Assembly: GCF_964355755.1 (NCBI RefSeq)
Contig: NC_092676.1
Coordinates: 22,428,288-22,492,287 of the forward strand
Direction: 5' to 3'
DNA length: 64,000 nt
From: Antedon mediterranea
Lineage: Eukaryota; Echinodermata; Crinoidea; Comatulida; Antedonidae
A model generated the notes under the pieces. It was not told where the DNA came from, searched no databases, and saw only the letters and a program-made list of their open reading frames with translations. Of this stretch, positions 1 through 64,000 are shown in pieces. The position numbers were made by a program, and so were the translations under genes. Numbering within the stretch: position 1 is the stretch's first letter; each line of letters begins with the position of its first letter.

Positions 1-3000
1 AAAGTACGAACACGCAAAGCTACTGTCAAGTATTTATTAAATTATCATCTTTTGTTAATTGCAATCAAATCAGACAAAAATCAAACGGAAACCAAATAAT
101 CATAAGAGTCATACTGTATATAAATTATAGTGCTACTTACAAATGTGAAAGTGATGAAGCAAAAGAAGAGAAGGCATCTGGTTCAATGGTAGTTATAGCA
201 TTGTTCTGTAAATCCCTGTTGAAAGATAAATTAATAATAGACAACAGATATTGAGTAATGCATCACATTATTTAAAAAATACATAATTTTCATTATCATA
301 CGTTAAAAAATTGTAAAAATAAAATTTTTTTTGCATAGTTAAATAAAAAACTGTTATGTTATGTTACATATAATATAGATATTAATATTAATACAGCTGT
401 AATTTAAGAAAAATTTGTAATAAACAAAGCAATACACTTACAGTGCTTTCAATGCTGTCAAACCAGCAAATGCATCGGCTGGCAATGTACTTATTTGATT
501 ATAAGGCAACCACCTTAAATAGAAAAAGAATGCACAAAATAAGCACATGGAGTAAATACAATATAAATTATTTTTGTCTTTCTGTTTCTTCAAATAATTA
601 AATTATCTACATCAGTAATACTACATTATAGTTATACTGCATGAATATAATTGTCAAGTTTTAAATATTATTATTGTTAATAAAATATTATTCAACAATT
701 TAGATTAAGATTTCTTATTGTTAATATCTGACAAAAAGGATCTATGGTAGTTATAGCATTTCTCTCTAAATTCCTGTTAAAAGATAAATTAATAAACAAC
801 ATTTTATTGAGTAATGCATCACATTACTAAAAAAAATACGTAATTTTCATTATCAAGTAGAAAAACTATAAAAATAACATTTTATTTGCATAGTTAAATT
901 AAATAAAAATTAAATGTCATGACTTTGTTATTTTATTATTTCACTCTGTTGCCTAAAATGTTTACATTATTAGACTGCATGAGTATAGTTTCAACTCTTA
1001 TACTTGAATCATTTGCATATGAAATATGAATTATAGTGTTAACTTACAGATGCCACCGTACATTAGAAGTAAGATTTCATTTAAAGTAAGATAAAATTAT
1101 GTTATGTTACATATAATATAGATATTAATATTAATACAGCTTTAATTTAATTAAGAAATTAAGACAAATTTGTAATAAACAAAGCAATACACTTACAGTA
1201 CTTCCAATGCTGTCAAACCAGCAAATGCATTGGCTGGCAATGTACTTATTTGATTATCATACAAGTACCTCAAATAGAAAAAGAATGCACAGAATAAGCA
1301 CATGGAGTAATTACAATATCAATTATGTTTGTCTTTATGTTTCCTAATGTTTAAATTAGTAATACTACATTATAGTTACACTGCATAGTATAGTGTCAAC
1401 TTTTATACTTGAATGATGTCAAAAATGCTATGTTAAAATAGAATATTGTTTTTAATTTGCAACTCAGACAAAATCACTATAAGAAATGATATTTCTAGAC
1501 AAACTCACTCCAACAAATTTTAATTAATTGATTACAATTATGAAATATTATTATTAAAAAAATTATAGATTACAATACAGATTAAGATAAATTTGTAATA
1601 TCTGACAAAAAGGATCTATGGTAGTTATAACATTGTTCTCTAAATTTTTGTTGAAAGATAAATATATATACCAAGTTTGATTTAAAAAATACATAATAAA
1701 CAAAGCAATACACTTACAGTTCTTTCAATGCTGTCAAACCAGCAAATGCATTGGCTGACAATGTACTTATTTGATTACCAGACAAGGACCTCAAATAGAA
1801 AAAGAATGCACAGAATAAGCACATAGAGTAATCACAATATCAATTATGTTGGTCTTTATATTTCCTAATGTTTAAATTAGTAATACTACATTATAGTTAC
1901 ACTGCATAGTATAGTGTCAACTCTTATATTTGAATGATTTCAAATATACTAGTTTAAAAAGAATATAGTTTTTAATTTGTAACTCAGACAAAATCACTAC
2001 AAGAAATGTTATTTCTAGAAAAACTCACTCCAACAAATTTTAATTAATTGATTACAATTATTTCAAAGAATTACAGATTAAGATTCTTAATAAATTTGTA
2101 ATATCTGACAAAAAGGATCTATGGTAGTTATAGCATTGTTCTCTAAATTGAAGTTGAATGATAAATACAGTATATATATATATACAACATTTGATTTAAA
2201 AAATACATAATTTTCATTATCGTAAGTAGAATAAAAAAAAACCATTTTATTTAAAATTAAATTTCATGACTTCATTATTTTATTATTTTACTCTGTTGCC
2301 TAAAATGTTTACATTATTAGACTGCATGAGTATAGTTTCAACTCTTATACTTGAATCATGTAAAAATAATATACCACAGTATGTTATGAAAGGATTTGTT
2401 TTCTCAGATAAATTACTGCAAACAATTTAAATTAATTGATAGAGAGAGAATATAATTTGCAACATTATTGTTAATAAAATATTATTCCAAACAGTTGTTG
2501 ATATCTGACAAAAAAATAAATAACTCGACATTCATGGTGGATGAAGTAACACTTGTTTTTAAAGTTCTTGTTATAAGATCATATTATGAAATGATGTAAT
2601 AAATAAGAATATCTTACTGTGTTAAACCATGGATTAAAGAATAGAAGGATATTCATCGACGTGAGATCAAGGGTTCCTTGACTCTCGCCGACAGAGCGCG
2701 GACCGCCCACAATGTTACAGTTTAATTAACCGCATGGTAACAACGAAACGGTCGCGTGCCTAATATATTGTTTACTGCACATGTGCAACGACATTTAACC
2801 TCTTTGGCCTCTGCCTCACGCCACTGCTGAGTATAATGTTTATTGAAAACAGTTATTAAATTACATTGTACGTTATTGTGAAGACCCTAATGTAGGCTTA
2901 CTTCATCAATATACGAAAGCCCATTAATGCCATTTTAAGTATATGTTTTTCGAACGTAATCCGTTCTAACGAATTAGTAATTCGTTTGAACGGATTAATA

Positions 3001-6000
3001 ATCTGTTCAAACGAATTAGTAATCCGTTCAAACGAATTGCAACATATACAACAAGTGCCATTTAAAGAATATGTTGTAATTCGTTTCAACGGATTACTAA
3101 TTTGTTTAAACAGATTAATAATCTGTTAAAACGAATTAGGAATCCGTTCAAACGGATTAGTAATTTGTTTAAACGGATTACTAATTTGTTCAAACGAATT
3201 ACTAATTCGTTCAAACGAATTACTAATTTGTTCAAACAGATTAGTAATCCGTTTAAACAAATTATTAATTTGTTTAAACAAATTATTAATTCGTTTAAAC
3301 GGATTACTAATTCGTTTGAACGAATTAGTAATTCGTTTGAACGGATTACTAATCCGTTTAAACAAATTAGTAATTCGTTTGAACGAATTAGTAATCCGTT
3401 TAAACAAATTAGTAATTTGTTTGAACGGATTAGTAATCCGTTTGAACAAATTAGTAATCCGTTTAAACAAATTAGTAATTTGTTTGAACGGATTAGTAAT
3501 CCGTTCAAACGAATTAAAACATATACCTTAAATGGCACTTGTTGTATATGTTGCAATTCGTTTGAACGGATTACTAATTCGTTTGAACAGATTATTAATC
3601 TGTTCAAACGAATTACTAATTCGTTAGAACGGATTACGTTCGAAAAACATATACTTAAAATGGCATTAATGGGCTTTCGTATCAATATACCAGATAAAAT
3701 ACTATATTGTTATTGGCTTAGAATTGTAGATGCTATAATTGTAATTAGTATAGGTTTCTGCCGCGATTGATCTACGCTAATGTTTTTATGACATTAAAGT
3801 AGCATTTTATGACCTGTAGTAGCCCTACATCTGAGACAATAACTATTTGTTGTCTCAGCCTACATGTAAAATTACAAAATCAGCAAGGATACTAGGCCTA
3901 GGCCTTCTAGGCTTACTAGTAAACCATATGATTTGCCGACATTGATACTGCCTAGGTAGGCCTAGGCTAATATTAAGTGTAGTAGATACAACGTGTAATC
4001 ATGATCTATATACTCACCGTTGTCTTACTTCTTGTGTGAATAATAATAGGTACTTCGTTTGTTCGTGATTAAGTTTGCCATGCGTGTACTTTTCAAAACG
4101 ACCGCTAGGTAACGTATCGCAACTATACATAGCCAGCCAATCCCGGATCAGGGATCGCTGTTTTCATTAAATCAGGCCCGGTGATTGGATGTGATGTGGA
4201 TGACATAACCACTTGCCAATCACCAGGCACTAAAATTTAAATATAATTACATCGATAATTAAGGAGAATTATGAAGAAACCACTGCTTAGCCATATATTA
4301 AATACATGATTGTTCTATGTGTGGACACCGGACACGCTAACAACATACATGGTCAAATGCATAATTTAATATTCTATAGATTAACGCAATTTTTAATGAC
4401 AGAAGATGGCAGGCAAATAATGATAATTCAAATATAAAAATTGCATATTATTTTATTAATATTACCAACTACTTAAAATTACCAGTCGTAAGAAAGTGAA
4501 CTTTTCGTAGTCTGATTGTTATGAAACTAAAACAGAATTGTTCAGCATTACATTTTTATTGTCAATTAATCATCGACGCAGACATGTCAATAGAACATTC
4601 AGACTGCGCATACGATTTGTACATGGTTACGTTTTGGTCTAAAAAAATGTAGCAGTTGATTCGCAGCGTTCTACAGAGGACCGCGGTTAGAGACACGGAG
4701 TTCAATGTTTGATTGGCAGCAGTGCTTTAGTATAGAAGCGCGTTCTAAAATCGTTTGATGTCGCCGTCGATGCATATCCTTCTAATTCTTTTATCCATGG
4801 TTAAACCTACAATGTAGATATTAATATTAATACAGCTGTAATTTAATTAAGAAATTAAGACAAATTTGTAATAAACAAAGCAATACACTTACAATCCTTT
4901 CAATGCTGTCAAACCAGCAAATGCATTGGCTGACAATGTACTTACTTGATTAATAGACAATTCCCTCAAATAGAAAAAGAATGCACAGAATAAGCACATG
5001 GAGTAATTACAATATCAATTATGTTTGTCTTTATGTTTCCTAATGTTTAAATTAGTAATACTACATTATATTACATAGCCTATGTAAATACGTGAACGTG
5101 ATTGGTTGAAACTGCGTCACATGACTACCGCTGCGAGGATCGTAAATCGTATATATCCTCGAGAACGATGATATTGACTGAGTAATTTTCGCGTAATTAT
5201 TGTGTCCCCTGTCATTAATCATATAAATTCTCGAGTTCGATGATATTGACTGTGTAATTTTCGTGTGCAACACTCGCGTTTGCCGATAAAATCTACTGGA
5301 TCTTGAACTCGGGATGGAATTGTCACTCCATCACAAGACAACGCTTCAACCGCTGCGCCACGGAACTTGCTTGAAGAAATTAATCTTTTAAACTATTTAA
5401 GCTATGCATTTATAGCGCCCTTATTTGTTATTAGTCCTCCCTAAATGTGATGAAACACCGTTTGTGATTGGTCAAAACTCACGGTAGTAACTAGTACGCG
5501 CTGAATATCCGGCGATTCGGCTCCTCGAAGAGAAGAAGACGAATTGTTTATTCGGCGTACCTGATTATAATATTATTATTAATAGGCTTATTGATGAAAA
5601 TTCTTCTGTTAATTTAAACGACCTAGGCCTAAGTGAATATTTTATTGCCAAGGAATCATTAATTAGTAATTATCTGTATATTATTCTTCGCAAGGTAAGG
5701 TGTCTAGGCAGACTTGTTTACATACAATACAAATACTATAGGAGGCCTAGCCTAGTTTCACCCAACCCACCAGACTTGTTCTTGGCTATATAATATAACA
5801 GATATCGCCTTCTGTATCGGTTAAGTATAAGATTTGACATCCCCTCGGGAATGATATAAAGTTCTCGGGGAATATTTCCCTCAGCTGGCGCTTCGGGAAA
5901 TATATATTCCCTCGAACTTAATATCATTCCCTCGGGGATGTCAAATCTTATATTTAACCTCTAAGCAGTCAATATCTGTATAATAGTTACACTGCATAGT

Positions 6001-9000
6001 ATAGTGTCAACTCTTATACTTGAATGATGTCAAATATACTATGTTAAAATAGAATATAGTTTTTAATTTGTAACTCAGACAAAATCACTACAAGAAATGT
6101 TATTTCTAGACAAACTCACTCCAACAAATTTTAATTAATTGATTACAATTATAAAAGAGAAAATAGTTTTAAATATTATTACTAAAAAATAATTATATCA
6201 AACAATTACAGATTAAGATTCTTAATAAATTTGTAATATCTGACAAAAAGAATCTATGGTAGTTATAGCATTGTTCTCTAAATTCCTGTTGAAAGATAAA
6301 TATGTATTACATTTGATTTAAAAATAATTTTCATTATCATAAGTAAAAAAAACTATTTTATTTGTAGAGTTAAATAAAAATTAAATGTCATGACGTCATT
6401 ATTTTATTATTTCACTCTGTTGCCTAAAATGTTTACATTATTAGACTACATGAGTATAGTTTCAACTCTTATACTTGAATCATGTAAAAATAATATACTA
6501 CAGTATGTTTTGAAAGGATTTGTTTTCTCAGACAAATTACTGCAAACAATTTAAATCAATTGATTGAAATATAATTTGCAACATATTGTTTCTAAAATAT
6601 TATTTCAAACAATTTTTGATATCTGAGAAAAAAAAATGATTCATGGGGGATGAGCTATGTTAAACCTACAATGTAGATATTAATATTAAAACAGCTATAA
6701 TTTAATTAAGAAAGTAAGACAAATTTGTAATAAACAAAGCAAATACACTTACAGTATTTTCAATGCTGTCAAACCAGCAAATGCATTGGCTGGCAATGTA
6801 CTTATTTGATTATCATACAAGTACCTCAAATAGAAAAAGAATGCACAAAATAAGCACATGGAGTAATTACAACATCAATTATGTTTGTCTTTATGTTTCC
6901 TAATGTTTAAATTAGTAATACTACATTATAGTTACACTGCATAGTATAGTTCAACTCTTATACTTGAATGATGTCAAATATACTAGTTTAAAAAGAATAT
7001 AGTTTTTAATTTGTAACTCAGACAAAATCACTATAAGAAATGTTATTTCTAGACAAACTCACTCCAACAAATTTTAATTAATTGATTACAATTATGAAAG
7101 AGAAAATAGTTTTAAATATTATTATTAAAACAATATTATTTCAAAGAATTACAGATTAAGATTCTTTATAAATTTGTAATATCTGACAAAAAGGGTCTAT
7201 GGTAGCATTGTTCTCTAAATTGCAGTGGAAATATAAATGTATATATCACATTTGATTTAAAAAAAAATTAAAATTGCACTTGTATAGTTAAATCAAATAA
7301 AAATTAAATGTCATGACTTCATTATTTTATTATTTCACTCTGTTGCCTAAAATGTTTACATTATTAGACTGCATGAGTATAGTTTCAACTCTTATACTTG
7401 AATCATGTCAAAATAATATACCACAGTATGTTATGAAAGGATTTTTTCTCAGACAAATTACTGCAAACAAATTTAAATTAATTGATTGAAAGAGATTATA
7501 ATTTGCAACATTTTTAATAAAATATTATTTCAAACAGTTGTTGAAATCTGACAACAAAATAAATAACTCATTCATTCATGTAATTGTATTGATATATGAT
7601 GAAATATGACCTGAAATATATGAGTACCAAATTTGGTTTAATTATGCTTGTCAAAATATGATTACAAACATGATTTTGTTAAATAGACCACGTAATTTTT
7701 GATTGCGCACCACGAAAACATAATCACATCGATTCCTGGATGAATTAACACTTGTTTTAAAGTTCTTGTTATAAAATGATGTTACTATGTTAAACCTACA
7801 ATGTAGATATTAATACAGCTGTAATTTAATTAAGAAATTAAGACAAATTTGTAATAAATAAATAAACAAAGCAAATGGTATACCAATGCTGTCAAACCAG
7901 CAAATGCATTGGCTGGCAATGTACTTATTTGATTACAATACAAGCCCGGCCCTCCTATAAAAATGCACAGAATGAATAAGCATATGGAGTAAATACCGTA
8001 CAATATCAATTATTTTTGGTTTTTTTGTTTCCTCAAATAATGTTTAAATAATCTATATTAGTAATACTACATTATTAGTATAAATATCAATATTTTAAAT
8101 AAAAAAGCACTGCAAGAAATTTCAATAAATTGATTGCAATTATGAAAGAGATAATAGTTTTCAATATTAATACTAATAACATATTATTTCAAACAATTTT
8201 GGCACAAAAAAAAGTACAGGGTACAACAATTTGCATTTTGTACAACACAGTGACTGAAAAAAACAACTTTAGCAGGATATAAAAACAGTGGCTATGCACA
8301 ACATTTTGCCTTGTACAAAAACAGTTGTTGATTGGTACAAAAACACTTGTTAGGAACATAGCGGTGGCAGGGTACAACTTGCGTTATACAACACGGTGAC
8401 TGGAAACAAACTTAAACGGTAGCAGGATATAGAAACGGTGGCAGGATACAAAAGCAGTAGGGTATAAAATCTGCATTGTACAAAAACGGTGGCAAGGGTA
8501 CATAAACTTGGGGTTGTACAACAGTGGCTGAGAACAAAAACAGTGGCAGGATATAAAAACTTGGGTTGTACAACAGTGGCTGAGAACAAAAACAGTGGCA
8601 GGATATAAAAACTTGGGTTGTACAACAGTGGCTGAGAACAAAAACAGTGGCAGGATATAAAAACTTGGGTTGTACAACAGTGGCTGAGAACAAAAACAGT
8701 GGCAGGATATAAAAACTTGGGTTGTACAACAGTGGCTGAGAACAAAAACAGTGGCAGGATATAAAAACTTGGATTGTACAACAGTGGCTGAGAACGAAAA
8801 CAGTGGCAGGATATAAAAACTTGGGTTGTACAACAGTGGCTGGGAACAAAAACAGTGGCAGGATATAAAAACTTGGGTTATACAACAGTGGCTGAGAACA
8901 AAAACGGTGGCAAGGGTACACAAACTTGGGTTGTACAACACTGGCTGAGAACAAAAACAGTGGCAGGATATAAAAACTTGGGTTGTACAACAGTGGCTGA

Positions 9001-10272
9001 GAACAAAAACAGTGGCAGGATATAAAAACTCCTGTTAGTTCTACAAAATACAAGGATGGCAAAGGGATTGGTGGTTGCCTCAAGCAAGGCACAATTCATT
9101 CATTAAGCCTACTTACAATGTTGTTATTGGATTATGATTAGGATATAAAAACTTGGGTTGTACAACAGTGGCTGGGAACAAAACCTTGGCAAGATATATT
9201 AGGAAAACAAAATGGTAGCGTACAAAAACTGAAACAGTAGCATGGTAACTAACCATAGCAGGGCTAAAAAAAATAGAGGTAACCCCCTGTTAGTTCTTCA
9301 GAAGCGAGGATGAGAAAGGGTTTGGCACAATTCATTCATTAAGCCTACTTACAATGTTGTTATTGGATTATGATCATTGTACTGAGCAAGTTGTGTCTGT
9401 ATGGTAGTATTCCATGTATCACAATGAGTATAATTTTGCAAATGGTTACAATTACAAAGTCTTGGGCATACACTTTTTTCTGTTAAAAATATAAAAATAT
9501 TTTAAAATGAGTAAATAATAAAAAGTAACTTATTTTATTTAGTTATCACAGTATAAAACATACTAAATCAGCAGTCAGAAAACGAAGTGGAGAAAAATAT
9601 ATTAAAAACAAATACAAATTAAAATGTATAAAAGTTGCATATATAATACTTGCTACTACATTTACTTGTCTATCAATATAGAATATGTGTGATTTTAATA
9701 TAGATCAAAAGGGAAATTACTAAAAAAATGGTAATGGCTGCATACAACAACAAAAATAAGCAAAAAGCTAAATCAAAACGGTTTTGTAAAATAGCCAGAA
9801 AGAAATTACAGAGCTTACAGGTAACATTACGCCTTCCTTAGTAGTGTAGGGGTACATAGAGATAAGTAAGAATACAAGGTAGACAAGAGCTGCTGATTAT
9901 ACTAAACTAAAACATATAGCCATTTCCTTCGTTGAATAAAGCAATTTGCACTAGGAAAAAGTGACATTTAAGTACAAGCACGTGCCAGGATTTGTGCTTC
10001 TTTTTTCCCCACAAATAGGGGGAAAAGGTGTAAGTGTAACAACTGAAAAACATCAACATAATTTGCCTGCTGGCTAGCAGAGAACTTCCACTGCTGTTTC
10101 TTGTTTGAAAAAGACACTTTTCAGGGGGAAAGGGTAATAAAATTTTAATTAATACAATTTTTTTAATGTTTGAAAATAAGATGGTAAATATATCTTACCA
10201 TTCACATCGGAACTATAACAGCTAGAAAACAACAATGGTACCAACAGCACGAGGGTGTTAAAGATAGACATC
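1..10272 (-). CDS. LRR-containing GPCR gene B (5' part; 3' end outside window)
   Basis: This is the 5' part of a leucine-rich-repeat GPCR gene paralogous to the complete gene at 17657-46716. Exons in order: signal peptide 10200-10272, LRRNT 9353-9479, LRR exons 6753-6824, 4893-4964, 1718-1789, 1197-1268, 442-513 (72 bp each) and 141-215 (75 bp). All junctions have AG/GT signals and matching phases. By analogy with gene A, one more LRR and the 7TM exon should follow just left of the window. The introns are ~1-kb tandem units that also hold half-exon relics, so the array grew by unequal duplication. The product is expected to be a secreted-ectodomain plasma-membrane receptor; the ligand cannot be told. 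Confidence 0.8.
141..215 (-). CDS. Gene B LRR exon, 75-bp type (intact)
   Basis: The acceptor is TTTCAACAG and the donor is GTAAGT. Reading in the shared phase gives one LRR with the core LQNNAITTIEPDAFSSF, ending ...LSHL. It is the second exon class of the array and the only intact copy in gene B; gene A has its counterpart at 20685-20759. It is the last exon of gene B in the window. Confidence 0.8.
442..513 (-). CDS. Gene B LRR exon, 72 bp
   Basis: The donor is GTAAGT and the acceptor ends TTTAAG. It encodes one 24-residue LRR starting WLPYNQIST, core LPADAFAGLTAL, ending KAL. The codon is split after its second base at both ends, as in every other LRR exon here. Confidence 0.8.
738..773 (-). 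pseudogene. Half-exon relic of the 75-bp LRR type
   Basis: The acceptor CAG and the first ~36 nt (LERNAITTIDP) match the intact exon at 141-215. Then the sequence switches to TTTTTGTCAGATATT with no DAFS... half and no donor. It is a truncated exon copy lying in an intron. Confidence 0.7.
1197..1268 (-). CDS. Gene B LRR exon, 72 bp
   Basis: One LRR begins YLYDNQIST, continues LPANAFAGLTAL and ends EVL. It has a GTAAGT donor and a TTTGAG acceptor. Confidence 0.82.
1612..1649 (-). pseudogene. Half-exon relic of the 75-bp LRR type
   Basis: It matches the 5' half of the 75-bp LRR exon. The acceptor CAG has mutated (CAAC followed by A's) and the 3' half is missing. Confidence 0.6.
1718..1789 (-). 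CDS. Gene B LRR exon, 72 bp
   Basis: One LRR begins SLSGNQIST, continues LSANAFAGLTAL and ends KEL. The splice sites are consensus. Confidence 0.82.
2115..2150 (-). pseudogene. Half-exon relic of the 75-bp LRR type
   Basis: It retains the NAITTIDP coding stretch. The acceptor is lost (CTTCAA) and the second half is absent. Confidence 0.6.
2627..4800. mobile_element. Non-autonomous DNA transposon in a gene B intron
   Basis: The left end CCATGGATTAAAGAATAG is inverted at the right end (CTAATTCTTTTATCCATGG), and similarity continues inward to GGATAT(T/G)CATCGACG. The array consensus GTTAAACCTACAATGTAG is interrupted exactly here. The duplicated target can be read as TTAAA, or as the 8-bp GTTAAACC if the ends are one base asymmetric. 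No transposase ORF is seen. It carries a younger foldback element at 2913-3680. Confidence 0.75.
2913..3680. mobile_element. Foldback element with 8-bp TSD and 21-bp repeats
   Basis: The ends are perfect inverted repeats starting ACGAAAGCCCATTAATGCC (arms ~130 bp). They are flanked by the 8-bp direct repeat ATCAATAT at 2905-2912 and 3681-3688. The interior is filled by a 21-bp repeat (consensus like AACGAATTACTAATTCGTTTG) that is itself nearly palindromic, so long ORFs with 7-residue periods appear on both strands; these are not genes. The 8-bp TSD fits a hAT-type insertion, but the family is not assigned. Confidence 0.8.
4893..4964 (-). CDS. Gene B LRR exon, 72 bp
   Basis: One LRR begins ELSINQVST, continues LSANAFAGLTAL and ends KGL. 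The donor reads ATT|GTAAGT. It is the only 72-bp copy with V instead of I after NQ. Confidence 0.8.
5296..5372 (-). repeat. tRNA-derived SINE head or tRNA pseudogene
   Basis: The reverse complement contains TGGCGCAGCGGTTGAAG, resembling a pol III A box, and ~45 nt later CCCGAGTTCAAGATCC, resembling a B box and T-arm. It does not fold cleanly as a tRNA by eye, so a SINE head or pseudogene is more likely than a functional tRNA. Confidence 0.5.
5819..5959. repeat. Long imperfect hairpin
   Basis: GGTTAAGTATAAGATTTGAC and its complement GTCAAATCTTATATTTAACC flank inner arms of CCCTCGGGAATGATAT type, giving ~60-bp arms around a short GC-rich loop (CAGCTGGCGCTTCG). Confidence 0.75.
6249..6285 (-). 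pseudogene. Half-exon relic of the 75-bp LRR type
   Basis: It keeps the CAG acceptor and the NAITTID coding stretch. The 3' half and donor are missing. Confidence 0.65.
6753..6824 (-). CDS. Gene B LRR exon, 72 bp (first intact LRR)
   Basis: One LRR begins YLYDNQIST, continues LPANAFAGLTAL and ends KIL. It is the first intact LRR exon after the LRRNT exon in gene B. Confidence 0.82.
7193..7221 (-). pseudogene. Half-exon relic of the 75-bp LRR type, further decayed
   Basis: It matches the half-exon relics but has a ~7-nt internal deletion and a degraded acceptor (CACTGCA). Confidence 0.5.
7876..7947 (-). pseudogene. Decayed 72-bp LRR exon of gene B
   Basis: The core NQISTLPANAFAGLTAL is intact. 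The GTAAGT donor is replaced by GTATACC, and the acceptor side carries extra GGGCCGGG bases. The same decay is present at 44392-44463 in gene A, so it predates the gene duplication. Confidence 0.65.
8190..9290. repeat. 52-bp minisatellite (gene B intron)
   Basis: The unit is 52 bp, including ACTTGGGTTGTACAACAGTGG and CAGTGGCAGGATATAAAA, with ~9-10 close copies at 8510-9030 and degenerate flanking copies. Because 52 is not a multiple of 3, it gives spurious ORFs in all minus frames. The orthologous array in gene A (44.70-45.18 kb) has only about three close copies. Confidence 0.9.
9353..9479 (-). CDS. Gene B LRRNT (cysteine cap) exon
   Basis: The acceptor is TTAACAG and the donor is GTAAGT. 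The product begins EKSVCPRLCNCNH... and contains a further Cys (THCDTW), the pattern of an N-terminal LRR cap. It ends in the split Leu codon that accepts any LRR exon. Phase 1 on the 5' side matches the signal-peptide exon. Confidence 0.82.
10200..10272 (-). CDS. Gene B signal-peptide exon (start codon)
   Basis: An ATG opens 24 codons reading MSIFNTLVLLVPLLFSS..., a short N-region, hydrophobic core and small residues typical of a cleavable signal peptide. It is followed by a GTAAGA donor after one extra base. The identical peptide is encoded at 46644-46716 in gene A. No LDLa module is seen between this exon and LRRNT, unlike classical RXFP1/2. Confidence 0.85.
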
Positions 10273-10986
10273 TTTGTACACAAATTTAACGATATCGGAG
10301 TGTTACTAGTTAACTTTACTTCTGCGAGTCAGCTCCGATTTGTGAGAATTAAACGTTTTGTTGTTTAAAGAATACGTTTAGCACTTCTAGTGAGTTTTAA
10401 TAATTTAGACAAATAATTTCACCAGATGTATTCAGGTTTTGCTGATAGGAGTCCTAATGGTTCATCTTAATATTCAATTGTTATTTGAAAATATTAATAT
10501 TAATGTCAAAGAGGTTACACCACCCTGGTAATATGCAGTAATAACTTTTTACCCAAAATAATAATATAGTTATTAAAGTTTTCACATAATAATAAATTGT
10601 ATTACTTATATTAAGTCCATGTTGGGAGACGATTAATTAAACTAATCTAACATTTTACATGTTTCTATTAATTACTTGTGTCAATTGTTTGTTTTTCTAA
10701 AGAATAAATAATAATTAATTTTATTAAGACCAATAAATTTCTCCAAAAGTCCTTTCTTCCACTTGCCACATTAAAACTGACTTTTGGTAGCTCATCCAGT
10801 AAACATAAGGTCTTATTAGGTCTGTATTTCTAATATGGGTAAAAATATATATATATATATTGGCATATATGGCGTTTCATATGTATAGTAGATCTTTTTT
10901 CCAGACCAAAATCGAAATGCTGACTGGTGGACGATAACATAAAAAAGATGAAAACTGCAGGCCTTGAGGAAAGTATAATTAAACAT

Positions 10987-11043
10987 AGCAACTACTACTG
11001 TACAAGCAGCAATGAATATCATAAGGGGTGCTGAGATCAGCAT
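10987..11043 (-). other. First-exon-like cassette 2 (possible alternative signal exon)
   Basis: An ATG opens MLISAPLMIFIAACTVVVAM, again signal-like. It sits in the same 5' flanking context as the real first exon: the motif (A/G)ATTTAGA(C/T)AAATAATTTCA(C/T)CAGATGTAT follows at 11156 as it does at 10407. No clear splice donor follows, so it may be a decayed or alternative first exon. Confidence 0.35.
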
Positions 11044-11834
11044 TCAGTTCTGTCGATAAGTAATTCAGTTGTTTTAACTTTGAAAATCAGCTAAATTGAT
11101 GAAAACTACACATTTTGTTTACATTACTTGTAGCATTTCCTGTGAATTTTAATAATTTAGATAAATAATTTCATCAGATGTATCTGTGTTTTTCTGAAAG
11201 GAGTCTTAATGGTTCGTTTTAATATTAAATTATATTAAAAATATTAAAGGTACCAATTTGATAGAGATTACATCACAATGAGTACAGTATAACGTTTGTC
11301 CCAAACATAAATGTTATGAAAATAGACATTTTCAATAAAATTTATTATGTGCTAATAATAATTAGCGACACAATTAAATGTTTTCGTAGTTATAAAAAGT
11401 TTCCATCTACTCTTTTAATTGCTTAGGCCTACATTATTTTTATCGTATATTTTGTATTTATAGTAGTTTTTCTGATAAATAAAGAATAATTGATTTTAAT
11501 AATAGAAAAATGAATATTTTTTAGATAAAAGTGTCCTTCTGCTCGCCACTGACTGTTGGTTACTGCTCATCAACTATTCGTCCACAACTTAGAAGATTGC
11601 AGCAAACAGTATTCTAAATTTGTTCTTTCTTTATATTTTGATATTTTAGCACAAAGTTTCACTTACCAGAAACAATTAGGTCTATGGCTACTGAAAAACA
11701 GTCAATAATAATTTGTTCTCTCATTTTTACAATATTTTATATATTTGTTGTGTCATTTTATTCGGCTTTTTTATTTGTATGCTACAGTATATTTAAGATG
11801 TTTTCATTTTGATCATTCTTTTCGGTATGTTTTA

Positions 11835-11891
11835 TATTCTTAGGACCCCTTTTATTTTTTCACCAGACAACAAAGTCTTAAAGATAAACAT
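11835..11891 (-). pseudogene. First-exon-like cassette 3 (decayed)
   Basis: ATGTTTATCTTTAAGACTTT resembles the start of the signal exon (ATGTCTATCTTTAACACCCT) but continues into SGEKIKG without a hydrophobic core. The same 5' motif (AATTTAGATAAATCACTTCAC) follows. A copy lies at 47022 downwards in gene A. Confidence 0.45.
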
Positions 11892-13523
11892 GTTCTTACC
11901 TAACTTTGTACCAATATCTGACAGTTCAATTGTTTAAAGATTACCTACCATAGCGTTTCTAGTAATTGTGTTAATAATTTAGATAAATCACTTCACAAGA
12001 TGCATCCAATGAAGAGTTTCACTGATGGAGTAGTAATCATATATTTAATTAGAATGAAAATTTATCTGGTTTGGTAAAAGAGATGGAGATAGATACTTGC
12101 ACTTTGATTCACAAGTTAACATATATCTCTCTTAACATTTAACTGTTTACATTCAAAGTAATATTAAACGTATAAAGTTTGTGTTAGCTCATGTTTCCCT
12201 CTATTATTGATTTCATCGTTCTTATTTTTTTCTTAGGTTTTTTTTTTTTTGATAAAGAAAACTAGATTCGAATGAAGAATAATATGATTTTAAATAGGAT
12301 CCCTCCCGGTCACCTCATTCAAACTGGCTGCGGGCGTTGGCAGGATTTTTAAAAAGGAGAAGATTTGAGAGGAGTGGAGCACATAATCGGCTGAGTACAG
12401 GCTATAGTGGCAGTATTTACCAATCGCACATGTGTGTTATTTCTCTTAAAAATATGAAGAATTTCACATTTAAGGAAATTTTTTCAATTACAAGAGTAAA
12501 TGTTTCTCTTAGCTGAAGTGTAATGGTGAACGGTCACAGGACCGACAAGTTCTGTAGCCTTTAAACATCATATTTTGGAGGATCATAATTACCTCGGTAA
12601 ACGCAGAAGAAAACTTGTTTAACTTAATTATTCGGTAACTTTATTCCTCTAACTCATTGAATATTTATGAGGCGTGACGCAAGTGTGGGCATCATATGAC
12701 CATATATCAGTAGACGCGGAAGAAAGCAATGAATTATTTAATATCTTTATTCCTCGCTTAATGAATATGTATGAGGCGTGATGCAAGGGTGGACAGTCAT
12801 ATGATCGTACATCAGTATTTTCCTACAGTAGGTAGGTTTTAGATAGAAAACATAATTATGCAGTTTTTTCATTTAACTTAAAGATATATTATCCCCTGAA
12901 TTTTAATGTCACATAATAGTTATTCCCTTTGACCAAAAACTTGATAGAAAAAAAAAAACTTACTGAATAAAATTTTATTTTATTTAAAGCAAAACATTGT
13001 CTGTCAGACAATTGGTTTTTGGCTGAATTTAACTGTTTATTTTTTCTTTTTATAAAGTGCAAACATAATTTGTTTTTGTTTCTTTTTCTACGGAAATGAT
13101 TACCTTTATTAAAACTACAAAATGGCCTATTTGATTTATTAATCTTCATTTTTCATGTTTTTCAGGGACAGTACATCTTTAATAATATCGAATGTTTATT
13201 ACCTGATGTAAATATTGACCCAATTCCTTCATAGCTTAAAACAAGCATTATTAAAAAAATATCCATATAAAAATTAACATACTACACATTTACAACTTTT
13301 GAGAACAACAGACCTCAGAACTTGGAAAAATAAATATCGGAAAGTTTATGAAAGCATGTCAAAACTATAGAGGGCATTATAACATTTTGTTTTGTTAAGA
13401 TAGTGGCAACTGCACTATAATAGTAAACATGGGTATGGCAGGTGTGCCAAAGGCTGATAATGCGGTGCCAACTGAATTCAAAGTATTAAACAACAGATGA
13501 ATTTATTTAGTTAGTATCTAGAG

Positions 13524-14480
13524 ACGTTTGCCGGAATGGCTGCCAATGGGATTTCACTCATGCGAAGTGTATAAGAGATAGGAGTTTCATATCTTGCGCC
13601 ACTTCGCACGGCGCTATAGTATCTTTGGTGTGTGCCGCTCAACCAGCAACTCGCTTTAAAATAAATTGCTGCCACATCTTAATTTTATTTTTACAGGGTT
13701 AGTACGATGGTTGAAAATCAACTTTAGTGAAGTTTTTATGGCTTGGATTCATGTGCAAGCGCTATGAGTGTTTGTAGAATCAGTTTTAAGGTACTGTATG
13801 TTGTGATGTGCATTTTGGAATTAAAAAAATTAACTTATTTCATATCATATGTTTTAGGGAAAAGAAACTCAACCACTCAGTGATATTGCTAAAATAAATA
13901 ATAATTTCAAATGGTTTACATGAATATCTGTGGGAATAAAATGAAGGAAAAAATTAGTTGGATCCATTACATTATAGTTGGTGTTTTATTATCTAATAGG
14001 TATAGACTCACAGTAAACTTTCAGGGGATGCTTATTCAACCATACAAAAAGACACAGCGAAGATTGAGAGAAGTTCTACAACAGAAATATGGTCATCTGG
14101 ATGGGAGCAGCGTTGGTGCATCTGAGGTAATGAAAGGTTTAGGTTCAGTCTAATGCGTGCATTTAGTATGACTAAACAGTTCCAAATTACTTTTACCACT
14201 ACCTCCCAACTGGGAAAAAAGAAATAATGTCCAAACTATAGAGGGTGATATAACATCAAAAAATATATCAAACTATAGAGGGTGCTATTAGCTATAATTG
14301 TAAACATAGGTACAGTATATCAGACGTTCCAAATGCGGTGACTCATTTTTTCGCATATTTAACAATGTATGAATTTATTATAAAAATTGTACGGACCGAT
14401 ATTAGTATGTTTTCTATTCTCTTATCAATATATAGAGCCTAGTAGTAGCAGACCTACTGTTAAAATTACACATTATCAAA
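13524..14480. other. Intergenic, no supported gene
   Basis: It contains a degenerate partial repeat of the CTATAGAGGG...TAAACAT(G/A)GGTA motif seen at 13365 and 48600 (14235-14340). An 80-codon plus-strand ORF at 13911-14153 has exon-like edges but is not recognised. Confidence 0.5.
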
Positions 14481-15541
14481 TCTATATATAAATTTACGTA
14501 AGGGCAAAATTCGGTAAATCGCGCGTTATTTCTAGAATTTTTACTCGATGGTATATAAAGTTGGTTCTTACTTTCGGTACTGATTTTAACCACCTGATGT
14601 AATCCTGTTTACTAATTAAATTGAGTTAGATAATTAGTTATTGACAATTAAAACGAATTTTGGTTCAACGATTTGCCCCAAATAGGGGTGTTTTCCGATC
14701 GTGGTATACACTGTCTAATGGATATCCATCTTGAAAAATAGGCCCGCACACAATAATACGAGGATGTTTCGGATTTTCCTATCTCCTTCTAGGATAATTG
14801 TTTTTAATAGCTGAAAACCGGTTGAACAGCTCGAGTACAGCATCATCATGTTGATGTTTTCTTTAAAAAATACTATTTTGATAGATTTAATATACGTTTA
14901 TACAAAAGGATTGCTTGGCGATGAATGGAACATTCCAATCTCTCCCCACATTTGGTATAACACAAGTAGGTAAATTTATGTGTCTTTCGGGGATAAAATT
15001 AAAAACCTTTGACATTAAATACATAAACCATTTTTGTCCCATTTGAAGCACAATTTTTTTTGTTACTGTGAGTGTGGTGTACTGTTTAAATACATAATTA
15101 AACTTTAATACTGACAGTTGCTTCTTAATAGTATTAATTAATAATTATAAAAAAATATAAAAGTCGTCGTGGTGTATCGTTACATGTACTTTACTATTTA
15201 AATCGACTATGACAGTGACAGTTTCAATAAAGTATTAAATCGCAAATATTTAGTGGTTTATTATTTATAAAACATAAAAACAAATATACGGATAAAGAAT
15301 ATATTTAAAAATGGTTCCTCTTTGCACCCACCCTCTTACCATCCCTTAACCCTAACATGTTAGTACATACAAAACACAAATTGGGTTTGTTTACTCAAGT
15401 ACTTCCCGGGGTACTAATTTAGTTGGCTACATAAATCACTGTGTCTGTTTATTACGTACATTTGAAATCGCCAGTTTTTTACGCTGAAATTACTATGTAT
15501 TCGAGAACCATCTGTGGGCACAGCCTAGATGGACCATTTAG
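14481..15541 (+). mobile_element. Non-autonomous Helitron copy with collapsed hairpin
   Basis: It starts TCTATATATAAATTTACG after an A and ends TTAG before a T, the A|T target of Helitrons. It is homologous over most of its length to the element at 29910-31223 in opposite orientation (e.g. CGATTTGCCCCAAATAGGGG, CGTGGTATACACTGTCTAATG). The terminal palindrome is reduced to CTAGATGGACCATTTAG. Confidence 0.7.
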
Positions 15542-17536
15542 TTATACAATATTTAATATATATTTTTTTTAAAGAATTTAAATAGAAATTTAAATTTAGC
15601 ACAAGAGCAGCAAACGCTCAAAATATCTCGAGCAGATTCCTGTGATTATATCGGGAGAGTTGTGATGTCTGAAAATGCATTGATATTGATTGCATTCATT
15701 GCGATGATATAATAAGTAAAAGTGTTTGCATGCAAAATAAGTGCGTAGAAATGTTTAATTACCTCATAATAATTTTCTCTTTTCTTCAGACGGTCCTTGA
15801 CATCCCAGGCATGACAATGGCTCAACAGCAATATTACCCGTACGTGTATTACCCAATTGAAATTAACTTTTGGGACAGGACGTGAAGATAATTCCTCGCG
15901 CTCATTATGCAATAATAGGGTATTTTTAAATTGGATGAATAATAGGTGAAATAAAATTGTACGGGAGGGTGTATGTGTAACGTGGTGTTTAGTAGATGGT
16001 TATAGATTGTAATAGGGACTTTTTGGTCAACAGCTTCAACCTTAAGTTGTAACAACATGCATTATGTATGCTCCGCCCATTTATGCAGATTTGGAAAGAC
16101 CTTGAATTCAAATAAATTTCAATTGGTAAGCGATGGATCTGATTGGCTGCATTACTTGCATTGCTTGTATGTTTTTTGCGCTACATTGTGTGAAACCAAG
16201 CTTAAAGGTTTTAACTTTTATGCTAGCAAAGTTGTTGCATATCATTAGTGATATAAGTGATACTAATCGCGTAATATTTGATGAAAAGTGTTTCGCGAAA
16301 AGATGAAAACTAGAGAGCTTAACAAAACACAATTTAAGATTGAGGAAATTTTCATTTAGATTTTTTATTTGCAGTGCCCGCAATTAAAAGGTGTAGTTTA
16401 ATTATAACCATGTCAATTTACTTGTATATTAAAGCTAAAACATTATTCACTTAATAAAAATGCAAAATCCATTTCACATTCTGACGACATGTGTGTATAT
16501 GTGTGAACACAAGTTAAGTTGAGGATCAAAAAGTCTGTAATAAATATTAAAGTAAATCTATTAAATATAAATACTTGTTCTGTATATAAAATGTTTTATG
16601 AATTCATTTTAATATATTATATATATAAAAGGTATATAAATAAGTAAGTTAATTGTACTAAATTTCTTTAAATATTACATCTAGTCATGTTTCGTGGTAA
16701 CCATTTTCTTTTGCTTCTTCTCAGACTAGATTCTGGATGGTGATTAAGATTCGGCTTAATATTCATAAAAAGTTTGTCACACATGGCGTGTCATACTATA
16801 CTTGAGCTAAAATTAATTCATCTTCATAAAAACTGCCGCTAGTGGCGTTATGTAAAAAGAAACAATTCCTGAAGACTTATGGCAAAATTAAATACAAAAC
16901 CAAAAATAAATTTATCTTTGAAATTTAATTTAAATTACAAGTAAATATGTTATGCTCATTTCGTTCAAACCATGACCTCCATCAATTATGTACATCAATT
17001 ACGATTTTTGAAGCATCATCAAATAAATTTTGTGTTGCCCAATCACGGTGTATCATACAATTCTAGTCATCGAGTCCTTGCGCATTACACCCAAGAATAC
17101 ATTAAGTTGAATGATATTAGAAATTAAAAATGAATTTAGAATGTATTTAAGTATTGTAGATTGTAGAATACAAAATATATGAGTAACATTTCATATCTAA
17201 AACTATAGTAAATATTATTTACGTGTATACTAAATTGTTACTCGATGTCTGTTACTATCAAACAGTTTCCCAACGGAATATACTTATATTTATTATATAT
17301 TGTGGAATATAATAAATGACAAGTTAAAAGTTTTTTCAGTTCTTTTTTTTCAGATTTTCTGTTGTATAAATAAGTTTTTTGGTTTCTTTGTTTTGTTTTA
17401 TATATATATACTGTAGGCTTATATTAAAGCACTCTTCCCTGATTAAAGCAAGTTATATAACAAAGTAATAATTACAAACAATGAAACTTTGATTTAAACA
17501 TTAAATACATTTTAAAAAGTACACATAGAATTTACG
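15542..17536. other. Intergenic, AT-rich, no supported gene
   Basis: Only short ORFs without recognisable domains or phase-consistent splice sites are present. A motif CACATGGCGTGTCATAC at ~16779 recurs elsewhere in the window. Confidence 0.5.
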
Positions 17537-17656
17537 TCACACATGGGATCAACGAATCACACATGGGATTAACGAATCACACATGGGATTAACGAATCAC
17601 ACATGGGATCAACGAATCACACATGGGATCAACGAATCACACATGGGATTAACAAA
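17537..17656. repeat. 20-bp tandem repeat at the 3' end of gene A
   Basis: Six copies of TCACACATGGGAT(C/T)AACGAA lie directly against the stop codon of the GPCR. The seventh, diverged start TCACAT provides the TGA stop on the minus strand. There are no spacers, so it is not a CRISPR. Confidence 0.92.
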
Positions 17657-18692
17657 TCACATAGGCCTAAGTGGAATTTGTGTAACTGCCGGTTGCCGTA
17701 CTTTGCATTTAAACATATAGACGATTGTATAAAGATAAGGATTGACTGAGGAGTTTATAGGGATGATGAATGTCGCTGCCCAAACATATATGTCATCAGG
17801 AATCCTCATCCAATCCATCTCAGAACCAATTGCCATTACTATAATCGGACCCCAGCAACAGAAATCAGTGAAAACTATTAACCCTAGTTTTCGAGCCATT
17901 TTCAGTTGCTCCTTTCTCATCTGCCGTCTGTTTACAGTGGCACCCGATCTTTTAACGGATAAGAAAATCGTGAGGTAACTCACTGCAATTACGACAAATC
18001 CGATTCCATTAAATGCAACAAAAATGGTTATAGCATACTCCCAACCTGGCCACCGACTTCTGGTTAGAGGTAATGCCAGACAAACACTTTCTTTTCCGTA
18101 ATAGTTATCGCTAAAGTACGATATTTCAGCAAATTTTAGTTTATTTACTGCTGGAAGAAAACTCAGGACAATCCAGAACAACCATGCGAATGCGAGTATA
18201 ATTTTACACTTTTTACTATTGAGACGATTTGTACTGAATGGATAAACGATGTTAACAGCACGGTCAATGCTCAGCATCATCAGTGTGAACACTGAGCATT
18301 GCCCAGAGAGAGTAGAAATAGCCCCGGCGAAGCTGCAAAGGAAACTCTTCTTCCACTCTCTTGCAACTTCAGAATACCTTCCTCTGTAATGTATGTCTGC
18401 ACTTGAAATGATGATCAGATAGACTGCCATCAGCATGTCCGACGCGGCAAGGTTAGTGATAAGAATGGTTTGAACTTTGTTAACATTGTTATTGTTACCT
18501 GTCTTGTTCTTTTTCAATCGTCTAGATATGATGACAACTGAATTACCAATGATGGATGATATTCCAATTATCATCATTAAAACACGGAGATGTTTACTTT
18601 TTAGTAGATCTTCACAAGAAGCAAATGCATCAACGGGTTCGCATTTATCAATAACACCAACAAGACAACACAGGCGAGAGAAATCCGAGTAC
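17657..18692 (-). CDS. Gene A hinge and seven-transmembrane exon
   Basis: The acceptor TTAATTTAACAG precedes YSDFSRLCCLVGV and the hinge CEPVDAFASCEDLL. Seven hydrophobic segments follow. TM1 has IIGNSVVI and TM2 has NLAASDMLMAVYL. An extracellular Cys before TM3 (SFLCSFAG) pairs with SVCLALP in loop 2. The TM3 end reads SIDRAVNIVYPF, so the usual E/D-R-Y/F triplet is DRA. TM6 has FTDFCCWGPI and TM7 has NSSVNPYLY. The tail after NPYLY is only ~20 residues, short for the family. The stop lies in a 20-bp repeat. Confidence 0.9.
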
Positions 18693-21600
18693 CTGTTAAA
18701 TTAATTGTAAATAGTTAATAAGTTTAGTGATTTCGACTTTTGGAAAATAAATGTTGTGAGAATACATTAAAATATTGTACATATTAAACCTCTAAAAATT
18801 TACAGTAAACATTATCAAAATCAGTTTAAAAATCACTTTAAACAGGATTGTCGTTATATGAAGCCCCATGGATATATCATAGATAAAAAATAGTCGGCAT
18901 CTCGCACATACAACACATTATCTCTATGTATGACTTTCTTGTACGTACATTTTATTATCTCGTATGCCTATACGTACAACTTATTATTATCTCATACGAC
19001 TTATTATTTCAAGCTTATTAAGAGTAACTTCGAAATTTGGTTGAATTTCAAAGAAAACTAATTTTATTTATTTAATTTGAATCCAGCTAGCACGTGACAA
19101 TTTCAGAATGAGATGAAGGTCTACAGATGTGACACTGTTTTGACCAATGATAACATACTTGTGAACCTAGTGCCACTAATAAATTATAGTTGCAATAAAT
19201 AATTTCAATATATTATGAAGACTAGAGGGTCAATTGGTCGTCGAGCTAAAGAGCCACCAATTATTAGTATAAGTACGAGGCTGACTCCTAGTTCTGGTGG
19301 TGGTTTCTTGGCTAAGGACTATAGACAGTAGGTCCAGTGTACATGTTTGTCCATCTGCACTTAAAGAATTCAATTTGGGATGAGTAGGGGGTTACACCAG
19401 TGTACCGATTCACAAAATAGCCTCTGTAGCACCTATATATCTGATAGCTATACAATAATAAAAATAAAATAAATAATATATAACTACAACAATAATATTT
19501 GTCATGGCGTATATGCAGGTATATCATTACTTACAATCGTTTTAAGTTTGTTAATTTTTCAAACGTCCTATCTCTGTACACCTGTAAGTTGTTACCCCTT
19601 AAATATCTAAAAAAGTAATAGACGGAAAACAAAAATATAATAAGGTGTTGTAACGGTTTGTATAAGGCAACTGATTGCAAATTTCCTCATTTTGATTTGA
19701 ATTAGTTTAAATTCAATTTCTTCTTTAGATTTTTAACAACTCATTATTTTTCTTTCACACTTTCTATTCTCTTTGTTTTCATTAGCATTTTCTTAATTTG
19801 CTTATTTTTACAAAAACCCTTGAAATAAGTCTGATGACTTTCATGGTCCTAATTGTACCTATTCTGTTTGTCCTTGTCTGTTTCTCATTGTTATTTGATG
19901 TAGTTAAGTTTAAATTTGATAAACAAAGGAGATTTTAGAAAATAATTAAAGTAGAGTAGAATTTTAAATGATTGTAGTATGTATGATACAATAGTAGTAC
20001 GAACCTGTTACATATGTATACTATAATATAATTCAATTTAAACTATGTTTCAAATTTTTTCACTGCTTAAAAAAACAGTAATATGAATAAACCTTTTGTT
20101 CTGTACACAGAAATACTCAACATTTTGAAAACTACAATGTTGTTTGATATTATTTCATCAATTACATCTTAACTTTTTTTATCGCAATCAATTCATAAAA
20201 ATGAAAACCAAATAATCATACAGTTCATGCATAAATGAAACTGCATAAGAAATATATAGTGTAACTTACAGACAATATGAATTATATAGATGCCACACCT
20301 TAAGCCTGTTTTCCTGTCGACGTTATTCGACGCTATCGTCGTTGATCGCTAACGATCGTTTGAAAACGATCAAGTTGAAATGACAACAATAGCGAGTACC
20401 TTTTCCTGTAAATCGTTAACATTTCAATGTTAACGTAGAAGATCGCCGATTATTGTTACCGATACCGTCGAATAACGTTGACAGGAAAACAGGCTTTACA
20501 TGAGAAGTACTCAAAGTATTCTCAAATGTAGGTGTACTTAGTATAAAGTACGAACACACAAAGCTACTGTCAAGTATTTATTAAATTATCATCTTTTGTT
20601 AATTGCAATCAAATCAGACAAAAATCAAACGAAAACCAAATAATCATAAGTAGTCATCTGTATATAAATTTTAGTGCTACTTACAAATGTGAAAGTAATG
20701 AAGCAAAAGGAGAGAATGCATCAGGATCTATGGTAGTTATAGAATTGTTATTTAAACCCCTGTTGAAAGATAAATTAATAATAGACAACAGATATTGAGT
20801 AATGCGTCACATTATTAAAAAAATACATAATTTTCATTATCATACGTTAAAAAATTGTAAAAATAAAATTTTATTTCCATAGTTAAATAAAAAAAAAAAT
20901 TAAATTTCATGACTTTGTTATTTTATTATTTAATTCTGTTGCCTCAAATGTTTACATTATTAGACTGCATGAGTATAGTTTCAACTCTTATCTTGTCAAA
21001 ATAATATACCACAGTATATTATGAAAACCTTTTTTTTTCTCAGACAAATTACTGCAAACAATTTAAATTAATTGATTGAGAGAGATTATAATTTGCAACA
21101 TTATTGTTAATAACATATTATTTCAAAAAGTTATATCTGAGAAAAAATAAATAACTCATTCATTTAAAGTAAGATAAAATTATGTTATGTTACATATAAT
21201 ATAGATATTAATATTAATACAGCTGTAATTTAATTAAGAAATTAAGACAAATTTGTAATAAACAAAGCAATACACACTTACAGTATTTTCAATGCTGTCA
21301 AACCAGCAAATGCATTGGCTGACAATGTACTTATTTGATTATTATTCAAGTACCTCAAATAGAAAAATAATGCACAAAATAAGCACATGGAGTAATCACA
21401 ATATCAATTATGTTTGTCTTTATGTTTCTTCAACTGTTTAAATTATCTACATCAGTAATACTACATCATAGTTATACTGCATGAATATATTGTCAAGTTT
21501 TAAATATTATTATTGTTAATAAATATTCTTCAAACAATTTAGATTAAGAATTCTTATTAATTTTTAATATTTGACAAAAAGGATCTATGGTAGTTATAGC

Positions 21601-24600
21601 ATTCTTCTCTAAATTCCTGTTGAAAAATAATAATAGGCAACATTTTATTGAGTAATGCATCACATTATCTAAAAAAATACGTAATTTTCATTATCATAAG
21701 TAGAAAAACAGTAAAAATTAAATTTTATTTGCATAGTTCAATTATATAAAAATTAAATTTCATGACTTCATTATTTTATTATTTCACTCTGTTGCCTAAA
21801 ATGTTTACATTATTAGACTGCATGAGTATAGTTTCAACTCTTATACTTGAATCATGTCAAAATAATATACTACAGTATGTTATGAAAAGATTTTTTTCTC
21901 AGAAAAATTACTGCAAACAATTTAAATTAATTGATTGAGAGAGATTATAATTTGAAACATTGTTAATAAAATATTATTTCAAACAATTTTTGATATCTGA
22001 GAAAAAAATTAACTCATTCAATTAAAGTAAGATAAAATTAAAATTATGTTATGTTACTTTGTTAAACCTACAATGTAGATATTAATATTAATAAAGCTGT
22101 AATTTAATTAAGAAATTAAGACAAATTTGTAATAAACAAAGCAATATACTTACAGCCATCCCAATGCTGTCAAACCAGCAAATGCATTGGCTGGCAATGT
22201 ACTTATTTGATTATCAGACAACAACCTCAAATAGAAAAATAATGCACAAAATAAGCACATGGAGTAAATCTATATTATAAGTGAGAGAGTTTGTCTGTTT
22301 GTCTGTTTGTTCGTTATACAAAATTTTGTTACTGCACATAATCTTACATATGGGGTATCAAAATGACCGCAATTGTACCGGGAATGTTCTAAGCTATATT
22401 TCAACATCATCCGCCACCTAGGATCCAAGTTAGGGACCAAAATGTGGTCAAAACCCCCACTTTCGATGTTTGTTCGTTATAAAAATTTCTGTGTCTGCAC
22501 GTAACCATACGTATGGGGTATCAAAATGATGGCAATTGTACCCGGAAGGTTTTAAACTACATTTAAAAAAATTCCCCCGACTCCTGGGGTTTTTGTGGAA
22601 TGGGTGGGGGGGGGGGGGTGGTTGTGTGGTGGTTTGTGATGTCATTTTTGCTAGGGCTCGGGGTTGTAGGCTATCGAATTGTAAAATTATACTACAAAAG
22701 TTTTACAGTATTTGAATTATCCTCAGCAAGGCGTTTGGGGAAATATAGATATAGCTATACATATTTCATTCATTAAACAATATGACACCTATTCAATTAC
22801 ACATTTAGCAAAGTACTTTAACCATATCCAGCTATTTGTTGGTCTCTTGGATTGCCTCATTACAGACATCCATACCTGTGTGAACATACACATGTTGTTT
22901 ACTGTTACTGTGTTCAACTACATCACCAATCCTCCAAGGAAAAAAACGTACATTGTGGGAGAGTGGGGTTGGGAGATAGGGTTTGGGAGTTTGGTTTCAG
23001 GAGAGAGTGGGGATTTTGCTTACACCAGAATTGTGGTTGGAAACTTTTAAAGTATTTAATCATCCCTGGGAAGCGGATGGGAGTTTGGGGTGGGGATGTA
23101 CATCTAGGCCTATCACCATGACCGAAACTGTATTTGGAATGTTTTAAACTACATTTGAAAACTGCCACTGAGGGATTATGGGTTGGGAGTGATAATAATA
23201 TAAATTGTACTGGAACCGGCTTCAACAGATCACCCAGTGTATCTGGCGTGTGTTTTTTGTAGAGGGAGGAGGAGCGAAAATACTAGCGTAATGAAGTAGC
23301 CTATATGATTGGATTGTACTAGGAAAAGTTACTAAATTTGAACTGTCCAGGGGAGGAGTTAAGGTTTGTTGATGGTGGCTGGGGTGGTGAAAGGAGAAAG
23401 ATGGCTGGGTGCCCGCAGTATCTAAATTACAAATTTTAATTATCAGCCAATATGACACCTATTCATTTACACAATTTACAACGTACTACAACCATTATTA
23501 GACCCATCGTAGTTATGAATACTCCTCTCAATTCGAAGCTTAGGTTGAATTGAATTTGTCCATCACTGGGAAGATTTTGTTTTTAAGAAAGAGTATGGGG
23601 TGTTGTTGAGGGGTCGATGTTGGTGAGTATAGACAGATACTGGCGTCGGGTGTTATGTACTGAGAAGGCTGTAAACTAATTTTGAAACCCGCCCTGGGGC
23701 GGGTATAATTGCTAGTATAATATAAATTATTTTTGTCTTTATGTTTCTTCAACTGTTTAAATTATCTACATCAGTAATACTACATCATAGTTATACTGCA
23801 TGAATATATTGTCAAGTTTTAAATATTATTATTGTTAATAAAATATTCTTCAAACAATTTAGATTAAGAATTCTTATTAATTTTTAATATTTGACAAAAA
23901 GGATCTATGGTAGTTATAGCATTCTTCTCTAAATTCCTGTTGAAAAATAATAATAGGCAACATTTTATTGAGTAATGCATCACATTATCTAAAAAAATAC
24001 GTAATTTTCATTATCATAAGTAGAAAAACAGTAAAAATTAAATTTTATTTGCATAGTTCAATTATATAAAAATTTAATTTCATGACTTCATTATTTTATT
24101 ATTTAATTCTGTTGCCTCAAATGTTTACATTATTAGACTGCATGAGTATAGTTTCAACTCTTATCTTGTCAAAATAATATACCACAGTATATTATGAAAA
24201 CCTTTTTTTTTCTCAGACAAATTACTGCAAACAATTTAAATTAATTGATTGAGAGAGATTATAATTTGCAACATTATTGTTAATAACATATTATTTCAAA
24301 AAGTTATATCTGAGAAAAAATAAATAACTCATTCATTTAAAGTAAGATAAAATTATGTTATGTTACATATAATATAGATATTAATATTAATACAGCTGTA
24401 ATTTAATTAAGACATTAAGACAAATTTGTAATAAACAAAGCAATACACTTACAGTGTTCCCAATGCTGTCAAACCAGCAAATGCATTGGCTGACAATGTA
24501 CTTATTTGATTAACAGACAACCACCTCAAATAGAAAAAGAATGTACAGAATAAGCACATGGAATAATTACAATATCAATTATTTTTGTCTTTATATTTCC

Positions 24601-27600
24601 TAATGTTTAAATTAGTAATACTACATTATAGTTACACTGCATAGTATAGTGTCAACTCTTATACTTGAATGATGTCAAATATACTATGTTAAAATAGAAT
24701 ATTGTTTTTAATTTGTAACTCAGACAAAATCACTACAAGAAATGATATTTCTAGACAAACTCACTCCAACAAATTTTAATTAATTGATTACAATTATGAA
24801 AGAGAAAATAGTTTTAAATATTATTATTAACAAATTATTTTTTCAAACATATACAGATTAAGATTTTTTATAAATTTGTAATATCTGACAAAAAGGATCT
24901 ATGGTAGTTATAACATTGTTCTCTAAATTGCCGCAGTTGAAATATAAATATATCACATTTGATTTTCATTATTGTAAGTAGAAAAAAAAATTGTACTTGT
25001 ATAGTTAAATCAAATAAAAATTAAATTTCATGACTTCATTATTATTTTAATATTTCACTCTGTTGCCTAAAATGTTTACATTATTAGACTGCATGAGTAT
25101 AGTTTCAACTCTTATACTTGAATCATGTCAAAATAATATACTACAGTATGTTATGAAAGGACTTTTTTCGCAGATAAATTACTGCAAACAATTTAAATTA
25201 ATTGATTGAGAGAGATTGTAATGTATTGTTAATAAAATATTATTTCAAACAGTTGTTGATATCTGACAACAAAATAAATAATTAATTCATGGTGGATGAA
25301 TTAACACTTGTGTTTTAAGTTATTGTATAAGATCATATTATGAAATGATGTAATAAATAAGAATATCTTAGTTACTATGTTAAACCTACAATGTAGATAT
25401 TAATATATATACAGCTGTAATTTAATTAAGAAATTAAAGACAAGTTTGTAATAAATAGAGTAAGTAAACAAAGCAATACACTTACAGGGATTCCAATGCT
25501 GTCAAACCAGCAAATGCATTGGCTGGCAATGTACTTATTTGATTATTATGCAACCACCTCAAATAGAAAAAGAATGCACAGAATAAGCACATGGAGTAAT
25601 CACAATATCAATTATTTTGTCTTTCTGTTTCTTCAAATAATTAAATTATCTACATCAGTAATACTACATTATAGTTATACTGCATGAATATAATTGTCAA
25701 GTTTTAAATATTATTATTGTTAATAAAATATTACTCAAACAATTTAGATTAAGATTTCTTATTAATTGTTAATATCTGACAAAAAGGATCTATGGTAGTT
25801 AGGCCTATAGCATTTCTCTCTAAATTCCTGTTGAAAGATAAATTAATAAACAACATTTTATTGAGTAATGCATCACATTACTAAAAAATACATAATTTTC
25901 ATTATCAGAAGTAGAAAAACTGTAAAAATAACATTTTATTTGCATAGTTAAACTAAATAAAAATTAAATTTCATGACCTCATTATTTTAATATTTCACTC
26001 TGTTGCCTAAAATGTTTACATTATTAGACTGCATGAGTATAGTTTCAACTCTTATACTTGAATCATGTCAAAATAATATACTATAGTATGTTATGAAAGG
26101 ACTTTTTTCGCAGATAAATTACTGCAAACAATTTAAATTAATTGATTGAGAGAAATTGTAATGTATTGTTAATAAAATATTATTTCAAACTGTTGTTGAT
26201 ATCTGACAACAAAATAAATAATTAATTCATGGTGGATGAATTAACACTTGTTTTTAAAGTTCTTGTTATAAGATCATATTATGAAATGATGTAATAAATA
26301 AGAATATCTTACTGTGTTTAACATACAATGTAGATATTAATATATATATACAGCTGTAATTTAATTAAGAAATTAAGACAAATTTGTAATAAACAAAGCA
26401 ATACAATTACAGGGATTCCAATGCTGTCAAACCAGCAAATGCATTGGCTGACAATGTACTTATTTGATTATTATGCAAGTGCCTCAAATAGAAAAAGAAT
26501 GCACAGAATAAGCACATGGAGTAATCACAATATCAATTATGTTTGTCTTTATGTTTCCTAATGTTTAAATTAGTAATACTACATTATAGTTACACTGCAT
26601 AGTATAGTGTCAACTCTTATACTTGAATGATGTCAAATATACTATGTTAAAATAGAATATAGTTTTTAATTTGCAACTCAGACAAAATCACTACAAGAAA
26701 TGATATTTCTAGACAAACTCAGTCCAACAAATTTTAATTAATTGATTACAATTATGAAAGAGAAAATAGTTTTAAATACTATTATTAAAAAATTATTATA
26801 ATCAAACAATTACAGATTAAGATTCTTAATAAATTTGTAATATCTGACAAAAAGGATCTATGATAGTTATAGCATTGTTCTCTAAATTCCTGTTGAAAGA
26901 TAAATATTTATTACATTTTATTTGTAAAAAAAACTATTTTATTTGTATAGTTAAATAAAAATTAAATTTCATGACTTCGTTATTATTTTATTATTTCACT
27001 CTGTTGCCTAAAATGTTTACATTATTATACTACATGATTATAAGTTTCAACTCTTATACTTGAATCATGTCAAAATAATATACTACAGTATATTATGAAA
27101 ACCTTTTTTTTTCTCAGACAAATTACTGCAAACAATTTAAATTAATTGATTGAGAGAGATTAAAATTTGCAACATTATTGTTAATAAAATATTATTTCAA
27201 AAAGTTATATCTGAGAAAAAATAAATAACTCATTCATTTAAAGTAAGATAAAATTATATGTTATGTTACATATAATATAGATATTAATATTAATACAGCT
27301 GTAATTTAATTAAGAAATTAAGACAAATTTGTAATAAACAAAGCAATACACTTACAGGGTTTCCAATGCTGTCAAACCAGCAAATGCATTGGCTGACAAT
27401 GTACTTATTTGATTATCATACAAGTACCTCAAATAGAAAAAGAATGTACAGAATAAGCACATGTAGTAAATACAATAAAAATTATTTTTGTCTTTATGTT
27501 TCTTCAACTGTTTAAATTATCTACATCAGTAATACTACATCATAGTTATACTGCATGAATATATTGTCAAGTTTTAAATATTATTATTGTTAATAAAATA

Positions 27601-29872
27601 TTCTTCAAACAATTTAGATTAAGAATTCTTATTAATTTTTAATATCTGACAAAAAGGATCTATGGTAGTTATAGCATTCTTCTCTAAATTCCTGTTGAAA
27701 AATAATAATAGGTAACATTTTATTGAGTAATGCATCACATTATCTAAAAAAATACGTAATTTTCATTATCATAAGTAGAAAAACAGCAAAAATTAAATTT
27801 TATTTGCATAGTTCAATTAAATAAAAATTAAATGTCATGACTTCATTATTTTATTATTTCACTCTGTTGCCTAAAATGTTTACATTATTAGACTGCATGA
27901 GTATAGTTTCAACTCTTATACTTGAATCATGTCAAACTAATATACCACAGTATGTTATGAAAGGATTGTTTTCTCAGACAAATTACTGCAAACAATTTAA
28001 ATTAATTGATTGAGAAAGATTATAATTTGCAACATTGTTAATAAAATATTATTTCAAACAATTGCTGAAATTTGACAACAAATAAATAACTCATTTAAAG
28101 TGAGATAAAATTATGTTATGTTACTATGTTAAACAAACAATATAGATATTGACCGTCTGAGAAAAGAACATCGCGGTATGGTGGACAAGATCGATGACCT
28201 CGAACAGTACAGTAGGCGCAACTGCCTACTAATTCACGGATAGTCTGGGTTCCAGACGGAGTTTTGTCTTAATATTAGTAAAAAGATAAATATTTTGGCA
28301 CATATGGCGTTTCATACGTTTACTACTTGATTTTGGATACTCCGTCTGGGGAAACACGCACAAGTCACGTGGTTTGACACCAAGAATTCTTGGTGCATAC
28401 GATTATCCGGTTGACTAGTTTCAGCTGCATGCGATTGGCTACTCACTCGTACACTATTTTAATATTCATATTTCAAAGACTCAACATCTAAGATGATGCG
28501 CATGCGCTATTTTACGTTTAGACAATGTGTACTTGGGTACATCATGGAGATACCTCCATGGGTACATTGATGAAAGTTTCTGAAGGCTAGAAATGATTTT
28601 ATCCCTGTCTGGTAATTATTTGATGGGATTTTTCCCAAGAACATGAAAACTCGTCTTGATATGATAGGCTACCTTCTCCGCAAATCAAACATTGGTTGAA
28701 TGGATCATTTATTACGCGGAGATATTTTAATTTAATTCCCACCCAGACCCTGTCCTGTTCTGTATGGTGGTGTAGCCCTGTTGTGTGCCGGTGATGGTAT
28801 GTAGGCCTACCTTATTGGCGTTTTATTCGGCAGGTCATACGTGCGAGTTGAGTAGGACCTACGAAGGAGGCCTAGGCCAAGGACTAAACAATTAATAAAC
28901 AAAACAACTTGGCAACACGATTTTATATTTCAACAGCCTCGATCGTACATTCAGCACTGTTCGTATAGTACTCGATCTTTTTTATTTTGAAACAAAATGA
29001 TCATTGGTTGATTCGAAATCCATATTTACATACCGCCCGCCCCATATAGCCAAATACGGTATCGTAACCTACTTCATTCTTATCGGATGCTTGCGGTCTG
29101 CAAATCGATTTCTATACGTGTTTCACAAGTCTGTATTTTCAGACAAAAATCGCGGTCGAAATAAAAACAAATAAATAAAAAAAAAGACAATACAGACTTG
29201 GAGTGTATTTTCAGACAAAAATCGCGGTCGAAATAAAAACAAATAAATAAAAAAAAAGACAATACAGACTTGGAGCAAGTCTAATTCACGGAGTACCCGA
29301 AACGGCAAATGAAAACACAGATACCTTAACTCTAGATATTATAACATCACGCATCTGCGAAGATATGGAACTAATCGAGATTGACCAAACTCACCGACTT
29401 GGACGGAAGAGAGTACTCCATAACAACAAAACATGCAGCAGTTCTAAACCGAGGCCTCCGATTATCGTAAAATTTTCCACATACCGCGCACGAGCAGAAG
29501 TATTTCGCAACAAGAAATTGCTTAAAAATTCTTCTTACTCTATAACCGAGAACTTAACACCTTCTCGCATGACCCTCCTGCGCGAAGCGGGCGCACATGC
29601 CGCTGTGGAAGCCGCGTGGTCGCTCGATGGACGGATCAACTGCCTTCCGACCTCCGTAATTTCTAGATGTAATTAAAACATCAACTATCAATTAATATTG
29701 CTTGTATGTTCCGCTTTGCGGATTCAGCTACAGTAAACCTTGATTGTTCCTGTCTGATCCCAAAATTATTTATATTACATTACTCCTGCTGTTGTCGTTT
29801 ATCGTCATCATCATCTTTTATTATTATTATTATTAATGTTATTATTATTATTATTATTAGTAGGCTATTATA

Positions 29873-29910
<38 letters not shown>

Positions 29911-32900
29911 TAGATGGTACGCTCGCTTCGCTCGCGTACCATCTAGGTCGTGCCCACAGATGGTTCTCGAATACACAGTAATTTCAGGGTAAAAAATCTG
30001 GCGATTTCAAATGCACGTACCGCAGGACTTAACTATAATACATTGTCGTTTACAGAAACGAATAAGTAGACACAATGATTTATGTAGTCAACCAAAATTA
30101 GCACCCTGAGAATTAGGCTTCCGAAAGAGAAATTTACCACAAAATGAGTCCAAATTGTTTATTCATTTAAAGAAACCCAATTAGGGTTGAGGGATGGGAA
30201 AGAGGATAGGTACAAAGAGGAACAATTTTTAAATATATTCTTTATCCACGTCAGTAACGAAATATTGTTTTCATTTTTTATAGGCCTATAAATAATATAC
30301 CACTAACGGTGACTAAATATAGTAAAACATTTGCGATTTAATACTTTGTTAAAACTGTCACTGTCATAGTCGATTGAAATAGTAAAGTACATGTAACGAT
30401 ACACCACTACGACGTTTATATTTTTATGTAATTATTAATTAATGCAAACATTGAGAAGCAACTGTCAGTAATAAAGTTTATTTGTATATTACGTGTTTAT
30501 ATATCTAACAGTAGAGCCTACCCATAATCACAGTAATAAAGTTTATTTGTATATATTTTTTTACATCTAACAGTATTCACAGTAAGAAATGTTTGTATAT
30601 ATTTTTTAAAATCTATTCACAGTAAGAAATGTTCGATTCAAATGACGACCAAAAATGGTTAATAGGACGTATTTGCAGTACTGTATTGTCAAATTTATTC
30701 TCCAAGGGCTCATAAATTTACCTACTTGTGTTAAACCAAACTGGCAGACTGAGAGATTGGAATGTTCCATTCATCGCAAATCAATACATTTGTAATTAAA
30801 CGTAAATTAAATCTATCAAAATAGTATTTTTTAAAGAAAATCGGCCTGTCTTCAACATTATGATGCTGTACTCGAGCAGTTCAACCGGTTTTCAGCTATT
30901 AAAAACAATTATCGTAGGAGGAGATAGGAAAATGCGAAGCGTCCTCGTATTATTGTGTGCGGGTATTTTTCAAGTTGGACATCCATTAGACAGTGTATAC
31001 CACGATCGGAAAACACCCCTATTTGGGGCAAATCGTTGAACCTAAATTCGTTTTAATCGTCAATAACTAATTATCTAACTCAATTTAATTAGTAAACAGG
31101 GTTACATCAGGTGGTTAAAATCAGTACCGAAAGTACGAACCAACTTTATATACCATCGAGTAAAAATTCTAGAAGTAAGGCGCGATTTACCGAATTTTGC
31201 CCTTACGTAAATTTATATATAGATTATTATTATTACTAGTATTATTATCATCTCATTTGTATTGCTATACCATTCACTTGATCGTAATAGTTAATTGATA
31301 ATTGGTACGGTACGGTATTAATAATTATTATTAATTTCTTTATTATAATACCATTATTATATTATTACGACTACTATTCAATAATTGTAACAACTGATAT
31401 CCCTAAAATCACTATTATGAAGTGTATTGATTACCTATCATTATTATTCCCTTTGTTTTCATACTATTAGCAATACTTTTAATCAATAACTTTGAGAATA
31501 AACATTGTATAACTAATATTACTTTAATTACCAATAACTCTATTATCAAACATATATATTGGTATAAAAATAAGTAAACAACCAACCTCAATGCCTTAAT
31601 TTAATTTAAAACTTCCATATTACGCAATTTTGTAGTGCTCTGTGCGATTATGCAATATTATTCCTACTTATAATTCATCTGATAAATCGAATATTTATAA
31701 ACCTCATTATTATTATTATTATTGTTATTATTAATTGTTTAAATGTATACTCGTTCTATGTCTTGTGTGTCTTGTGATAAATGTATAAGGGTAGCCACAT
31801 ATGTTAACTGTGATATTTGCAATAAGCCTTCTCATGCAACCTGCGCAAGTTTTCCCTACTCAAATTCGCTCAAATTTTACTGCTGCAAATGTCTTGAAGA
31901 AACCCTTCCTTTCAACCACATAATTGATGATGATGAATTCAAACATGAAATAAAACAGTTAAACAATGATCATACCATAAATTATTCCAATCTGCAATCA
32001 TTACTATTTAATCCTTTTGATCTAAACGACGATAATGATTACGACTATATTAATGAAATAACTAATCATAATGATAAATGTGAATATTATTTGAGTGATT
32101 CATTTAACAACAAAATAATCAATACAAATTCCAATCTCAGTATACTTCATATGAACTCCCGAAGCCTCATAAAAAACTTTAAGTCCATCACAAACTATCT
32201 TCTTACTCTAAATCATAAATTCCAAATTATTGGTTTTAGTGAAACCTGGTTGGATAACACCAACAATGTACCGTCTCCACTCACTCATATCGAAGGATAC
32301 ACAATGATAAAATCTAACCGTGCAGGTAAAAGAGGCGGGGGAGTTGCCCTTTACATTTCAGATGAACTAAATTTCAAAATCAGAAGTGACATAAATTTAC
32401 CAACAAACCAAAATTATGATTCGTTATTTATTGAAATAGAATCTATTACCAAAAATAGCATTGTTGGTATTATCTATAGGCCTCCCAATAGCTCTTTTCA
32501 ACCATTCATAAACAACATTTCTAACTGCATTGATTCAATAACAAAGGAAAAAAAACAATTATTTGTCTGTGGTGACTTTAACCTAGACCTTATAAAACAC
32601 TCAACCCATAACTACACGAATGAATTCTTAAACACCATGTACTCGGCATCTTTATATCCTCTAATTGACAAACCAACTAGAATAACCACTAAAACATCTA
32701 CACTTATTGATAATATTTTTACAAATGTACTTGACCAAAAAATAACTCCTGGTATTCTTTTTAACGACATTACTGATCACTTTCCAGTATTCCAAATCCT
32801 AAACAATTCCCATTCAAATCAAATAAAAAATTTAAAATGTAACAAAAAACATTACTCAAGAAAGATAAACCAAGAAAATATAGCATCTCTAGGGATTAAC

Positions 32901-35179
32901 TTAATGAACACGAACTGGGACGATGTCTACCAAAATAACTCTGCAAATGAATCCTATAATATTTTTCTCGACAGATTTTCTTCACTATACGATACTCACC
33001 TCCCAAAGACAAGAACTAAAATTAACAAACGTAAACTTTGTAAACCATGGATAACAAAAGGTATAATCAAATCTATAAACACTAGAAATAAATTATATAA
33101 AAAATATATAAAAACACCAAATATGATTAATAAAACCAATTATATTACTTACAGAAATAAACTCACACGACTAATAAGAACATCATGTAAGCAACACTAT
33201 ACAAATAAGTTTAACGACTATAAAAATAACATTAAAAAAACCTGGAATATAATTAATAACATTCTCTGTAAAAACACCACAAAGACGCTACCTAGTTATT
33301 TTACAGATAATGGTACAAAAATTACTGACCCATCTCAAATTTCCAATAAATTCAATCGCTATTTTACTGATATTGGACCTAAACTTTCTTCTAAAATTTC
33401 GGCTACTCATGGCAACTTTACTGATTATCTAAGGAATCCCACTCAAAATTCAATTTTCTTCCAACCTACATCTGGTAAAGAGATTCTTGAAATAATTTCT
33501 AATCTAAAAAACAGTAAAAGTGCTGGCCTTAATGATATTGAACCTACGATTATTAAAGAAATTGGACCTTTTATTACCAGACCCCTTACCCACATTTTTA
33601 ATCTATCACTAACTAATGGTGTATTTCCATCATCCTTAAAAATCGCCAAAGTAATTCCTATTCATAAAAAAAATGATTCCCATTCCTTTGAAAACTACCG
33701 TCCAATCTCAATCTTGCCTTGCTTTTCTAAAATACTCGAACGCCTTATATACAATAGACTTTACAACTTTCTTTCTTCACATAAATCTTTTCATGATAAC
33801 CAATATGGCTTCAGACCAAAACATTCTACCGATCTTGCAATCCTTGACATTCAAAGTAAAATCTCTAACGCCTTATCTAAAAACCACCATACTATTGGCT
33901 TATTTTTGGACTTGTCTAAAGCATTTGACACTATTAACCACACAATTCTTTTAACTAAACTTAGTCACTATGGTATCCGCGGAACTCCTCTATCTCTACT
34001 CTCTAACTATCTACAAAACAGACAACAAATCACCTCTTTCGGCTCCTACTCCTCAGAAGTTCTTCCCATAACATGCGGTGTGCCCCAAGGATCAATTCTT
34101 GGTCCTCTACTTTTTCTCATCTATGTCAACGACATCATCAACGCTACCAAATCTTTTGAATACGTCCTGTTTGCCGACGACACGAACATTTTTTCCTCCC
34201 ATCCTGACTACAACACCTTAACTAGAATTTTTAATAAGGAAATAAAACATATATCTCACTGGCTTAAACTTAATAGACTCTCACTAAATATAAACAAAAC
34301 TGAATATATACACTTTTCTCCAAATAGAACATGCAATGACAATCAAAACACAATCCATATAGAAAACACTCCTATCAAAAGGGTTACTTATTCTCAGTTC
34401 CTTGGTGTAACTATAGATAATAACTTAAACTGGAAAACCCATATAACAAATATAGCTAATAAAATTTCAAAAAACATCGGTGTCTTAAAAAAACTTAAAT
34501 ATATTCTACCCTCTAATATCCTTTTTTCTTTATATAACACATTAATTTTACCTTATCTATCCTATTGTAACATTGCTTGGGGAATTACAGATACTAAAAA
34601 TAAAACTCTCTGTCCATGGGCTTCCACACATATTTCTAAATTAGACAAACTCTTTAAACTCCAAAAACGGGCTATTCGCATTTGTACCAATTCTCACTAT
34701 ATAGCCCACACAAAGTCCCTTTTCTTTAAACTTAATACCCTAAACATCTTCGATATTAACAAATTACAAATCGCCACATTCATGCACAGATATTCAAACA
34801 ATCAACTTCCAAATATTTTCAAACATTTCTTCATCAAAAATAATGAATTTCACAACTACAATACAAGAAACACCAACAATTACGCCACAATAAATTTAAC
34901 CCATAACACAATCCGGAATTCTATCAAATACCATGGTCCTCTAGTATGGAATAATTTAAGTCAATCCTTACTAAATACTAATAACTTAAATACATTCAAA
35001 TCCAAATATAAACAATTCCTTTTATCACAATACAGATCGTATTAATAAAACTTTTTCATCAAACTTTTTTTTTTTATTTGTCTCACCTCCTGCAAGTATA
35101 TATGATAGTACATATACTATACCCTTTACGTTTGTCCTTTTGTTGTGTTTGTATTGTCCTGTAGCGTAATTGTGTATAA

Positions 35180-35232
<53 letters not shown>

Positions 35233-38200
35233 TTTCTACTACTTTAATTAATATTTAATTATTGTCTATTGTAATTGATACAATAATTAGTGTATTTTGT
35301 ACTGGTGAAACCAGGCTTAAAGCTCTATATTGAGCTTATTTGGTCTTTTCCAGGCTTTGCATTTTTTTATTTAATACTTATTATGTAAAAATATTAAGTT
35401 TGATGCATTGTGAAATAAAAACGAACGAACGAACGAATATTAATATTAATACAGCTGTAATTTAATTAAGAAATTAAGACAAGTTTGTAATAAACAAAGT
35501 AATACACTTACAGTCCTTTCAATGCTGTCAAACCAGCAAATGCATTGGCTGGCAATGTACTTATTTGATTACCATCCAAGTACCTCAAATAGAAAAAGAA
35601 TGCACAGAATAAGCACATGGAGTAATCACAATATAAATTATGTTTGTCTTTATGTTTCCTAATGTTTAAATTAGTAATACTACATTATAGTTACACTGCA
35701 TAGTATAGTGTCAACTCTTATACTTGAATGATGTCAAATATACTATTAGTACAGGCTATATATGGTTTGACCTTGAAAAAATTCTAATAAAAGGTCTTTT
35801 GGTATTTTATTGTAGCTTTAGGTGTGAATAATTACCAAAAAATTTTTGCAGCCTTCTACTCTAGTTGCTGCGTTAGTGAGATATTGAGGGTCAAAGGTCA
35901 GTGACCTTTTTGTGGCATTTGATGGCTCATAACTCCTCAACTCCTGGGTTTAAAAAGACAAATGTGGTGTCTACATCTATGGTTTAGTGGTCAAACAACA
36001 AAATAAAGTTTTTTCAAATTTTTGGTCACTTGTGCCATTGGTCAGATAGTCGGGGTCAAAGGTCATTGACCTTTATTCATTAATTGTTCATAACTCTTCA
36101 ACTACTGCACCAAACAGGACAAAAGTAGTGTCTAAACCTAGGTTTCTGGGGTCAATAAATACAATTAACATATTATCAAAGCAGTCAGATGGCATCATTA
36201 ATACTTTTTATACAGTACTCACAATACATTAAATATCAAATACGTCATTTAAATGATACGCGCAGAAGATTATCGTCATAAACAATTTAACTTTCATTTG
36301 TACACATTGATGGACTACACGTAGCTACCGTCATCATCAACATCAAAAGAAGTATAGTCCACTGCTTTAATAACATTCTCGCAGCCATCAACCTGACAAG
36401 GGCCACAAGCATTTGTGCATGGCATATTGGCTTTTTTGCAAGAACATCTTAAGTTGCTGCATTCGGTTTTGCAATTGCACCTAAGGACCTTCAAAAGTTC
36501 GTCTGGTGCATGTTTGTCATTTGTCATAATAGGAAGAATGCAGTTTTCATCCTTTTGCCATCCCCATTTGCATGGGTTAAGGTAATCACCATGGGCCCAC
36601 ATGTTAACCTGATGGTAAACTCTCAGACTATGAAAAAACGTTGCCGACTTGGTTGGTGGCAACTGAGATGGTTTAACAACCTTTGTAGATGTAGATACTT
36701 TCCGTTTAAAAACTCGCTCTCTTAATTCAGAGAGAGTCCCATTCTTTTCACCACCAAAAAGCTCCAACATTGCCATTCGCCCATGTTCATCTATTGTTGT
36801 CGGATCCTGGCCTGATTTCAAAAATGCTTTAGTACACATTTTCAATACATCAGACTTCTTGAACTTTCCTATAATTGTTTTCTTTCCAACATTTGCTATC
36901 CTGGAGACTGTATCACACCCTGTAAAAGCATGCAAAAATGGCAATGCTTGGCAAATTTCATTACCAACGGCTTTTTTGAGTGTTGTAATACATAATACTT
37001 TTTTTAGTCCATTTCTCTCGTTCAGGAAAAAAACAGGCTTGTGATGATCTTCGAGATGATACAGAAGAAGCACAATGAGGTCTGTATCTTCACCTACTAA
37101 AGTGACAGGTGAAGATTCTGCAACTGTTAAAGCTGCCTGAACTATGGTGGTGTCAGCATCGCCTATAGCTTGTCTAACTTTGCAATTGTGCTTCGTTAAT
37201 TCGGCTGATAAAAATGAAATCAATCGCTTTTTATTGGCAACATTGCTTAGGAAGACTTCTCTGTCATACTTGCACTCGGTATTTAGGTTGAAGTTGACTT
37301 TATGGTTGCCACCCTTCCTTCTCTTTTCTTGTGCGTTGCCTTTCGTTGAAAATAATTGGTCATAACCATCGAATACAACATCAGCTTTGCCATACTTGTG
37401 GGTAGTATAGTCTATATAATTATTTACTATCCTTTCGAAAGATACTCCTTTAACCCAAACAAGCTTGTGTAAAAGATAGCCACCATCAATTACAAATCGA
37501 TCAGTCATTGGCACTTCATTGTTTTCATACATTAGGTTTGGTTCAGTGATGTCTTCATCATTCCTTGTGGTTTGTTCACCTAATGTTGAGACTGCCTCAG
37601 CTATTAGTGCTTCTTTCAACTTTGGCTTATCAGCTGTCAGCATAACATATTTTCGTGAAAACAACGCTGGTGGATATGGAGCCAATTCATAATTGAACAC
37701 ATTCTTTGTATCAATTTCAACATTCTGTTGAATTATCAGTAACCGTTGAAAAAGCACAGTAGGGTCAATACTGATGTCCTTGTCGATCTTTAATTTATTT
37801 GTAGATCCCATTGTAACTGCTTTCTGGTTTCTTTTGAATTTATGCAAAAATGCACTCTTTCCATACATAGTTTTAATAATCTCATTCCCAACAGACTGGT
37901 ATGAGTCCACATTTACTTCTTGACTTGCGACTTCACCAGTAACAATATTTCTTAGTGATGGATCTGATGAAAATGGAGAGTACTCTTTTAAAACTTTATA
38001 CAGACGAGAAACATCATCACAATCTCTTTTCAGTCTTGCTGTTTGCAATGTTTCATGTTGTACACTTGTCACTAAGTCTACATTGGTGCATTCTTGCATA
38101 GCTTGGTTAACTGCTGCTCTATGCGGCATCGATTGTGTCCACAGATTCCGCTGTGCTTCTGTCATTCGACTGCCTCTTGTCAGCCCGCCTGATGTTTTGA

Positions 38201-41200
38201 GCGATCTCATCAAAGTTTGTTCTATGGTCAGATCTGAACTGAGTCCTGCCCAGAACTTGTCAGTGCGTCTTACTACATGGAAACCATTCTTGAATCTATG
38301 GTAAATTTGCGGGTGCTCTTCTGGAAGTTTCAGCATATGCTCTAAGAAGAAGTGTGATGATCTTAGGTAATTAAAATTACCACTTGCAGCCAGAACTGGT
38401 AAACTATCCTGAATAGATTTCAGCATCAAGTTCCAATTTCCAGAACGGTCGGCAGTCACTAAATTTCTGGCTAGCTTTACCATACTCATGTATTTCATAA
38501 AAAGGCATGACGTTCTTGACTTTGAATCCAACAACATTTTCAACTCATTTAGAGGTAATTCAACATTATATCTTTCTGGAATATCAATGATATTTGCTTC
38601 ATTATTTTCAATCTTAGTATAGATATTTTCAAGTTTTGTGATTGATGCTGTAAGGTTGCTCTCTTCTTCTAACATATCTAACAACAACAAATTCAAAGAC
38701 TTTTCCATGAGTAAGTGACCCCGGAAAGCTTTGTTGACTGCTTTTCCAGTAAGCATATGGTGAACTACATTTTCACCATAAATGGTAGCAAGAATTTCTT
38801 GCAAACCACTTCCTTCCATCAGCTTTCCTATTGCTCCAAGGAGATCCATGAGAAAGTGAAATCCACCCATCATGACAACTACGTTTTTCAGTTCTGGTGA
38901 GTTTATAATTATTTCAACAGCCTTCCAGTAGAGTGGTTGGTCAAAAGTAACTACCGCATCTTGGTCATGTTTCTTCGCAATAGTTGATACATAGTGTAAA
39001 CCTGAAAGTAAACATGATCGATCACCTGAATACAAGTCAATCATTGGCAAGAAGTTGATTGTAGAAACTCCTGGATAATCTTGTTGACTGTGCACTCTTG
39101 TCATTATTCCTTGCCATAACGGCATTGGTCGTTTAAATTTAACACTGAATTCCCATAAAAGATCAACTTTCAATTCAACTGCAGGAAGCACTGGTAGCTC
39201 ATGAAATATTTTATCTAGATGACTCTTTCCATAACCATATTGAAGAATCGGTATCTTTGGAGTTGAACTGGGAGGGTTGTCTTTTTGAGGTTTTCTACAT
39301 ATAGTGTGGTGAGTCATCTTCTTGGCTGGTGTAGTTGCCGCAATGATACCAAGACCATGAAAGCTTCCCTTTCCATCCAGTGTATTAGTATTATGGTCTA
39401 CATTGTCTTGTGCAAACAATAACTGAAAGACATTTCCATCGTCTTCAAAGTCTTCTAGAAAGTCATAAGTGTTAGCAGCATTGATATAGTAACGTTGGAC
39501 CTCTTCATACGACGCACAAAATCCTAGATTATGCAACTCATCTACTATGAATTTTGATCTTGTTAAATGGTGTAGTTGCACAGCCAAGCCATGTTGCAGT
39601 GGTGCCAAAACAGCTCTAGGTCGCACTGCCTGTATCATAGCCTGGCCAATGCTTGCTGACTTTATTGGCGTCTTCTCTTTGCTGAATAAAATGACAACAA
39701 AGGTGGCAGAAACTCTAAAGCTTTGTCTGCACTCAATTCTGATGTGTCTGGATATACTGTTAAATCTGAAGTTAAGGTCTTCATTTCTGCTTTTAAAAGT
39801 CTGGCAGCAGCTCCGACTATCTCCGAAGTTTCATCATCCAGGCTACCAACATTTCTATCATAAAAAGACCTGTTAAAATATAAGTTATAGCATTTGAAAT
39901 ATACATTTTGTTGTATCTAAAATGAATAATAATAAAAACAACCTTGTTACTTTTAAAATAATTGTACATTACTGACCTTAAGATTTCAGCAGCACTGATA
40001 TTCAAAGTAACAATATCCTCTTTTCCTTGTTCTTCGATTATGTATATGTCATTCTTAAATCTTTCTATTAGTAGTTTCTTAAAATACCTTCGAGCATATG
40101 GTTCTGAATATTCTCCCATTTTGTCTAGAAACAGAAATAAATAATATGATTGATTTATGTTCATTTTGTAACCTACACAAATATTTGTTAATCTGATACT
40201 TGATATTATACATTACTTACCAACTAATACAGACATTGGAAACAGTTCTGTGTCATGGTCTTCAATAAACTCACAAACGTTATCAAATGCAATCAATTGG
40301 TCCTTTGTTTTGATTCTACCACGGGAGTGTTGACCAGGTTCCTTTTTCATATATCCACTAGCTTGAGAGGTTTTACTTGGAATTCCATAGCCATTACGAA
40401 AACTGGAATTACATATGGCATGGTATCTCGATTCAGATGCAGGCAAATCATTGTAAAACTCTAAGCGACAATTAACATCCGTTGCCCACTCGTCATTTCT
40501 TTTTGTAATTACGTTTTTCATAGAAGCTGCAAACCTCATAGTTTGGACATGATGATAGACTAATTTTGATCTTTCGTTGATCTTGTGTCCACATAAGATA
40601 CAATCTATATCATTGTTAAAGTCACTTAAACTACGAGTCAGTTTTAGCTTTTTTTCTTGCGATGTTAGCTGTCTCTGAAAAATAAAGGATACATTACATT
40701 TACATTACATTACATTATAATATAAAATAGCTTGATAATAATAATAAATAATAAATGTTATGTTATTACATTATAAAATAGCCCTTTGTTCTAGTTTTCA
40801 ATTAACAGGAATTACCTTTGTGCCTTTAATGTATGGCCAGCGGCATTCATTATGAACATACTGCCCTATAGCAGTAACAATGTTGACTCCTTGTTCCAAA
40901 AGTGCCCTATTCAAGGTTAGTACTCCTTTCTGATACAGTTTATTTACACCACTGTCAGTTGTGTTCACAGTTTTCAAACACAATGCACAGCTAGGTAATT
41001 CTTCTGACAGCTCTTGTGAAAGTGTTACCTGTAAATTTTAGACATACACTATTGTATATTATATAAAAATATTTAAATAGGCTTACACTGATTGATATTA
41101 AGTTATATTAGCATATATTGTTTAAAAAATGCCAAAAGTTATTCAAATAAAAGTATTTGCCGCTATATATATAACATATAATTATAAGATATCCTTCATT

Positions 41201-44200
41201 TTAATGTCCACAAAATAATTGACATACCAACTGATCGCTAGAGTCCAGTGTATCCATTGTAAATCAAGACATTTATTTTGGTGGTAAAAATAACCATACA
41301 CTCTATAGTGGTAAAACGGAAATACATAATTAGAGTATGACTACAGCCTAGCTACAGGCTGGGCCTAGTCTATGCATATTATATTATAGTAGTCCAAATT
41401 TTGAAGTAAATTAGTAAAAAAAATAAATATGATTATAATGTTTATCATTAAAAATTATATAAAAAAATTTAAATTAGCAAACATTCCACTACTACTAATA
41501 ATAATAGGTGTTACAAGCTAGGCCTAGTAGCCTAGTAATGTATATAAATTTGTCTTCAATTGGTCTAATCTGAGCCCATTGTTGCCTTGACCTAGCTAGG
41601 CCTAGGTCTATATTTAGGCCTATATTTCTTAGAAGGCTTATACATTATAATATATATTTTTTAATTGCTAATTACATGTTTATAGTAATTGGAAATAAAC
41701 TTACCAGAGGTTGTATTGATATTTATATAACACTAGACAACAAATAGTTGCTGGAAAATATGTAGTCAGTCAGTTAAAATACAAATTTGCTTTGCTGGTC
41801 CCTGATTGGTTGAAAGTTAAAACAGCTGCTTTGATTGGTTAATTTACATTTAATACTTTAGACAGTTCATTTTGATACTACCAGGTGAACATGTAGGCAT
41901 ACAGAGTAATTTACTTTATACATTTAAATATTTTTCCTTTAATTTTATAAAATTCTAAATGATGTGCCATTGCTCATTGTTGGCATTGATATCGCTATGT
42001 GTATCATTTAAATGACGTATTGGACATTTAATGTATTGTGAGTACTGTATAAAAAGTATTAATGATGCCATCTGACTGCTTTGATAATATGTTAATTGTA
42101 TTTATTGACCCCAGAAACCTAGGTTTAGACACTACTTTTGTCCTGTTTGGTGCAGTAGTTGAAGAGTTATGAACAATTAATGAATAAAGGTCAATGACCT
42201 TTGACCCCGACTATCTGACCAATCGCACAAGTGACCAAAAATTTGAAAAAACTTTATTTTGTTGTTTGACCACTAAACCATAGATGTAGACACCACATTT
42301 GTCTTTTTAAACCCAGGAGTTGAGGAGTTATGAGCCATCAAATGCCACAAAAAGGTCACTGACCTTTGACCCTCAATATTTCACTAACGCAGCAACTAGA
42401 ACGCTGCAAAAATTTTTTGGTAATTATTCACACCTAAAGCTACAAGAAAATACCAAAAGACCTTTTATTAGAATTTTTTCAAGGTTACATAGGATAAATG
42501 TCACATATAGCCTGTACTATATGTTAAAATAGAATATTGTTTTTAATTTGCAACTCAGACAAAATCACTACATGAAATGTTATTTCTAGACAAACTCACT
42601 CCAACAAATTTTAATTAATTGATTACAATTATGAAAGAGAAAATAGTTTTAAATATTATTATTAACAAATTATTATTTCAAACATATACAGATTAAGATT
42701 TTTTTATAAATTTGTAATACTGTACTGACAAAAAGGATCTATGGTAGTTATTATAGCATTGTTCTCTAAATTGCAGTTGAAATATAAATGTATATACCAC
42801 ATTTGATTTAAAAAATACATAATTTTCATTATTGTAAGTAGAAAAAAAAATTGTATTGTTTAGTTAAATCAAATAAAAATTAAATTTCATGACATTATTT
42901 TAATATTTCACTCTGTTGCCTAAAATGTTTACATTATTAGACTGCATGAGTATAGTTTCAACTCTTATACTTGGATCATGTCAAAATAATATACTAATAC
43001 AATAATAATACTATAGTATACAAATAATGAATGTTTATGAGTGCAATGGTACAAATAATGGCACGAGGTGAATGATGAAAGGTTATATCAACAAGGCAAA
43101 GCCGAGTTGATATAACCTTTCATCATTCACCAAGTGCCATTATTTGTACCATTACACGAATACAAAACATTCATTATTTGTTTTATATAACATCTAAATA
43201 AATTCTAGTTATTTGAATCAAATAAAAGGTAGCCCTAGCCAAAGCTTACTACATTTCATTCACACACATTTGATTAAAAACAGTAACATTTGGTTTTTAA
43301 TAATGTTATATTAAATGTTATATTTATATGGATTTCGTAAACACACCTACTTTTGTGTTAATTATGTCAACAAACGACCAAACAATCCTAGGCCTAGCAA
43401 GGCTAAAACGCCTAGGCTAGGCCTAGCCTAATACTAGCATGGCCTAGGCTAGACCTAGTAGCCTAGTGTACTAGCTTGGCTGAAAGGCAAAACTTCGACA
43501 GACAATTGGAACTTATCTAAGCTAATTATGGTTTTTCCAACAATTCCACGTCTTGTAGGGATGTCCCCATTAATTAATCAAAATCCTAAAAACGATCTAA
43601 AGCTAATTTAAATGCCTTTTTGAATGAAATTAGTACATAATGTCCAAATCGTACACAAATATCTGCTGCTGTTGCATATCTCGCGGTGGTGTTTACAAAT
43701 GAAACTGAGACCAGACGACAGGTGGCGCTGTTGTATTTCACAGTACATAGCCATATCATAGGATAATTTGTGTACTAGATTTTTTTTCATCCGCGAGACG
43801 TTTTTTTTTTCGTACACAAAAATTTTTCAAAAAGTACTATTTAACGATCGTTGAATAGTGCGTACTATTGCACGCCATGTGACCCACATTCGTCCAATCA
43901 AATGACAGGAATTTATATAGGTGTTATATAATACATGTTATGAAAGGATTTGTTTCTCAGATAAATTACTGCAAACAAATTTAAATTAATTGATTGAGAG
44001 AGATTATAATTTGCAACATTTTTAATAAAATATTATTTCAAACAGTTGTTGAAATCTGACAACAAAATAAATAACTCATTCATTCATGTAATTGTATTGA
44101 TATATGATGAAATATGACCTGAAATATATGAGTACCAAATTTGGTTTAATTATGATTCATGCTTGTCAAAATATGATTACAAACATGATTTTGTTAAAAT

Positions 44201-46716
44201 AGACCACGTAATTTTTGATTGCGCACCATGAAAACATAATCACATCGATTCCTGGATGAATTAACACTTGTTTTAAAGTTCTTGTTATAAAATGATGTTA
44301 CTATGTTAAACCTACAATGTAGATATTAATACAGCTGTAATTTAATTAAGAAATTAAGACAAATTTGTAATAAATAAATAAACAAAGCAAATGGTATTCC
44401 AATGCTGTCAAACCATCAAATGCATTGGCTGGCAATGTACTTATTTGATTACAATACAAGCCCGGCCCTCCAATATAAATGCACAGAATGAATAAGCATA
44501 TGGAGTAAATACGTACAATATCAATTATTTTTGGTTTTTTTGTTTCCTCAAATAATGTTTAAATTATCTATATTAGTAATACTACATTATTAGTATAAAT
44601 ATCAATATTTTAAATAAAAAAGCACTGCAAGAAATTTCAATAAATTGATTGCAATTATGAAAGAGATAATAGTTTTTAATATTAATATTAATAACATATT
44701 ATTTCAAACAATTTTGGCACAAAAAAAGTACAGGGTACAACAATTTGCATTTTGTACAACACGGTGACTGAAAAAAAAACTTTAGCAAGATATAAAAACA
44801 GTGGCTGTGCACAACATTTTGCCTTGTACAAAAACAGTTGTTGATTGGTACAAAAACAGTTGATAGGAACATAGCGGTGGCAGGGTACAACTTGCGTTAT
44901 ACAACACGGTGACTGGAAACAAACTTAAACGGTAGCAGGATATAGAAACGGTGGCAGGATACAAAAGCAGTAGGGTATAAAATCTGCATTGTACAAAAAC
45001 GGTGGCAAGGGTACATAAACTTGGGTTGTACAACAGTGGCTGAGAACAAAAACAGTGGCAGGATATAAAAACTTGGGTTGTACAACAGTGGCTGAGAACA
45101 AAAACAGTGGCAGGATATAAAAACTTGGGTTGTACAACAGTGGCTGAGAACAAAACCGTGGCAAGATACACACTTGTAGTATTTTACAAAAACAAAATGG
45201 TAGTGTACAAAAACTGAAACAGTAGCATGGTAACTAACCATAGCAGGGCTAAAAAAATGGAGGTAACCCCCTGTTAGTTCTTCAAAATGCAAGGATGGGA
45301 AAGGGATTGGTGGTTGCCTCAAGCAAGGCACAATTCATTTATTAAGCCTACTTACAATTTTGTTACTGGATTATGATTACTGTACTGAGCAAGTTGTGTC
45401 TGTATGATAGTATTCCATGTATCACAATAAGCATTATTGTAAAAATTGCTGTGACAATAACAAAGTCTTGGGCATACACTTTTTTCTGTTAAAAATATAA
45501 AAATATTTTAAAATGAGTAAATAATAAAAAGTAACATATTTTATTTAGTTATCACAGTATAAAACATACTAAATCAGCAGTCAGAAAACGTTGTGGAGAA
45601 AAATATATTAAAAACAAATACAAATTAAAATGTATAAAAGTTGCATATATAATACTTGCTACTACATTTACTTGTCTATCAATATAGAATATGTGTGATT
45701 TTAATATAGATGAAAAGGGAAATTGCTACCAAAAATGGTAATGGCTGCATACAACAACAAAAATAAGCAAAAAGCTAAATCAAAACGGTTTTGTAAAAAT
45801 AGCCAGAAAGAAATTACAGAGCTTACAGGTAACATTACACCTTCCTTAGTAGTGTAGGGGTACATAGAGATAAGTAAGAATACAAGGTAGACAAGAGCTG
45901 CTGATTATACTAAACTAAAACATATAGCCATTTCCTTCTCAAGTTGAATAAAGCAATTTGCACTAGAAAAAAGTGACATTTAAGTACAAGCACGTGCCAG
46001 GATTTGTGCTTCCTTTTTCACCACAAATAGGGGGAAAGGGTGTAAGTGTAACAACTGAAAAACATCAACATAATTTGCCTGCTGGATAGCAGAGAACTTT
46101 CACTGCTGTTTCTTGTTTGAAAAAGACACTATTCAGGGGGAAAGGGTTTAACCCTACAAATCTTCCACCTACAGGGTTGAAGTAGTCCTCATTGATGAAA
46201 CATGGCGTATCATGAAAAATGTAATAATAGGTATAGGATCCAAGTGAAATAAATAATATAAAATGGTAAATCAGTAAAACAAAACCAAAAATATTGTTAC
46301 TGAAGTGATGGTTTGTTGTGTGAAAAAGAAGCTGATAACATTGAAATTCAAATTTAAATAAAAAAAACTGAAAATGCAAAGTTTGGCCAAACAATACTTT
46401 AGGTTATTTTTTTTTAAAGTGAAGATTTAGTAAAATAAATGTTGAAACAGGTTTCTTTTGGAGAATGAACAACAATATGAATATTTTAAAAATGGATGAT
46501 ACCCCCATTTATAATCACTCATTCACTCACTCACTTATTCGTACATAATTAGTATATAAAAATGAAGATTACTCAAAATTAATTTTCATTTCAAAAATAC
46601 AATTTTTTGAATGTTTGAAAATAAGATGGTAAATTAATCTTACCATTCACATCGGAACTATAACAGCTAGAAAACAGCAATGGTACCAACAGCACGAGGG
46701 TGTTAAAGATAGACAT
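17657..46716 (-). CDS. LRR-containing GPCR (LGR / relaxin-receptor-like), gene A, complete
   Basis: This is a plasma-membrane GPCR with an LRR ectodomain. Exons in transcription order: signal 46644-46716; LRRNT 45356-45485; LRRs 35512-35583, 27356-27427, 26411-26482, 25486-25557, 24453-24524, 22154-22225, 21282-21353 (72 bp), 20685-20759 (75 bp), 19535-19606 (72 bp); hinge plus 7TM 17657-18692. The sum is 1890 nt, 629 residues, with all phases compatible. The hinge has the LGR pattern CCLVGV..C.P.DAFASCEDLL, and TM6 has FTDFCCWGPI, a family hallmark. It lacks LDLa modules. The family couples hormone binding on the LRR face to G proteins; the ligand here is unknown. Type A, B or C assignment is by eye, with C-like most likely. 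Confidence 0.85.
19535..19606 (-). CDS. Gene A last LRR exon (divergent), 72 bp
   Basis: The acceptor is CTTTTTTAG and the donor is GTAAGT. It encodes YLRGNNLQVYRDRTFEKL..., an LRR unlike the array consensus. It is the membrane-proximal repeat, probably older than the array expansion. It joins in phase to the hinge exon. Confidence 0.8.
20303..20495. mobile_element. Harbinger-type MITE (193 bp)
   Basis: The TIRs are AGCCTGTTTTCCTGTC(G)ACGTTATTCGACG and its complement, with TTA target duplications at 20300-20302 and 20496-20498. The TTA TSD is typical of PIF/Harbinger. Gene B lacks it at the matching position (~1055), where GCCACCGTACATTAG is uninterrupted. Confidence 0.8.
20685..20759 (-). 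CDS. Gene A LRR exon, 75-bp type (intact)
   Basis: The acceptor is TTTCAACAG and the donor is GTAAGT. It encodes LNNNSITTIDPDAFSPF and ends LSHL. It pairs with 141-215 of gene B. Confidence 0.8.
21282..21353 (-). CDS. Gene A LRR exon, 72 bp
   Basis: One LRR begins YLNNNQIST, continues LSANAFAGLTAL and ends KIL. Confidence 0.82.
21581..21615 (-). pseudogene. Half-exon relic of the 75-bp LRR type
   Basis: The CAG acceptor plus the NAITTID stretch remain. The second half and donor are replaced by TTTTTGTCAAATATT. Confidence 0.65.
22154..22225 (-). CDS. Gene A LRR exon, 72 bp
   Basis: One LRR begins LLSDNQIST, continues LPANAFAGLTAL and ends GWL. Confidence 0.82.
22269..23715 (+). mobile_element. 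Non-autonomous Helitron with canonical ends
   Basis: It starts TC (TCTATATTATAAGTGAGAG) after an A. It ends with a hairpin ACCCGCCC-TG-GGGCGGGT (23687-23704), seven bases of spacer, then CTAG before a T. The empty site GTAAATACAATATAAATT is visible in other array units, so the insertion is exactly between A and T with no target duplication. The interior has several degenerate copies of a unit with CAATTGTACC(G/C)GGAA and TTTAAACTACATTT. No Rep/helicase ORF is present. Confidence 0.85.
23901..23935 (-). pseudogene. Half-exon relic of the 75-bp LRR type
   Basis: It is near-identical to the relic at 21581, and the flanking intron is also near-identical. This marks a recent unit duplication. Confidence 0.65.
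24453..24524 (-). CDS. Gene A LRR exon, 72 bp
   Basis: One LRR begins WLSVNQIST, continues LSANAFAGLTAL and ends GTL. Confidence 0.82.
24895..24932 (-). pseudogene. Half-exon relic of the 75-bp LRR type
   Basis: The coding half is retained. The acceptor is altered (CAACTGCGG). Confidence 0.55.
25486..25557 (-). CDS. Gene A LRR exon, 72 bp
   Basis: One LRR begins WLHNNQIST, continues LPANAFAGLTAL and ends ESL. Confidence 0.82.
25786..25828 (-). pseudogene. Half-exon relic of the 75-bp LRR type
   Basis: It is the same relic, here with a 6-nt insertion (AGGCCT) in the middle. Confidence 0.6.
26411..26482 (-). CDS. Gene A LRR exon, 72 bp, weaker donor
   Basis: One LRR begins HLHNNQIST, continues LSANAFAGLTAL and ends ESL. 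The donor is GTAATT instead of GTAAGT, so this exon is a candidate for skipping. Skipping would keep the frame. Confidence 0.75.
26853..26889 (-). pseudogene. Half-exon relic of the 75-bp LRR type
   Basis: It has the acceptor CAG plus the NAIT(I)ID-like coding half only. Confidence 0.6.
27356..27427 (-). CDS. Gene A LRR exon, 72 bp
   Basis: One LRR begins YLYDNQIST, continues LSANAFAGLTAL and ends ETL. Confidence 0.82.
27656..27690 (-). pseudogene. Half-exon relic of the 75-bp LRR type
   Basis: It has the acceptor CAG and first half only. It is near-identical to the relics at 21581 and 23901. Confidence 0.6.
28151..29676 (+). pseudogene. LINE ORF1 (5'-truncated, interrupted)
   Basis: A coiled-coil start (RLRKEHRGMVDKIDDLEQYS) runs into RRNCLLIHG, is interrupted at 28240, and resumes in frame at 29292 with VPETANENTDT... 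and IDQTHRLGRKR. Removing the insert and one TSD copy restores one reading frame to the stop after 29673. It resembles the RNA-binding ORF1 protein of L1/L2/CR1-type LINEs. It is not functional as it stands. Confidence 0.75.
28240..29291. mobile_element. ~1.04-kb insertion in LINE ORF1 with 11-bp TSD
   Basis: CTAATTCACGG occurs at 28229-28239 and 29281-29291, flanking 1041 bp of foreign sequence. It contains an exact 72-bp tandem duplication (from ~29132 and ~29204: TGTATTTTCAGACAAAAATC...TACAGACTTGGAG). The family is unknown and no ORF with a domain is seen. Confidence 0.8.
29818..29909. repeat. (ATT)n microsatellite
   Basis: This is a long ATT/TTA run with few interruptions. It is the insertion target of the adjacent Helitron. 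Confidence 0.95.
29910..31223 (-). mobile_element. Helitron-like element with perfect terminal hairpin
   Basis: On the minus strand it starts TCTATATATAAATTTACG after A. It ends with the perfect palindrome CTAGATGGTACGC / GCGTACCATCTAG (13-bp arms, 29910-29946), so the last bases are CTAG followed by T. It is inserted in an ATT repeat, making A|T placement likely though not unique. Its relative is at 14481-15541. No Rep/helicase is encoded. Confidence 0.7.
31743..35045 (+). CDS. LINE ORF2: zinc finger, endonuclease, reverse transcriptase
   Basis: This is an uninterrupted 1100-residue ORF. Residues ~8-50 hold a PHD-like Cys/His cluster (CVSCDKC...CDIC..PSH..C....YCCKC). Residues ~130-350 are an APE-type endonuclease (LHMNSRSL, SETWL, GGGVALYI, GDFNLDL, TDHFPV). 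The reverse transcriptase spans ~630-850 (KVIPIHKK, YRPISILP, LDLSKAFDTINH, GVPQGSILGPLLF near 778, catalytic FADDT near 809). The C-terminal part is Lys/Asn-rich. It performs target-primed reverse transcription in the family. The intact ORF suggests recent activity although the copy is 5'-truncated. Confidence 0.92.
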   Translation: MYTRSMSCVSCDKCIRVATYVNCDICNKPSHATCASFPYSNSLKFYCCKCLEETLPFNHIIDDDEFKHEIKQLNNDHTINYSNLQSLLFNPFDLNDDNDYDYINEITNHNDKCEYYLSDSFNNKIINTNSNLSILHMNSRSLIKNFKSITNYLLTLNHKFQIIGFSETWLDNTNNVPSPLTHIEGYTMIKSNRAGKRGGGVALYISDELNFKIRSDINLPTNQNYDSLFIEIESITKNSIVGIIYRPPNSSFQPFINNISNCIDSITKEKKQLFVCGDFNLDLIKHSTHNYTNEFLNTMYSASLYPLIDKPTRITTKTSTLIDNIFTNVLDQKITPGILFNDITDHFPVFQILNNSHSNQIKNLKCNKKHYSRKINQENIASLGINLMNTNWDDVYQNNSANESYNIFLDRFSSLYDTHLPKTRTKINKRKLCKPWITKGIIKSINTRNKLYKKYIKTPNMINKTNYITYRNKLTRLIRTSCKQHYTNKFNDYKNNIKKTWNIINNILCKNTTKTLPSYFTDNGTKITDPSQISNKFNRYFTDIGPKLSSKISATHGNFTDYLRNPTQNSIFFQPTSGKEILEIISNLKNSKSAGLNDIEPTIIKEIGPFITRPLTHIFNLSLTNGVFPSSLKIAKVIPIHKKNDSHSFENYRPISILPCFSKILERLIYNRLYNFLSSHKSFHDNQYGFRPKHSTDLAILDIQSKISNALSKNHHTIGLFLDLSKAFDTINHTILLTKLSHYGIRGTPLSLLSNYLQNRQQITSFGSYSSEVLPITCGVPQGSILGPLLFLIYVNDIINATKSFEYVLFADDTNIFSSHPDYNTLTRIFNKEIKHISHWLKLNRLSLNINKTEYIHFSPNRTCNDNQNTIHIENTPIKRVTYSQFLGVTIDNNLNWKTHITNIANKISKNIGVLKKLKYILPSNILFSLYNTLILPYLSYCNIAWGITDTKNKTLCPWASTHISKLDKLFKLQKRAIRICTNSHYIAHTKSLFFKLNTLNIFDINKLQIATFMHRYSNNQLPNIFKHFFIKNNEFHNYNTRNTNNYATINLTHNTIRNSIKYHGPLVWNNLSQSLLNTNNLNTFKSKYKQFLLSQYRSY
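35189..35226. repeat. (TA)n microsatellite in LINE 3' UTR
   Basis: An uninterrupted TA run of ~38 bp follows an A-rich stretch. Confidence 0.95.
35512..35583 (-). CDS. Gene A first intact LRR exon, 72 bp
   Basis: One LRR begins YLDGNQIST, continues LPANAFAGLTAL and ends KGL. It lies between the LINE and the DNA transposon and is the first usable LRR after LRRNT, ~9.8 kb away. Confidence 0.82.
35895..35907. promoter_or_regulatory. AGGTCA palindrome (IR1) with DR1 in left TIR
   Basis: AGGTCAGTGACCT is a perfect inverted repeat with one spacer base. Upstream overlap GGGTCAAAGGTCA is a DR1-like arrangement. It matches nuclear-receptor half-site geometry; it could equally be a transposase-binding repeat. 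Confidence 0.5.
36060..36072. promoter_or_regulatory. AGGTCA palindrome (IR1), second in left TIR
   Basis: AGGTCATTGACCT, again preceded by GGGTCAA to form GGGTCAAAGGTCA. Confidence 0.5.
36315..41257 (-). CDS. Putative transposase: zinc-binding N-terminus, PIN/FEN-like region, CXC C-terminus
   Basis: Exons: 41228-41257 (MDTLDSSDQL), 40816-41028, 40221-40674, 39977-40124, then 36315-39869. Phases match at every junction. The N-terminus has Cys/His pairs (SCALCL..VHNECR, CILCGH..YHAICNSSF). The middle has IGDADTTIVQAAL, LVGEDTDLIVLLLYH and FLHAFTGCDTVSRI, with Asp residues placed as in PIN/FEN-type nucleases. The C-terminus is CXC-like (CNCKTECSNLRCSCKK..C). The last exon contains an apparent 1-nt frameshift near 39688. 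It resembles unannotated repeat proteins common in marine invertebrates; the transposase role is inferred from the TIR context. Confidence 0.7.
42188..42200. promoter_or_regulatory. AGGTCA palindrome (IR1) in right TIR
   Basis: AGGTCAATGACCT followed by TTGACCC, the mirror of the site at 36060. Confidence 0.5.
42353..42365. promoter_or_regulatory. AGGTCA palindrome (IR1), second in right TIR
   Basis: AGGTCACTGACCT followed by TTGACCC, the mirror of the site at 35895. Confidence 0.5.
42735..42772 (-). pseudogene. Half-exon relic of the 75-bp LRR type
   Basis: The relic has a small insertion (TTA) and a degraded acceptor. It shows that the array unit continues beyond the transposon. Confidence 0.55.
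43020..43932. mobile_element. Unclassified insertion beginning with a 162-bp hairpin
   Basis: It opens with a near-perfect palindrome, ACAAATAATGAATGTTT to AAACATTCATTATTTGT (43020-43181), with inner arms GGTTATATCAAC / GTTGATATAACC around AAGGCAAAGCCGA. After it, TTATATAACATCTAAATAAATTC is inverted at the right end (GAATTTATATAGGTGTTATATAA). It interrupts the array consensus CAGTATGTTATGAAAGG. The interior has CTAGGC-rich sequence (43385-43475). No ORF with a domain is seen. Confidence 0.65.
44392..44463 (-). pseudogene. Decayed 72-bp LRR exon of gene A
   Basis: It has the NQISTLPANAFDGLTAL core, but no GT donor (GGAATACCATTTG) and a disrupted acceptor. It is the counterpart of 7876-7947. 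Confidence 0.65.
44700..45180. repeat. 52-bp minisatellite (gene A intron)
   Basis: It has the same unit as at 8190-9290, but only about three close copies (45015-45150) plus the shared degenerate flank. Confidence 0.88.
45356..45485 (-). CDS. Gene A LRRNT (cysteine cap) exon
   Basis: It begins EKSVCPRLCYCHSNF, with later AYCDTW, and ends in the split Leu codon. It is one residue longer than in gene B, and the differences cluster between the second and third Cys groups. Confidence 0.82.
46644..46716 (-). CDS. Gene A signal-peptide exon (start codon)
   Basis: An ATG opens MSIFNTLVLLVPLLFSS..., identical in protein to gene B. The donor is GTAAGA after one base of the next codon. Confidence 0.85.
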
Positions 46717-46959
46717 CTTTGTACACAAATTTACCGATATCGGAGTGTTACTAGTTAACTTTACTTCTGCGAGTCAGCTCAATTTGTGAGAATTAAATGT
46801 TTTGTTTAAAGAATTTTGTTTAGCACTTCTAGTGAGTTTTAATAATTTAGACAAATAATTTCACCAGATGTATTCAGGTTTTGCTGATAGGAGTCCTAAT
46901 GGTTCATCTTAATGTATGCTACAGTATATTTAAGATGTTTTCATCATGCTTTTCGGTAT

Positions 46960-47022
46960 GTTTTATATGTTTAGGACCCCTTTTATTTTTTCACCAGACA
47001 ACAAAGTTTTAAAGATAAACAT
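46960..47022 (-). pseudogene. Decayed first-exon-like cassette upstream of gene A
   Basis: The ATGTTTATCTTTAAAACTTT start and the following flank match cassette 3 of gene B (11835-11891). Cassette 2 is absent here. Confidence 0.45.
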
Positions 47023-48760
47023 GTTCTTACCTAACTTTGTACCAATATCTGACAGTTGAATTGTTTAAAGATTACCTACCATAGCGTTTCTAGTAAGTGT
47101 TAATAATTTAGATAAATCACTTCACAAGATGCATCCAATGAAGAGTTTCACTGATGGAGTAGTAGGCGTAATGGTTCATGTTAATATTTAATTAGAATGA
47201 AAATTCATCTGTTTTGCTAATTTAATAGAAAACTTTGACTCAAAGGTTAACATCCTTATTTCTTAACATATAACTGTTTATATTCAAAGTAATATTAAAC
47301 GTATAAAGTTTGTTAGCTGTTTCCGTCTATTATTGATTTCATCGTTTTTATTTTTTCTTAGGTTTTTTTTTTTTATAAATACTAGATTCGTATGAAGAAT
47401 AATATGCTTTTAAATAGGATCCCTCCCGGTCACCTCATTGAAACTGGCAGCGGGCATTGGCAAGATTTTTAAAAAGGAGAGAGAGGATTTGAGAGGAGTG
47501 GAGCACATAATCGGCTGAGTACAGGCTATAGTGGCAGTATACCAATCGTACATGTGTGTTATTTCTCTTAAAAATATGAAGAATTTCACATTTAAGAAAC
47601 TTGTGATTATGAGGAAAGAGTGATGATAAGTGTAGTGAACGGTCACAGGACCGACAAAATTAGCTTCATAGTATTTAAACATTGCATATTGCATAATTTG
47701 GAGGAACATAATACCTCAGTAGACGCAGAAGAAAACAATTAATTATTCAGTAACTTTATTCCTCTAACTTATTGAATACACGGAAGAAAGCAAAGAATTA
47801 TTCAATATCTTTATTCCTCGCTTAATGAATATTTATGAGGCGTGACGCAAGTGTGGGCATCATATGATCATACATCAGTAGATGCGGAAGAAAGCAATGA
47901 ATTATTCAATATCTTTATTCCTCATTTAATGAATATGTATGATGCATGACGCAAGGGTGGACAGTCATATCATCGTACTCAGTATTTTCCTACAGTAGGT
48001 AGGTTTTAGGTAGGAAGAAGAAAACATAATTATGCAGTTTCCTACTCTAACGAAAATAACTTTTCACAATTTTTTTGTTGAATTTTAATGTCACATAATA
48101 ATTATTCAATTTGACCAAAAATGGGATCGAAAAAAAAAAAACTTATTAAAAAAACTATAATTTAAAGCAAAAAATTGTCAGACAATTGGATTTTGGCTGA
48201 ATTAACCATTTAGTTTGTCTTTTTATAAGTGAAAACATTATTATTTTTTTGTTTCTTTTTCTACAGAAGTGATTACCTTTATTAAAACTACGAAATGGCC
48301 TATTCACAGAAGCTGATTTATTAATCTTCATTTTTCATGTTTTTGAGGGACAGTACATCTTTAACAATATTGAATGTTTATTACGCCTGATGTAAATATT
48401 TTCCTTCATACCAGTAAATAGCCTAAAACAAGCATTATTAAACTAGGAATTGTCAATCTTCTCGGATTCCAATTAATTGTTTTCCATCATTATCAGATAA
48501 AAATATCCAAATAAAAATGAACATACTACACATTTGGAACATTTGAGAACAACAGACCTCAGAAAAATAAATATCGGAAAGTTTATGAAAGCCTGTCAAA
48601 ATTATAGAGGGCATTATAACAATTTTTTTTGTTAAGATAGTGGCAACTGCAGTATAATAGTAAACATGGGTATGTCAGGTGTGCCAAAAGGCTGATAATG
48701 CGGTGCCAACTGAATTCAAGGTATTAAACAGCAGATGAATTTATTTAGTTAGTATCTAGA

Positions 48761-49057
48761 TAATTATATACTTATATTATAAAATTAAAAATAATAAAAT
48801 TGTATACAAAATCAGGATATTTATTTTGATTATCCACAAAATTAGGAAACTCACATTAGCGGAAGAGGACACAAAATATCCAGCGACATCGGGAGACTCA
48901 CACGATTATCGGGAGAGTTTGGGTATCTGAGTCATTCATTCCAAGTGCATCCATGTTTTACTAGAATTAGGGAATACCTATTTGATACAAAGAAATACAA
49001 ATACTAGGTAACTTTGGTTTACTGATGAACAATGTCAATCCAGATTGAACTGGTTTG

Positions 49058-49091
<34 letters not shown>

Positions 49092-49095
49092 AGTT
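48761..49095. other. Intergenic between gene A and XRCC4
   Basis: No gene is seen. It contains a (TA)n microsatellite at 49061-49089. Confidence 0.6.
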
Positions 49096-49099
49096 ACAA

Positions 49100-49772
49100 T
49101 AACTTACTGACCAAATTTTTTGTATCTGGATCAGACTGGTTTTATCTGGAACTTGCAATCATTCATTATAAATAATTTTGACAAAAATTCAGAGTGATTT
49201 GAACTATCCTTGATTGTAGTATCTTGAAAGATCTACACTAGCTGTAATACAATACACTCGGATCATTTGTATGATTTGATCTGGAATTGTGGTTCCTACT
49301 AGCTTCTGATCTACAGTACTATCTGTCTGTTTATAATTCACTAAGTAGATCATATGTATCCGGATCAAACTGGTTTGATCTGGAACTGTGATTACTTTTT
49401 GTTTGTGGTATCTTGTAATATCCAGCTGCCTGTTTATAATACACTAAGTAGATCATATATATCCGGATCAAACTGGTTTGATCTGGAACTGTGACTACTT
49501 CTTGTTTGTGGTATCTTGTATGATCTAACTGTCTATTTATAATTCACTAAGTAGATCTAGCTGTCTGTTTATAATTCATTAAGGAAATTATCTGTATCCG
49601 GATCAGTTTGACCTGGAACTGTGGTTACTTCTTGTTTGTGGTATCCTGTAAGATCTACTACCTGTCTAATTATTATTCACCAAGTAGATCATCTGTATTT
49701 GGATCAGACTGGTTTGATCTGGAACTGTGGTTTCTTTACGTATGTGGTATCTTATAAAATCTAGCTGTCTGT
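49100..49772. repeat. Tandem copies of the XRCC4 terminal exon end (3' region)
   Basis: About six degenerate units of ~100-140 bp contain CCGGATCA(G/A)ACTGGTTTGATCTGGAACTGTG, the complement of the codons for SRSNQSDPD, and TTCACTAAGTAGATCAT, the complement of the DDLLSE codons. The true last exon (49773-49875) is the first member of the series. They lie downstream of the stop and probably in the 3' UTR. Confidence 0.8.
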
Positions 49773-49875
49773 TTATAGTTCACTAAGTAGATCATCTGTA
49801 TCCGGATCAGACTGGTTTGATCTGGAACTGTGGTTCCTTCTTGTTTGTGGTGTTTTTGCTTTACTAGATGGAGTC
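49773..49875 (-). CDS. XRCC4: XRCC4 exon 10 (C-terminus)
   Basis: The acceptor is TTGACAACAG. The product TPSSKAKTPQTRRNHSS... ends DDLLSEL and TAA. Confidence 0.82.
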
Positions 49876-52800
49876 CTGTTGTCAAAAAAACATACAAATA
49901 TATGTTTTACTAATCTAAATAAATTTCATGTGTGAACATACTGTTATATATTAATGGTAAAGTTTTGATGAATGAAATAAATCACATGTAAAACAAACCT
50001 TGTTGTTGTTTGCTTTGTTTTTGTTGGTAATATTACAGATGTTCCAGAATCTGGAACCTTCTTTGTAGCTGTTTTACGTATCCTCCTGCAAAAACAGTAT
50101 TTGTACACATTAAAGCTAATGTCACAAAAACGAAATGTGGTGAGGTTATAAACATACTATTATAGGGAGTTTTAGATTTGCAATGACTATTGTATCTCAT
50201 GTTAATTCATTGTGCACATGTTGGGATATTGGGACGTGTTTCCTCGCACTCCACCTCGACACAGTTTTGATGGTTTCAGGGTCCAAGCGATGACCGACTG
50301 TCCAAGTTGCCAGTCGTCTCAAATCAAAAGGTTGATGTTCTAATTTCTCTAGAGGGCCTTCTCCTATATTTATGTACATGCGCATACAAGTTTTTGTATA
50401 TTATGTGATGACTCTAGCTTTGAACAAACCGACAAGATAGTCACCTTCTCGATGAACTTTGGATAGTAGTGAGTTCATCGTCATCATCGTCCAACAAGAG
50501 AGAATCATTCTCCACCATATCAACTTTTAGCTTTTTTGTCTTCTGTTTTAATTCCACATCCTGAAAAAAGAAGAATAAAATATGGAAGAACAGAAATAAT
50601 TATAAGAGCCATCCCATGCATACACATTTGATAGACAATGCAGTGCAAAACAGGAAACAAATATAATGCTTTAAGAGTACTGTATCTGTTACTAGTAAAG
50701 CTTGAGATGCAATGCACTAGGATGCAATGCAAGGACGCAAGTGACGTGATGGATCATCCAAACTGCCGCTTGAATGTGATGGTTCAACTCACTTACATTG
50801 TGCCTGTCGTGTTGCATTCTGGTGCGACCAAGCTTAAAGATACCTGCCTCAGGGAGGTTTTCAAATGTAGTTTTAAACCTTCTCAGGACCATTCAGTCAG
50901 TTTGATACACCATTGCGATGTGGCCAAATATGGTAGTGATAACATCATTGTGTCCATACTGTATACGGGCACATCCCATTTGATCAAGTTTGATAGTGTA
51001 GACAGAGCTTAATAGCTGAATTTTGTACAACAAACTCTTTGTCTCTTATATTAACGATATACATATACTGTATATACTTATTTCAATTTGTAACTACAAA
51101 TGCAGCATAAAATATTTTAAATGAGTCGTTTAATTTTTTACAGGCTCAAAATTTAAGTGCAAATTAGGATTTGTTTGTTAAAACATACCCTTAATCTAAA
51201 TTCATCGTCTGTGCTAATTTCTTCTTTGTCTTCATGATCACTAATATCTACCTCCATTGTGGTTTGATCCGTCTTCTGTTGTTGATTTCTCTCTCTTTTA
51301 TTTTCAGAGTCCTTCACTTTAATAAAATATCTTAATATGAACCTCCATGTTTGTTTGTAATCAACAAATTAATTTTGTTGTTATGGTATAACGGATATTT
51401 ATTATAAAATTTGGGAAATTTGAATATTTAAATGCTAATTTGTTTTTGAGTCTTCTTTAAAGAACTTAGTACATCTTTCGAGACGAGTAGGGGGGGGGGG
51501 GGGTTACCCACACACACAGCCACTGATCATAGCTGGGCCCCCTGGGAGAACAGTCTTTGACTGAAGAGCCTAATAATAATAATTGATGTGATTTTCCATT
51601 GAAAAAAAACCCCCAATATATTGAACTTTAAAACCAAAGAGGTCATTAGTATGAAATATTTTAGAAATTACATTTAATACAATTATATTACAGAAAATAT
51701 TTTAATTATGCTTATTTTTAAGGCCTGGTTGTTGCTCCTAATAAAATTCATTGCAAACCATGAAAACCCAAAAAACAATGAAAATGGTCGTGGAAAAGAG
51801 ATCCAGATGACCAATCATAACCTAGTCTCATTTTAAACTTGTATTTATGCAAGGTCACATGGAAAACATTTGTGTCACGCTGTTCTATGAAACAGAACAG
51901 AGATGCGAATGCTTTCAGGACTATCCGCCTATAAAATACAATGAAACAACGGCGATCAGTGACTTACAGTTTTCTCGCAGCTGTCTTATTTTAGCTTTCT
52001 TGTCATTCACGATAACTTGAAACTTAAAAGAAAACAAAAAATGTTTTAGAAAAATTGAAGAACTTATAATTTGTATTGAATTTCATGAATAGAAATTTTA
52101 ATATATATTTAATATGATAAATGTCTTCTTTCTTGTCTATTAAGTGTTGATAGATATGTTACATTAACAACCCTTTGTCTGCTCCAATTTCTGAAATCAA
52201 AAGCTCCAGGCCCTTATCAAAATATTTTAAAGATGTATTGTCCCCTAAATCATGAAAAATAAAGATTTATAAATCAGACTTTGGATAGGCCATTTTGCAG
52301 TTTTAATGAAGTTTTTTTATACTAAAGAAAAAAGAAATGATTTCACTTACGAAAAGACAGAATAAACAGTAAAATTTAACTAAAAACAATTTTCTAACTA
52401 TTTTAACTATTTTTGGCTTTAATTACACTTTATAATTTCTTTTAGCGATCCAATTATTCGGCAACGTGAATAACAATATTTGACATTAAAATGGCATAGT
52501 CAACAACAAATAATTGAAAAAAATATAATTTTTTCAGGGTGACAATATTTATTTTATTATAAAAGGTAAAGTAAATATACTGGCCATCATTTTACTTCTT
52601 TTATTTATTTATTTGTTCTTTACACTGGGTGACCGCTTCAGTAAAAAAAAACTGTTTAACCAGAGGGGTACACAAATCACAATAAAAGTATTACAAAACA
52701 AATTTAAACTTACTTTAGAGTACAGGTCATTTTCTAAATCTATCTTAGCTGTTGAACACTGTTCAAGTAACTGCACTGCTTTTCTCCTTTCTCTCGACAA

Positions 52801-55800
52801 ACGATCGTTTTCTTTTTCTAACGTACGTATACTGTCTTGCAGAATTTTCATTTGACTAATTGCAAAAGTGTACAACTCCTGAGTGGCTGTGCATGTATCA
52901 TCAACAGCTGTAAGTTTGATTGAACCAAGTTGGTACTAAAAATAATATAATCATTTTCGTCGTCAGTAAACTACAGTAAAGTTGATTTAAAAAGTATATG
53001 GGAGGTTTTTCCTTCATTGAATTGCTACAATAGAGAGGACTGATAAATACAAGGAGAGAGATAAATAATAGTCTAGGGTTTTGTTGCTATTGTAAACACA
53101 ATTAATACATGTGTCATGTGTAATCAGATTAGATTGCAATTTACACATGTAAATGAAAACAAATTTACCCAGCAACTTAAGGTTGTATTTCAATTTTCAT
53201 GCATCTTTTCTGTATGGTCAAACTGCTCCTTATCTTGTGAATATTCAGCTATTGAGGTAGGTTTTAAACAGCAGTTTCATCTCAAATTTTAAAATCAGGG
53301 GAAGCCACACATGACCATTAAATGTGTAATTATAAAGTGCGAACATAATACCTTTATTCCACCTGCCATCACTTTTTTCCAAGAAAATACTTTATCCAAA
53401 ACACTATCTTTAACCTAAATAGAAGAAAAGCTATTGAGTGCAATTATAACATTATACAGCACATGCATTATCACACCACATAGGCAGACGTACAGATAGT
53501 TATGAAAATTGTTAATTAAATTGCATCTGAAAAAGGCTTACATGAAGTTGGTGCAGTGATTTATAACTTTCAATGATAAAATATTTTTAAATGCCTGATA
53601 ATTCAGTATTGGTCGGGACATAACATCAAAAAGCAGGACAATCTAGCCAAAATCAAGATAAAAATAGTTGGAATCTATGCTTAACTTCAATGACAACATT
53701 TGTTCCTTACGATAACAAAGACTGGTCTGGTAAAAAAGCTAAGTTTAAGTTTTTTAAGTATTGCTTAACTATCTTGATATTATAAGATTGATAAATGCCA
53801 TCCCATAGGAGAATTGACAGATATTAAATACATACATCATACTGAAATGCTATATGTTTGGTTTCCCTTTGAAACAAAGCACTCTGTGTTTGTGCTGTAA
53901 AATCAGCCAAATCCATCTTAACTTCTTCAGACAGGGTCTTTATGTCATTTTGAGACACTGTAAAAAAACACAATCAGAAATGTATCAATTGCTTTAGAAA
54001 TTGATTTCATATTTTGTTGTACTTCAATATTTCAATGGTACAGAATTTAATCCCATATTCTACAACTTTGACCCCTGTCTCTAGAATCTTAATCTGCAAT
54101 GCAATACCTACTGTAGCCATAATAGTGACAGCTTCAAAGCACTCCTCAGGCCATAGTTCAGTCTTTTCGGATAAAGGACTTTTACACTTTGCTTGTAGGG
54201 TGTAGTAGTGTGCGTCTAATAGTGTGTGTATACCCTTGTTGAACCCACAAATGTAAAAACGCCCACAAATGTGAAAACAACCACAAATGTGAAAACGCAT
54301 CACCCACAAATGTGAAAACAACCACAAATGTGAAAACGCATCACCCACAAATGTGAAAACAACCACAAATGTGAAAACGCATCAACCACAAATGTAATAA
54401 ACAGCGCCCACAAATGTGAAAACGATCATCGCCCACAAATGTGATAACGCCCACAAATGTAAAAAAAAATGAGAATTTTTCGGCCACAAATGTAAAAAAA
54501 AAAAATCAGATGAAATTTAATGCTAGACTCAAACAATTTTGTAGTATCGTGTACGCGCCCAAAACATCGAATCGAGCATCGACTTTGAACTATACGTACA
54601 TAACAGTAAGCCAACGAGTTAATAACCACACACTACATACAAGTAGCAATTTAACCTTGACCTTGTTGTATCGTGTGCGCGAAAAAAAAATATCGAACAT
54701 CGACTTATAACTATACGTACATAATAGTAAGCCAACAACCACACAGTAGAAGCAACAATGATATAACATGGCCTTGACCTTGAAGTATCGTGCACGCGCG
54801 CAGCAAATAACAAATATCGTCTTGAACTATTACGTTCATTAAACAAACGAGTTAACGCGCAAATATCGCGCGCACGAGCAGCAAATGATAATAATCCAAC
54901 GTGTTAACGACGACCCTAACAGACGTATCGTGAACAAACAACTCAATACAATCATGATATAATGTTTGTCTGAATCTAGCATTAAATTTGATCTGATTTT
55001 TTTACATTTGTGGGCGAAAAAGTCACTCTTGTTTTTACATTTGTGGGCGTTATCACATTTGTGGGCGATGATCGTTTTCACATTTGTGGGCGCTGTTTTC
55101 ACATTTGTGGTTGATGCGTTTTCACATTTGTGGTTGTTTTCACATTTGTGGGTGATGCGTTTTCACATTTGTGGTTGTTTTCACATTTGTGGGTGATGCG
55201 TTTTCACATTTGTGGTTGTTTTCACATTTGTGGGCGTTTTCACATTTGTGGGCGTTTTCACATTTGTGGGTTCAACAACCCTCCTCTACACTAATCTTAA
55301 TTACAACAACAAAAAATGTCTTACAATGTCCTTTCCAGGCACTGTTCCCATCAGTCAAGGTCAGTGAAATTCTATTCTCATTTTCACTCTTGCCATCTTG
55401 TCCTGCTAAAAGGTAGTATTGTTGATTACCAACATCAAAATTCCTGATCACATTCTCCTCAAATTTGAAAAAAAAAAATAAAAAAAATTCTTATTTAGGC
55501 CTAATAAAAATTACTGTAAAATGTTCTTAAAAGATTGGCCTACATAACTATGAAAGACTGCACCGCGGAAAAACGGTGGTGACAAACATTTTTTCTCCAT
55601 GGATTTTAAGCAGTGAAAACAATCTTTTTCAATCACACAGTTATATAGGCCAATCTTTTTAAAGCAAATTTTACAGAAATTGTTTTTCTCATACGGCCCT
55701 CCATTCAGAAGGTATGATTATTTAATTAGCAAGTCGTCCTGAAATTCCTTGAAAACGATTAGGCTTAGTTACTGTATGTAGCCTAGCTAGGCCAGGACGA

Positions 55801-57159
55801 ATATGTTCTTTTTTTTGCGACTGTTTGTCATCTGCAAGGTCACAGTGCATTTCGGCCGCCAATCATTTCGGCCGCCGGTTATGGAACGCCCAAATTCATG
55901 AAACTCCAAAAAGGACAAAATATGGCATGATCATTTCGGCCGCCAGGTATGGCGCGCCAAATTGAAATAGCCAGAAATAACTCATTAACTGTACAGTATT
56001 ACAGTGAAAAAAAATAACTTTATCAAATCTATGGAACGCCACAGAGAACTATGGTCATTTAAACTAGAGATCAGTTGTGCAATGGGCTAAATACATTTTG
56101 TTTTTGCCGTAGGCATAGATTTAAAGTTATATTAGTTACGGTATTTTACCGTTTGAATATTTTGGTCCAAATGAATATTGATTTAATGTTTATTTTTTTA
56201 TTTATTTTACAAGTCCCGAAGATGTGTGTGCTTTGGAAAAATGTGTTTTTTTTAATATGAATCAAGTTAAGTGTTTTTGACTGGCACATAAAAAAAACTT
56301 CAGCATCACCTCCTTCTTATTAAAAAAATATCATTAATATTCACTGTAGTGATGGCAATGTGCACACTATAAAATCGCTGCTGTTTCTGGAATTGAAGAC
56401 CGCCGATTCGGCTTAATAATACAGTATTTAGGCCTAGTAAAATATTAACATTTTAACACACATGGCGTGTCATACATATTCAAGAATAATTACAATTCTG
56501 GTGGCCGAAATTAACAATACATATTTTGTCCTTTTTGGCGTTTCATGAATTTGGCAATTCCATAACCGGCGGCCGAAATGACTGGCGGCCAAAATGATCA
56601 GACACCATCTGCAAGATGGTTTCCGTAAAACAAAAATCGTCTATCTATTAATTACTAGATTAGGCCAGGGATTTTTTCTCTCAGCGCTTTAGGACAATCT
56701 TTTGATTGTAACTAAAGCGCTATATAAATCGAACAACATCACATTATTATAAGCTACAGTATACAGTTTATAGCCTCTAGGCAGGGAGTTGTTATTAATA
56801 TTAGTCTAATAACAACTCCCTGCTCTAGGCCTACAATTACATATATAATAATATTATAGGGCGCCGTTTATAAGCATCGCATAGACTAGTACTACAAGGG
56901 CCTAGGCCTAGTTAGGCTAGAGTAGGCTAGGCCTAGTACTAGCCTAGGCCTAGTAGTAGTAGGCATACTAATCGGTGAACCCACCACACTAGCCTCTAGG
57001 GCTAGGCTAGGTAGGCCGGACCTACTACTAGTACTAGCTAGGCTAAAGTAGTAGGCGGTCTGGAGCCGATTTGACCCTATTTATTAGTACTGTCTCTTTA
57101 CAGGAAATTCAGTAATCTCTACCAAATAAACATTTTCATCGTTTTTTTAAACATACCAT
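49773..57159 (-). CDS. XRCC4: DNA double-strand break repair protein XRCC4
   Basis: XRCC4 is the ligase IV scaffold of non-homologous end joining and acts in the nucleus as a coiled-coil dimer. Ten coding exons: 57157-57159 (Met only), 55325-55457, 53836-53957, 53352-53414, 52714-52935, 51968-52022, 51189-51316, 50445-50560, 49999-50085, 49773-49875. They sum to 1032 nt, 343 residues, close to the ~335 of vertebrate XRCC4. The head domain has LTLTDGNSAWKGH and YQLGSIKL. The coiled coil has LEKENDRLSRERRKAVQLLE, then DLYSKFQVIVNDKKAKIRQL, the ligase IV-binding helix by homology. An acidic tail (LLLDDDDDEL) and basic stretch RRRIRK follow. The C-terminus SDPDTDDLLSEL resembles the family's terminal EDLFDEI. 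All phases fit. Confidence 0.9.
49999..50085 (-). CDS. XRCC4: XRCC4 exon 9
   Basis: A Lys/Thr-rich linker, RIRKTATKKVPDSGTS... It completes an RRR-IRK basic stretch with exon 8, a possible nuclear localisation signal. Confidence 0.78.
50086..50444. other. XRCC4 intron 8
   Basis: A 62-codon minus ORF (50197-50385) has no recognisable domain. Nothing else is seen. Confidence 0.5.
50445..50560 (-). CDS. XRCC4: XRCC4 exon 8 (acidic tail)
   Basis: DVELKQKTKKLKVDMVEND followed by LLLDDDDDEL. The donor is GTGACT. Confidence 0.78.
50561..51188. other. XRCC4 intron 7
   Basis: It holds a ~370-bp region open in both orientations (50638-51012) of higher GC than its surroundings. It may be an old repeat; no domain is recognised. 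Confidence 0.45.
51189..51316 (-). CDS. XRCC4: XRCC4 exon 7
   Basis: KDSENKRERNQQQKTD... followed by an acidic MEVDISDHEDKEE stretch, typical of the disordered tail with kinase sites. Confidence 0.78.
51317..51967. other. XRCC4 intron 6
   Basis: It includes a poly-G run (51491-51504). No gene is seen. Confidence 0.55.
51968..52022 (-). CDS. XRCC4: XRCC4 exon 6 (coiled coil, ligase IV-binding part)
   Basis: FQVIVNDKKAKIRQLREN aligns with the human segment around LNEKKTKIRSL. Confidence 0.88.
52023..52713. other. XRCC4 intron 5
   Basis: It is AT-rich. ATGTATTGTCCCCTAAATCATGAAAAATAAAGA at ~52232 resembles segments at 13140-13190 and 48325-48360 (AAGATGTACTGTCCCT...), a dispersed repeat fragment. 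Confidence 0.5.
52714..52935 (-). CDS. XRCC4: XRCC4 exon 5 (end of head and coiled coil)
   Basis: Begins YQLGSIKLTAVDD (human FRLGSFNLEKV), then a long helix LEKENDRLSRERRKAVQLLE and STAKIDLENDLYSK. Confidence 0.9.
53352..53414 (-). CDS. XRCC4: XRCC4 exon 4 (head domain)
   Basis: VKDSVLDKVFSWKKVMAGGI is followed by K. Phase 0 at both ends, 21 codons. Confidence 0.85.
53836..53957 (-). CDS. XRCC4: XRCC4 exon 3 (head domain)
   Basis: SQNDIKTLSEEVKMDLADF... ends HIAFQYD. The human equivalent is SESEISQEADDMAM.... Confidence 0.85.
54237..55277. mobile_element. Foldback transposon in XRCC4 intron 2, 5-bp TSD
   Basis: Its termini TGTTGAACCCACAAATGT / ACATTTGTGGGTTCAACA are flanked by ACCCT at 54232-54236 and 55278-55282. 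Both ~280-bp arms are arrays of (G/C)CCACAAATGTGAAAAC-type units in opposite orientation. The core (54520-55000) has three to four degenerate copies of a ~120-bp unit with TATCGTG(T/C)(A/G)CGCG and AACTATACGTACATAA. No protein is encoded. Confidence 0.82.
55325..55457 (-). CDS. XRCC4: XRCC4 exon 2 (start of head domain)
   Basis: The acceptor TTTTTTCAAATTTGAG precedes ENVIRNFDVGNQQYYL... and RISLTLTDGNSAWKGH. The human counterpart has VITLTDGHSAWTG. Confidence 0.88.
55839..56605. mobile_element. Mutator-like element with ~95-bp TIRs and 10-bp TSD
   Basis: CATCTGCAAG is repeated at 55829-55838 and 56606-56615. The TIRs share CATTTCGGCCGCC(GG)TTATGGAA, AAATTCATGAAAC and AAAAAGGACAAAATATG. A 9-10-bp TSD with long TIRs is the Mutator pattern. 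It is non-autonomous. Confidence 0.78.
56870..57060. repeat. CTAGGC-rich degenerate repeat tract
   Basis: Dense TAGGCCTAG / GGCTAGGC palindromic words. Similar tracts lie at 3893-3970, 41340-41640 and 43385-43475. Confidence 0.7.
57157..57159 (-). CDS. XRCC4: XRCC4 exon 1: initiator codon only
   Basis: ATG abuts the donor GTATGT, so the coding part is Met alone. It joins in phase 0 to exon 2. The 5' UTR probably extends to ~57230 (GATCGAGGTTTAGGTGAGAAAG on the minus strand). It is chosen because exon 2 has no in-frame ATG. Confidence 0.65.
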
Positions 57160-57235
57160 TCTTTCGACTGGGTAGTTTTGCCGTTTTCTAAACTTTCTCA
57201 CCTAAACCTCGATCGTAGCTTGTGTCAAGCTAGCC

Positions 57236-57295
57236 AACAATAAGCCAGCCAACAATAAGCCAGCCCACTTTTATTTTTTCCAGCCAACAATAACT
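57236..57295. repeat. Short tandem repeat upstream of XRCC4
   Basis: Three to four copies of CAGCCAACAATAA(GC) lie at the likely promoter side of XRCC4. Confidence 0.8.
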
Positions 57296-57370
57296 ATGAA
57301 ACGCCGTTTGTGCATTCTTTACATTTTCATTGTTACTTATGGCTTTTATGGTATTAGGAATTAAATATTT

Positions 57371-60300
57371 GTGAGAAAAACGGCAGATTGTTCCTGGGAT
57401 TCACTTGGTGGGATTATACTAGGGTACCCCCTTAGTCGTCCAGTATAAGTTAGAGTGGGACCACTGGTCCCGTTTACTCAGCCCTCATCTTTAAAATTTG
57501 AGTGTAACTCAATTATGATTTTTAAAATATAGTTAAATTTGAAACTGTATTTGTGAGAAAATGGCGGATTGTTCCTGGGAGTCACTTGGTGGGATTATAC
57601 TAGGGTACCCCCTTAGTCGTCCAGTATAAGTTAGAGTGCGACCACTGGTCCCGTTTACTCAGCCCTCATCTTTAAAATTTGAGTGTAACTCAATTACAAT
57701 TTTTAAAATATAGTTAAATTTGAAACTGTATTGGTGAGAAAATGGCGGATTGTTCCTGAGAGTCACTTGGTGGGATTATACTAGGGTGCCTCCTAAGTCG
57801 TACAGGATAAGTTAGAGTGGGACCACTGGTACAGTTTACTCAGCCCTCATCTTTTAAATTTGAGTGTAACTCATTTACGATTTAAAAAATATAGTGAAAT
57901 TTGATACTGTATTTGTGAAAAAATGGCGGATTGTTCCTGGGAGTCACTTGGTGGGATTATACTAGGGTACCTCCTTAGTTGTCCAGTATAAGTTAGAGTG
58001 GGACCACTGGTCCCGTTTACTCAGCCCTCATCTTTAAAATTTGAGTGTAACTCATTTACGATTTTAAAAATATAGTGAAATTTGATACTGTATTTGTGAG
58101 AAAACGGCGGATTGTTCCTGAGAGTCATTTGGTGGGATTATACTAGGGTACCCCCTTAGTCGTCCAGTATAAGTTAAAGTGGGACCACTGGTCCCGTTTA
58201 CTCTAAGCCCTCATCTTTTAAATTTGAGTGTAACTCATTTACGATTTTTAAAATATAGTGAAATTTGATACTGTATTTGTGAGAAAACGGCGGATTGTTT
58301 CTGGGAGTCACATGGTGGGATTATACTAGGGTACGTCATTAGTCGTCCAGTATAAGTTAGAGTGCGACCACTGGTCCCGTTTACTCAGCCCTCATCTTTT
58401 AAATTTGAGTGTAACTCAATTACGATAAAAATTTTAAAATATAGTGAAATTTGATACTGTATTTGTGAGAAAACGGCGGATTGTTCCTGAAAGTCATTTG
58501 GTGGGATTATACTAGGGTATCCCCTTAGTCGTCCAGTATAAGTTAAAGTGGGACCACTGGTCCCGTTTACTCTAAGCCCTCATCTTTTAAATTTGAGTGT
58601 AACTCATTTACGATTTTAAAAATATAGTGAAATTTGATACTGTATTTGTGAGAAAACGGCGGATTGTTTCTGGGAGTCACATGGTGGGATTATACTAGGG
58701 TACGTCATTAGTCGTCCAGTATAAGTTAGAGTGCGACCACTGGTCCCGTTTACTCAGCCCTCATCTTTTAAATTTGAGTGTAACTCAATTACGATAAAAA
58801 TTTTAAAATATAGTGAAAATTGATACTGTATTTGTGAGAAAATGGCGGATTGTTCCTGGGAGTCACTTGGTGGGATTGTACTAGGGTACCTCCTTAGTCG
58901 TCCAGTATAAGTTAGAGTGGGACCACTGGCCTCGTTTACTAAACCGTCATCTCTTAAATTTGAGTGTAACTCAATTACGATTAATATTTTAAAATATAGT
59001 GAAATTTGATACTGTATTTGTGAGAAAATGGCGGATTGTTCCTGGGAGTCACTTGGTGGGATTGTACTAGGGTACCTCCTTAGTCGTCCAGTATAAGTTA
59101 GAGTGGGACCACTGGCCTCGTTTACTAAACCGTCATCTCTTAAATTTGAGTGTAACTCAATTACGATTAATATTTTAAAATATAGTGAAATTTGATACTG
59201 TATTTGTAAGAAAATGGCGGATTGTTCCTGGGAGTCACTTGGTGGGATTATACTAGGGAACCTCCATATCCGTCCACTATAAGTTAGAGTGGGACCACTG
59301 GTCCCGTTTACTCAGCCCTCATCTTTTAAATTTGAGTGTAACTCAATTACGATAACATTTTTAAAATATAGTGAAAATTGATACTGTATTTGTGAGAAAA
59401 TGGCGGATTGTTCCTGGGAGTCACTTGGTGGGATTATACTAGGGTACGTCCTTAGTCGTCCAGTATAAGTTAGAGTGCGACCACTGGTTCCGTTTACTCA
59501 GCCCTCATCTTTAAAGTTTTTTAGTGTAACTCAATTACGATTAATATTTTAAAATATAGTGAAATTTGATACTGTATTTGTGAGAAAACGGCGGATTGTT
59601 CCTGGGAGTCAGTTGGTGGGATTATACTAGGGTACCTCCTTAGTCGTCCAGTATTAGTTAGAGTGGGACCACTGGTCCGGTTTACTCAGCCCTCATCTTT
59701 AAAATTTGAGTGTAACTCATTTACGATTTTTAAAATATAGTGAAATTTGATACTGTATTTGTGAGAAAATGGCGGATTGTTCCTTGGAGTCACTTGGTGG
59801 GATTATACTAGGGTACCCCCTTAGTCGTCCAGTATAAGTTATAGTGGGACCACTGGTCCCGTTTACTAAGCCCTCATCTTTAAAATTTGAATGTAACTCA
59901 TTTACGATTTTTAAAATATAGTGAAATTTGAAACTGTATTTGTGAGAAAACGGCGGATTGTTCCTGAGAGTCACTTGGTGGGATTATACTAGGGTACACC
60001 GTACCCTTAGTCGTCCAGTATAAGTTATAGTGGGACCACTGGTCCCGTTTACTAAGCCCTCATCTTTAAAATTTGAGTGTAACTCATTTACGATTTTTAA
60101 AAATATAGTGAAATTTGATACTGTATTTGTGAGAAAATGGCGGATTGTTCCTGGGAGTCACTTTGTGGGATTATACTAGGGTACCTTCTTAGTTGTCCAG
60201 TATAAGTTAGAGTGGGACCACTGGTCCCGTTTACTCAGCCCTCATCTTTAAAATTTGAGTGTAACTCATTTACGATTTTTAAAATATAGTGAAATTTGAT

Positions 60301-63300
60301 ACTGTATTTGTGAGAAAACGGCGGATTGTTCCTTAGAGTCACTTGGTGGGATTATACTAGGGTACCCCCTTAGTCGTCCAGTATAAGTTAGAGTGGGACC
60401 ACTGGTCCCGTTTACTCAGCCCTCATCTTTTAAATTTGAGTGTAACTCATTTACGATTTTTAAAATATAGTAAAATTTGATACTGTATTTGTGAGAAAAC
60501 GGCGGATTGTTCCTGAGAGTCACTTGGTGGCATTATACTAGGGTGCCTCCTTAGTCGTCCAGTATAAGTTAGAGTGGGACCACTGTCCCGTTTACTCAGC
60601 CCTCATCTTTTAAATTTGAGTGTAACTCATTTACGATTTTAAAAATATAGAGAAATTAGATACTGTATTTGTGAGAAAACGGCGGATTTTTCCTGGGAGT
60701 CACATGGTGGGATTATACTAAGGTACGTCCTTAGTCGTCCAGTATAAGTTAGAGTGCGACCACTGGTTCCGTTTACTCAGCCCTCATCTTTTAAATTTGA
60801 GTGTAACTCAATTACGATAAAAAAAATTAAAATATAGTGAAAATTGATACTGTATTTGTGAGAAAATGGCGGATTGTTCCTGGGAGTCACTTTGTGGGAT
60901 TATACTAGGGTACCTCCTTAGTCGTCCAGTATTAGTTAGAGTGGGACCACTGGTCCGGTTTACTCAGCCCTCATCTTTAAAATTTGAGTGTAACTCATTT
61001 ACGATTTTTAAAATATAGTGAAATTTGATACTGTATTTGTGAGAAAATGGCGGATTGTTCCTTGGAGTCACTTGGTGGTATTATACTAGGGTACCCCCTT
61101 AGTTGTCCAGTATAAGTTAGAGTGGGACCACTTGTCCCGTTTACTCAGCCCTCATCTTTAAAATTTGAGTGTAACTCATTTACGATTTTTAAATTATAGT
61201 GAAATTTGAAACTGTATTTGTGAGAAAACGGCGGATTGTTCCTGAGAGTCACTTGGTGGGATTATACTAGGGTACACCGTACCCTTAGTCGTCCAGTATA
61301 AGTTATAGTGGGACCACTGGTCCCGTTTACTAAGCCCTCATCTTTAAAATTTGAGTGTAACTCATTTACGATTTTTAAAAATATAGTGAAATTTGATACT
61401 GTATTTGTGAGAAAATGGCGGATTGTTCCTGGGAGTCACTTTGTGGGATTATACTAGGGTACCTTCTTAGTTGTCCAGTATAAGTTAGAGTGGGACCACT
61501 GGTCCCGTTTACTCAGCCCTCATCTTTAAAATTTGAGTGTAACTCATTTACGATTTTTAAAATATAGTGAAATTTGATACTGTATTTGTGAGAAAACGGC
61601 GTATTGTTCCTTAGAGTCACTTGGTGGGATTATACTAGGGTACCCCCTTAGTCGTCCAGTGTAAGTTAGAGTGGGACCACTGGTCCCGTTTACTCAGCCC
61701 TCATCTTTTAAATTTGAGTGTAACTCATTTACGATTTTTAAAATATAGTAAAATTTGATACTGTATTTGTGAGAAAACGGCGGATTGTTCCTGAGAGTCA
61801 CTTGGTGGGATTATACTAGGGTGCCTCCTTAGTCGTCCAGTAGAAGTTAGAGTGGGACCACTGGTCCCGTTTACTCAGCCCTCATCTTTTAAATTTGAGT
61901 GTAACTCATTTACGATTTTAAAAATATAGAGAAATTAGATACTGTATTTGTGAGAAAACGGCGGATTTTTCCTGGGAGTCACATGGTGGGATTATACTAA
62001 GGTACGTCCTTAGTCGTCCAGTATAAGTTAGAGTGCGACCACTGGTTCCGTTTACTCAGCCCTCATCTTTTAAATTTGAGTGTAACTCAATTACGATAAA
62101 AAAATTTAAAATATAGTGAAAATTGATACTGTATTTGTGAGAAAATGGCGGATTGTTCCTGGGAGTCACTTGGTGGGATTATACTAGGGTACCTCCTTAG
62201 TTGTCCAGTAGAAGTTAGAGTGGGACCACTGGTCCCGTTTACTCAGCCCTCATCTTTAACGTTTGAGTGTAACTCAATTACGATTAATATTTTAAAATAT
62301 AGTGAAATTTGATACTGTATTTGTGAGAAAATGGCGGATTGTTCCCGGGAGTCACTTGGTGTGATTATACTAGGGTAACTTCTTAGTTGTCCAGTTTAAG
62401 TTAGAGTGGGACCACTGGTCCCGTTTACTCAGCCCTTATCTTTAAAATTTGAGTGTAACTCAATTACGATTAATATTTTAAAATATAGTGAAATTTGATA
62501 CTGTATTTGTGAGAAAATGGTGGATTGTTCCTGGCAGTCACTTGGTGGGATTATACTAGGGTACCCCCTTAGTCGTCCAGTATAAGTTAGAGTGGGACCA
62601 CTGGTCCGGTTTACTCAGCCCTCATCTTTAAAATTTGAGTGTAACTCATTTACGATTTTAAAAATATAGTGAAATTTGATACTGTATTTGTGAGAAAATG
62701 GCGGATTGTTCCTGGGAGTCACTTGGTGGGATTATACTTGGGTACCCACTTAGTCGTCCAGTATAAGTTAGAGTGGGACCACTGGACCCGTTTACTCAGC
62801 CCTCATCTTTTAAATTTGAGTGTAACTCAATTACGATAAAAAAATTTAAAATATAGTGAAAATTGATACTGTATTTGTGAGAAAATGGCGGATTGTTCCT
62901 GGGAGTCACTTGGTGGGATTATACTAGGGTACCTCCTTAGTTGTCCAGTAGAAGTTAGAGTGGGACCACTGGTCCCGTTTACTCAGCCCTCATCTTTAAC
63001 GTTTGAGTGTAACTCAATTACGATTAATATTTTAAAATATAGTGAAATTTGATACTGTATTTGTGAGAAAATGGCGGATTGTTCCCGGGAGTCACTTGGT
63101 GTGATTATACTAGGGTACCTTCTTAGTTGTCCAGTTTAAGTTAGAGTGGGACCACTGGTCCCGTTTACTCAGCCCTTATCTTTAAAATTTGAGTGTAACT
63201 CAATTACGATTAATATTTTAAAATATAGTGAAATTTGATACTGTATTTGTGAGAAAATGGCGGATTGTTCCTGGCAGTCACTTGGTGGGATTATACTAGG

Positions 63301-63960
63301 GTACCCCCTTAGTCGTCCAGTATAAGTTAGAGTGGGACCACTGGTCCGGTTTACTCAGCCCTCATCTTTAAAATTTGAGTGTAACTCATTTACGATTTTA
63401 AAAATATAGTGAAATTTGATACTGTATTTGTGAGAAAATGGCGGATTGTTCCTGGGAGTCACTTGGTGGGATTATACTTGGGTACCCACTTAGTCGTCCA
63501 GTATAAGTTAGAGTGGGACCACTGGTCCCGTTTACTCAGCCCTCATTTTTAAAATTTGAGTGTAACTCATTTACGATTTTTAAATTATAGTGAAATTTGA
63601 TACTGTATTTGTGAGAAAACGGCGGATTGTTTCTGGGAGTCACATGGTGGGATTATACTAGGGTACGTCATTAGTCGTCCAGTATAAGTTAGAGTGCGAC
63701 CACTGGTCCCGTTTACTCAGCCCTCATCTTTAAAATTTGAGTGTAACTCAATTATGATTTTTAAAATATAGTGAAATTTGAAACTGTATTTGTGAAAAAA
63801 CGGCGGATTGTTCCTGAGAGTCACTTGGTGGGATTGTACTAGGGTACCTCCTTGGTCGTCCAGTAAAAGTTAGAGTGGTACCACTGGTTCCGTTTACTCA
63901 GCCCTCATCTTTTAAATTTGAGTGTAACTCATTTACGATTTTTAAAATATAGTGAAATTT
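57371..63960 (+). repeat. ~181-bp satellite array (~36 monomers)
   Basis: The monomer contains GTGAGAAAA(C/T)GGCGGATTG, TTGGTGGGATTATACTAGGG, CGTCCAGTATAAGTTAGAG and GGACCACTGGTCCCGTTTAC. Period is 181-185 bp. Higher-order repeats: ~369 bp (58331/58700), ~1278 bp (59996/61274) and ~740 bp (62191/62931). It runs to the right edge. Confidence 0.95.
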
Positions 63961-64000
63961 GTACCAGTGGTCCCACTCTAAACTATATTTTAAAAATCGT
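63961..64000 (-). repeat. Inverted satellite fragment
   Basis: After GTGAAATTTG the sequence continues GTACCAGTGGTCCCACTCTA...ACTATATTTTAAAAATCGT, the reverse complement of two monomer parts with the part between them deleted. Confidence 0.85.

Follow-up and report, generated by a model that had tools for sequence, protein, structure and literature searches.

Two neighbouring genes of the crinoid Antedon mediterranea, both apparently encoding LRR receptors of the GPCR class, contain arrays of near-identical LRR exons whose differences are concentrated in five codons of the predicted ligand face. We consider it likely that this LGR/GRL101-like tandem array evolves by exchange between exons combined with diversifying selection on that face, in the manner of the fungal HNWD repeats. 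The window analysed here is a stretch of 64,000 nt (NC_092676.1, positions 22,428,288-22,492,287 of the forward strand, assembly GCF_964355755.1).

Gene layout and receptor identity

All exons described here lie on the minus strand. Gene A is complete in the window, and its exons join in phase to encode 629 aa with signal peptide, N-cap, nine LRRs and 7TM. It begins with signal-peptide exon 1 (46644-46716, MSIFNTLVLLVPLLFSSCYSSDVN; ATG, donor GTAAGA), of which gene B has a near-identical copy, and a cysteine-rich LRR N-cap in exon 2 (45356-45485; AG/GT borders, fitting phase). Seven intact type-1 LRR exons follow, given here with their end residues: 35512-35583 (YLDG ... KG), 27356-27427 (YLYD ... 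ET), 26411-26482 (HLHN ... ES; donor GTAATT, not GTAAGT), 25486-25557 (WLHN ... ES), 24453-24524 (WLSV ... GT), 22154-22225 (LLSD ... GW) and 21282-21353 (YLNN ... KI). The model continues with a type-2 LRR exon (20685-20759, GLNNNSITTIDPDAFSPFASLLSH), a last LRR exon (19535-19606, YLRGNNLQVYRDRTFEKLTNLKR) and a final exon with hinge and rhodopsin-type 7TM (17657-18692).

Gene B has five intact type-1 exons against the seven of gene A and is cut off by the window edge. It consists of signal-peptide exon 1 (10199-10271), LRR N-cap exon 2 (9353-9479), type-1 exons at 6753-6824 (YLYD ... KI), 4893-4964 (ELSI ... KG), 1718-1789 (SLSG ... KE), 1197-1268 (YLYD ... EV) and 442-513 (WLPY ... KA), and a type-2 exon (141-215), beyond which its remainder lies outside the window. 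The preliminary description had spoken of two GPCR genes; this holds directly for gene A, whose 7TM exon is inside the window, and for gene B only by way of the layout common to both genes, which would place its 7TM exon left of position 1. In both models all LRR exons start in phase 2 and measure 72 or 75 bp. Glycoprotein hormone receptor genes have one LRR per exon and phase-2 introns, and this layout of LGR-type GPCRs is present in both gene models. The window gave no Rfam matches at gathering scores.

The 7TM of gene A matched PF00001 (E 1.8e-30) and, as its best hit among solved structures, relaxin receptor 1 (E 2.1e-44). Its ORF is 99% identical over 88% to the Antedon GRL101-like protein P0001, and the in-phase model combines LRR_8 and 7tm_1 in one 629-aa protein. 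Gene A therefore resembles GRL101 and the type-C LGRs (relaxin receptor branch) in having a 7TM closest to GRL101-like proteins together with an LRR ectodomain. GRL101 carries LDLa repeats besides LRRs, whereas a domain search of the 629-aa protein with a cut-off of E 1 found no LDLa, an exon possibly having been missed; a further difference is the fast-evolving face of the nearly identical LRR exons arrayed in Antedon. Seventeen Antedon protein clusters are named GRL101-like, in contrast to the one GRL101 gene per ambulacrarian species described in PMC8286064.

Variable positions of the exon array

The 12 intact 72-bp exons that had been reported were all recovered at the same coordinates, bounded by AG/GT and sharing a single phase, and the residues given for either side of the intron are right in each, which rules out chance or misreading. 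Misalignment is likewise ruled out as the cause of the variability, as the 12 exons align without gaps. Their core NQISTLPANAFAGLTAL is indeed near-invariant, varying only at I/V (V in one of 12), P/S (6:6) and N/D (D in one of 12). Two further strong copies that keep the core had been missed, at 7877-7948 and 44393-44464; having lost the normal splice borders, these degenerate copies are ruled out as working exons, and all counts use the other 12 of the 14 strong copies. A second LRR exon type, plus relics of that type, is also present in the window.

Variation had been assigned to the concave x positions, and the five most variable of the 23 codons are exactly the x of xxLxLxx. Codons 1, 3, 4, 22 and 23 (the face) carry 6, 6, 6, 3 and 8 different residues, with at most two at any other codon; this is one of 33,649 possible five-codon sets from 23. 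Variable sites are not spread evenly over the exon: at least three bases occur in 9 of 15 face columns, in none of the 57 other exon columns and in 5 of 162 intron columns.

Divergence and selection

Among the 12 exons the face codons show a replacement excess (pN 0.50, pS 0.21), and the other 18 codons have pN 0.02 (0.021) and pS 0. Synonymous divergence in the core does not approach that of the face: 66 pairs yield 860 synonymous site comparisons without a single change. As a control for purifying selection the core falls short of the textbook case, because its pN of 0.021 exceeds its pS and a synonymous rate of zero was formally preferred in a free fit (p 0.02 to 0.04).

The excess at the face also stands out against the introns. 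Column diversity at face codon positions 1 and 2 is 0.56, compared with 0.04 to 0.17 in the introns (-80 to +90). Five disjoint pairs of long duplicates, which use 10 of the 12 exons and require no tree, differ at 22 of 50 of these face positions, at 154 of 3571 flank positions and at 3 of 285 positions in the rest of the exon, so that the face has about ten times the flank divergence (p 1e-16). Face third positions (4/25) are slightly above the flanks (p 0.02).

Relaxed constraint, under which solvent-exposed face residues drift while purifying selection maintains the scaffold, would suit the structural role of the LRR scaffold positions. In 11 LRR modules of other Antedon paralogues, too, the face ranks among the most variable parts; these modules were taken with one strict pattern from six of nine Antedon proteins scanned, non-fitting modules being left out, and paralogue P0157 supplied five, of which two are an exact repeat. 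Drift cannot, however, outpace the neutral rate, and the roughly tenfold excess of the face over the flanking introns of the same duplicates contradicts this reading, as does a face omega above 1; we regard it as highly improbable.

Omega at the face was 15 on the flank tree and 9.4 and 4.2 on the two other fitted guide trees, values that are rough because recombination breaks the tree model. Three of four guide trees were used; the upstream-flank tree gave overflow and infinite face values. A free local rate with omega fixed at 1 was rejected on the flank tree (p 0.0004), the downstream tree (p 0.003) and the star (p 0.004). The tests draw on 12 exons, five codons and one haplotype. Diversifying selection, as proposed in the preliminary description, is supported, since the variable sites are neither evenly spread nor matched by synonymous change in the core, omega exceeds 1, and the face exceeds the flanks tenfold.

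We give very little credence to targeted hypermutation at both exon ends with a minor part for selection. In the fits, the local rate of the face exceeds that of the introns (1.7 to 5.4), and some copies have two or three base differences inside one face codon. Against this, all 12 copies agree in the third base of codons 3, 4 and 22 and in the whole of Leu codon 2, which has a variable codon on either side, and a hotspot of mutation alone is rejected by the codon models. The raised local rate does make some contribution of mutation or imported tracts possible alongside selection.

Recombination and array evolution

The four-gamete test was failed by 90 of 136 site pairs, with only 4 failures among the 16 pairs less than 20 bp apart, and a permutation test for recombination gave p 0.0008. 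Site incompatibility shows recombination among the exon copies on a scale of tens of bases.

In the mechanism that we favour, the two tandem LRR GPCR genes would have enlarged their ectodomains by repeated duplication of a unit of about 0.5 to 1 kb where uninterrupted, with one 72-bp LRR exon per unit. Because intact type-1 exons share start and end phase, the reading frame survives the gain, loss or exchange of units. Copies recombine over short tracts, divergence outside the face is low, and diversifying selection would change five concave-face residues per repeat, namely codons 22 and 23 of one exon and 1, 3 and 4 of the next, which meet across the intron. The face probably binds a ligand; this ligand may be variable (a pathogen, a symbiont, a self marker or an environmental cue), and the Antedon receptor would then signal through its 7TM and G proteins. 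A recognition role for this putative receptor family is a reasonable inference.

A fixed hormone-like ligand, to which each new repeat adapted once and with no continuing arms race, is possible though rather unlikely. For LGR relatives the ligand is a single hormone of the glycoprotein or relaxin type, a single genome cannot separate one burst from continuing selection, and the face parts YLYD, KI and KG occur in both genes. On the other hand, no two of the 12 exons share the same set of five face residues, genes A and B contain unequal numbers of intact type-1 exons (7 and 5), and exon recombination would disrupt a fixed fit. For GRL101 itself a role as IGF receptor has been suggested (PMC8286064), in line with such ligand-fitting.

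Comparison with known repeat systems

The arrays had been likened to lamprey VLRs. In lamprey and hagfish, VLRs consist of 24-residue LRR modules that vary at concave strand residues, and the incomplete germline gene is assembled from cassettes in lymphocytes. The likeness extends to module length (24 aa) and to which residues vary; gene organisation differs, gene A being already complete in the germline and carrying a 7TM. Dscam draws its diversity from cell-specific exon combinations in mRNA. It seems doubtful that the Antedon arrays are a germline bank of interchangeable modules in which gene-conversion shuffling and alternative exon inclusion create a VLR- or Dscam-like repertoire signalling through G proteins. 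As the variable residues flank each intron, alternative inclusion would build many binding faces; what the gene model shows of Dscam-like choice is the frame compatibility of the LRR exons.

In PRDM9 and other C2H2 zinc-finger arrays, tandem repeats are homogenised and their contact residues change rapidly. They share with the Antedon exons repeats whose contact residues evolve fast, but they bind DNA and the array lies in a single exon. Closer to exchange and selection as favoured here are the fungal HNWD genes het-d and het-e, for which near-identical repeats are described as exchanged within and between loci, and a few interaction-surface codons as positively selected, in pairs around a constrained residue (PMC1805685). 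Recombination between repeats is likewise seen in the Antedon LRR exons, and codon models and duplicate pairs indicate positive selection on their surface codons. A further mark of such concerted evolution is that repeats group by species and not by orthology. The HNWD units are WD repeats in fungal NACHT-domain proteins, whereas those of Antedon are intron-separated LRR exons of an animal GPCR, and between-locus exchange is described for HNWD, the Antedon recombination applying to the exon copies taken together.

LGR-type GPCRs have mainly been studied as hormone receptors with conserved ligands. Face codons about tenfold above introns would make the Antedon protein a candidate for recognition, whether immune, self/non-self or chemosensory, and it would couple a VLR-like face to G-protein signalling. 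In the open-licence literature we found no earlier account of a GPCR with diversifying LRR exon arrays. In Biomphalaria sudanica, a cluster of GRL101-like genes falls within a genomic region associated with resistance to schistosomes, where the validated variant is in a neighbouring non-GRL101 gene (PMC12297450); the Antedon arrays may offer an independent context for this snail region.

Paralogues and remaining exons

The AlphaFold model of P0157 speaks for the favoured mechanism: its LRR strands recur every 24 residues, falling on residue 23, the Leu and repeat residue 1, and the best structural matches were LGR4, TSHR, FSHR and LHCGR. On the opposite side, P0157 bears one three-repeat block twice, with identical faces. 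Its NCBIfam bacterial LRR matches were discarded, being far below the cut-offs and reflecting generic LRRs. It also counts against the favoured mechanism that repeats of any LRR receptor may differ at the face, each touching a different part of the same ligand. When the LRR part was searched against proteins, the best 120 of 536 and the best 120 of 136 matches were for the most part LRR proteins without a name or without relation; the former included P0157, P0002, P0003 and P0008 from Antedon, and the latter no Antedon-named protein.

Between genes A and B, the type-2 exon shows no replacement excess (pS 0.175, pN 0.128), a further point against the favoured mechanism; signal-peptide exon 1 differs at 1 of 16 synonymous and 0 of 56 nonsynonymous sites, and N-cap exon 2 at 14 of 100 nonsynonymous and 0 of 23 synonymous sites.

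Gene models and array organization

The window is animal DNA with a G+C content of 31.8%. All 12 type-1 exons (72-bp LRR exons) listed in the preliminary description were recovered, intact and on the minus strand, and an HMM search added two further strong copies (7877-7948 and 44393-44464), neither with normal splice borders. To build gene models, we scanned with LRRs of the family and then read splice borders from the genomic DNA. Gene A is complete (46716 to 17657, minus strand) and is predicted to encode 629 residues, with all intron phases matching in the genomic model. Its order is signal peptide, cysteine-rich N-cap, seven type-1 exons, one type-2 exon (the second kind of LRR exon), one final LRR exon and an exon for hinge and 7TM. 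Gene B (10271 to 141) repeats this exon order with five type-1 exons and continues beyond the window. Pfam matched the gene A model to LRR_8 (E 5e-53) and 7tm_1 (E 1.2e-29). The NCBI protein P0001 (306 aa; 17657-18692), which matches the gene A 7TM exon, starts within the first transmembrane stretch and is without the LRR ectodomain; automatic annotation may therefore hide similar arrays in other paralogues.

Among the 120 longest self-matches, array units were ~72 to 97% identical over 0.3 to 2.6 kb, and the 5′ end segments of genes A and B shared 92 to 97.5% identity. A 52-bp minisatellite (8480-9030 and 44993-45168) lies upstream of the LRR array in each gene, partly inside the segment that is 97.5% identical between them. 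The LRR scan revealed 12 type-2 exon relics (NLENNAITTIDP and variants) on the minus strand (698-772, 1611-1646, 2114-2149, 6252-6284, 7192-7221, 21580-21615, 23900-23935, 24894-24929, 25740-25826, 26853-26888, 27655-27690 and 42734-42772). Since these are interspersed with the type-1 exons, duplication probably copied a unit comprising one type-1 exon together with the beginning of a type-2 exon. A probable DNA transposon in a gene A intron (35770-42485; inverted ends of ~490 bp, 97.8% identical; a 1171-codon ORF with no Pfam match) seems to interrupt one repeat unit.

Variation and exchange among exon copies

It had been proposed that the exons vary mainly at the predicted ligand-facing residues. 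Indeed, amino-acid diversity was highest in codons 1, 3, 4, 22 and 23, which coincide exactly with the x positions of xxLxLxx. Across all 66 pairs of the 12 exons, pN was 0.499 (404.3/810.3) and pS 0.210 (37.7/179.7) at these face codons, vs 0.021 (58/2704) and 0 (0/860) at the other 18. Thus, the variable sites are concentrated at the face rather than spread evenly over the exon, and synonymous divergence of the core is nil. Column diversity reached 0.56 at first and second and 0.22 at third positions of face codons, and 0.049, 0 and 0 in the other codons. In the introns it was 0.039 (-20 to -1), 0.049 (-40 to -20), 0.174 (-80 to -40), 0.114 (-120 to -80) and 0.249 (-160 to -120), and on the donor side 0.039 (+6 to +30), then 0.064, 0.081 and finally 0.281 (+90 to +120), the outermost columns taking in copies with non-homologous flanks. 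Columns with three or more bases made up 9 of 15 at the face, 0 of 57 elsewhere in the exon and 5 of 162 in introns.

The copies have also recombined. Among 136 pairs formed from informative two-state sites, 90 failed the four-gamete test, at a frequency of 0.25 for sites less than 20 bp apart, 0.70 for 20 to 60 bp, 0.89 for 60 to 100 bp and 0.63 for greater distances. Site permutation yielded p 0.0008 with 12 copies and p 0.0001 with 11 (without 22154) or 10 (without 22154 and 1718). Copies sharing the 5′ face YLYD differed in their 3′ face, of which there were three, and were not uniform in the Pro/Ser state of the core.

Selection versus mutation

Recombination among copies weakens tree-based omega. 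To be independent of any tree, we compared five disjoint exon pairs in long collinear duplicates; these include all of the 12 exons but 1718 and 4893, which were left unpaired. Differences amounted to 22/50 at face positions 1+2, 4/25 at face position 3, 3/285 in the rest of the exon and 154/3571 (4.3%) in the flanks. Face positions 1+2 exceeded both the flank (p 1e-16) and face position 3 (p 0.02). Relative to the flank, differences were more frequent at face position 3 (p 0.02) and rarer in the rest of the exon (p 0.004).

When introns set the neutral rate of the codon model, face omega on the flank tree was 27 if the local rate was held fixed and 15 if it was left free (1.7). A pure mutation hotspot at the face (omega 1, free rate) was rejected on this tree (p 0.0004), as well as on the downstream (omega 9.4, local rate 5.4, p 0.003) and star trees (omega 4.2, local rate 2.5, p 0.004). 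Omega above 1 on three trees together with the tree-free pair excess supports the earlier suggestion of diversifying selection at the predicted ligand face.

For the other 18 codons, omega was 0.39 on the flank tree when the synonymous rate was fixed to introns; freeing both rates drove the synonymous one to zero and improved the fit (p 0.02 to 0.04, four trees). Because this rate is zero and the only changes are three replacement sites, a homogenized or very young state describes the core better than that of an ordinary control under purifying selection. When the two genes were compared, the type-2 exon had no replacement excess (S 3/17, N 7/55). The N-cap exon (9353-9479 vs 45356-45485) did have one in a small sample (S 0/23, N 14/100), which suggests that selection may extend to the LRR N-cap.

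Structure, relatives and known systems

The concave LRR face is the ligand-binding side in LGRs and VLRs. Structure was predicted for the Antedon paralogue P0157 (65% identity over 76% of the queried LRR part; alignment with 12 relatives). The model (mean pLDDT 74, ~90 within the LRRs) has one strand per 24 residues, spanning repeat residue 23, Leu and residue 1. Foldseek ranked LGR4 first among solved folds, then TSHR, FSHR and LHCGR. In sequence comparisons, the LRR portion of gene A came nearest to the acid labile subunit of the IGF-binding complex and to LGR4, and the 7TM to relaxin receptor 1. P0157 carries a three-LRR block twice with identical faces, so face diversification is not general to all paralogues. 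In 11 LRR modules found in 6 of 9 scanned Antedon paralogues, P0157 among them, the face was equally variable and the scaffold variable as well. The peculiarity of the window is its homogeneous scaffold and DNA combined with a fully diverse predicted face.

We conclude that the window holds a real and unusually clean case of an LGR-type receptor array in which exons have exchanged sequence and diversifying selection has acted on the predicted ligand face. Immune, self/non-self or chemosensory roles are candidate functions.

GRL101 is a proposed IGF receptor and a single gene in each ambulacrarian species studied, including crinoids (PMC8286064), whereas Antedon has at least 17 clusters GRL101-like by name among the matches listed, distributed over contigs of eight lengths. 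One GRL101-like gene is overexpressed in sensory tentacles of the crown-of-thorns starfish (PMC6267866), and 12 are clustered within a schistosome-resistance-associated region of Biomphalaria sudanica, where the validated variant lies in an adjacent gene of a different kind (PMC12297450). As no LDLa domain was found in the gene A model (Pfam, E up to 1), the GRL101 label is unwarranted, and classing the array as VLR is not at all warranted; the receptor may be GRL101-like or VLR-like in its mode of recognition. Among the open-licence papers listed by our literature searches, none describes a diversifying, exchanging repeat array in a GPCR. The closest evolutionary analogue is the fungal het-d/het-e family, with repeat exchange inside and among loci and four positively selected surface codons per repeat, paired about a constrained residue (PMC1805685), very similar to the x-L-x pairing in Antedon.

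Other elements in the window

A non-LTR retrotransposon ORF of 1100 aa (31743-35045) matched RVT_1, with a weak endonuclease match. An ORF at 52609-52935 (minus strand) matched the XRCC4 coiled coil (PF21924, E 1.1e-8), and a satellite of ~36 copies of 181-bp units occupies 57366-63961.
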